From the IMG/VR virus record IMGVR_UViG_3300025096_000064, positions 1 to 35,683 of that record: 35,683 nt of DNA, one strand, 5' to 3'. The notes under the pieces are model-generated. The model ran no database searches, was not told the origin of the DNA, and was given only the letters and a program-made list of their open reading frames with translations. Both the position numbers and the translations under genes were made by a program. Within the stretch, counting starts at the first letter, position 1; every line of letters starts with the position of its first letter. Of the stretch, positions 1 to 35,683 are shown one piece after another. This DNA comes from a virus.

Positions 1-10
1 ACAACACAAA

Positions 11-187
11 ATGCAAGACCTAACTGATGAAATCTATTCCTTTATTCTCCAAGAATATAAGGATTCAGGATGTGAACTATTTGATGAAATGTTTCTCACC
101 CAATTCAATTATGTCGGAGGATATCAAACACAAATGAGCGCTGTGTGCCAATTGGTAAACTGTCACACATCGCGGCAGGGAGCATAA
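11..187 (+). CDS. Small hypothetical protein (58 aa), start uncertain
   Basis: An open frame of 58 codons starts at the ATG at 11 and stops at TAA 185-187. I do not recognise the family. The N-terminal half is acidic and looks helical (MQDLTDEIYSFILQEYKDSG) and contains two cysteines over its length; no membrane segment or known motif is visible. No clear ribosome binding site precedes the ATG, and the frame stays open to the window edge, so the true start may lie upstream of the window. The last 15 codons run through an element related to the one found just after the stop of the gene at 320-502, so the natural C-terminus may have been altered by rearrangement. A terminator hairpin follows at 261-282. 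It is probably a small accessory gene; the coding call is moderate. Confidence 0.45.
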   Translation: MQDLTDEIYSFILQEYKDSGCELFDEMFLTQFNYVGGYQTQMSAVCQLVNCHTSRQGA

Positions 188-188
188 T

Positions 189-194
189 TATAAT
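189..194 (+). promoter_or_regulatory. Isolated TATAAT -10-like hexamer
   Basis: A perfect TATAAT lies just after the first stop codon. There is no matching -35 hexamer 15-19 nt upstream, and the only thing downstream before the next terminator is a pair of inverted repeats. It could drive a very short leader RNA that ends at the terminator 261-282, or it could be chance. Confidence 0.25.
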
Positions 195-198
195 GCCA

Positions 199-254
199 CA
201 GTTCTCACCATAAGCGAACTGCTGCAAGTTTTTTATGACAGTTCCGGAACTGTC
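199..254 (+). repeat. Paired inverted repeats built from CAGTTC/GAACTG half-sites
   Basis: CAGTTC at 199-204 is matched by GAACTG at 216-221 (11-nt gap). A perfect 18-nt palindrome at 237-254, GACAGTTCCGGAACTGTC, repeats the same two half-sites at 239-244 and 247-252. Four copies of one 6-nt half-site within 54 nt could be protein operators, or two alternative RNA hairpins ahead of the terminator at 261-282. Confidence 0.5.
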
Positions 255-260
255 CCCCTC

Positions 261-282
261 ACTCCCTCGAGGGGGGTTTTTT
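261..282 (+). terminator. Rho-independent terminator upstream of first cassette
   Basis: CTCCC and GGGGG arms around a TCGA loop (one T-G pair) are followed by a run of six T. The T-run leads straight into the TATAAT of the next promoter at 288-293, the same terminator-promoter fusion seen in the two following cassettes. Confidence 0.65.
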
Positions 283-287
283 GTGTG

Positions 288-293
288 TATAAT
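288..293 (+). promoter_or_regulatory. Sigma70-type -10 box of cassette 1
   Basis: A perfect TATAAT is preceded by GTGTG and followed by a GTAC-containing initial transcribed region, closely matching the -10 regions at 552-557 and 874-879. No good -35 is present; that position is occupied by the terminator hairpin. The distance from the first base of the box to the ATG at 320 is 32 nt, identical in all three cassettes. Confidence 0.65.
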
Positions 294-319
294 CAGTGAG
301 TACCGAGGGCGACACCTTA

Positions 320-502
320 ATGGATTGGTTTTCTGAGCATCTGCTAAACTCGACTCACTGGATTTATATCCGTTTGCTTGAGGACGCACCACGCGACAGG
401 ATCCACCGCCACTTGACCCTGATTTTCGATATTGGGGTCCGTGATACGGTTAACTGGAGACTGGGCGATGAGATTGACTTCTCTGCCTGTCCCGGTGATT
501 GA
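320..502 (+). CDS. Small hypothetical protein of cassette 1 (60 aa)
   Basis: The frame runs from ATG 320 to TGA 500-502. A GTG at 296 would extend it upstream, but that codon lies at the expected transcription start, and the ATG aligns with the start codons of the next two cassettes (CGA-N-ACC-NNN-start). A GAGGG stretch at 305-309 may serve as ribosome binding site. The product is rich in Trp, Asp and Arg, with a helical N-terminus (MDWFSEHLLNSTHWIYIRLL) and no recognised domain. Its own promoter (288-293) and terminator (523-546) make it a self-contained transcription unit, probably expressed early by the host polymerase. Function unknown. Confidence 0.6.
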   Translation: MDWFSEHLLNSTHWIYIRLLEDAPRDRIHRHLTLIFDIGVRDTVNWRLGDEIDFSACPGD

Positions 503-522
503 TCAGTTGATAAAGTGACACA

Positions 523-546
523 AGCACCCTACGGGGTGCTTTTTTT
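523..546 (+). terminator. Rho-independent terminator of cassette 1
   Basis: The perfect stem AGCACCC / GGGTGCT around a TACG loop is followed by seven T including the last stem base. It closes the gene ending at 502 and lies directly against the next -10 box. Confidence 0.9.
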
Positions 547-551
547 GTGGG

Positions 552-557
552 TATAAT
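552..557 (+). promoter_or_regulatory. Sigma70-type -10 box of cassette 2
   Basis: A perfect TATAAT sits six bases after the terminator T-run, 32 nt from its first base to the start codon at 584. The -35 position (529-534) falls inside the hairpin and does not resemble TTGACA. Confidence 0.7.
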
Positions 558-583
558 ACAGGGGTACACAAGACGAGACCACT

Positions 584-835
584 TTGACCGCTTCCGCCAT
601 GACCAACACGACTGACAACGGTTGGGCAAATTATGAGACTTGGAACGCTTCACTATGGATCGACAACGACGAGACCATCTACCGCCACGCCAAAGAAAAC
701 CAAAATCTTGGTTACCGCAAATGGGCAATGCGTTTCATCGATGAGTTCGGCGAGTACAACACAGGTGACGGCGTTGCCTGGTTGAGCGACAAGATCAACA
801 CCGATGAAATGGATGAGATGCTTGCCGAACTGTGA
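584..835 (+). CDS. Small NYETW-motif phage protein (83 aa), TTG start
   Basis: The product carries NGWANYETWNASLWIDND at about residues 12-29, the signature of a widespread family of short phage and bacterial proteins (N-Y-E-T-W followed by a hydrophobic stretch and an acidic patch). Function is unknown to me. The TTG at 584 is chosen over the in-frame ATG at 599 because it lies exactly 32 nt from the -10 box, as do the starts of the flanking cassettes, and it aligns with the ATG of cassette 1. The protein is acidic, with an acidic C-terminus (TDEMDEMLAEL) and no signal peptide or membrane segment. It sits between its own promoter (552-557) and terminator (845-868). A degraded copy of codons 11-24 lies at 1139-1179. 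Confidence 0.75.
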   Translation: MTASAMTNTTDNGWANYETWNASLWIDNDETIYRHAKENQNLGYRKWAMRFIDEFGEYNTGDGVAWLSDKINTDEMDEMLAEL

Positions 836-844
836 ACTGGCACA

Positions 845-868
845 AGCACCCTACGGGGTGCTTTTTTT
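845..868 (+). terminator. Rho-independent terminator of cassette 2
   Basis: Identical hairpin and T-run to 523-546, located 9 nt after the stop codon of the gene at 584-835. Confidence 0.9.
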
Positions 869-873
869 GTGGG

Positions 874-879
874 TATAAT
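874..879 (+). promoter_or_regulatory. Sigma70-type -10 box of cassette 3
   Basis: A perfect TATAAT, identical in sequence context to the box at 552-557, 32 nt from its first base to the TTG at 906. Confidence 0.7.
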
Positions 880-905
880 ACAGGGGTACACAAGACGAGA
901 CCATT

Positions 906-1130
906 TTGACCGTTTCTACGCCTGATCAAACTTACATAGTTGTCGGCGGAAATGCTTATATAATGGATTCTATTAACGACACTCCTTATGGTGCTCCTGT
1001 TAATACTGACGGCACTATAGATTGGGATTGCACTTATGATTTTGATCCCCGTATGGATGAGGATCTTATGATAGAAACCACTAAGATTTTACACACCCTT
1101 AAGCAACTTGCTCAACTCACACATGACTGA
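906..1130 (+). CDS. Small acidic hypothetical protein of cassette 3 (74 aa), TTG start
   Basis: The frame runs from TTG 906 to TGA 1128-1130. The TTG is preferred over the ATG at 963 because its position relative to the -10 box is the same as in the two preceding cassettes. The product is acidic (many Asp and Glu) with a short beta-like N-terminal stretch (QTYIVVGGNAYIMDSI), a DWDCTYDFDPRMDED segment, and a helical C-terminus ending in LKQLAQLTHD. The family is not recognised. Unlike cassettes 1 and 2, it has no terminator after its stop. Instead the stop codon sits inside a 14-nt copy of the gene's own 5' end, followed by rearranged fragments, so the original 3' end has probably been lost or replaced. 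Confidence 0.6.
   Translation: MTVSTPDQTYIVVGGNAYIMDSINDTPYGAPVNTDGTIDWDCTYDFDPRMDEDLMIETTKILHTLKQLAQLTHD
922..935 (+). repeat. 14-nt direct repeat, copy 1
   Basis: CTGATCAAACTTAC near the start of the cassette-3 gene is repeated exactly at 1127-1140, where it covers that gene's stop codon and abuts the NYETW gene fragment. It looks like a recombination junction. Confidence 0.85.
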
Positions 1131-1140
1131 TCAAACTTAC
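1127..1140 (+). repeat. 14-nt direct repeat, copy 2 (junction)
   Basis: Exact copy of 922-935. Its last two bases are shared with the start of the duplicated NYETW fragment at 1139, marking a join between pieces of cassettes 3 and 2. Confidence 0.85.
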
Positions 1141-1179
1141 AACGGTTGAGCAAATTATGAGACCTGGAACGCTTTACTA
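1139..1179 (+). pseudogene. Fragment of duplicated NYETW gene
   Basis: These 41 nt match 615-655 at 38 positions. In the frame of the parent gene they would read N-G-stop-A-N-Y-E-T-W-N-A-L-L: the Trp codon TGG after Asn-Gly has become TGA. Neither the parental promoter nor the rest of the gene is present. The next 11 nt, ATGACCAACAC, copy the parent's 599-609, out of the original order. Confidence 0.8.
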
Positions 1180-1386
1180 ATGACCAACACTTTTCAAAAC
1201 CTGAACAACATCATTGACGAACTTCGTGCCTCTGGTGTAGAACCTAAAATCACTAAGTTAAAAACAAGGAAGGCAAGAAAGGCAGACTTAGTGTTCACAA
1301 GTGGGCACAGAACCACAGGGGTCAGAGCAGCAGGGGTGAAACTTAGGGGAGGCAATGGACACAATGCAGGGGGCAAAGTTGGTTGA
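1180..1386 (+). CDS. Small basic hypothetical protein (68 aa), doubtful
   Basis: An open frame runs from ATG 1180 to TGA 1384-1386. Its first 11 nt duplicate part of the NYETW gene (599-609), so the start codon appears to have been supplied by the rearrangement. The product has a helical N-terminus, a basic middle (KLKTRKARKADL) and a Gly-rich C-terminus, all of low complexity. No promoter or convincing ribosome binding site is visible directly upstream. It could be the remnant of an older gene with a new 5' end, or non-coding. I do not recognise a family. Confidence 0.35.
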   Translation: MTNTFQNLNNIIDELRASGVEPKITKLKTRKARKADLVFTSGHRTTGVRAAGVKLRGGNGHNAGGKVG

Positions 1387-1482
1387 TTAAGTGTTAATTA
1401 GTGGCGCACGGTAAGTGTTATCGTGCGTGACACTTTTGCCCTTATATAACGTGAATCAGCAGTTATTGCGGTTCTGGCGGTT

Positions 1483-1500
1483 CGTTGCCGCGCGGCGATG
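1483..1500 (+). repeat. GC-rich hairpin
   Basis: Arms CGTTGCC and GGCGATG around GCGC can form a 7-bp stem with G-T pairs, within a local GC-rich patch that contrasts with the A-rich sequence on its right. No T-run follows, so it is not a classic terminator. Confidence 0.45.
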
Positions 1501-1589
1501 CGGTTATAAAAAAGAAGGGTCCCCCTAGTCTACAGAGGTGACAAATCGAGAGAGAGAAATGTCTTAAGAAAAAAAAATCCCCCAGAATT

Positions 1590-1618
1590 TTGGATGACTC
1601 AAAAACCCCTGGTATACT
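1590..1618 (+). promoter_or_regulatory. Extended -10 sigma70-like promoter
   Basis: TTGGAT at 1590-1595 lies 17 nt before TATACT at 1613-1618, and TGG directly before the -10 box makes an extended -10. Transcription would begin near 1625, into sequence without genes. Confidence 0.5.
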
Positions 1619-1706
1619 CAGGTATCAAGTCCTCAGATCTGGAAGGCACTACTTAAATCAAAGAGGTAAAAAAAAATCTCGGAAAATTTTTAACATCCCC
1701 ACAGGG

Positions 1707-1735
1707 TTGCAAAACCTCTTGATCTGGCATATAAT
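1707..1735 (+). promoter_or_regulatory. Sigma70-like promoter ahead of the 44-nt hairpin
   Basis: TTGCAA at 1707-1712, a 17-nt spacer and a perfect TATAAT at 1730-1735. The predicted start near 1742 is about 10 nt before the strong hairpin 1752-1795. Confidence 0.55.
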
Positions 1736-1751
1736 ACGTTAGCACTCAGAG

Positions 1752-1795
1752 GGTATCTCGTATGAGAGGTTCTCTGACAGTGTACGAGATATACC
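1752..1795 (+). repeat. 44-nt imperfect inverted repeat, possible structured RNA
   Basis: The 5' arm GGTATCTCGTA pairs with the 3' arm TACGAGATATACC through 11 base pairs with a 2-nt bulge. The 20-nt interior can form a smaller stem, GAGA-GGT-TCTC (1764-1774). It begins about 10 nt after a predicted transcription start. No T-run follows, so it is not a simple terminator. Confidence 0.6.
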
Positions 1796-1819
1796 GCCAG
1801 GTTTTAATTGCAGTAATCT

Positions 1820-1835
1820 AAAAAAAAAAAAAAAA
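1820..1835 (+). repeat. Homopolymer of 16 A
   Basis: Sixteen A residues between the hairpin region and the gene at 1900. On the opposite strand this is a T-run preceded by AGCGCT, but no gene points toward it, so a reverse-strand terminator role is unsupported. Length may be unreliable in sequencing. Confidence 0.8.
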
Positions 1836-1899
1836 GCGCTTCTCATCCTCAAACTTCTAGCCTAAATAAGGGTAGGTGAAGGACCAGATACATTTTTTT

Positions 1900-2073
1900 A
1901 TGTCATATCGAGTCAAAGCAACTACGACGGGCGTGATCTTCTGTGACAATATCCCGACACGGGAGGAAGCAGAGCGTCATATATTGTCCATTAGTGGGTT
2001 AATCGCTCTGACTGGTATACATACAGACTATAAAGTCGAAGATTTTAAAATCGAGAAAGTTAAAGATAACTGA
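1900..2073 (+). CDS. Small hypothetical protein (57 aa)
   Basis: The frame ends at TGA 2071-2073. I place the start at ATG 1900, giving a protein that opens with an amphipathic strand (MSYRVKATTTGVIFCDNI) followed by a helix (TREEAERHILSI) and a second strand ending in KVEDFKIEKVKDN, a compact alpha/beta pattern common in small phage proteins. An in-frame GTG at 1876 would add eight residues. Neither start has an ideally spaced ribosome binding site: GAAGGA lies at 1879-1884, somewhat far from 1900. It may be transcribed from the promoter at 1707-1735, making the hairpin 1752-1795 part of its 5' leader. Family not recognised. Confidence 0.55.
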   Translation: MSYRVKATTTGVIFCDNIPTREEAERHILSISGLIALTGIHTDYKVEDFKIEKVKDN

Positions 2074-2074
2074 C

Positions 2075-2103
2075 TTGACATTTTATTTTTACTCATCTAA
2101 AAT
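2075..2103 (+). promoter_or_regulatory. Near-consensus sigma70 promoter of the glycosyltransferase gene
   Basis: A perfect TTGACA (2075-2080), a 17-nt spacer and TAAAAT (2098-2103, 5 of 6) lie immediately after the previous stop codon. Transcription would start near 2110, about 20 nt before the ATG at 2130. Confidence 0.75.
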
Positions 2104-2129
2104 TGAACTGAACACAAGGAAAACAACTA

Positions 2130-2903
2130 ATGTCAAAAGGATTTGTAGTCAAAGCAAATAACCCTACAGCAGGTAATAAAGGACCTGAGTGGGACTACGA
2201 CAAAATTAAAGAGCGTTGGAGGGGCAAAAAGATTGTCTTCTGTCTTCCTGGTCGTGGATGCTCATATACATTTCTTAAGAGCTTTGTCCAACTATCGTTT
2301 GACCTGGTTCAGAATGGAATGAGTATTCAAATCAGTCAGGACTACTCATCGATGGTTAACTTTGCCCGTTGTAAGGTTTTGGGTGCAAACGTTCTCCGTG
2401 GTCCCAATCAAAAACCTTGGGATGGCAAACTAGAATATGACTATCAACTTTGGATTGATAGTGACATCGTATTCAGTACTGAAAAGTTCTGGCAACTAGC
2501 AGACGTTGCTATTCCTGCAGAGGGTGATGAGAAAGAGATTGCAGCAGGTTGGTATATGACTGAAGATGGTCGTACTACATCCGTTGCTCACTGGTTGGAG
2601 GAAGATGAATTCCGTAAGAACGGTGGTGTAATGAATCACGAGACTGGAGAGTCCATCAGCAAGCGTAAGAAACCCTTTACTGTTGACTACACTGGTTTTG
2701 GTTGGGTGATGATTAAGAACGGCGTCTTTGAGCGTATGGAGTATCCTTGGTTTGCTCCTAAGATGCAGCAGTTTGAATCTGGTGCTGTACAAGATATGTG
2801 TGGAGAGGACGTGTCCTTCTGTCTCGATGCTAAGGAACTTGGTATTGAGACCTGGTGTGATCCACGTATCCGTGTTGGTCACGAAAAGACTCGCGTTATT
2901 TGA
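2130..2903 (+). CDS. GT-A-fold glycosyltransferase-like protein (257 aa)
   Basis: The product looks like a nucleotide-sugar-dependent transferase of the GT-A type. The hydrophobic strand KIVFCLPGRG (about residues 34-43) opens the fold. LWIDSDIVF carries the DxD metal and nucleotide-sugar motif (D110, S111, D112). GEDVSFC (225-231) supplies the acidic residue typical of a catalytic base, and RVGHEK near the C-terminus has the His (251) often seen as a metal ligand. No signal peptide or membrane segment is visible. AAGGAAA at about 2117-2123 is a good ribosome binding site for ATG 2130. The gene has its own near-consensus promoter (2075-2103). Similar genes are common in cyanomyoviruses; the acceptor (host surface glycan, phage protein or DNA) cannot be told from sequence. 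Confidence 0.85.
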   Translation: MSKGFVVKANNPTAGNKGPEWDYDKIKERWRGKKIVFCLPGRGCSYTFLKSFVQLSFDLVQNGMSIQISQDYSSMVNFARCKVLGANVLRGPNQKPWDGKLEYDYQLWIDSDIVFSTEKFWQLADVAIPAEGDEKEIAAGWYMTEDGRTTSVAHWLEEDEFRKNGGVMNHETGESISKRKKPFTVDYTGFGWVMIKNGVFERMEYPWFAPKMQQFESGAVQDMCGEDVSFCLDAKELGIETWCDPRIRVGHEKTRVI

Positions 2904-2923
2904 TTTAATAGGAGAAACAGATT

Positions 2924-3070
2924 ATGGCAAAAATGAAAAAGTCCCTCTTGGGCAACTTGATGATCGAGTCTACACCAAAGAAGACTCGTCAGGGTACTGG
3001 TAAGCATACAAAGTACGCAGCATCAAGTTGTAACGCAAAACAAAAGCGTTATCGTGGTCAAGGTCGTTGA
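2924..3070 (+). CDS. Small, very basic conserved cyanophage protein (48 aa)
   Basis: An ATG at 2924 with AGGAG at 2910-2914 begins a 48-codon frame ending at TGA 3068-3070. The sequence opens with MAKMKKSLLGNLMIES and continues with a stretch dense in Lys and Arg (KKTRQGTGKHTK, AKQKRYRGQGR). Small proteins with this GTGKHTKYA...KRYRGQGR pattern recur in T4-like cyanophages as I remember them, with no assigned function. The charge suggests binding to nucleic acid or ribosomes, which is inference. It lies 20 nt after the glycosyltransferase gene, probably shares its transcript, and is closed by the terminator at 3078-3104. Confidence 0.75.
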   Translation: MAKMKKSLLGNLMIESTPKKTRQGTGKHTKYAASSCNAKQKRYRGQGR

Positions 3071-3077
3071 TATATAT

Positions 3078-3104
3078 GACTCTCCTTCGGGAGGGTCTTT
3101 TTTT
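3078..3104 (+). terminator. Rho-independent terminator after the basic protein gene
   Basis: Arms GACTCTCC and GGAGGGTC (one T-G pair) around a TTCG tetraloop, followed by seven T. It separates the glycosyltransferase unit from the late block. Confidence 0.9.
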
Positions 3105-3105
3105 A

Positions 3106-3113
3106 TATAAATT
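3106..3113 (+). promoter_or_regulatory. Weak late-promoter-like motif
   Basis: TATAAATT differs at one base from the T4-type late motif (TATAAATA; NATAAATA in cyanophages) and lies between a terminator and the small gene at 3193. Confidence 0.3.
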
Positions 3114-3192
3114 AATATAGACGAGTACTTCCAGAAAACAGCAAAAGAACGGAGTAATGACTCCGACACCGAACAACCCGAGGACCCAACAG

Positions 3193-3351
3193 ATGACAAC
3201 TAACCAAAATTCAGATATGTATAAGGCGTGGAAGAAGTCGCGACTAATTAATGATTATTGGTCAAGTAAGACAATCCAAAAGGAAAAGGAACTCAGAGAG
3301 GTTGTTGGTGACAATATTGATGAAGATGGTGTAGAAATGTTGAACGAATAA
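3193..3351 (+). CDS. Small hypothetical protein (52 aa, or 64 aa from the upstream ATG)
   Basis: Two in-frame ATGs are possible. The one at 3157 has GGAG only 2 nt upstream, too close for normal initiation; the one at 3193 has GAGGA at 3180-3184 with 8-nt spacing, so I prefer it. The product is hydrophilic and mostly helical (MYKAWKKSRLINDYW, then TIQKEKELREVVGDN) with an acidic C-terminus, no recognised domain and no membrane segment. It is the last small gene before the baseplate cluster and ends 18 nt before the late-promoter motif of gp25. Function unknown. Confidence 0.55.
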   Translation: MTTNQNSDMYKAWKKSRLINDYWSSKTIQKEKELREVVGDNIDEDGVEMLNE

Positions 3352-3369
3352 AAAACTTATATTTACTAT

Positions 3370-3377
3370 AATAAATA
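3370..3377 (+). promoter_or_regulatory. Late promoter motif AATAAATA upstream of gp25
   Basis: Matches the cyanophage late consensus NATAAATA, 29 nt before the gp25 start. It probably drives the long baseplate operon gp25, gp6 and the gp7-like giant. Confidence 0.6.
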
Positions 3378-3405
3378 AGGCAGAAGGAGTCTCAATCTCA
3401 TACTC

Positions 3406-3816
3406 ATGCCTGTCGAGGTCACACAACGCACATCTAGAGGATTTAAGGACATCAGTATGTCCTTTCAAGAGAATCCCCTGACAAATGACCTCATTCCATT
3501 GAAGAATGAGAATGCCATTGCTCAGTCGATTAAAAATCTGATTTTAACATCTCCAGGAGAAAGATTCTTTAATCCCAATCTTGGATCTGGTATTTTTGAA
3601 TCACTTTTTGATAACATTGATTTTATTTCTGCAACTCAGCTTCAAGCATCGGCTGAGAATATAATTAATACATATGAACCAAGAGTGAGACTCATTGAAG
3701 TCAAGGTTGATCCGAGACCCGATGATAATGCCTTTGTCATGACAGTCAGTTACGAAATTGTTGGCATTAATGCTGCAGCACAATCTCTATCATTTCCACT
3801 CACTAAAATAAGGTAG
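3406..3816 (+). CDS. 25: Baseplate wedge protein gp25
   Basis: At 136 residues it is close in size to T4 gp25 (132), the lysozyme-fold baseplate wedge component that joins gp6 and gp53 and helps trigger sheath assembly. The pattern is characteristic: a short N-terminal extension, then FKDISMSFQENPLTNDLIPLKN, a helix NAIAQSIKNLILTSPGERFF ending in the conserved GERFFNP turn, and a C-terminal strand with VDPRPDDNAFVMTVSYEIV. Start at ATG 3406; AGAAGGAG at 3382-3389 is the nearest ribosome binding site and is rather distant. The gp6 gene follows after 6 nt. The equivalent tail genes in contractile injection systems belong to the gp25-like (TssE/GPW) family. Confidence 0.93.
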   Translation: MPVEVTQRTSRGFKDISMSFQENPLTNDLIPLKNENAIAQSIKNLILTSPGERFFNPNLGSGIFESLFDNIDFISATQLQASAENIINTYEPRVRLIEVKVDPRPDDNAFVMTVSYEIVGINAAAQSLSFPLTKIR

Positions 3817-3822
3817 ATATAA

Positions 3823-5733
3823 ATGCCTCTAGTTAAGTTCGCTAATTTAGATTTTGATCAAATAAAACAATCCATCAAGGATTATATCAAATCTAATTCA
3901 AATTTTACTGATTATGACTTTGAGGGATCAAATCTCTCGGTCATTATTGACACGCTTGCCTATAACACGTACATTACGTCGTTTAATGCAAACATGCTCA
4001 GTAATGAGGTGTTTATTGATAGTGCTACGTTGAGAGAAAACGTAGTTTCTCTTGCAAGAAACATTGGATATCTGCCAAGATCACGAAGATCTGCAAAAGC
4101 AAACGTATCTTTCTTTGTTGATACCTCTACATTATCATCAAATCCTCTGACTTTGACACTCAAAGCAGGAATTGTTGCAACTTCAGGGCAAAAATTTGGA
4201 AATGAGTCGTTTGTATTCACGATTCCAGCGGACATTACCGTCCCAGTTGTAAATGGAATCGCATCTTTTGACAATATCACGATTTTTGAAGGCAATTATA
4301 TCACCGAAAATTTTACAGTTGACATTAATATTCCAAATCAACGGTTTGAACTTGGAAATCCAGACGTTGACACGTCAAATCTTGACGTAAGAGTCTATCC
4401 AACACAACAAAGTAACTCATTTGTCAAGTACAATTTGAAAAATGACCTCTTTCAGGTCACTTCAACGTCAAATGTATACTTTTTGCAAGAGATTTCAAAC
4501 CAAAGATACGAACTTTTCTTTGGAGATGGTGTTTTTGGCAGAAAATTAGACAACAATAACTACATCGAAGTAAATTACACCGTCTCAAACGGTGTAGATG
4601 GTAACGATATCTCCAATTTCAGTTATGCTGGACGCATTTTGGATAATAATGCGACGGTTGTAACCTCTGACATCTCTGCATTGACTACAAACTCATCATC
4701 ATCAGGTGGTCAGGAAATTGAATCAGTCGATTCTATCCGAAAATTTGCTCCAAAGAGTTATGCTGCTGCTGATAGAGTAGTTACAGCAATGGATTATGAG
4801 GCAATCATCCCTCAAATCTACGGAGAGGTTGAGTCAATTTCTGCTTTTGGTGGTGAAGTGTTAAATCCACCTCAATTTGGACGAGTTTTCATCTCAATTA
4901 AACCAATCAACGGTCAATATTTGTCAAACTCTGTCAAAGATAACCTTATTGAGCAACTTAAGCAGTATCAAATTTCTGGAATTACTCCAATTATCCTTGA
5001 TACCAAGTTTATTTACGTTGAATTTGATACAACCGCTTACTTTAACCCATCTCTCGCGCCAAATGCGGCATATGTAAAAGCAGCAGTTGCTAAAAATGTC
5101 GAAGATTATGCAAATTCTACAGAACTCAACAAATACGGTTCCAAATTTAGGTATAGTAGGTTTACAAGAATAATTGACGAGTCTGATAACTCCATTACTT
5201 CAAACATTACAAACATCAATATCAGAAGAGACTTGGTTCCACAACTAAGAGTCTTTGCTGAATACGAGATTTGCTTTGGAAACTCATTCTGTGTAAATCC
5301 AAATGGACACAATATAAAAACTTCAGGATTTAATGTCACTGGTATTGCTGATACTGTATATTTCTCCGACACTCCAAATCAAGATCTTAAGACTGGATCA
5401 ATCTTCTTGTTTAAGGTTGATACAGATACTGATGCAGTTATTCTACTCAAAAATATCGGAACTGTTGATTATGTTAAGGGCGAAGTTTTGCTTGCTCCAA
5501 TCAAGATTCAATCAGCAGTTAAATCTAATGCGGAGGGACCAATTATCGAGGTCTCTGCAAAACCTTCTTCCAATGATGTCATCGGAAAAAAGGAGTTATA
5601 TCTGCAACTAGATATTAATAATAGCACAATTAATATGTTAGCTGATAACATTGCTTCCGGTGCAGATATCTCTGGATCGAACTTTGTTAAAACAGCAAGT
5701 TGTGGGAAAACTGGCAGCCTTATCAGAAACTAG
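3823..5733 (+). CDS. 6: Baseplate wedge protein gp6
   Basis: At 636 residues it matches T4 gp6 (about 660) in size and position. gp6 forms the dimeric wedge ring that sets baseplate diameter and contacts gp25, gp53 and gp7. The N-terminal block FTDYDFEGSNLSVIIDTLAYN at about residues 28-48, then FIDSATLRENVVSLARNIGYLPRS (66-89), is the conserved gp6/BaseplateJ-like signature. Further on, ELFFGDGVFGRKLDNNNYIEVNY (about 228-250) is the usual beta-rich domain motif, followed by a central segment with SIRKFAPKSYAAADRVVTAMDYEAII (about 306-331). The gp7-like giant starts 9 nt after its stop. Confidence 0.94.
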   Translation: MPLVKFANLDFDQIKQSIKDYIKSNSNFTDYDFEGSNLSVIIDTLAYNTYITSFNANMLSNEVFIDSATLRENVVSLARNIGYLPRSRRSAKANVSFFVDTSTLSSNPLTLTLKAGIVATSGQKFGNESFVFTIPADITVPVVNGIASFDNITIFEGNYITENFTVDINIPNQRFELGNPDVDTSNLDVRVYPTQQSNSFVKYNLKNDLFQVTSTSNVYFLQEISNQRYELFFGDGVFGRKLDNNNYIEVNYTVSNGVDGNDISNFSYAGRILDNNATVVTSDISALTTNSSSSGGQEIESVDSIRKFAPKSYAAADRVVTAMDYEAIIPQIYGEVESISAFGGEVLNPPQFGRVFISIKPINGQYLSNSVKDNLIEQLKQYQISGITPIILDTKFIYVEFDTTAYFNPSLAPNAAYVKAAVAKNVEDYANSTELNKYGSKFRYSRFTRIIDESDNSITSNITNINIRRDLVPQLRVFAEYEICFGNSFCVNPNGHNIKTSGFNVTGIADTVYFSDTPNQDLKTGSIFLFKVDTDTDAVILLKNIGTVDYVKGEVLLAPIKIQSAVKSNAEGPIIEVSAKPSSNDVIGKKELYLQLDINNSTINMLADNIASGADISGSNFVKTASCGKTGSLIRN

Positions 5734-5742
5734 AAGTAAATC

Positions 5743-8700
5743 ATGGTCAATAAAGGGGTTAAAATCAGCACGGTTGTCGAGAGCCAGCTGCCATCTTTTG
5801 TAAGAGCATCATATCCTCTTGCCGCAGAGTTTTTAGAGGAATATTACAAGTCGCAAGACTCTCAAAGTCTTCCGGCAAACATTATTAATAACATTGATCA
5901 ATATGTTAAGGTTGACAACCTTACAAACTTAGTTACACAAGCGTCTCTAGGCAGTTCTATTTCGTTTTTCGATACGACGCTTAAGACTGACTCTACAGAG
6001 GGGTTCCCGAGTCAATACGGTATCATACAGATTGACTCTGAGATCATTACATATACTGGTATCACTACAAACTCCTTTACTGGTTGTGTAAGAGGATTTA
6101 GTGGTATCACTTCTTACAGAGCACCTAATAAATCAGACGAACTTATATTTTCTGCCACAGATACTGCAGAACATTCAAGTGGTTCAACAATTAATAACCT
6201 GAGTATTCTGTTTTTACAAGAGTTTTTGAAAAAACTCAAGAGACAGATACTTCCGGGGTTTGAGGATAGAAAATTATATGAAGGATTAGACCAGAGTCTC
6301 TTCCTTAAAGAGGCAGATAGTTTTTATGTCTCTAAAGGTACAGAGCAATCCTATGATATTTTATTTCGTGCTCTCTATGGCAAGGATGTTGAGTTAATTC
6401 GACCTAGCGATTACCTGTTTATTCCATCAGATGCTCGTTATCAACTTGTAAACAACTTAGTTGTTGAAGCAGTTGATGGTAACCCCGAACTCTTGTTTAA
6501 TAAGACTCTTTTTCAGGATGCTGATCAATATAATAAGAGAGCAAGTGGTTCAATCAGTAAAGTTGAGAAGATTGAACGTGGAGAAAAGACATATTACACG
6601 ATTAGTTTAGACTCAGATTACAATAAAGATATTGATGTAGAGGGTGGTTCAATCAGGGGTACATTTGTTGTTAACCCTAAGACCGAATTGCTTAATTCTG
6701 TCTCTATTGGAGCAACTGTTCTTGATGTTGATTCAACCGTTGGATTTGCTGCGACTGGTGAGATTGTTGCAATTTTACATAATGGAACATCCCAGGTTTT
6801 AGAGTACCTTTCTAAGTCAACTAACCAATTCTTCGATGTATCTGGTATAACTCAGGCAATGTCTGATGACCAGGAGTTACGTCAAAACTTCGTTGCTTAT
6901 GGATATACCTCTTCTGCCCAGGCAGACCCCGTACAGGTCCGTATAGGTGCCGTTCTGGAGGAACTGGTAATCCCAGAGGATGTTTACTATACCAATAAGG
7001 GTGATAAGATCCAAATCAAGACTTTAGGTGATTTTGATAAGAGTAAAAAGTCAACAGTTTGGCAATATAACCACAAAACAACATTTACTATTGAAAGTAT
7101 CACCGCGCAATCAGCAGCATTGACTTATGATGTAAAAACTTTTGATGATAATGGAATCTTGCTTGGAGATACTGTAACTCTTACCGACAATACTTCAACT
7201 AGCACAACTTTTACTGTTGACCAAATAAAGACTTCAAACACTTTTGTGGTTTCTGGTTCAACACTGGATCCTTCCAAGTTTTACACTGTAACAAGAAGTC
7301 TGTCTAAGGGTGATTCAACAAATTATCCATATATCTCAAATTTCATCACAAATGTTCAGAATACATATCTGAATAATGATGATGTATATGTTGCGTCAAA
7401 CTCAATTCCATGTTATCCCAATCAATCTCTTGCTCCTGAAAATTATAGCGTTAGTTTCTCTGGTACGTTTAGTGGAGAGAACTTAAACATTGGTTCTCAT
7501 CCATTTATGACTGGAGATGCTGTAAATCTGATTGGCGATGGATTCTCTCGCGCTGCTGGAGTATATTTTGTCAAAGTAGTTGATAATACAACCATCAAAC
7601 TTGCTGTAAGTAGACCAAATATCTCAACAAATAACTTTATTGAGATAAAAGGTTCCTCAGCAAATGCAAGACTGGTTAAATTTGGATATAAGGGAAAATC
7701 CTTACAACCACAGGGTTTATTGAGAAAAATCTCTGATCCAGTTAATGATGGAACGATTGTTGACATCAAATCAACACCAGTAGGTATGTTGGTTAATGGT
7801 GTTGAGGTTGGAAGTTATAAAGGTGAAGATAATGTTTCCTTTGGTAGCATTAATACTGTTGAAGTTATTGCTGAAGGAGATGGATATGATATCATCAACC
7901 CACCTTTACTGAATATTTCTGATAGTGTTGGAAGTGCAGCAACTGGTAGTGTGTCTGTCAAAGGTGGACTTGTAAGAATTGAAGTTATTGACCCAGGTTC
8001 CGATTACTTGGAATTTCCTACAGTTACAATTACTGGAGGTAATGGAACTGGCGCAAAGACAGAGGCAACTCTTGCAGAGTTTATTTACGATGTTACATTT
8101 AACTCAATTGCATCTGCAAACCAAGTTGACTTACCTCTCAACACTATTGCAATTGGTGAACTACACAAATTTAGAGATGGTGAGCATGTATTTTACGAAA
8201 CAAACGGTCTGACACCAATTGGTGGTCTTGAGAGCAACTCTGAGTATTTTATTGGTGTTGTTGACGCATTTAGAGTCAAACTTTATAAAACTCAGACTGA
8301 TGCTGTAACCGGCAAAAATGTAGTTGACCTGACATCATATGGTGTTGGTGGTCATACTCTCAGAACTGTTGACTTTAGAAAGAAAGTCGGTTCTATTAGA
8401 GTTATTGACAGTGGCGAGAACTATGAAAATAAGTTGAGAAAGGTTGCTACAACTGGGATTAACACTGCTAACAACTTAGTCAATATCAGAGACCACGGAT
8501 ATAAGAGTGGAGATATTGTCACTTATGAGACGACTGGAAATGAGATTTTAGGTCTCTCTACTGCTCAGTCTTACTATGTCACTTCTTATGACGATAATCA
8601 ATTCTATCTGTCTGAAGTTGGCATTGGATCAACTACCAGAGCACAATATTACAACGCAGGAGAGTTTATTGATTTAAGGTCTGTGGGTAGTGGAACTCAC

Positions 8701-11700
8701 GAGTTTAACTACGAACCCATTGAGGTTAAAGTTGAGGGTATTGTTGGACTTACAACTGTTACCACAACCAAGAGTATTATTGTTGACTCCAGAACCATCC
8801 GTTCAGGGATTGTTACTGAAATTGCAACTGTAGGACAAACTGACTTTGCTTTCTCATATCCAGCAAGACCAAATAGACCACAACTACTTGATGTCTTTAT
8901 GGATGGCATCAGGTTGAATGATGTTGACTATGATGCTACATCAAGCACTCAGATAGTCCTACAATCGCCCGCAAACGGCACAGAGATAGTAGAGATGGTA
9001 AGTTATGCCTCCTCTGTTAGAACGCAGTACACGGAGGTTACAGCGGGTGCTGGACAAACCAACTATCCATTCATTTATTCGCCAGAAAACCTGGATGTTG
9101 TAGTCAATGGCGTAAAACTGCCACAAAGAGATTATGAGTCCGATACAGGAACAACTGTTATCTTAGATTCAGGAGCAGCTGCTGGAGATTCTGTTGAACT
9201 GATTGGATATCCTGATGTTATTAGAAAGGAGACCACAATTACTGCTCAGCAGGGTCAAACCAAGTTTACGTTCCCACATCAAACTGAGTACAGTCTGATT
9301 GATGTTTACTTGAATGGTACTAAGTTGCCCGTAGAGGATTATGACGCAACAAATCAATCCTTTATTGAACTTAATGAACCAACTATTGCTGGAGATGTTG
9401 TATATCTCTCATTCTTTGTATTAAGTGAATTGATATTCCTTGGTTCGGACTTTAATGCAACAGTACAACCAATCTTTAGGGGAAATATTAAGACGGTTGG
9501 TCTTTCTGATAATGGCAGTGGATATGGTTCCAATTCGATTATCAATTATAACAGACAACCACTGTTTACATTGAATAGTGGTAAATCTGCAGAGGTTATC
9601 CCAATCATTGACCAGAAAACTGGTGGTATTCAAGACGTAGTAATTAAGAATACTGGTTCTGGATACAATGCTCCACCAGACCTTGTAATTGCAGGTGAAG
9701 GTCTTGGTGCAATCTTTACTCCAATTGTTAAGAATGGAGTATTGACTGAAATTATTGTTATTAGTCCTGGGCGTGGATATAATCAATCAAATACGACTGT
9801 AAGAGTTGTTGCTGCTGGACTTGGTGCAAAGTTTGATGCAAATATTAAGACTTGGACTTTAAATGAAGTCCAGAAACTGATTGAAAGAAATAAAATATCT
9901 GCAGATGATGGTGTCTTGTATAATCAAACATCTGGTTCATTGGAGTATACACACTTATATGCCCCAAGAGAACTGAGAAAGCAGGTTTATGGTACTAAGT
10001 TTGTAAATGGTATCGAAACATTCTTACCAGATATTGTATTTAATGCTTCAGGTAAAGAAGTTGATAGTACAAGTCACTCTCCAATTATTGGTTGGGCATA
10101 TGATGGAAATCCAATATATGGTCCATATGGTTTTGATACTCCATCTGGTGGTGTTGTTAGGAGAATGCTTTCTGGTTATACAAAAGATTTAAAAACTGGA
10201 AGACCGCCATTATCTGAGTTCCCATTTGGATTGTTTATTGAGGACTTTACTTTTGATAACTCTGGTGACCTTGATGAGCACAATGGTAGATTTGGTATAA
10301 CTCCAGAGTTTCCAAATGGAACGTATGCTTACTTTATGACAATCTCTGATGATTTTGCTCTGAGTGGTCCATTTAAAAACTTTAAGACTCCAGTGTTCCC
10401 ATATGTTGTGGGACAATCGTTTAAATCATCACCAATCCTCTTTAACTTCCACAGCACATCAAATCAAAGCAATATTGATATTAACTCAAGTGGTTGGTTT
10501 AGAAACACTGACCCATATAAACTTGAGTCAGATTTTGCTGCATATCAATATTTGTTTAATCCAAATAAAGTTAGAAAGCAAACATCAGTTGTAAAATACT
10601 CTCAACCTGGTGGTTTGGATAACATTGACATCTACAATGATGGAAAAGGATTTAAGGTAGGTGACAGCATTAACTTCTCTGGCAGCACTGGTAGAGGTGC
10701 TTTTGGTAAAGTCTCGAGACTGACTGGCAAAACTGTTACAAGTATTGCCAACTCAACAACATATGTTGAAAGTATTGAGTTTGTATCCCTAGACAACACT
10801 GGAAGATTTATCGGTGTTGCACCAGAACCACACGGTTTAAAAAATCTTGATATTGTTTCTGTCACTGGACTATCAACATTTAGAACTGATTTAATAGAAA
10901 ATACTCAAATTAGACTGCCTGATGCCTCATTATCACTGACTGCTGGCATCTCTACTGTGAGTATCACGGGTTTTGTTACACATTTCTCACTTGCAAGTAT
11001 TCCTCAGCATCCATTGATTCTGGAAAATGATATTCTGACCGTTGATGATGAGCAAGTAAAAGTTCTCAACGTTGACCGTAATAAATCTAGTATTCGTGTA
11101 TTAAGAGCACAGAACTCAACTGCTGGTTTCCCACACAGTGTTACCTCACCAATTGCACAAGAATCAAGAAGAGTTCAAGTCTCTACAAACTTTAAAAAGT
11201 CAGATTCATCACGTCTTGATAGAGAACTTTATTTTGAACCAGAGACAACAGTTGGTCTTGGTGCTACTTGGGGCGTAGGTATTACATCAACACTATTCCT
11301 GGGTCAGGTCAATCATCAGTCACCTGTTAGTTTTGAGACCGGAAGTAATACAATTTTACTCTTCCAAAGACCTCAAGATATATCCAACTTTATTGGTGGT
11401 GGTTATGTTTCAATTACAAATCCAACAACATCTGGATTTGCGGTTAATAACGCAAAAGTCCTCTCAGTAGGTTCTACATCTATCACTGTTGACTTTGATA
11501 CTACTACTCTTGTTGGTGGAGGTGTTACTGGATTCCTGAATAGTGTTGTAACTCAAGAGATTCCAACAAGAAGTATCTTTATTGCGGATCATGGATTGAC
11601 AACTGGTGACAGAGTAGTTTATAACTCAAACGGTGGAACATCTCTGACTGTAAAGAGAGATACTGCAGTAAATACAGCACTGACCCAAGACCAAGAACTC

Positions 11701-14700
11701 TTTGTAAAAAGAATTGATAATAATATAATCTCCTTTGCTCAAACAGCATCAGATTTAAATCTGGATAAAGGTATCCTGCAATTTGTTGGTCTTGGAACTG
11801 ATGTATATCACAGTTTTAAAACAGTCAGGTCTGATGTTATTATTGGTCAAATTGAGAAGAATAATGTTACTGTATCCACAGCATCTACACACGGATTATC
11901 TCTAAGAGATATTGTTAACATTGATATTAACGTTGGTATTGCTCAAACATTCAAGGTTGTATATAATGATTTTAATCGTAGAACTCTTATTAACCCTGTA
12001 GAGTTTACTAATAATGATGTAGTTGTTGCCAGAGATACTATCAGACTTGATAGACATGAGTTCCAAAATGGCGAAAAAGTTATCTTTATTGGAACTACTG
12101 GTCAACTTGCAAATGACCAAATTTACTATGTTGTTGTATTTGACAATAATAACATTAGATTGTCTAATACTCATCTTGATGCAACATCATCTTTGCCAAT
12201 CTTTATTAACTTTAGTACAACATTCAGTGGTTCAATTGCACCAGTGAATCCAGAGATCAATTACTATGCTAATCAGAAAGTTATCTTTGACTTATCTGAC
12301 TCATCTCTTTCATATACCTCTCCATCTGGTTCATCCGAGTCGTCATTTAATTTTGAGGTCTATACTGATCATACATTTACAAATCCATACCTGACATCAG
12401 GAGAACTTGGAATATTTGACATAAAGAAGACTGGTGTAGTTGGCATTGATACAAATGCCAAACTGGAACTTGAAACTACATCATCATCTCCCCAGGTGCT
12501 CTTCTATGCACTAACTCCAGTTCCTGGCAGTAGTGGTCCAACTAAGAATACTATCATTCAAGATGATGATAAGATTGTCAATCCAAATTCTTTAATTAGA
12601 CAATCAGCACTTTATGGTGGAGAGCACGTTGTAACATCTATTGCTGCAACATCATTTACATATACTATTGATAATAGACCAAAGTTTGCAGTCCACGATC
12701 CAGAGATATCTATCATATCTTATGATACTGGATCTATCACAGCGATTGGTGGAATCTCATCTATCAGAGTTAACTCTGGTAGTGGTTATATGTCTCTACC
12801 AGAGATCAGCACTATTGTATCTGCTGCAGGAACCGAGGCAATCCTTAATGGCATTAGTACCAGCATTGGTAGAATTAAAACTGCAGATATCCAGGATATT
12901 GGATTCGATTATCCATCCGACAATAGTGTCAGACCTACCGTAAGAATCTCAAATATTCTTGATATCTCGAGATACTTCTCATTCAAAAAAATTGGAATCT
13001 CAAGTGCAGGTGAAGGATACACCAATCCTGCTGATTTGGTTATACTTGATGGTATCACTAATGAAAAAATTGATGAAGTTATTCTCGTTTATGAGTTAGG
13101 AGACACTGAGGTTAGTATTGATGAGAATACAAGAGACCTTTACAATGTAGACCCAATTATCATTCCTACTAATAACTCGAATGGTGTTGGTATCAATACT
13201 ATCACGTACAATACACTAAACAGTGAAGTAACTGCTGTATTGGTTGGTTCTTTTGCAACTGTTGGTGGATTCCCATTTAATGTTGGAGATGAGATTTTTG
13301 TTGAAGGTGCTGCGGTACTTGGAACAAATGTAAAAGGATTTGACTCTAAAGATTATACCTATGCATTCTTTACAGTCACCGATATCGAACCCCAGTATGG
13401 CGGCGTAAATGCTGAAGTTAAGTATAATCTTGGTGACTACCTGAAGAGTGGAGATGTTGTTGGTGCGTTTGACCCAACTAACTCATCGGCAAGGGTGATT
13501 CCTAGAAAGAATATGCCATCCTTCTCTGTTATATTGGAACAAAATGATTTCCTTGATGGAGAAACAATTATAGGTGATAATGGTACTACGGGTGTTGTAG
13601 ATAGATGGGACCCCATTGCAGGTCATTTAAACATTATTAATCCAACTGGACCATTTGTTAGTGGAGAAGACATTGAGGGACAAACATCTGGAACCCATGC
13701 AATCATTGTTAATAATATTGCGTTTGAGAGTTCTTATAATCTTGGATCATCATCTAAAGTTAATCAGGGTTGGAAGAGATTTACTGGTTTTTTAAATAAC
13801 GATCTCTCAAGAGTTGAAGATAGTGATTACTACCAGTACTTCTCTTATGAGTTGAAGTCCCAGGTATCTCTTGAGAATTGGGACGAACCAGTACAAAGTC
13901 TCAATCACCCCGCAGGTTGGAAAAAATTTAGCAACTTGCTAATGGTCAGTAGAGATCTTGCTAATACGGGTATTAGAACTGATCAAGATAACGGAGATGT
14001 CTCATCTGTTGTTGATGTCATCAGTAGAGTTGATACTTATTGCCTGTATGATTGGGATCTTGCATCAGAGAATGATTTGTCTATCAATGGAGTTATTTCA
14101 TCTGATGAGATCATCTTTAATAGTCAACTGATTCAAAACTATTTTGAATCTATTGGCAACAGAGTTCTCAGCATAGATGACATTAGTGATCAGTTTAACA
14201 GTTATCAGAGAGTAGATGAGTTCTCTACAGTTGATACTTATGTTCTCGATGATAGATCCAAAAAATATATTACATACGTTAAAGATAGGCGTTTTACAAA
14301 TGAAAGACAGTTGATGATGGTCACTGTTCTTCAAAATGATATTCAAGGATTCTTGAATCAGTATGGTCGAGTTGAATCTGTGTCTGATCTAGGATCGTTT
14401 GACTTCTCCATTGACAATAGAGAGGGTAACCTTAGATTCTTCCCAATCAAAACCAAAATTAATAACTACGATATTAGTTTGGCATCATACAACAATAATG
14501 ATGTTGTAGCAGGTATTGGCAGCACGATGGTAGGATCTGTTGCTGATGTTTATACATCACAGACTCCCATCATAGCAGGATTTGCAACATTCCCTGTTGT
14601 AAGCATTGCTAAGACGTACAGTGGTGCAAAGATCCTCGTATCAGCATCATCTACAGATAACTTCCACCAATATGATGAAATCACTCTCCTGAGAGACAAA

Positions 14701-17700
14701 GCAAGAGATGTTGCAATCTCGGAGTATGGCAACCTGACTGATCTCAATCTGATTGCCACATCTACTGTGGGACTTGGAACTTATGATGCAACTATACCAA
14801 ACAAGGTTGCGGTAACTATTAATACATCAACGTATGCCAACTTCTCAGGCATTATTACCACAACTGGTGGTAGCGGATCTGGTCCTTTTGGTGGATTTAA
14901 CATTGGAGACCATACTCGCTTTACTGGAGATGGACAAAGACAACTGACTATTGGACCTGTAGACGCAAGAGTATTTGATGATGTCAATGTCTTTGCCATT
15001 GTTGGTAATGATGGCAATGGTGGTGAGGCACCTGAAGTATCAGACGGTATTAGTTTGAGATACAGTATTGATGGTGGATTGAATTATATAAACTCTGGAA
15101 TCATTGTTCCTTACAATGGTGCGGATAGTTTGTCCACTCACACAAAACTCATTCCAGACGCAGCAAAGACCTCATCAACACTGTTTAGATTCCAACAGAA
15201 TGCAAATAGTGGTAATGATTTTGATACTTATGGATTTAAGAATATTAGATTCAATAGTGAGAGAATGATCCTCAATTTCTATCCACACGCAGGCATTGCA
15301 GGAACTGTAAACGCACTGACTGTTGGACTTGGAATCACTGAGGCAACTGGTATTGGGTCAATGACATTCAATACCAACACTGTTGAGACACTCAGAACCA
15401 ACATCTCAGCATCTGCTACTCCATCTGCTACTAGAATTGCTGGATGGTCATCGGATATCTTTAATGGTGGTTATCTGCTTGTCGGCGTAACTGACTCCAC
15501 TAATGATGAGCAAGAGATCTTTGAGTTGATGGCAGTTCAAGATGATCTGGATCAGTTTGTATCTGAGTTTGGCAATGTAATGACCAACTCTGGTCTTGGA
15601 ACAGTTGGTATTGCTTGTACTGATACAACAGTCAAGATCCTCTACACACCAAATGCAAATATTGATGTAGATGTAAAAGTTTATCAGCACTCAATGCGTT
15701 TAGTTGATAACTTCAATGATGACACTGGTATTGGATTTAGCAATGGATCAATCAATAGTGGATTTGGTGATTATGTTGGAACAGAACTTGATATTACTCG
15801 TGCATTTGAGTTGAAGCATAAGACTGAAAATATCTTCCACAGATATTTTGCTCCAACTACTGATCCAAGAGCAGGAGCACCAATTGATAATGGAGTTGTC
15901 AACGTAACTGCAAATTCAATCACTTTGACAGAGCACTTCTTTGTAACTGGTGAGGAAGTTACTTACTCACTGCCTACCTTTGGTGCATTTAGACCGATTG
16001 GAATTGTTACCACAAATATCCCTGGAGTTGGTACAACCGATATTCTCCCAGATAATCTTTATATCATTAAAATTGATAATAAGACTGTTAAGGTTGCTGC
16101 AGCAGCATCTGATGCACTTGCGATTCCATCAAGACCACTTGAGTTCTCATCGACTGGTATTGGTGTATCACATAGACTGGTATCTACAAAACAAAATCAG
16201 AGAGTTGTTGTAGCGATTGATAACATCATTCAATCACCTACCGTAAAAACTACTCCTACAACTACAACCTCTGCAGCTGTAAGTACGTTTGATGATATCA
16301 TCAACTTTAGTGCCATTGATGATTACAAGTCTGGTGATTTGGTGCAGATTGATGATGAGATTATGTTTATTGACACTGTTAATGAGGTAACTAAAAAGGT
16401 TGGAGTAAGAAGGGGTTGGATGGGAACTACCATTACAACTCATACGACAAATGCTGTTATTGAAAAGGTTGTTGGCAATTACAATATCGTTGGCAATACT
16501 GTCAACTTTGTATCTCCTCCTTATGGTAAAGATCCAATCGGAACTTCAACAAATGAACCCGATGACAAATATTGGGTTGGTATTACCACAAGATCAACCT
16601 TTAGTGGAAGATCTTTTATGAAGGGTGGAACTCCAAATGGAGATGTTGACACATATCACGACAATTATGTCTTGAATGATCTCACCCCACAATTTACTGG
16701 AGTTGGAACGGAGTTTACTCTGTCCACTGGAACCGCATCTACACTAACTGGAATCTCCACAAATAATGGTATTATATTGTTAGATGGTTTCTTCCAATCA
16801 CCAACAAGATTTAGTGCTCAATCAATTATACAAAATCAGTATATGGAAGAGACAGTTGGTGTCACCTCAATCTTCTTTAATGGACCACCAACTGGAGGAA
16901 AGATCACATCTATAGGATCTACTTATGGTAATGGGTATCAAGCATTAGTTGCAGCAGGTGGTACAGCAGTTGTAACCGATACAGGCACCATTGGATCGAT
17001 TGCAATCGGTCTTACTGGATCTGGATATAGATCTGGTCTACAGACAGTAAATGTATCTCTTGCAACGTCTACTGTAGGTCTCTCAACTCTGACACCAGTT
17101 GGTATTGCATCAGTCTTGAATGGAAACGTTGTTAGCGTCCAAATCACAAATCCTGGATTTGGATATACATCATCTAATCCACCTGAGGTTGTATTTGATT
17201 CACCATTCTCATATGAGAATCTGGTATTGGATTACGTAAGTGGAACTACTGGTATTGGTACTGGTGCAAGTGTAAGTATTGTTGTTGGACAAGGATCTAG
17301 TGTCATTGATGGCATCATCGTCAACAGTGGTCTTGGTTACACATTTGGAGATCGCCTCACTGTTGCTGTTGGTGGAACAATGGGTGTTCCTCTGAATACC
17401 AGCAAGACATTCAATCAATTTGAGATTAATGTCATTGATACTTACTCTCAGCAGTTTAGTGGATGGACTCTTGGTAATCTGGTAGTCTTTGATAAGATTG
17501 AAGACAAGTTTAATGGATTTGATAGTGAATTCCCTCTCGCAATTGATGGTATAAGACAATCAATTATTGGATTTGACGGTGTTGATCTTGATCAGACTCT
17601 GCTCGTCTTTATTGATAATGTCTTACAGGTTCCTGGTGAGGCATATGAGTTTGCTGGTGGAAGTATTATTGTGTTTACAGAACCACCAAAATCTGATTAC

Positions 17701-18957
17701 AAATGCACAATTATCTTCTATCGCGGCAATGAGACAACTGACGTTTTAGAAAAAGACATTCTTGAGACTGTTAAAGTTGGTGATAAGTTGACATTGACCA
17801 GTGACAATTCACTGGAACGCGAAAAGGCAAGAACTGTATTTGACATCTCATCTGTTGATGTTGTAGAAACAAACACATATACTGGTCCCGGTATTATTAC
17901 AACTGGAGAACTTAGACCAGTCATCTGGTGTAAGCAGAGACAAGATATTACAATTAATGGTCAAAGTGTTGATAAATCTCGTGAGGAATATGAGGCAAAT
18001 ATCTTCCCTGCAACAAATGTCATTCAACCTGTCGGATCAAATGATCAATCAATCTATGTCTTGAATGCAAGAACATTCTTTGATTCGCAAAATGAGAATC
18101 CAACTCCACCAAAAACCAGAACTGATATCCAAATAATGACTCAGGATACACAAGTAAGTGCTGCAGCAACTGCTACCATTGATGCTAATGGCACTGTAAC
18201 TGGACTGACTATCACAAATGCTGGTGTTGGTTATACTATGGCACCTATAGTTTCAATTGAGAATTCTGTTGGTCTTGGAACAACTGCAACTACTACAGCA
18301 ACTTTATCTGGAGCAAAAGTCGGTTCACTGTCTATCACCAACGCAGGATCTGGATACACACAAGCACCAACTGTACTGATTGCTCACCCACAAGCAGTTG
18401 TGGAAACCATAGAGAATGTAAGTTACAAAGGTGATTTTGGTGAGATTATTGGCATATCAACCTCAGATGTGAACCCTAGTGAAATTATGTTTGATCTTCA
18501 TATCCCACCTGGTTCTTATATGAGAGATACTACCATTGTTGGTACAGCAGTTACTATCAGTCAAATTATTGGTGGAGACTACTTTACAGTTTATGGAACT
18601 GGAGTTGGAGTTACTGCAAGTAATTACAATACTCTTAGAATTGACGATACAGTAATTGGCATTGTAACTCATCACAGCGATGGTGTTTATCAAGCAGCAA
18701 GAACTGGTGCTGTGGACGTAGTAGTTGCAGGTATCACAACAACTATTAGAAGAGTCTATTGTAAGATTAGTGCAACCAACATCGATGGTAGTTTTGATGA
18801 TAATCTTGGAACTTACAGTTGGGGTAAAATTGAAACAACTAATAGAACATCTGGACGTGAGTTTAATTTTTATAATGAAGATGGAGTAACTGGAATTGAA
18901 ACCTCTGCATTCGTTAGAAGGGTTCTTCCTCTAGAGAATAAAAACTATCTGGTCTAA
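5743..18957 (+). CDS. Giant gp7-like baseplate wedge protein with YHYH domain and repeat modules (4,404 aa)
   Basis: This uninterrupted 13.2-kb gene occupies the T4 gene 7 position between gp6 and gp8. Residues about 1-225 resemble the C-terminal core of T4 gp7: SFYVSKGTEQSYDILFRALY (193-212) corresponds to the gp7 helix that locks onto gp6. The remaining 4,100 residues are beta-rich. Visible modules are an ID-E-I turn module (75-140, 1757-1806, 3516-3576), 'TGD' modules (near 586, 810, 916, 1948, 2105, 3396), three tandem 'DVY-NG-KL-DY' repeats (about 1030-1226) with a lone copy near 3936-3996, a YHYH-like domain (about 1400-1560), an 'SGA' module (about 2601-2660), and about twelve GxGY motifs. 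There is no signal peptide or membrane segment. The protein probably forms the wedge core plus a large peripheral assembly or adhesin support. The gp7 link is from remembered sequence. Confidence 0.88.
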   Translation: MVNKGVKISTVVESQLPSFVRASYPLAAEFLEEYYKSQDSQSLPANIINNIDQYVKVDNLTNLVTQASLGSSISFFDTTLKTDSTEGFPSQYGIIQIDSEIITYTGITTNSFTGCVRGFSGITSYRAPNKSDELIFSATDTAEHSSGSTINNLSILFLQEFLKKLKRQILPGFEDRKLYEGLDQSLFLKEADSFYVSKGTEQSYDILFRALYGKDVELIRPSDYLFIPSDARYQLVNNLVVEAVDGNPELLFNKTLFQDADQYNKRASGSISKVEKIERGEKTYYTISLDSDYNKDIDVEGGSIRGTFVVNPKTELLNSVSIGATVLDVDSTVGFAATGEIVAILHNGTSQVLEYLSKSTNQFFDVSGITQAMSDDQELRQNFVAYGYTSSAQADPVQVRIGAVLEELVIPEDVYYTNKGDKIQIKTLGDFDKSKKSTVWQYNHKTTFTIESITAQSAALTYDVKTFDDNGILLGDTVTLTDNTSTSTTFTVDQIKTSNTFVVSGSTLDPSKFYTVTRSLSKGDSTNYPYISNFITNVQNTYLNNDDVYVASNSIPCYPNQSLAPENYSVSFSGTFSGENLNIGSHPFMTGDAVNLIGDGFSRAAGVYFVKVVDNTTIKLAVSRPNISTNNFIEIKGSSANARLVKFGYKGKSLQPQGLLRKISDPVNDGTIVDIKSTPVGMLVNGVEVGSYKGEDNVSFGSINTVEVIAEGDGYDIINPPLLNISDSVGSAATGSVSVKGGLVRIEVIDPGSDYLEFPTVTITGGNGTGAKTEATLAEFIYDVTFNSIASANQVDLPLNTIAIGELHKFRDGEHVFYETNGLTPIGGLESNSEYFIGVVDAFRVKLYKTQTDAVTGKNVVDLTSYGVGGHTLRTVDFRKKVGSIRVIDSGENYENKLRKVATTGINTANNLVNIRDHGYKSGDIVTYETTGNEILGLSTAQSYYVTSYDDNQFYLSEVGIGSTTRAQYYNAGEFIDLRSVGSGTHEFNYEPIEVKVEGIVGLTTVTTTKSIIVDSRTIRSGIVTEIATVGQTDFAFSYPARPNRPQLLDVFMDGIRLNDVDYDATSSTQIVLQSPANGTEIVEMVSYASSVRTQYTEVTAGAGQTNYPFIYSPENLDVVVNGVKLPQRDYESDTGTTVILDSGAAAGDSVELIGYPDVIRKETTITAQQGQTKFTFPHQTEYSLIDVYLNGTKLPVEDYDATNQSFIELNEPTIAGDVVYLSFFVLSELIFLGSDFNATVQPIFRGNIKTVGLSDNGSGYGSNSIINYNRQPLFTLNSGKSAEVIPIIDQKTGGIQDVVIKNTGSGYNAPPDLVIAGEGLGAIFTPIVKNGVLTEIIVISPGRGYNQSNTTVRVVAAGLGAKFDANIKTWTLNEVQKLIERNKISADDGVLYNQTSGSLEYTHLYAPRELRKQVYGTKFVNGIETFLPDIVFNASGKEVDSTSHSPIIGWAYDGNPIYGPYGFDTPSGGVVRRMLSGYTKDLKTGRPPLSEFPFGLFIEDFTFDNSGDLDEHNGRFGITPEFPNGTYAYFMTISDDFALSGPFKNFKTPVFPYVVGQSFKSSPILFNFHSTSNQSNIDINSSGWFRNTDPYKLESDFAAYQYLFNPNKVRKQTSVVKYSQPGGLDNIDIYNDGKGFKVGDSINFSGSTGRGAFGKVSRLTGKTVTSIANSTTYVESIEFVSLDNTGRFIGVAPEPHGLKNLDIVSVTGLSTFRTDLIENTQIRLPDASLSLTAGISTVSITGFVTHFSLASIPQHPLILENDILTVDDEQVKVLNVDRNKSSIRVLRAQNSTAGFPHSVTSPIAQESRRVQVSTNFKKSDSSRLDRELYFEPETTVGLGATWGVGITSTLFLGQVNHQSPVSFETGSNTILLFQRPQDISNFIGGGYVSITNPTTSGFAVNNAKVLSVGSTSITVDFDTTTLVGGGVTGFLNSVVTQEIPTRSIFIADHGLTTGDRVVYNSNGGTSLTVKRDTAVNTALTQDQELFVKRIDNNIISFAQTASDLNLDKGILQFVGLGTDVYHSFKTVRSDVIIGQIEKNNVTVSTASTHGLSLRDIVNIDINVGIAQTFKVVYNDFNRRTLINPVEFTNNDVVVARDTIRLDRHEFQNGEKVIFIGTTGQLANDQIYYVVVFDNNNIRLSNTHLDATSSLPIFINFSTTFSGSIAPVNPEINYYANQKVIFDLSDSSLSYTSPSGSSESSFNFEVYTDHTFTNPYLTSGELGIFDIKKTGVVGIDTNAKLELETTSSSPQVLFYALTPVPGSSGPTKNTIIQDDDKIVNPNSLIRQSALYGGEHVVTSIAATSFTYTIDNRPKFAVHDPEISIISYDTGSITAIGGISSIRVNSGSGYMSLPEISTIVSAAGTEAILNGISTSIGRIKTADIQDIGFDYPSDNSVRPTVRISNILDISRYFSFKKIGISSAGEGYTNPADLVILDGITNEKIDEVILVYELGDTEVSIDENTRDLYNVDPIIIPTNNSNGVGINTITYNTLNSEVTAVLVGSFATVGGFPFNVGDEIFVEGAAVLGTNVKGFDSKDYTYAFFTVTDIEPQYGGVNAEVKYNLGDYLKSGDVVGAFDPTNSSARVIPRKNMPSFSVILEQNDFLDGETIIGDNGTTGVVDRWDPIAGHLNIINPTGPFVSGEDIEGQTSGTHAIIVNNIAFESSYNLGSSSKVNQGWKRFTGFLNNDLSRVEDSDYYQYFSYELKSQVSLENWDEPVQSLNHPAGWKKFSNLLMVSRDLANTGIRTDQDNGDVSSVVDVISRVDTYCLYDWDLASENDLSINGVISSDEIIFNSQLIQNYFESIGNRVLSIDDISDQFNSYQRVDEFSTVDTYVLDDRSKKYITYVKDRRFTNERQLMMVTVLQNDIQGFLNQYGRVESVSDLGSFDFSIDNREGNLRFFPIKTKINNYDISLASYNNNDVVAGIGSTMVGSVADVYTSQTPIIAGFATFPVVSIAKTYSGAKILVSASSTDNFHQYDEITLLRDKARDVAISEYGNLTDLNLIATSTVGLGTYDATIPNKVAVTINTSTYANFSGIITTTGGSGSGPFGGFNIGDHTRFTGDGQRQLTIGPVDARVFDDVNVFAIVGNDGNGGEAPEVSDGISLRYSIDGGLNYINSGIIVPYNGADSLSTHTKLIPDAAKTSSTLFRFQQNANSGNDFDTYGFKNIRFNSERMILNFYPHAGIAGTVNALTVGLGITEATGIGSMTFNTNTVETLRTNISASATPSATRIAGWSSDIFNGGYLLVGVTDSTNDEQEIFELMAVQDDLDQFVSEFGNVMTNSGLGTVGIACTDTTVKILYTPNANIDVDVKVYQHSMRLVDNFNDDTGIGFSNGSINSGFGDYVGTELDITRAFELKHKTENIFHRYFAPTTDPRAGAPIDNGVVNVTANSITLTEHFFVTGEEVTYSLPTFGAFRPIGIVTTNIPGVGTTDILPDNLYIIKIDNKTVKVAAAASDALAIPSRPLEFSSTGIGVSHRLVSTKQNQRVVVAIDNIIQSPTVKTTPTTTTSAAVSTFDDIINFSAIDDYKSGDLVQIDDEIMFIDTVNEVTKKVGVRRGWMGTTITTHTTNAVIEKVVGNYNIVGNTVNFVSPPYGKDPIGTSTNEPDDKYWVGITTRSTFSGRSFMKGGTPNGDVDTYHDNYVLNDLTPQFTGVGTEFTLSTGTASTLTGISTNNGIILLDGFFQSPTRFSAQSIIQNQYMEETVGVTSIFFNGPPTGGKITSIGSTYGNGYQALVAAGGTAVVTDTGTIGSIAIGLTGSGYRSGLQTVNVSLATSTVGLSTLTPVGIASVLNGNVVSVQITNPGFGYTSSNPPEVVFDSPFSYENLVLDYVSGTTGIGTGASVSIVVGQGSSVIDGIIVNSGLGYTFGDRLTVAVGGTMGVPLNTSKTFNQFEINVIDTYSQQFSGWTLGNLVVFDKIEDKFNGFDSEFPLAIDGIRQSIIGFDGVDLDQTLLVFIDNVLQVPGEAYEFAGGSIIVFTEPPKSDYKCTIIFYRGNETTDVLEKDILETVKVGDKLTLTSDNSLEREKARTVFDISSVDVVETNTYTGPGIITTGELRPVIWCKQRQDITINGQSVDKSREEYEANIFPATNVIQPVGSNDQSIYVLNARTFFDSQNENPTPPKTRTDIQIMTQDTQVSAAATATIDANGTVTGLTITNAGVGYTMAPIVSIENSVGLGTTATTTATLSGAKVGSLSITNAGSGYTQAPTVLIAHPQAVVETIENVSYKGDFGEIIGISTSDVNPSEIMFDLHIPPGSYMRDTTIVGTAVTISQIIGGDYFTVYGTGVGVTASNYNTLRIDDTVIGIVTHHSDGVYQAARTGAVDVVVAGITTTIRRVYCKISATNIDGSFDDNLGTYSWGKIETTNRTSGREFNFYNEDGVTGIETSAFVRRVLPLENKNYLV
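8830..9420 (+). repeat. Three tandem coding repeats 'DVY-NG-KL...DY...GD'
   Basis: Residues about 1030-1226 of the giant repeat a roughly 65-residue unit: a Gln-Thr-x-Phe strand, D-V-x-x-x-G-x-K/R-L, D-Y, T-x-I/V-x-L, G-D-x-V-x, then a loop. The same unit occurs about six times in the DUF4815 protein. The repetition is at protein level; DNA copies are diverged. Confidence 0.7.
9940..10420 (+). other. YHYH-like domain within the giant
   Basis: The encoded stretch contains SPIIGWAYDGNPIYGPYGF followed by a helix-poor region and DEHNGRFGITPEFPNGTYAY, the two hallmark blocks of the YHYH family as I know it. In the second block the usual final His is replaced (TYAYF rather than TYHYH). The family occurs in many marine bacteria and in cyanomyovirus structural proteins; its biochemical role is not established. 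Confidence 0.75.
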
Positions 18958-18964
18958 ATAAATA
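18957..18964 (+). promoter_or_regulatory. Late promoter motif AATAAATA, upstream copy before gp8
   Basis: Fits NATAAATA and overlaps the last base of the giant gene's stop codon. A second motif follows at 18992-18999, so gp8 may have two late starts. Confidence 0.45.
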
Positions 18965-18991
18965 AAAAATAAAAGACCATCACATTTAGTT

Positions 18992-18999
18992 GATAAATA
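18992..18999 (+). promoter_or_regulatory. Late promoter motif GATAAATA upstream of gp8
   Basis: Fits NATAAATA, 22 nt before the gp8 ATG within a 63-nt A/T-rich gap. It would restart late transcription after the 13-kb giant gene. Confidence 0.6.
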
Positions 19000-19020
19000 A
19001 GAAAAAACGTCCCATAGAAA

Positions 19021-20577
19021 ATGTCGGCAATTATAACTGACCAATTTAGAATATTAAGTGCGAAGAATTTCGTAACATCTGTAGGTTCTACGGAAAATGC
19101 CTATTATTCTTTCATTGGTCTACCAAACGCAACCGAAATTGGTCCTACTTGGAACACTAGTCCTCCTGCCCCAAAGGATAGTTTTCAAGATGAGGATGAC
19201 ACCTGGGACACTATAGTTTCTCTTAAAAAAATTACATCGAATGATGTAAGAAGAGTTGTTAAAAAAATTGATTGGACCTCTGGTTCAACTTATGATATGT
19301 ACAGACAGGATATCAATAGAGATAATCTGTCATTGCCATCAAATGCAACGCATTTGTATGATGCAAATTACTATGTAATGAATAGTAAATTTAAAGTTTA
19401 TATTTGCTTGCAAAACGGTACTGATCCTGAAAATACATCTGGAAGACCATCGCTGGACGAACCAGACTTTACTGACTTGGAACCTAGAGCAGCAGGAACT
19501 AGTGGTGATGGATATGTTTGGAAGTACCTATACACTGTCAATCCTGCTGATATTGTAAAATTTGACTCTATTGACTTTATTCCAGTCCCATCAGATTGGA
19601 AAACCGGCACAGACAATGCTGCAGTGAGAGAAAATGCTGCCACTAGTGGACAGTTAAAGATTGTCACAGTAACCAACCGGGGAGTTGGTCTTGGTACTGC
19701 AAATAGAACCTATACAAGAGTTCCCATTAAGGGAAATGGAAGGGGTGCTGAGGCAACAATCATCATTGGTAATGACTCTAAAGTTGAGTCAATCAATATT
19801 TCAAAAGGTGGTTCTGGATATACTTACGGTATTATAGATCTTGTTGGTGGTAGCGTTCCAACTGGTTCTACAACTCCAATATTTGATGTCATTGTGCCTC
19901 CTCAGGGTGGTCACGGTGCCGACATTTATCGTGAATTGGGTGCTAAAAATGTTTTGATTTACTCTAGAATTGAAAATGATTTGGAGAACCCAGACTTTGT
20001 TGTTGGTAATGAAATCGCAAGAGTTGGTATTGTTGAGAATCCCAAAGCATATAACTCATCATCTAATTTGAACCTAGATAAGGCAAGTGGTGTTTATGCT
20101 CTCAGGTTAACTGGGTCAGCAACGACAACATTTACCCCAACCGCAGACTCTTTTGTTACTCAGACTGTTGGCGTAGCGTCAACTGCTGTTGGTCGTGTCA
20201 TATCTTACGACAACATAACTGGTGTCCTAAAGTATTGGCAAGACAAGAGTATGGCAGGTTTCAATACTGATGGTACTCAAAACATCGACCCTGATTATGG
20301 ACTCCAACTGAATAAATTTGGTAGCATTGGAGTTGGTGGTTCTACGATTGTCTTCAATAATGAAGTAAGCACAGGACTGCTTATTGATACTGGGTTTTCC
20401 GGTATTACTACGGTAATAAATAATAGAACTTACAATCTTGGTCAGTCTTTCGTGAATGGTGTGGCACAACCTGAGGTTGAAAAATATTCTGGAAACATAA
20501 TTTACGTCGATAATAGACCCTCTATTACCAGATCGACCAACCAAAAAGAAGATATCAAGGTTATTTTGCAATTCTAA
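19021..20577 (+). CDS. 8: Baseplate wedge protein gp8
   Basis: The N-terminus MSAIITDQFRILSAKNFV and the following block (Y-Y-S-F-I-G, then W-D-T-I-V-S-L-K-K-I and VDWTSGSTYDMYRQD-like residues at about 78-95) are the gp8 pattern of T4-like cyanophages. gp8 is a homodimeric wedge component that binds gp7 and gp10 in T4. The length of 518 residues exceeds T4 gp8 (334). Part of the excess is a GxGY-type insertion (GGSGYTYG near residue 263) preceded by AEATIIIGNDSKVESINIS. Another segment near 375-400 resembles the 'SGA' modules of the giants. The ATG at 19021 lacks an obvious ribosome binding site. The next gene starts 9 nt after its stop. Confidence 0.9.
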   Translation: MSAIITDQFRILSAKNFVTSVGSTENAYYSFIGLPNATEIGPTWNTSPPAPKDSFQDEDDTWDTIVSLKKITSNDVRRVVKKIDWTSGSTYDMYRQDINRDNLSLPSNATHLYDANYYVMNSKFKVYICLQNGTDPENTSGRPSLDEPDFTDLEPRAAGTSGDGYVWKYLYTVNPADIVKFDSIDFIPVPSDWKTGTDNAAVRENAATSGQLKIVTVTNRGVGLGTANRTYTRVPIKGNGRGAEATIIIGNDSKVESINISKGGSGYTYGIIDLVGGSVPTGSTTPIFDVIVPPQGGHGADIYRELGAKNVLIYSRIENDLENPDFVVGNEIARVGIVENPKAYNSSSNLNLDKASGVYALRLTGSATTTFTPTADSFVTQTVGVASTAVGRVISYDNITGVLKYWQDKSMAGFNTDGTQNIDPDYGLQLNKFGSIGVGGSTIVFNNEVSTGLLIDTGFSGITTVINNRTYNLGQSFVNGVAQPEVEKYSGNIIYVDNRPSITRSTNQKEDIKVILQF

Positions 20578-20586
20578 TAAAGACAG

Positions 20587-23500
20587 ATGCCACAGGAAAC
20601 TAATCTCAATGTCGCTCCATACTTTGACGACTTTGATCCTAACAAAAACTATTACAAGGTACTGTTTAAACCAGGGTATCCAGTTCAAGCTCGTGAACTG
20701 ACTACCTTACAGTCGATTCTTCAGAATCAGGTTGAACAGTTTGGCAACCACGTCTTTAAAGAGGGCGCGAAGGTCATTCCCGGTCAGACAACTTTTAACA
20801 GTCAGTATTTTGCAGTTGAGTTGGAAAACTCTTTTGCTGGGATTACGTTGTCATCTTATGCTAGTTTTCTAGTAGGTCAGACGATTCGTGGTGAACAATC
20901 TGGAGTTAGAGCAAGAGTTGAAAAGGTACTTTTACAGTCAGAGTCGGACAAAAATAACACAACTTTATATGTAAGTTACATCTCATCAAATGTAAATAAT
21001 GCTTCTCAAGCATTTAACAGTGGTGAAAACTTACTTACTGAAGGTGGAATTCGCACATCAAATGTCATCTTCATTGAGAATGAAACATTTGCGACTACCA
21101 TTAGTGACAGTTCAACATCAACCGGTTCATCTTTCTCAGTTGAAGATGGAGTATATTTCCTGAGAGGAACCTTTGTCAATGTAGAAACTCAATCAATTAT
21201 TCTTGATCAGTATACAAATACTCCAAGTTATAGAATTGGTTTTGATGTTGTTGAGGAGTATGTTACTGCAGATGTAGATCCTACACTATACGACAACTCA
21301 CAGGGATATAATAACTATACTGCTCCAGGTGCAGATAGATTTAAAATTACTGCGGTTCTCAGCAAAAAAGCACTATCAGATTTTGAAGATGATAATTTTG
21401 TTGAGATTGCAACCATACAAGACGGTGTAGTAAGAACTGCGCCTAATAATTCACAATATAATTTACTTAACGATGCTCTTGCATCCAGAACTTACGAGGA
21501 GTCTGGTGACTACTATGTAAGACCATTTAAACTCTCTACTTTAAACTCATTAAATGATAATCAGGGTAATAATGGAGTATTTAAAGTAAATCAACTGACT
21601 TATGAAGGAAATACTCCTTCAGATGATCTTGCTCTGTTTAGATTATCTCCAGGTTTAGCATACATTCGTGGATATAGAGTTGAAACTAAGGCACCTACAT
21701 TCTTAGATGTAGAAAAACCAAGAACAACTAAAGAATATAAAAGTCAAGGATTAAATTATTTGACTGGACCGTCAGTGTCCTTGAATAACGTTGCTGGAAC
21801 TCCAGTATTGGGTATCAACACATCATATACTGTAAGTTTAAGAAACTCAAGAAAAGCAATCGACAAGATTGCTGCTGGAGAAGAAGTTGGTCTTGCGAGA
21901 GTCTATGACTTTGCATTAGAGAGTGGTTCATATAATGCAACTAATCTAGATGCAAACGAGTGGGACATTTCACTGTATGATATTCAAACATATACAAATA
22001 TCACTTTAAGTCAACCAATCAATGTATCAAAATCAACCTTTGTAAAAGGTAAGTCTAGTGGTGCAACAGGATTTATTAAGGATACTGTCACTAATAGTAA
22101 GGCACTCAAACTCTATGATACAAAGGGATCTTTTTCTGCTGGAGAAAGTTTTGTTATTAACGGTAAAGATGATGGAAGAATCGCTCTTGCTATTACCGCA
22201 AATGGTCTTGAAGACGTAAAATCCATCTATGGTTTTGTTGGTGCAGCAGGCACGTTCAATGCAGACACAACTCTGACAACAAAATTGTCTTTGGGCGAAG
22301 CAACAGTCTCTCTTAGAGACTTAGCAAAAAACACAAGTGTAGTTACTCTTCCAAATTTAACTTTTGCCAATCTATTAAAACCTGGAAATATTGTATCTTA
22401 TTATAACTCTGAGAACTTTATTCTCGAGAATTCTTCAACTAAGGGAATCTCAACATCATCCGTTGCAAACGGACAAAGAGCATTTTTAGTTTATCACGTT
22501 CCTGGTGCCGAAGATGTATATCTTAATGGTATACACTTGTCAGAATCTGAGTACGTCTCTACAGGTTCAACTGGCATTATGCTTAATGTTGCATCATATG
22601 AGGATGATGAACTTAATGTAAATGGATTTATTGGTGGTATCAAAGATAGACAAGAAGTCCTTGCTTATGCTGGACAAACTGTTGTTCCATTCTCAACTAC
22701 ATCCAATCTTACATCCTCTCAAATAGCAAACACACAACTGTACATCAATGGCATTAAAATTGATGATAGTCAGTTCTCTGTTTATAGTGGAGATGAGTTT
22801 ATTCTCTTAGATTCTCCAGCACTTGGAAACGGAGTGCAAGCAGAATTCGATCCATATACTAGGGGTACAAAAGTTGGTTTGACTACGGTAACAACAACTG
22901 TACCACAAACTATATTCGCCAGTGCATATGCTCCAGGAAACGAAGAAGTTTATCTCAATGGTGTTAAACTCTTAAAAGACCTTGAGTACACAGCAAAAAA
23001 TGGAACTAGCGTTTCATTAAACAATGCAACATCCTCAGGAGATGTTATAGAGATTATTGAAAATGCAGCAGGAACTGTTACTGGTATTAACACAGTAACT
23101 GCCGTAGGTCTTCAAACTGGATTTGCGGGTCCATTCGTCGCTGGTAAAACTAATGTATTTTACAATGGCATAAAACTCAGAGAAGGTATTGAATATGTTG
23201 GTTCTAGTTCATCTTCAATCTACATTTCAGTAGGAGCAGAGAATGGTGATAAAGTTGAGATTATTGGATATGGTACTGATAGAGGCGCTGGTTTTACTAC
23301 ATCAATCTCAGAGAATCAAAAAATTATCAATTATGACACCAAAAATAATTATGTAGACTTATTTGTGGACGGAGTTAAGTATAATAAGACTGACTTCTCT
23401 ATTGTTCAAGGTGGAACATCACTTGAAATCAATTATCCATTGTTTGTTGGAGACCTTGTAGACACTGTTGTTTTTGAACCAGGATTCTTTACTAGCAGTA

Positions 23501-26500
23501 AGTTTACAACAATTGCCAACCAAAAGAATTTTAGTGTCATTTATACAATTGGTTTTGTAGATGTTTATGTAAACGGCGTCCTCTTTGATTCAACTCTTTA
23601 TACTGCGGTTGATGGACAAACTGTTTCATTTGAGACTGGATTAGAAGCAGGAGATCTTGTAGAGTTTATCTCCTATTCGACTGAGACATTTGATATCAAA
23701 AATTCAAATGTTGTATATCTGCCATCATATGCAGAGATTAGAACAATTAATACTCAGGGAGCATTTACTGTTGTTACTGTTGCTCCAGTTGCAACCATTA
23801 CAGGAATCTGTAATGGTTCCTTGCCAAGTACAACACTCAATGTTCCAAACTTAGACCTTATCTCCGCAAAAACAACAACATCTTCAGATAACACTCTATT
23901 TACAGCAATGCCAAGGAGAAACATCTCTGATGTTAATCTCTCATCATCAAATCTGACAATCAGAAAGCAGTATGATGTTACTGTAACTAACAACTCAACA
24001 AATACAATCTCAGCAGAAACCAACGAAACCTTCCTGCCATTTGACGAGGAAAGATACTCACTGACATTTGTTGATGGTACTATTGAACCACTGACAAGGG
24101 ATATGTTGACCTTTGGTGCTGGTGATACCCGATTGACAATTAATAATGTAAACAAATTTGGTGGAGCAGCACGTCTTGTTACAACTCTGAGAAAGATTAA
24201 CGTTGTATCAAAACAGAAAGAGAATCAAAGATCTAGCAGCATTATTGTTGCGAAATCAACTCAAGTCTCTGCTGGTGTTGGAACAACCACTCTTAATGAT
24301 GGTCTTGCATACGGCAACTATCCATACGGCACTCGTGTTCAGGATGAGGAGATATCATTGAATGTGCCTGATGCACTCTCCTTGCGTGGCGTATTTGAAT
24401 CATACGATACATCTGACCCTAGTGCCCCTCAATTAGTGCTCACGGCGCTTACAGGACCCAATGCGACAACATTAGACCTCATCTTAGGCGAGACTATCAT
24501 TGGAACAGTCAGCAATGCAAGAGGAACCTATGTTGAGAAGAAGAATGACGTCATTGTAGAGTATGTTGCATCCAATAAAAAGTCATTTGCTGTTGGAGAA
24601 AAAATTACATTTGAGGAATCTGGTATTGAAGCAGTCGTTGCTGATATCAATACTGGTAGCAGAGATATTACAGATTCTTATCAATTAGATAATGGTCAGA
24701 GAGATACATTCTATGATTACGCAAGAATCAGACGTATTGTCGGTAAAGATGCTCCAAAGAAGAAGATTAAGGTTTACTTCCAACACGCATTCTATGACTT
24801 AAACGATACTGGTGATATCACAACCGTCAATTCTTACAGTACAATCGATTACTCTAAGCAGGTTCCTTACTACAAGGATCTGAGGAATACGGATATGATT
24901 GATATTCGTCCAAGAGTTTCCACTTATTCACTCACCGAGGGTTCTACCTCACCATTTGAGTTTGCTGGAAGATCCTTCACTCAAGATGGAAACAGTGCTA
25001 AGAATATCCTTGCTCCAGATGAGTCAATCCTACTTGACTATAGTTTCTATCTGCCAAGAATTGACAAGGTTTATGTCAATAAGAATGGAGTATTCAAAGT
25101 TGTAAGTGGAACACCTGCTGAACAACCAGCACCACCAGCAGCAATTGATGACTCAATTGAGGTAGCAGAGATCTTCCTGCCACCATATCTCTATAATACC
25201 GATAATGCTTCTGTCAAACAGAAGAAATATAAGAGATTCACCATGAGTGACATCTCAACTCTTGAAAAGAGAATCAAGACTCTTGAGAAATTTACAAAAC
25301 TGACAGCATTAGAATCTGAGACCTCAAACCTTGTAATCTCAGATAATAATGGTATTAACAAGTTTAAGTCTGGATTTATTGTTGATAGTTTCAAAAACAG
25401 CACTAATCAAGACCTGAGGAACGGAGTCAAAAACTCCATCAATCCAAACAATGGTGAGATTAGACCATCTCATTATACAACAGCAGTTGATCTGGTACTT
25501 GGATCAAGTTCCGTTATTGGACTTGGGCAATCATCTGATCCATATGCAGACTTAAACTTTGCTACTGATCTTAAGGGATCAAACATCAGAAAAACTGGAG
25601 ATGTTGTTACTCTTGATTATACAACTCAAGAGTGGTTGTCACAAAAATTCGCTACCAGAACAGAAAAACTGACTCCATACTTAGTCAACTTCTGGGAGGG
25701 AACGGTTGAATTGAGACCATCCTCTGATGTTTGGGTTGATGAAGTTAATGTTGAACCAGAAAATCTACAGATTGCTGGTGATTATACTGCATCAATCAAA
25801 ACTGTTACTAAAGTGGAACAGTTTGACTCACAAATCGGATTCCTGCCAACAATTTGGAATTCCTGGAACACATTGTGGACTGAAAATTTAGGTCTTCTTG
25901 ATGAGGCAGAAGCAAATTCAGTTTATCCAACATTCTATGGATCTGATACTACACAATCAGGAACCAAAGACTGGATTGGATTGGGTCAAGTTGGCGATGA
26001 AGTTAAATCCATCACATCTGATGTAGAAGCATCTGCTGTGTCCGTAGAGACATCAGAGTTGAGTGTTGGGGACATCATCCCAATGATAAGATCCAGGAAT
26101 GTAGAGTTTGTTTCTAAGAGACTCAAACCAAACAGTCAAATGTATGCGTTTTTCGATGGAGTAGATGTTAATCAGTATATCATTCCAAAACTTATCGAAG
26201 TTGATATGGTTGGTGGAGCATTTATTGTTGGTGAAACAATTAAGGGGTACTTCCCAAGTGTTGACTATAATGTATCACCAAGTGATGTTAATCCTTATAT
26301 TAGTTTTAGAGCAGCAAAATCAAATCATAAAACTGGTTCATATCTGAATCCAGCAACTACATTTGAACAGAATCCATATGAAACAACACTGAATATCCCA
26401 ACAAATTATTCATCTACTTCAACCGTTGTCAACGTAGATATCTTCTCTTTAGCAAATGAACCACAAGGTGAATACTACGGTTTCATTAATCAGGGAATGA

Positions 26501-29289
26501 AACTTTATGGTGAGAGCAGTGGCGCTGAAGCAATTGTTCAAGAAGTCAGACTGATTACTGATGAAACTGGAACAGTTATGGGATCATTCTATATCCCAGA
26601 TGCAAGTATTGACGTTAATCCCAAGTTTACTGCTGGTGATAAGGTATTTAAACTGACAAATAGCGATCTTAACAGCACCTCAACTCAAGTTATTACTAGC
26701 GTCTCTGAGGAAATTTATTCATCTGTTGGGTCTATTCAGTCTGTATATGACGACGTAGCAGCAGTTAAGTTTGCTAGAAAAGTTGACAAGTCACTCTTTA
26801 ATGACTCGGATATCTCAACATTCACTGGCAAGTATCTTGACCCACTCGCACAAACATTTACTGTTGATGATAAGACTGGTGTATATCTCACAAGACTTGA
26901 TATGTTCTTCCAGTCCAAGGACAGTCAGCTGCCTGTAACTTGTCAAATTAGAAGCACTGAGTATCATACTCCATCAGATATCATTCTTCCATTCTCCGAG
27001 GTAACACTTGATAGCAAATGTGTAAATGTGTCCACAGATGCTTCGACTGCAACAAGTTTTATTTTTGAATCTCCAGTATATCTGGAGGGTGGTAAGAAGT
27101 ATGCAATCGTCTTACTCTCAAACTCAAATGAATATCAAATTTGGACATCTAGACTTGGCGAAGTAGATATCAAGACACAATCTGTCGCAACTTCGTCACA
27201 GATTCTTGTATCAACAAAACCAACCATTGGTGCATTGTATAAGTCACAAAATGCTGGTGCTTGGGAACCAAGCATCTTTGATGATATGAAGTTTACTCTG
27301 TATAGAGCAGATTTTGTATCAACTGGAGATATCTCATTCTTTAATCCAAATCTTGCTAGAGGTAATGGACAAGTCCCAGTATTGGTTCAGAATCCTGTAA
27401 TAACCAAATCTAGAAATATTAGACTTGGATTGTCAACTTCAATTGCAAGTAATACTAATCTAATACCAGGAAACACAGTTATTCAACCAACAACTGGTGC
27501 ATCTGGCAATTATATCTCTGCGGTTGGTATTGTATCTGCATTGTCAGTCACCACAGCAGGTATTGGATACACACCATCAACATCAACTCTTACATACAGC
27601 AATATTTCTCTCCAAAATGTAACTGGAGTTGGTAAAAACGCAACTGCAAATGTTGTTGTACAAAACGGTATCGTTGCTGGTATTGAACTTGTCGATGGTG
27701 GATTTGGATATGCAGAAGGTGATGTTGTAACTGCACCTCTGGGTAGTCAAGGTCTTGGTAGTGGATTTAAAGCATCTATTCAAGGAGTTGGAGACTCTAA
27801 CGAGTTAATCTTGGATAACGTCCAAGGAAACTTTGCTCTTGGTATCGCAAATACGTTGTTTGTTTATAATACTGTTGGAGTTGTCACAGCAATCACTGGT
27901 GCTGGAACCAGTCTCCATATCAGTGAACCAATTGATATTGTAACTGATGGTCTTGAGTTTACAATCAATCATAAGAACCACGGTATGCACACACCAACAA
28001 ACTTCGTAAGTATCAATGGAGTCTTGTCAGATGTAGTACCATCGAAGGCAACCACTGGATATAACAAGACATATGATGGTCCAATTGCACTTGATGACGT
28101 TACTGTATATGAAAACTTTGAAGGTGTTGCAATATCTGCTGTTAACCCTGGATATATCTCAATTAATGAAGAAATTATCAAGTATGAAGGTGTAGCGAAC
28201 AGTCAACTCATTGCTGTTACTAGAGCAATTGACGGGTCTATGCCTAAGGCAATTGCTAGTGGAGACATAATCTACAAGTATGAGTTAAATGGTGTATCAC
28301 TGAGAAGAGTTAACAGAACTCATAATCCCAAACCTGGTTCTATTACACTTAACTCTTATGACATTGTTATTGATATGTCAGATACAACTGCTGGTGTCAA
28401 TAGAGGTATAGGAAATAACACTTACAATCCACTTTACTTCAATGAGACTAAGACTGAGGGTGGCAATAACGTTACTGCAACTCAAAATATCCCATACGAA
28501 GCAATCACACCAAACGTCAATCTGTTTGTACCAAATCAGACATCTCTTGATGCGTCGATCAGATCCGTTAGCGGAACTAGCATCAGTGGAAATGAGGTAT
28601 CATTTATTGATAAAGGATTTGAATCAATAGTACTTAATGAAACAAACTATCTCCCAGATCCTAGACTTATCGCATCTAAGATCAATGAAAAACAGATCTT
28701 AAGCACTCTGCCAGGTAACAAGTCTATGACCTTACTGATGAATATGACATCAGATAACCCAAGACTCTCCCCTGTCATTGATACGACCAGAGTTAATATG
28801 ATTACAACATCTAATCGTATTAATAGTGTAGTCACAGATTATGCGGCAGATCCTAGAGTTGATAGTATGTTTGAGGATCCGTCAGATTGTCAGTATGTAA
28901 CTAAGTCAATTAGTTTGAAGAATCCAGCAAATTCTATCAAAGTTTATCTGAACGCACATATCAACAACTACTCTGATTTAAGAGTATTCTACTCAATATC
29001 AAATGAGGACGTTGCAGATCCAATCTTTACACCATTCCCAGGATATGCAAACCTTGATCAAAATGGTCAGGTAATTAATTTGGAGAATAGTGATGGAACA
29101 TCTGATGTAGTTGTTGATAAGAACTACGTGCTTCAGTCTATATCTGATCCAGATAGTTACTCAAATTATGCGTTTACAGCGAACGATCTTGCAGAGTTCA
29201 AATATTTTAGAATCAAGATTGTAATGACATCAACGAATCAGGCATATGTGCCTAAGATCAAGACTATGAGAGCAATTGCTCTAGCGTGA
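20587..29289 (+). CDS. Giant DUF4815-type virion structural protein (2,900 aa)
   Basis: The N-terminal 60 residues (FDPNKNYYKVLFKPGYPVQA, R-E-L-T-T-L-Q-S-I-L, VEQFGNHVFKEGAKVIPG) are the DUF4815 signature found in cyanophage tail proteins. Downstream are 'SGA' modules (97-155, 485-527, 1298-1352, 1968-2025), about six 'DVY-NG-KL' repeats (632-1038), a conserved region with YDYARIRRIVGK near 1377, a short coiled coil (SDISTLEKRIKTLEKF, about 1553-1568), a conserved segment with DPLAQTFTVDDKTGVYLTRL near 2090, two GxGY motifs (about 2323, 2370) and an ID-E-I module (2507-2563). It sits where T4 has gp9 to gp12 and wac, so it probably provides baseplate-to-fibre connections. Exact role unknown. 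Its stop overlaps the next ATG. Confidence 0.85.
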   Translation: MPQETNLNVAPYFDDFDPNKNYYKVLFKPGYPVQARELTTLQSILQNQVEQFGNHVFKEGAKVIPGQTTFNSQYFAVELENSFAGITLSSYASFLVGQTIRGEQSGVRARVEKVLLQSESDKNNTTLYVSYISSNVNNASQAFNSGENLLTEGGIRTSNVIFIENETFATTISDSSTSTGSSFSVEDGVYFLRGTFVNVETQSIILDQYTNTPSYRIGFDVVEEYVTADVDPTLYDNSQGYNNYTAPGADRFKITAVLSKKALSDFEDDNFVEIATIQDGVVRTAPNNSQYNLLNDALASRTYEESGDYYVRPFKLSTLNSLNDNQGNNGVFKVNQLTYEGNTPSDDLALFRLSPGLAYIRGYRVETKAPTFLDVEKPRTTKEYKSQGLNYLTGPSVSLNNVAGTPVLGINTSYTVSLRNSRKAIDKIAAGEEVGLARVYDFALESGSYNATNLDANEWDISLYDIQTYTNITLSQPINVSKSTFVKGKSSGATGFIKDTVTNSKALKLYDTKGSFSAGESFVINGKDDGRIALAITANGLEDVKSIYGFVGAAGTFNADTTLTTKLSLGEATVSLRDLAKNTSVVTLPNLTFANLLKPGNIVSYYNSENFILENSSTKGISTSSVANGQRAFLVYHVPGAEDVYLNGIHLSESEYVSTGSTGIMLNVASYEDDELNVNGFIGGIKDRQEVLAYAGQTVVPFSTTSNLTSSQIANTQLYINGIKIDDSQFSVYSGDEFILLDSPALGNGVQAEFDPYTRGTKVGLTTVTTTVPQTIFASAYAPGNEEVYLNGVKLLKDLEYTAKNGTSVSLNNATSSGDVIEIIENAAGTVTGINTVTAVGLQTGFAGPFVAGKTNVFYNGIKLREGIEYVGSSSSSIYISVGAENGDKVEIIGYGTDRGAGFTTSISENQKIINYDTKNNYVDLFVDGVKYNKTDFSIVQGGTSLEINYPLFVGDLVDTVVFEPGFFTSSKFTTIANQKNFSVIYTIGFVDVYVNGVLFDSTLYTAVDGQTVSFETGLEAGDLVEFISYSTETFDIKNSNVVYLPSYAEIRTINTQGAFTVVTVAPVATITGICNGSLPSTTLNVPNLDLISAKTTTSSDNTLFTAMPRRNISDVNLSSSNLTIRKQYDVTVTNNSTNTISAETNETFLPFDEERYSLTFVDGTIEPLTRDMLTFGAGDTRLTINNVNKFGGAARLVTTLRKINVVSKQKENQRSSSIIVAKSTQVSAGVGTTTLNDGLAYGNYPYGTRVQDEEISLNVPDALSLRGVFESYDTSDPSAPQLVLTALTGPNATTLDLILGETIIGTVSNARGTYVEKKNDVIVEYVASNKKSFAVGEKITFEESGIEAVVADINTGSRDITDSYQLDNGQRDTFYDYARIRRIVGKDAPKKKIKVYFQHAFYDLNDTGDITTVNSYSTIDYSKQVPYYKDLRNTDMIDIRPRVSTYSLTEGSTSPFEFAGRSFTQDGNSAKNILAPDESILLDYSFYLPRIDKVYVNKNGVFKVVSGTPAEQPAPPAAIDDSIEVAEIFLPPYLYNTDNASVKQKKYKRFTMSDISTLEKRIKTLEKFTKLTALESETSNLVISDNNGINKFKSGFIVDSFKNSTNQDLRNGVKNSINPNNGEIRPSHYTTAVDLVLGSSSVIGLGQSSDPYADLNFATDLKGSNIRKTGDVVTLDYTTQEWLSQKFATRTEKLTPYLVNFWEGTVELRPSSDVWVDEVNVEPENLQIAGDYTASIKTVTKVEQFDSQIGFLPTIWNSWNTLWTENLGLLDEAEANSVYPTFYGSDTTQSGTKDWIGLGQVGDEVKSITSDVEASAVSVETSELSVGDIIPMIRSRNVEFVSKRLKPNSQMYAFFDGVDVNQYIIPKLIEVDMVGGAFIVGETIKGYFPSVDYNVSPSDVNPYISFRAAKSNHKTGSYLNPATTFEQNPYETTLNIPTNYSSTSTVVNVDIFSLANEPQGEYYGFINQGMKLYGESSGAEAIVQEVRLITDETGTVMGSFYIPDASIDVNPKFTAGDKVFKLTNSDLNSTSTQVITSVSEEIYSSVGSIQSVYDDVAAVKFARKVDKSLFNDSDISTFTGKYLDPLAQTFTVDDKTGVYLTRLDMFFQSKDSQLPVTCQIRSTEYHTPSDIILPFSEVTLDSKCVNVSTDASTATSFIFESPVYLEGGKKYAIVLLSNSNEYQIWTSRLGEVDIKTQSVATSSQILVSTKPTIGALYKSQNAGAWEPSIFDDMKFTLYRADFVSTGDISFFNPNLARGNGQVPVLVQNPVITKSRNIRLGLSTSIASNTNLIPGNTVIQPTTGASGNYISAVGIVSALSVTTAGIGYTPSTSTLTYSNISLQNVTGVGKNATANVVVQNGIVAGIELVDGGFGYAEGDVVTAPLGSQGLGSGFKASIQGVGDSNELILDNVQGNFALGIANTLFVYNTVGVVTAITGAGTSLHISEPIDIVTDGLEFTINHKNHGMHTPTNFVSINGVLSDVVPSKATTGYNKTYDGPIALDDVTVYENFEGVAISAVNPGYISINEEIIKYEGVANSQLIAVTRAIDGSMPKAIASGDIIYKYELNGVSLRRVNRTHNPKPGSITLNSYDIVIDMSDTTAGVNRGIGNNTYNPLYFNETKTEGGNNVTATQNIPYEAITPNVNLFVPNQTSLDASIRSVSGTSISGNEVSFIDKGFESIVLNETNYLPDPRLIASKINEKQILSTLPGNKSMTLLMNMTSDNPRLSPVIDTTRVNMITTSNRINSVVTDYAADPRVDSMFEDPSDCQYVTKSISLKNPANSIKVYLNAHINNYSDLRVFYSISNEDVADPIFTPFPGYANLDQNGQVINLENSDGTSDVVVDKNYVLQSISDPDSYSNYAFTANDLAEFKYFRIKIVMTSTNQAYVPKIKTMRAIALA
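22480..23700 (+). repeat. About six tandem 'DVY-NG-KL' coding repeats
   Basis: Residues about 632-1038 of the DUF4815 protein carry repeated units centred on EDVYLNGIHL, NTQLYINGIKI, EEVYLNGVKL, TNVFYNGIKL, VDLFVDGVKY and VDVYVNGVLF, each followed by a Tyr or Phe turn, a strand and a G-D-x-V/I-x-x strand. Same unit as residues 1030-1226 of the gp7-like giant. Confidence 0.75.
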
Positions 29290-29519
29290 TGGGAGAATAC
29301 ATTAAAGTCAAAGACAGTCATACTCTCCTGAGAGATCAGGGGAGTAATGCTATTGTAAATGACTCTAAATATGAATATGAGAATTATATGCATCTAAAGA
29401 GGCAAAAAGAAAAAGAAACTGATAAGGTGAATAACCTGGAAAGTGAGATTGATACTCTTAAGAGTGATGTGAGCGAGATAAAGGATCTCTTTAAATCCTT
29501 CATAGAAAAACTGGGGTAA
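29289..29519 (+). CDS. Small coiled-coil protein (76 aa)
   Basis: The ATG at 29289 overlaps the TGA of the preceding giant by one base (TGATG), indicating translational coupling; the in-frame GTG at 29286 is therefore not preferred. The first 30 residues (MGEYIKVKDSHTLLRDQGSN, then VNDSKYEYENY) are followed by a heptad-like coiled coil, KVNNLESEIDTLKSDVSEIK, ending in a short helix. No membrane segment or cysteine. Position between the DUF4815 giant and the MIDAS-motif protein suggests a chaperone, fibre linker or minor structural role, but this is inference. Only 2 nt separate its stop from the next ATG. Confidence 0.8.
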   Translation: MGEYIKVKDSHTLLRDQGSNAIVNDSKYEYENYMHLKRQKEKETDKVNNLESEIDTLKSDVSEIKDLFKSFIEKLG

Positions 29520-29521
29520 AA

Positions 29522-30382
29522 ATGGGATTAATACACGTACCCTTTGATAGAATCGGATCATCTCAAAGGGTAAATCTAAAAGTCGATCAATATGCTGATA
29601 CCATTTACGGTATAAAGTTAGTAGGTTCTGGAGACACTATTTTTGATGTAAGTGGATATGGTTTTTCAGGTTCTATTAAAAAGTATGCTGGATATGCGTC
29701 CTCAACTGCAGAGGATATTGTAACAGTTGGATTTGATACCTCAAATTCTTCGGCAGGTATCGTAACTGTATTGATAAACTCAGGTATCACAACAAATCTT
29801 GATAAAAATAGTCCCAGATATACCTACGAGGTTGTAGCAACTGAGGGGGCGAGTGGATATAAAAGAAGAATAATGGACGGCAATATTGACATCAATGTTG
29901 GGATCTCACAGGCAGAGACTGGTCCAGAGATGAAATGTATTGCTGTTATTGACGAAGCAAGCAATTTTTCAACAGCAACATTTTATGATAAGTGGGCAAG
30001 TTTTAAAACAAATTGGCCCAACAGATTACATTATCTCCTCCAACCAACCACCTCTGGAATTGTATCCTCCAGTATTGATACCATTCTAAATATTCCATCA
30101 AACTATGATAGTGGATTTGGAACATCACCTCAAGTAAAAGGTGTTGCAAGAGATAATGGAATCTCAACCACATCATCTGATTGGTTTGGATTGGTTGGAT
30201 TAGTAACGGGTACAGATACTGAGGTTGCTCTATTTTTAGATCAATCCGGAAGTATGACACAAGCAACAGTTCAAGCATCTCTTACTAGATTTATTGCATC
30301 TTGTACTGATGCTGGTATTTCCATTAGAACAGAAACTAATGCTGCTGAAGACTGGGTAGAACCATTTACAGGGATACTATAA
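29522..30382 (+). CDS. Virion-associated protein with a VWA-like MIDAS motif (286 aa)
   Basis: The N-terminal part is beta-rich, with RVNLKVDQYADTIYGIKLVG near residues 15-34 and a Gly/Ser-rich middle. Near the C-terminus VALFLDQSGSMTQATVQASL carries D-x-S-x-S (D240, S242, S244), the metal-ion-dependent adhesion site of von Willebrand factor A domains, on a hydrophobic strand and followed by an amphipathic helix. Only 47 residues follow the Asp, so just the first strand, helix and next strand of a normal 170-residue VWA fold could be present. Genes with DxSGSM in this neighbourhood have been annotated vrlC-like in cyanomyoviruses, as far as I recall. It probably belongs to the tail or neck; a role in host contact is inference. 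It overlaps the next ATG by 1 nt. Confidence 0.7.
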   Translation: MGLIHVPFDRIGSSQRVNLKVDQYADTIYGIKLVGSGDTIFDVSGYGFSGSIKKYAGYASSTAEDIVTVGFDTSNSSAGIVTVLINSGITTNLDKNSPRYTYEVVATEGASGYKRRIMDGNIDINVGISQAETGPEMKCIAVIDEASNFSTATFYDKWASFKTNWPNRLHYLLQPTTSGIVSSSIDTILNIPSNYDSGFGTSPQVKGVARDNGISTTSSDWFGLVGLVTGTDTEVALFLDQSGSMTQATVQASLTRFIASCTDAGISIRTETNAAEDWVEPFTGIL

Positions 30383-30768
30383 TGGCATTAATACAATTAA
30401 CCGATAACGAAACAATTACCGAAAGTCTAGTGATACCAAAGGGTATTGACTATCAACAACTCTTTACTATCAGAGAGACAGAATCTAATCTTCCGATAGA
30501 TTTTAGTGGATTCTCATCTCATGTTATGACATCAAAAATCAAACAGTTTCCAGAGTCAGTAGCATTTGCAGCAACATTTACTGCTACATTTTCCGATGCT
30601 GCTAACGGAGTTGTCAAACTGGTTTTGACAGATGTTCAAACTGATGCTATCAAGAGAGGTAGATATTTTTATGATGTTGTGCTTACAATTGAGTCCAAAG
30701 CAGGTGCTGATGATGACTCAGATCTTCAAACCGTAAGATTGGCACAAGGTGGTGTAGTTATAGTCTGA
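30382..30768 (+). CDS. Small beta-rich structural protein (128 aa)
   Basis: The ATG at 30382 shares one base with the preceding TAA (TAATG), implying coupled translation. The protein looks like an all-beta Ig-like domain: strands around residues 10-30 (SLVIPKGIDYQQLFTI), 44-52, 62-72 and 78-86, then the motif RGRYFYDVVLTIE (about 91-103) and a last strand ending QGGVVIV. The G-x-Y-x-Y-D-V core with a final G-x-V-x-V strand is common in phage tail and head decoration proteins. It lies directly before the neck genes. No precise family is recognised. Confidence 0.75.
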   Translation: MALIQLTDNETITESLVIPKGIDYQQLFTIRETESNLPIDFSGFSSHVMTSKIKQFPESVAFAATFTATFSDAANGVVKLVLTDVQTDAIKRGRYFYDVVLTIESKAGADDDSDLQTVRLAQGGVVIV

Positions 30769-30774
30769 TAAATA
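30767..30774 (+). promoter_or_regulatory. Late promoter motif GATAAATA upstream of gp13
   Basis: Fits NATAAATA, overlapping the TGA of the preceding gene and 27 nt before the gp13 ATG. It would start a neck and packaging transcript. Confidence 0.6.
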
Positions 30775-30800
30775 GACATAGAAGAATAAGGAATTATTCA

Positions 30801-31658
30801 ATGGCGCAACCAGGAACAAGAGGAGAACTCATAGGATACGTTAAGAGAAAACTGGGAGCGCCAGTTTTGGAAGTCAACGTATCTGATGATCAGTTCGAGG
30901 ACATCATTGACGATGCCGTACAATATTTTCATGAGCGACACTATGATGGTGTCATTCAAACTTATCTGAAGTATAAGGTATCTCAGGCAGATATTGATAG
31001 GGGCAGAGCACCTAATGATACAACCGAGGGATATGGTAGAGAAACCACAACTTCAACGATTGTTGGCACTGCTGTATCATTTGCTTACGAAGAAAATGCC
31101 AACTATTTACAAATACCAGACTCAGTTATTGGGGTAAATAAAATATTTGCATTTGATGAGTTGACCACTAGTGGTCTTATTGGTGGTGGTATGAATGGTA
31201 TGGGAGGAATGCTGGGTGGATATCTAAACAGTATGTCTGGTTGGGGAGCTCAAGATATTTTGTCATACTATATGTCTAAATCATATACAGAGACTCTCAA
31301 TTACTTATTAAGGACTCATAAGCAGATCAGATATAATAAAAGGCAAGATCGTCTTTATCTTGATATTAATTTTAGTGATCTCTCAGTAGGCGATTATTTG
31401 ATCATTGATTGTTGGAGAATTCTAAATCCTGGTGATGCACCTCAGGTTTGGAATGACTCATTCCTTAAAAAATATGCATCTGCTCTTGCTAAGAAGCAAT
31501 GGGGCATGAACCTGATCAAATTTAATGGTGTAAGACTTCCAGGTGGTGTTGAACTCAATGGAAGACAAATTTATGATGATGGTCAGAGAGAAATTGATGA
31601 CCTGATGACGAAGAGTATGACTTATTATGAGATGCCCCCATTAGATCTGATTGGATGA
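30801..31658 (+). CDS. 13: Neck protein gp13
   Basis: The opening MAQPGTRGELIGYVKRKLGA, then DDQFEDIIDDAVQYFHERHYDG (about residues 29-50), is the standard gp13 pattern. At 285 residues it is close to T4 gp13 (309). gp13 and gp14 form the neck that seals the filled head and gives the docking site for the tail. A Gly/Met-rich loop (GGGMNGMGGMLGGYLNSM, about 129-146) may be a flexible surface segment. Conserved features farther on include LRTHKQIRYNKRQDRLYLDI and the DCWRILNP turn. Its stop lies 1 nt before the preferred start of gp14, again suggesting coupling. Confidence 0.94.
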   Translation: MAQPGTRGELIGYVKRKLGAPVLEVNVSDDQFEDIIDDAVQYFHERHYDGVIQTYLKYKVSQADIDRGRAPNDTTEGYGRETTTSTIVGTAVSFAYEENANYLQIPDSVIGVNKIFAFDELTTSGLIGGGMNGMGGMLGGYLNSMSGWGAQDILSYYMSKSYTETLNYLLRTHKQIRYNKRQDRLYLDINFSDLSVGDYLIIDCWRILNPGDAPQVWNDSFLKKYASALAKKQWGMNLIKFNGVRLPGGVELNGRQIYDDGQREIDDLMTKSMTYYEMPPLDLIG

Positions 31659-31659
31659 T

Positions 31660-33021
31660 ATGCTTAATCCATTTTTCACTCAGGGCACCGCTTCTGAGCA
31701 AAATTTAGTCCAGAGTTTAATTAGTGAGCAACTCCGTATGTACGGGGTTGAAGTTTATTATCTTCCTAGAAGATATATGACGACTAATACTGTCATTAAG
31801 GAAGTCATTCAATCAGACTTTAAAGACGCATATCCCATTGAAGCATATGTCAATACATATGATGGATTTGAGGGGCAGGGAACTATCTTATCAAAATTTG
31901 GAGTAACTCCAATTGATGATTTGACTCTTATTATTTCTAGAGAAAGATTTGAAAATTATATTACACCATTATCAAAAAGCATTCCAAACGTAAGACTTGC
32001 AACTCGTCCCAAAGAGGGAGACTTGATTTACTTCCCACTGGGAGATAGACTTTTTGAGATTAAGTTTGTAGAGCACGAGCAACCATTTTATCAACTCCAA
32101 AAGACTTATGTTTATGAGTTGAGATGTGAACTCTTCCGTTATGAGGATGAGGTAATTGATACAAATGTTGAGCAAATTGACGATAATATTGAGAGAGCAG
32201 GATACATTCAAGTCCTCAATTTGGTTGGCATTGGTTCTACAGCAGCTGCTGAAACAACTATTGTCAATGGAGGTTTCCAGTTTGTCACATTGATCGATGA
32301 TGGATTTAACTATGTGGAGTCAACACCAACAGTAGCAATCTCATCAGCACCATCTGGTGGAACAAATGCTAGTGTTATATCATTTACAAATGCTGGATTT
32401 GGTATCAGTGAGGTAGCAATTCTCAATCCTGGTAGAGGTTACACAACAGCACCAGGTATCTCCTTTATCAGTACAACTGGTTCTGGAGCGATTGCGACAA
32501 CTGGTATCGGGACCGTTGGCACTATTGGTATTGTGACTGTTACCAGTGGCGGTTCTGGATATACAACTGCTCCAGGTATTGCATTCTCTGGCGCACCAGG
32601 AGGAGGAACCACAGCAGCAGGTTATGCTCTGCTCACTGATGATTATATCTCCGCAGTTTATATCACTAATGCTGGTGCAGGATATACTCAAATTCCAGGT
32701 ATCACAGTTGCAGCACCAACAACTCTCGGAAGAGGCAACTACAAATATAATGAGGTTGTCACTGGATCTCAGTCTGGCAATACCGCTAGAGTCAAGAGGT
32801 GGAATGGAACTGATAAGACTCTTGAGGTCAGTATCATTACTGGCAGCTTTACTCCAGGTGAAGCAATCAGAGGTTCTGAATCTGGTGCCGTCTACTCATA
32901 TAGAAGTGTACAAGATGACCAAATGAATCCTATTGATCAATTTGCAGAAAATATCATTATCGAATCCGAAGCAGATGGTCTTCTAGACTTTACTAGAAAG
33001 AATCCTTTCGGAGAACCATAA
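31660..33021 (+). CDS. 14: Neck protein gp14 with repeat-module insertion (453 aa)
   Basis: I choose ATG 31660, giving MLNPFFTQGTASEQNLVQSL, the usual gp14 start in cyanophages, over the TTG at 31651 inside gp13. Residues 1-185 are gp14-like (YGVEVYYLPRRYMTTNTVIK, DTYDGFEGQ-type turn, strand-rich middle), and gp14 joins gp13 in the T4 neck. T4 gp14 has 256 residues; the excess here is a block of four GxGY modules (near 213, 257, 297, 338, for example NPGRGYTTAP and NAGAGYTQIP) followed by an 'SGA' module (about 362-416). The last 35 residues (DDQMNPIDQFAENIIIESEA) resume gp14-type sequence, so the modules are inserted rather than appended. Confidence 0.92.
   Translation: MLNPFFTQGTASEQNLVQSLISEQLRMYGVEVYYLPRRYMTTNTVIKEVIQSDFKDAYPIEAYVNTYDGFEGQGTILSKFGVTPIDDLTLIISRERFENYITPLSKSIPNVRLATRPKEGDLIYFPLGDRLFEIKFVEHEQPFYQLQKTYVYELRCELFRYEDEVIDTNVEQIDDNIERAGYIQVLNLVGIGSTAAAETTIVNGGFQFVTLIDDGFNYVESTPTVAISSAPSGGTNASVISFTNAGFGISEVAILNPGRGYTTAPGISFISTTGSGAIATTGIGTVGTIGIVTVTSGGSGYTTAPGIAFSGAPGGGTTAAGYALLTDDYISAVYITNAGAGYTQIPGITVAAPTTLGRGNYKYNEVVTGSQSGNTARVKRWNGTDKTLEVSIITGSFTPGEAIRGSESGAVYSYRSVQDDQMNPIDQFAENIIIESEADGLLDFTRKNPFGEP
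32290..32910 (+). repeat. GxGY and SGA module block inserted in gp14
   Basis: Four GxGY-type units and one G-E-x-I-x-G-x-x-S-G-A unit sit between gp14-like flanks. The units follow the pattern (N/S)-x-G-x-G-Y-T-x-x-P, strand, Gly-rich loop with Ala/Thr, strand, and match units in both giants and gp8. Confidence 0.75.
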
Positions 33022-33024
33022 ATA
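33017..33024 (+). promoter_or_regulatory. Late promoter motif CATAAATA upstream of gp15
   Basis: Fits NATAAATA, overlapping the gp14 stop and 23 nt before the gp15 ATG. Confidence 0.6.
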
Positions 33025-33046
33025 AAAAATATAGTAGTGTCTAAGT

Positions 33047-34093
33047 ATGTTTGAATATTTTTATCACGAGTTACTTCGCAAAACTGTAATTGGTTTTGGA
33101 ACTCTATTCAATAATATAATTATCAAGAAGACAGATAGCAATGACAATACTGTCAGTGCTATGAAAGTTCCTCTTGCCTATGGACCTACTCAAAAGTTTT
33201 TAGCGAGACTTGAGCAAGTTCCTGACTTGAATAAACCTGTTCAAATGACGTTGCCAAGAATGTCATTTGAGTTTAATGGTTTGTCTTACGACCCAACTCG
33301 CAAAACCACAGCAACTAAGACCTTTATTAGTAAGGATGCTAGTAATTCTAAGACTCAGAAAAAAACTTATATGCCTGTGCCATATAATATGAGATTTGAA
33401 TTGTCAATCCTTTCAAAGACTAATGAGGATGCTCTTCAAATTATTGAACAAATTCTTCCATACTTTCAACCATCATATAATCTTACAATCACTATGATTG
33501 CTGAGATTAATGAGAAAAAAGATATCCCAATTCAACTGGAAAATATCTCAATGGATGACCAGTATGAGGGAGATTTTTCTACAAGAACTGCTTTAGTTTA
33601 TACTCTCGCATTTACTGCTAAGACGCATCTGTTCGGTCCTGTCCAGGATAGCAAGATTATTAAGAAGGCTACTGTGGATGTTATGACTGGAATTGATAGA
33701 CCAAAACGTGAAATGAGATATACTGTAACTCCAAGAGCAATCAAGGACTATAATGATGATGTAGTAACCACCCTTGCTGAGGATATTACTGCTGACGAGA
33801 GATATATTACGGTTGACAGTGCGTCATCAATTACTGCTGAGACTTACATTTATGTAGATAGTGAAGAGATGTACGTTGAGAAAATCACTGGCAATAAACT
33901 GACTGTTAAACGTGGTCAGGACAGTAGCACCGCAGATCAACACGTTAGAGGTTCTGCCGTTAAGTTGATTACTGCTGCTGATGATGCTCTCATTGACATT
34001 GGAGATGATTTTGGATTCAATGAATCTACTTCATTCTTCCAAGATTTTAAAGAGTTTAGTCCTACATTAAACACTGATGTTAATCCAATCTGA
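33047..34093 (+). CDS. 15: Proximal tail sheath stabiliser gp15 with added C-terminal module (348 aa)
   Basis: MFEYFYHELLRKTVIGFGTL, the IIIKK strand, VPLAYGPTQKFLARL (about residues 43-57) and LPRMSFEFNGLSYDPTRKTT (about 69-88) are diagnostic of gp15, which caps the tail tube and sheath and binds the neck. T4 gp15 has 272 residues. The extra length is mainly a C-terminal ID-E-I type module at about 242-308 (ERYITVDSASSITAETYIYV, DSEEMYVEKITGN, LTVKRGQDSSTADQHVRG), which also occurs in both giants. Its stop overlaps the gp16 start by one base (TGATG). Confidence 0.93.
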   Translation: MFEYFYHELLRKTVIGFGTLFNNIIIKKTDSNDNTVSAMKVPLAYGPTQKFLARLEQVPDLNKPVQMTLPRMSFEFNGLSYDPTRKTTATKTFISKDASNSKTQKKTYMPVPYNMRFELSILSKTNEDALQIIEQILPYFQPSYNLTITMIAEINEKKDIPIQLENISMDDQYEGDFSTRTALVYTLAFTAKTHLFGPVQDSKIIKKATVDVMTGIDRPKREMRYTVTPRAIKDYNDDVVTTLAEDITADERYITVDSASSITAETYIYVDSEEMYVEKITGNKLTVKRGQDSSTADQHVRGSAVKLITAADDALIDIGDDFGFNESTSFFQDFKEFSPTLNTDVNPI

Positions 34094-34521
34094 TGACTTC
34101 AAGTAAATACAATGATTTAAATGACGCCTTCGATGTTGAGAGTGAAATTGTTTCGCCTTCAGATATGAAGAGAGAAATTGCTAAACTAACCTCAAATAAA
34201 GACGACATTAAAAAGGACTATGATTACACTAGAGGTAATCTATATTCCATTATTGAAAAAGGTCAAGATGCAATAAATAGTATTTTAGAATTGGCACAAG
34301 ACAGTGAGATGCCTAGAGCATACGAGGTTGCCGGTCAGTTGATTAAAAATGTATCTGATGCTACAGATAAACTGATGGATCTTCAGAAAAAAGTGAAGGA
34401 CTTGGAAAAAGAGGAGGATGTCAAGGGACCTACAACCGTAAATAATGCGTTATTTGTTGGTTCTACAGCAGACCTTCAAAAGTTAATCAAACAAGGTTTT
34501 AAGCAAGACGATGCCAAGTAA
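34093..34521 (+). CDS. 16: Terminase small subunit gp16
   Basis: At 142 residues it is near T4 gp16 (164). The product is almost entirely helical, with the central helices DYDYTRGNLYSIIEKGQDAI (about 48-67) and NSILELAQDSEMPRAYEVAG, the recognisable gp16 core whose oligomer regulates DNA packaging by gp17. The C-terminus TVNNALFVGSTADLQKLIKQ is also typical (the N-N-A-x-F-V-G-S-T motif). It overlaps gp15 by 1 nt and the next gene by 11 nt. The large subunit gp17 is not in the window and presumably lies to the right. Confidence 0.92.
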   Translation: MTSSKYNDLNDAFDVESEIVSPSDMKREIAKLTSNKDDIKKDYDYTRGNLYSIIEKGQDAINSILELAQDSEMPRAYEVAGQLIKNVSDATDKLMDLQKKVKDLEKEEDVKGPTTVNNALFVGSTADLQKLIKQGFKQDDAK

Positions 34522-35578
34522 TGAACTCCCAAACTTAGGCGAATTCTTTTCTCTGATTGGAGACGAGAGAAAAAAGAAGCAAGATGAGTTCGACTCCCTT
34601 GTAGGAGATCTTGGTGGAGTGTTATCCGAGTTGGATAAGGTATCACATAAGGATAAAAAAAAGATAGAAGAAAAGAAGAAGAAAGAAGCAAAGAAAAAAG
34701 AGATTAAAGAAATTAAAGAACCTGAAGTAGTTACTGATGTAGAGAGTCTCTTTACAGAGTTTGCTAATATCAAAAAGCAAGCAAAGGAAAAGAAGGAGAA
34801 AGAAATCAAAGAGGCAAAAGTATTTGAGAGTTGGTTGTTCTCAGAGATTGAGGTAAAAGAAGCACCAATCATTGAACCAGATACTACAAATTATACAGGG
34901 GCAATTGAGGAAGAAGTTGTTGAGGAAATGACTCACGAGGAAATGCTTGAGGTAGCAGAGGAGCGTGAGGAAGAAAATAAGAAGGAGGAAGTTGTAGTTG
35001 ATGAATCCGTTAGCAAAGCAACTGAGATTCTAGAGAAACTTATCCCTGAGGAAGAGAAACTTACTGAGGAAGATAGTGAGATTAACGCAATGAAGCGTGA
35101 GATTGATCAACTACGCAAGATGGTATATCAGTCTATTCAATCTGCTGCTGCTCAAGGTGGTGGTGGTGAAGTCAGACTTGAGTATCTTGATGATGTTGAT
35201 CGCGACAGTACCAAGGTAGACAACAAGTTTCTCAAATATAACTCTAGCACTGGCAAATGGGAAGGTGCAGATGCTGGTGGTATTACATCTCTTGGTCTAT
35301 TGTCAGATGTTGCTGGACTCTCAACAACTGCCCTCGAAGATGGTGCTGTGCTTGAGTTTAGTGCATCTACTGGACAGTTCATCGCAACATCCAAGTCCTC
35401 TGCTGGCATCTCTACAGTTGCTATTCTTACAGACCTCACAAATGTCGTTGGAACCGCAACAACAAACGATGTACTCATCTTCAACGGAACAGATTATACC
35501 TTCGAGACACCACTCTATGTTGTGGACCTTTCCGATGGAGTTCAGGACGGTGCTCTGGACGTTGGCATTTACACCTAA
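34511..35578 (+). CDS. Highly charged virion structural protein (355 aa)
   Basis: The start at ATG 34511 lies inside gp16. Residues about 20-215 are extremely rich in Lys and Glu and probably form long helices or coiled coil (KKIEEKKKKEAKKKEIKEIK, then acidic EEEVVEEMTHEEMLEVAEER). A predicted coiled coil INAMKREIDQLRKMVYQSIQ (about 192-211) leads through a Gly-rich hinge (AAAQGGGGEV) to a beta-type C-terminal domain with LDDVDRDSTKVDNKFLKYNS and a related FNGTDYTFETPLYVVD repeat, the 'D-V-D...L-K-Y-N-x-x-T-G-K-W' element common in cyanophage fibre-type proteins. Genes of this type lie between gp16 and gp17 in cyanomyoviruses, as far as I recall. Exact location in the virion is unknown. Confidence 0.8.
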   Translation: MPSNELPNLGEFFSLIGDERKKKQDEFDSLVGDLGGVLSELDKVSHKDKKKIEEKKKKEAKKKEIKEIKEPEVVTDVESLFTEFANIKKQAKEKKEKEIKEAKVFESWLFSEIEVKEAPIIEPDTTNYTGAIEEEVVEEMTHEEMLEVAEEREEENKKEEVVVDESVSKATEILEKLIPEEEKLTEEDSEINAMKREIDQLRKMVYQSIQSAAAQGGGGEVRLEYLDDVDRDSTKVDNKFLKYNSSTGKWEGADAGGITSLGLLSDVAGLSTTALEDGAVLEFSASTGQFIATSKSSAGISTVAILTDLTNVVGTATTNDVLIFNGTDYTFETPLYVVDLSDGVQDGALDVGIYT

Positions 35579-35588
35579 ATATTATTGA

Positions 35589-35627
35589 TTCTTCTTATAT
35601 AAGAAGAAAAAGTCTGATATATATCAG
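35589..35627. repeat. Two adjacent perfect palindromes in the intergenic gap
   Basis: A 20-nt perfect palindrome (35589-35608, TTCTTCTTAT and its complement) is followed 5 nt later by a 14-nt perfect palindrome, CTGATATATATCAG (35614-35627). The first is followed by A rather than T, so it is not a standard terminator on the + strand. They may be mRNA processing or stability hairpins. Confidence 0.6.
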
Positions 35628-35657
35628 CATTTAGGTAAATACCACCAGTTCCATACA

Positions 35658-35683
35658 ATGGCAAACCCAAAAGTTAAGATTCT
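35658..35683 (+). CDS. Start of a structural protein gene, cut by the window end
   Basis: Only MANPKVKI is visible. In T4-like cyanophages a structural protein that opens with MANPK-[IV]-K commonly lies in this region, so this is probably that gene; I base this on memory of the start sequence alone. GTAAATACC at 35635-35643 is a degenerate late-promoter candidate upstream. No clear Shine-Dalgarno sequence is seen. Confidence 0.55.

Follow-up and report, generated by a model that had tools for sequence, protein, structure and literature searches.

A 72-nt sequence that occurs twice, at nearly full identity, in the genome of a T4-like marine cyanophage is likely to be a composite terminator-promoter unit which, together with the small gene that follows it, would form a cassette exchangeable through recombination between units. 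The window, that is, the whole stretch of DNA analysed here, is an entire metagenome-derived record of a viral collection (35,683 bases), and its type was judged from its proteins and their order (small frames, then gp25, gp6 and giant structural genes). The proposal draws on the anatomy of the units, their fixed internal spacing, their recurrence, and on gene orders that differ between relatives and in which homology breaks off within units or close to them. In the proposed scheme, the hairpin and T-run of each unit would end transcription of the preceding gene, while its TATAAT box, devoid of a recognisable -35 box, would start transcription of the following one; an activating protein would most likely bind the inverted repeat that lies at a fixed distance upstream (about -60 to -43). 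A unit and the single small gene behind it would make a self-contained cassette. Their mutual likeness would allow units to recombine, which would replace, insert, delete or reorder the genes located in between while leaving expression unbroken. Here, the unit driving a DUF7249 gene would recently have been copied, start codon included, to a place ahead of a gene of the phrog_9109 family.

The repeat itself is unambiguous. Recomputation returned the 71 identities over 72 positions of the original prediction, with C582/T904 as the sole mismatch, and the best ungapped extension (513-594 against 835-916) retains 78 of 82 positions (95%). It has no rival in the window: the runner-up, 68 nt long and 79% identical, belongs to the same cluster, and the remaining repeats, of 25-42 nt at about 70-85% identity, are not comparable. 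An exact search of other contigs with a 31-nt core of the repeat found no match. From 5' to 3', the repeat comprises the inner half of the inverted repeat, a predicted intrinsic terminator, TATAAT and a short leader, and it reaches into the start codon (Table 1). Its 5' edge falls within the inverted repeat, so that duplication is limited to the inner half-site; at the second copy, the outer half coincides with the last bases of the DUF7249 gene and is a poorer match to the consensus, which indicates that the duplication starts inside the inverted repeat. Its 3' edge falls within the first codons, TTGACCGYTTC being common to both copies, and the TTG start of both downstream frames is supplied by the repeat. 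Beyond this point the coding sequences belong to two distinct known families, DUF7249 and phrog_9109, in agreement with the claim that they are unrelated.

Table 1. Features of the unit cluster in the window (positions in nt; all on the strand shown).
Feature	Position	Strand	Remarks
Unit 0	148-194	+	Inverted repeat intact at 148-166 (CCAATTGGTAAACTGTCAC); TATAAT at 189-194, spacing 22
Unit A, upstream inverted repeat	237-255	+	GACAGTTCCGGAACTGTCC
Unit A, predicted terminator hairpin and T-run	252-283	+	Overlaps the inverted repeat
Unit A, -10 box TATAAT	288-293	+	31 nt past the inverted repeat
Gene A	320-502	+	60-aa ORF, ATG at 320 (MDWFSEHLL...); homologues in L133 and L148 behind other units
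Unit B, upstream inverted repeat	504-521	+	CAGTTGATAAAGTGACAC
Repeat copy 1	519-590	+	
Unit B, predicted intrinsic terminator	522-548	+	8-bp G+C-rich stem, TACG loop, T-run
Unit B, -10 box TATAAT	552-557	+	30 nt past the inverted repeat
Unit B, leader	558-583	+	26 nt, ends at the TTG start codon
Gene D	584-835	+	TTG start; DUF7249 (PF23907, E 6e-14); phrog_871 (E 4e-26)
Unit C, upstream inverted repeat	827-843	+	Outer half degenerate, within the 3' end of gene D
Repeat copy 2	841-912	+	
Unit C, predicted intrinsic terminator	844-870	+	
Unit C, -10 box TATAAT	874-879	+	30 nt past the inverted repeat
Gene C	906-1130	+	phrog_9109 (T4-GC_800 family), E 4e-15; TTG start from the repeat
Second DUF7249 copy, 5' remnant	1122-1189	+	79% to 598-665; in-frame TGA, TGG in L132

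Two diverged siblings, unit A (about 237-319) and unit 0, lie upstream of the pair. Judged from its sequence, unit 0, with no gene ahead of unit A, is an off-spacing relic, that is, a degenerate or emptied cassette, which brings the window to three good units and one relic. In favour of a sigma70-like promoter sequence, the units other than this relic have TATAAT at a fixed distance, ahead of a short leader and a start codon; against it, they lack the -35 consensus of strong sigma70 promoters. In units B and C the hairpin and T-run occupy most of the 30-nt gap between the inverted repeat and TATAAT. Reading the repeat as an RNA element was abandoned, as an Rfam search of window positions 1-3500 gave no match, a tRNA search found none, and the leader folds no better than shuffled sequence. 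The upstream inverted repeat was likewise dropped as an RNA hairpin: its arms show no compensatory change, which makes a protein site preferable. In NtcA-dependent promoters the consensus box, GTA-N8-TAC, lies upstream of the -10 (PMC3037559); this box is not matched here, the conserved upstream element being CAGTTnnnnAAstGkCAC.

The same plan, an imperfect inverted repeat (cCAGTTnnnnAA[CG]TG[GT]CAC), 29-32 nt, TATAAT, a leader of about 20-30 nt and a small gene, recurs in T4-like cyanophages, with the motif present in Syn1, S-RIM44, ACG-2014h, Syn9 and many contigs. The repeat had been seen as a single duplicated element; the duplication stands, and the element proves to belong to a genome-wide class of putative promoters with further siblings. 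A weight-matrix scan of three complete phage genomes (Syn1, S-RIM44 and ACG-2014h), nine contigs and the window finds about 56 units, at spacings of 29-32 nt only, and none in five shuffles, the matrix having been trained on sites picked in the same set by TGnCmC...TATAAT, so that part of the hit count follows from the way the matrix was built. This bias does not touch the open-spacing counts, the left half-site or the scan of Syn9. Around the 634 TATAAT of the relatives' loci, which were fetched solely for encoding DUF7249, TG[AGT]C[AC]C stands 30, 31 or 32 nt upstream in 15, 17 and 14 cases, and at most 8 times at any other distance up to 83 nt. The pattern TGKCAC-N28..34-TATAAT has 46 matches in 28 records against 2 for the reversed pattern, about a twentyfold excess. 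In Syn9, which provides a fairer test as it lies outside the training of the matrix while the other genomes lie inside, the matrix finds four sites with a spacing of 29-30 nt, where ten shuffles yield 0-1; the sites lie close to where a helicase, gp150, CobS and gp183 begin. Taking the strict operator as sole criterion, TATAAT is found at 30-32 nt in 5 of 18 distinct sites; inspected by eye, the others mostly have TATTGT, TATTAT or similar at that place, and about five have nothing. C and A in the left half and AA[CG]TG[GT]C in the right half are near-invariant, the arms being without covariation, and the first ATG is mostly found 21-29 nt downstream of the -10 box.

Besides units A, B and C of the window, seven distinct units elsewhere have a hairpin and T-run in the spacer. 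Many siblings are without a terminator, so that terminator and promoter are separable. Units may also stand in tandem: in 37 contigs, found by pattern search, there are 158 units, up to 12 per contig and 9-12 in some of them, often 200-600 nt apart, which is space for one small gene each. The strict pattern occurs in at least 120 stretches of viral contigs against 8 in 85,000 prokaryote genomes, near chance level in the latter, and the idea of a promoter derived from the host was dropped on this ground. Two of the eight prokaryote matches have the context of a phage-style unit: L189 and L192 (NHFO01000063.1 and NHFO01000061.1), assigned to the Flavobacteriales MAG TMED113, carry cyanophage promoter units together with Syn9-like proteins and are probably misbinned phage DNA.

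The cassettes of the window lie in a variable region just upstream of the gp25 and gp6 homologues, in the order gene A, unit B, DUF7249 (gene D), unit C, phrog_9109 (gene C), DUF7249 remnant. Isolated phages have phrog_9109 as one of the inner genes of a compact operon; in the window, the gene follows a copy of the DUF7249 promoter, and a start codon that is natively ATG in relatives (for example ATG TCT GCT CCT) is the TTG of the repeat. We considered gene C as a chimera beginning with ten DUF7249 codons, and dropped this view: phrog_9109 relatives start with MSAPQFY..., which is near STPDQTY, so that the repeat need supply only about the first three codons. The suggestion of a recent duplication fits these observations well, the duplication being visible and gene C standing behind a copy of the DUF7249 unit. 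An exact 15-nt direct repeat, CTGATCAAACTTACA, flanks gene C (922-936 and 1127-1141) and is common to the DUF7249 remnant.

Comparing gene content between the repeated blocks in relatives had been set beforehand as the way to assess cassette exchange. Three loci, L128, L133 and L148, share several small genes with this region, and in all three the content differs from that of the window. L128 has another gene (Y), a unit, DUF7249, a unit, gene M, a unit and a second DUF7249, and its homology to the window at the DNA level covers only positions 496-893, setting in as unit B begins and ending in the leader of unit C. L148 has gene A, a unit, M, a unit and a DUF7249 that resembles the second one of L128; there (9054-9250), the homologue of gene A is deprived of its last codons and cut where the unit begins (CTGGACAATCAATGAACTGACC), a truncation point which is likely a recombination joint. 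In L133, phrog_9109 comes first, followed by several units and then gene A. Gene A itself stands behind a type-A unit in the window and behind a type-B unit in L133 (84% to unit B), where a type-A unit (87% to unit A of the window) precedes a different gene. With the same small genes behind different units and in differing orders, both duplication and cassette exchange are visible, homology breaking in or beside units; the units look like joints for reshuffling this part of the genome. The original prediction, which had foreseen swapping by homologous recombination between repeated promoters, is therefore supported as to the exchange, which is seen in the gene orders; homologous recombination as its route is inferred.

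The junction between gene D, unit C and phrog_9109 is based on one metagenomic assembly, and the near-identical contig L132 cannot confirm it, as it starts 6 nt past the repeat. L132 departs from the window in two further places: about 107 of its bases (937-1043), with a small frame, are absent from the window at an A run (1827-1836), and a short tandem duplication near 836-880 is single copy in the window.

Identity between units leaves some room for gene conversion, in which two old units would have been homogenised recently while the genes next to them stayed in place. Identity is higher between copies of one genome (95% for B and C of the window, 90% for the first two units of L128) than in the orthologous pair formed by B and the first unit of L128 (86%), which fits recent duplication as well as conversion. 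We nevertheless regard conversion as a rather unlikely explanation, since it accounts neither for the differing gene orders of L128, L133 and L148 nor for the fact that gene C opens with the leader and start codon of DUF7249 rather than with a native ATG; it may operate together with cassette exchange. An improbable account, and a poorer one than conversion, is that the DUF7249 gene and its promoter were simply duplicated in tandem, after which the second gene body decayed and an unrelated frame arose behind the promoter that was kept; exchange would then not be needed. The 5' remnant of a second DUF7249 after gene C and the two DUF7249 genes of L128 in this region are what this account would predict. 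However, gene C is no random frame, as its family is an established one whose members elsewhere include orthologues that form part of an operon, and the remnant is closer to the DUF7249 of other phages (L022, 92% over 52 nt; L018, 95% over 37 nt) than to gene D (79%). Finally, an assembly artefact, joining two molecules through a shared repeat, might be suspected in a metagenome-derived record, the more so as L132 begins just where an assembler that meets a repeat would break, but it is very unlikely, because the two copies differ at one core position and several edge positions, and separately assembled relatives show the same unit-gene-unit pattern.

The exchangeable cassette that we favour has known counterparts. 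The promoter-early stem-loop (PeSL) cassettes of T4-type phages, reportedly described by Arbiol in 2010 and Comeau in 2014, are the closest known kind. PeSLs are composite terminator-promoter units in variable T4-like regions where relatives differ, and they have been reported as sparse in cyanophage S-PM2 (PMC4503421). The present units are like them in being small associations of a terminator and a promoter repeated in such a region: going by sequence features, units A, B and C have an adjacent intrinsic-terminator stem-loop, the repeats lie in the hyperplastic region upstream of the gp25 and gp6 homologues, with arrays in related contigs, and gene content between units varies among the window, L128, L133 and L148. 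Unlike PeSLs, they have no -35 box and an upstream inverted repeat at a fixed 29-32 nt, they are without terminator in many cyanophage instances, and here the duplicated block extends over the leader and the start codon. Doron in 2016 is said to have found a long, previously unknown motif at Syn9 early genes, conserved in cyanophages. The upstream motif is probably the same. It is conserved among T4-like cyanophages, is found in its bipartite form in Syn9, and in Syn1 precedes the gp32 gene, a helicase, cobS and small genes; to our knowledge, the report of the Syn9 motif made no link to terminators or cassette exchange. The early and middle (MotA/AsiA) promoters of T4 offer a further parallel, with a TATAAT box, an upstream element and the host RNA polymerase. 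The MotA box of T4 is near -30, unlike the cyanophage element, which is near -53. In cyanomyoviruses, which have no homologue of motA, asiA, alt or mod, the control of early and middle genes was regarded as unclear in 2010 (PMC2984593). Intergenic promoter-stem-loop motifs are also known in the haloarchaeal virus HGTV-1 (PMC3950731); they are of the archaeal promoter type, and we claim no sequence in common. What is new is the union of the PeSL-like and the Syn9-like traits: a promoter, specific to cyanophages and probably early, that has its upstream element at a fixed place, is in many cases joined to a terminator, and is set in arrays of single-gene cassettes open to exchange.

The variable regions of marine cyanophages are rich in very small, uncharacterised genes. 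If each of them arrived with a standard unit, genes could be gained and lost without disturbing expression, and the unit, should the reading hold, would be a sequence tag for spotting cassettes in metagenomes. The near-absence of the inverted repeat from 85,000 prokaryote genomes raises the question of the protein that recognises it, in cyanophages that lack Alt, MotA and AsiA. A bolder view, which we advance only tentatively and find somewhat doubtful, is that of a phage-specific operator-promoter class in which one putative binding protein would switch on dozens of cassettes, the units being recombination ports of an integrase-free platform for gene capture; a gene landing behind a unit would then join the regulon at once. 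At position 181484 of Syn1 (GU071105.1), in L119, a unit lies about 260 nt upstream of psbA, and it has a counterpart in S-RIM44.

Follow-up and report, generated by a model that had tools for sequence, protein, structure and literature searches.

The window analysed here, an IMG/VR virus record of 35,683 bases, encodes virion proteins of the marine T4-like phage type, namely gp6, a gp7-like giant, gp8, a DUF4815 protein, gp13 and gp14, and its closest cultured relatives among those seen were P-TIM68 and Bellamy. The gp7-like giant (5743-18957) has 4404 residues. The gp8 (19021-20577) matched PF09215 at 58.9 bits (cut-off 25), and its model aligned with T4 gp8 (1n7z) over 273 residues with a Z of 20.2 (VIA). 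The DUF4815 protein (20587-29289, 2900 residues) matched PF16075 at 212 bits (cut-off 30) and resembled ORF65 (DUF4815) in the phi812 baseplate entries at 3e-40. The gp14 (31651-33021) matched PF11649 at 110 bits (cut-off 25) over residues 3-181, the core that it has in common with T4 gp14, and is located immediately downstream of gp13 (PHROG 211), the gene order of neck type.

Four of these proteins carry repeats with a GxGY motif (unit coordinates below are on the + strand), each comprising ~43 residues and three beta strands in the order strand, GxGY loop, strand, Gly-rich loop and strand. To avoid circularity, a profile was trained on gp14 relatives only (hereafter the gp14-only profile). 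In the giant, this profile detected a pair at residues 701-776 (7843..8070; 712 GDGY and 752 GSDY) with iE values of 2.5e-3 and 1e-7, and a unit of the GxG[YF]xxGD subtype (GKGFKVGD) at residues 1621-1669 (10603..10749) with an iE of 5.5e-3. Three units at residues 1245-1365 (9475..9837; 1258, 1305 and 1343) were recognised by motif, the second and third also by profile (iE 8.7e-6 and 1.4e-3), while two at residues 2336-2436 (12748..13050; 2346 and 2423) were found by motif and weakly by profile (iE 0.02 and 0.1). Among the units 3759, 3805 and 3863 in residues 3745-3902 (16975..17448), the stretch 3793-3835 matched by profile at 1.2e-6 and the others by motif. The pair at residues 4149-4226 (18187..18420; 4161 and 4202), with gp14-only iE values of 3.6e-12 and 2.9e-10, represents the giant units nearest to those of gp14. 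The unit near residue 1633 (GKGF, that at 1621-1669) and another near 929 (GENY) are additional to those of the preliminary description, and a GGGY at 1885 was rejected as a unit.

The preliminary description had assigned one unit to gp8; instead, two tandem units (221 GVGL and 264 GSGY) occupy residues 211-291 (19651..19893), as supported by alignment, profile-profile comparison, the AlphaFold2 model and VIA, and both can be recognised from the residues themselves as well as from the strands that recur in the model. The first unit is degenerate in the window phage, having lost its tyrosine, while the S-RIM2 equivalent is GSGY. A GDGY at gp8 residue 162 was rejected as a unit. A second stretch missing in T4 gp8, residues 358-484 (20092..20472), appears by VIA as a small barrel of a type also present in gp14, with rows for eIF2-gamma domain III and JBD30 8rk3_b at Z 3.7-4.3. 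In the DUF4815 protein, a pair (2325 and 2372) lies at residues 2308-2410 (27508..27816), as identified by empty-site alignment and a GxGYxxGD profile.

The gp14 carries an array of four units at residues 206-365 (32266..32745; profile iE 6e-11 to 1e-13), placed after the conserved neck core and before the C-terminal NPFG region, and the first of them is degenerate (GFNY). The AlphaFold2 model, built from 98 sequences, had a pLDDT of 93-98 across most of residues 190-420, the array included. The model and VIA showed that the array interrupts a small host beta barrel made up of the residues around 184-201 and 363-422, the first part of which is annotated at 184-204 (32200..32262) and the remainder at 366-420 (32746..32910; NEVVTGSQSG...FTPGEAIRGSESGA). 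Consistently, gp14 residues 184..412 gave a split match to residues 492-559 of 8rk3_b (Z 6.4, rmsd 2.0, 61 aligned; VIA), and the host barrel also matched eIF2-gamma domain III with a Z of about 5.6 (VIA).

The GxGY count far exceeded composition-matched chance in the giant (13 vs. a shuffle mean of 1.5 and maximum of 7) and in gp14 (three vs. a mean of 0.28), while the bare motif was within chance in gp8 (two vs. 0.19) and in the DUF4815 protein (two vs. 0.67), so the case for the latter two rests on profiles. On the giant, the gp14-only profile recovered ten units with iE <0.3, five of them <1e-4 and the best at 3.6e-12, while the lowest iE among the decoys, which were reversed and shuffled sequences, was 0.14. 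The same profile did not match the window's own gp8 and DUF4815 protein, and it matched 31 of 59 gp8 relatives. Conversely, gp14 used as the query on the window hit the giant stretch 18142-18399 at 7e-13 with 40% identity, and the repeat region of gp14 matched PHROG families of gp7-like, gp8 and fibre proteins.

Profile-profile comparison of the gp8 units with the gp14 units gave 95% (E 3.5e-8), while the cores of these proteins, used as controls, stayed <0.2%. The DUF4815 units belong to a related GxGYxxGD subtype, which scored 85% against the gp8 units and 73% against the gp14 units (controls <0.4%). These sequence comparisons demonstrate that the units of gp14, the giant and gp8 are homologous, and confirm the earlier proposal of one GxGY family across four virion proteins whose scaffolds have separate ancestry. 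The consensus first given for the unit, (N/S)-x-G-x-G-Y-x-x-x-P, holds for part of the units only.

A pair of units would probably form a single closed beta barrel with six strands and ~90 residues. The strand order in the models suggests one such barrel per two units, provided that the relation to T4 gp18 domain I considered below holds; pairing as a rule was not confirmed, as many clusters contain one detectable unit only. A genome scan for cellular copies, which covered close relatives only, returned a single contig; phage genes for gp13, gp14 and DUF4815 are present on it, and it gives the impression of a phage that was misbinned. In another search, a Sylvanvirus row occurred among the matches.

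Comparison with relatives that lack the inserts, as the preliminary description had proposed, located the insertion points. Alignment showed that the gp14 array is missing from T4, HTVC008M, S-E7 and S-CRM01; T4 gp14 has neither the barrel nor the array, while the S-E7-type gp14 possesses the same barrel uninterrupted. Similarly, the DUF4815 proteins of HTVC008M and Melnitz are devoid of the entire insert that contains the pair, and in S-RIM2 this site is occupied by a beta module of another kind. For gp8, whose scaffold matches that of T4 gp8 (PF09215; 1n7z), all 76 aligned marine relatives had the pair at one fixed position, with Y267 invariant, and it was also present in pf16 and phiM12, while it is missing in T4. 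The gp8 pair is therefore an old fixed insert, or was lost in T4. The view of one homologous insert in scaffolds of separate ancestry is supported, and relatives with clean empty sites exist for gp14 and DUF4815. In A511 and phi812, the gp8-like protein (6hhk, 9euj) has only about 172 residues.

The copy number in gp14 varies, with two units in S-RIM2, S-RIM14 and S-H9-1, four in the window phage, P-TIM68 and Bellamy, and about nine by eye or seven by profile in S-8S53. The insert was placed with a long-gap pairwise aligner, as hmmalign was unable to place the long insert. Where both flanks align, the placement is unequivocal, while for many sequences with four units it is ambiguous. In gp14s of the window class, the array lies in the beta1-beta2 loop of the barrel (QVLNLVG / NYKYNEVVTG), while in those of S-RIM2, S-RIM14, S-H9-1 and relatives it lies in the beta2-beta3 loop (GDFTVGEEIVG / AEVKSW). 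The use of two loops within one barrel points to more than one insertion event in gp14, or to a relocation.

In a non-redundant set of 66 gp14 proteins with four units, identity was 42-49% between units of equivalent position and 28-35% between those of different positions, while gp14 and giant units shared 32%. Units 1-4 of gp14 are thus orthologous across phages, indicating that the array was assembled before the phages diverged and has been inherited since, and this comparison gave no sign of present-day movement of units. The module had been suggested to be mobile; given the orthologous gp14 positions and the gp8 pair fixed at one place, this applies to deep time only. Taken together, ancient insertions may have placed barrels in loops of several virion scaffolds, those of the neck (gp14, at more than one position) and baseplate (gp8 and the DUF4815 protein) and that of the gp7-like giant, with vertical inheritance thereafter.

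A remote relationship of the units to the T4 tail sheath protein gp18, namely to its domain I (PF22639; 3foa, 3fo8), is likely, though not proven; this domain consists of a beta barrel of six strands and a helix (PMC3004832). Like the barrel proposed for a unit pair, domain I is an inserted barrel of ~90 residues with six strands and a G-x-x-Y loop in the same register; in contrast, it resides in the sheath as one copy and has an alpha helix, while the units occur in tandem in neck and baseplate proteins. The gp8 model residues 213-291 aligned with gp18 residues 99-185 (3foa) at a Z of 5.3 (rmsd 2.8, 72 aligned, 14% identity), although a Z of 5.3 can be reached by unrelated folds too, and one <8 can reflect a common arrangement. 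The alignment starts in the register that sets GVGL (221) on GSNY of T4, so that the G-x-x-Y loop follows the first strand in T4 (GSNY) and in the units (GxGY/GVGL) alike. Loop insertion with relatives that lack the insert, a further test of likeness to Gp18_dom_I, was observed at the empty sites of gp14 and DUF4815.

The PF22639 (Gp18_dom_I) profile was also run on 17 phage records and the window. Eight marine records matched at E 0.001-0.12, six of them <0.01, all below the cut-off, and the five matches checked (P-TIM68, ACG-2014f, S-RIM2, Bellamy and HTVC008M) all fell on units found by other profiles; 2 of 14 control genomes also matched, at E up to 1. The best marine score was 16.7 bits (E 0.001 per genome) vs. 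a cut-off of 27, while T4 reached 137.6 bits, so that the units do not qualify as members of this family. The window scanned as a genome yielded no reported PF22639 match, and the giant stretch 4149-4226 gave an E of 0.048. The GxGYxxGD units compared with the gp18 domain I alignment scored 92% (E 6e-7, controls <0.4%), this subset having been selected by a pattern that T4 gp18 shares; in an unbiased PDB search with the same units, gp18 ranked only at E 2.5-4. It was not listed in the profile search with the gp8 pair, and direct profile comparison with domain I amounted to nothing for the gp8 pair (1.4%) and the gp14 array (0.6%). The VIA rows of the gp14 model contained none for gp18, which is not evidence of a differing fold. 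The link to gp18 therefore appeared only with PF22639, the GxGYxxGD subset and the gp8 structural match.

Domain I of T4 gp18 projects outwards from the sheath and has no share in its subunit contacts; it binds to the baseplate and keeps the long tail fibres in place when they are retracted, and the substitutions G106S, S175F and A178V prevent fibre retraction (PMC3004832). The numbering of that paper fits the sequence without the initial Met, for S175 and A178 as for G106, so that G106 is the first glycine of GSNY, that is, the GxGY position. By analogy with gp18 domain I, the barrels are proposed to offer surfaces along the particle on which fibres or other peripheral virion proteins dock. 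Surface exposure and a docking function of the units would follow from this analogy, and a shared fold does not by itself show function. The complete account, in which barrels related to gp18 domain I were anciently inserted, vertically inherited and serve in docking, appears to us about evenly poised between right and wrong.

Alternatively, the units could be passive structural bulk that widens or cements the neck and baseplate, or stabilises the particle, with no specific partner. The variation of gp14 copy number from 0 to about 9 among phages would suit such a role, as would the view that extra sheath domains are non-essential and possibly stabilising (PMC9230969). However, each gp14 position is conserved across phages above the between-position level and the gp8 pair is fixed in every marine relative aligned, both of which suggest a specific constraint, leaving passive bulk possible though somewhat unlikely.

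Binding of host polysaccharide, a role first suggested for the module, or of capsular polysaccharide has no direct support and seems quite improbable. The nearest likely relative whose role is known, T4 gp18 domain I, serves to dock fibres and the baseplate (PMC3004832). Inserted beta domains of phage virions are often proposed to be weak carbohydrate binders (PMC9230969), and giant residues 1615-1700, which include the unit at 1621-1669, weakly resembled the endosialidase beta barrel (End_beta_barrel, PF12195) at E 0.0012, although the 19.2 bits are below the cut-off of 35; the endosialidase 4hiz was also among weak PDB matches (E 1.4). Against these matches, the profile searches found no carbohydrate-binding family above cut-off, and gp14, being in the neck, is away from the site of first contact between particle and cell. 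Separate origins of Gly/Thr-rich beta repeats in each protein, for which the shortness and biased composition of the units might speak, are very improbable indeed given the distance between the best decoy, composition-matched shuffles and reversed sequences included, and the best unit (iE 0.14 vs. 3.6e-12) and the profile-profile controls with cores of the same proteins (<0.6%).

Beta domains common to phage virion proteins that differ in function have been described in general terms (PMC10684548), as have extra domains on phage sheath proteins (PMC9230969). Residues 178-256 of T4 gp14, the stretch that corresponds to the location of the array, are disordered in the isolated neck and touch gp15 in the virion (PMC12270204). 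In the open-licence literature, no report was found of a GxGY family across neck gp14, gp8, a gp7-like giant and a DUF4815 protein. What is new here is the likely, though not proven, structural identity of the units with T4 gp18 domain I.

The four proteins that carry units fill most of the window, derive from a group of abundant marine phages, and have long parts that were so far without an assigned function. With an insert at two loops of one domain, gp14, a core head-closure protein, exemplifies ancient domain shuffling. The probable link to gp18 connects the repeated segments with a domain whose structure has been solved and with a T4 mutation that falls within the motif, which gives them a testable role, that of docking fibres or other peripheral proteins. 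An ancestral barrel that gave rise to T4 sheath domain I and, by copying, to the units of neck and baseplate proteins in marine T4-like phages, which would thereby have fibre-docking sites arranged like a ladder between neck and baseplate, is an unlikely and tentative extension of the docking proposal; if true, GxGY barrels would be a general docking part of T4-like virions.

In addition to the GxGY units, a second repeat, of the form 'D-V-x-x-N-G-x-x-L...D-Y', seems by eye to be common to the gp7-like giant (about residues 1080-1230, window 8980-9432) and the DUF4815 protein (about residues 640-1030, window 22504-23676). Short DNA repeats at window positions 8829, 9048, and 22668 fall within or close to these regions. 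At the position of the GxGY pair in the DUF4815 protein, the S-RIM2 record (L005, 15086-22297) carries another beta module, 'GDTVTGATSGATAEVV'. Phage genes for gp13, gp14, and a DUF4815 protein were also found on a contig filed under a gammaproteobacterial MAG (L432); this contig looks misbinned.

Two further domains were matched in the gp7-like giant, a YHYH domain (PF14240; E 1.8e-23) at residues 1437-1538 (window 10051-10356), and a Reelin subrepeat B (PF21471) at residues 3055-3168 (window 14905-15246), the latter narrowly passing the cut-off (E 1.3e-6). By eye only, 'FLDQSGSMT' in the 286-residue protein (window 29522-30382) looks similar to the motif with which von Willebrand A domains bind metal.

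Near the left end of the window, two direct repeats were present, one of 82 nt (95%) at 513-594 and 835-916, and the other of 68 nt (79%) at 598-665 and 1122-1189. The first contains a hairpin with a run of T, after which comes a sequence similar to TATAAT. Perhaps these repeats represent a small gene duplicated along with its control region.

For gp14 (window 31651-31662), the true start is probably located downstream of the listed TTG; in the relatives, the protein starts close to the ATG at 31660. Both gp14 (window 32200-32262 and 32746-32910) and gp8 (window 20092-20472), as modeled, contain a small barrel with structural matches resembling domain III of eIF2-gamma, which may constitute a second domain type common to the two proteins.
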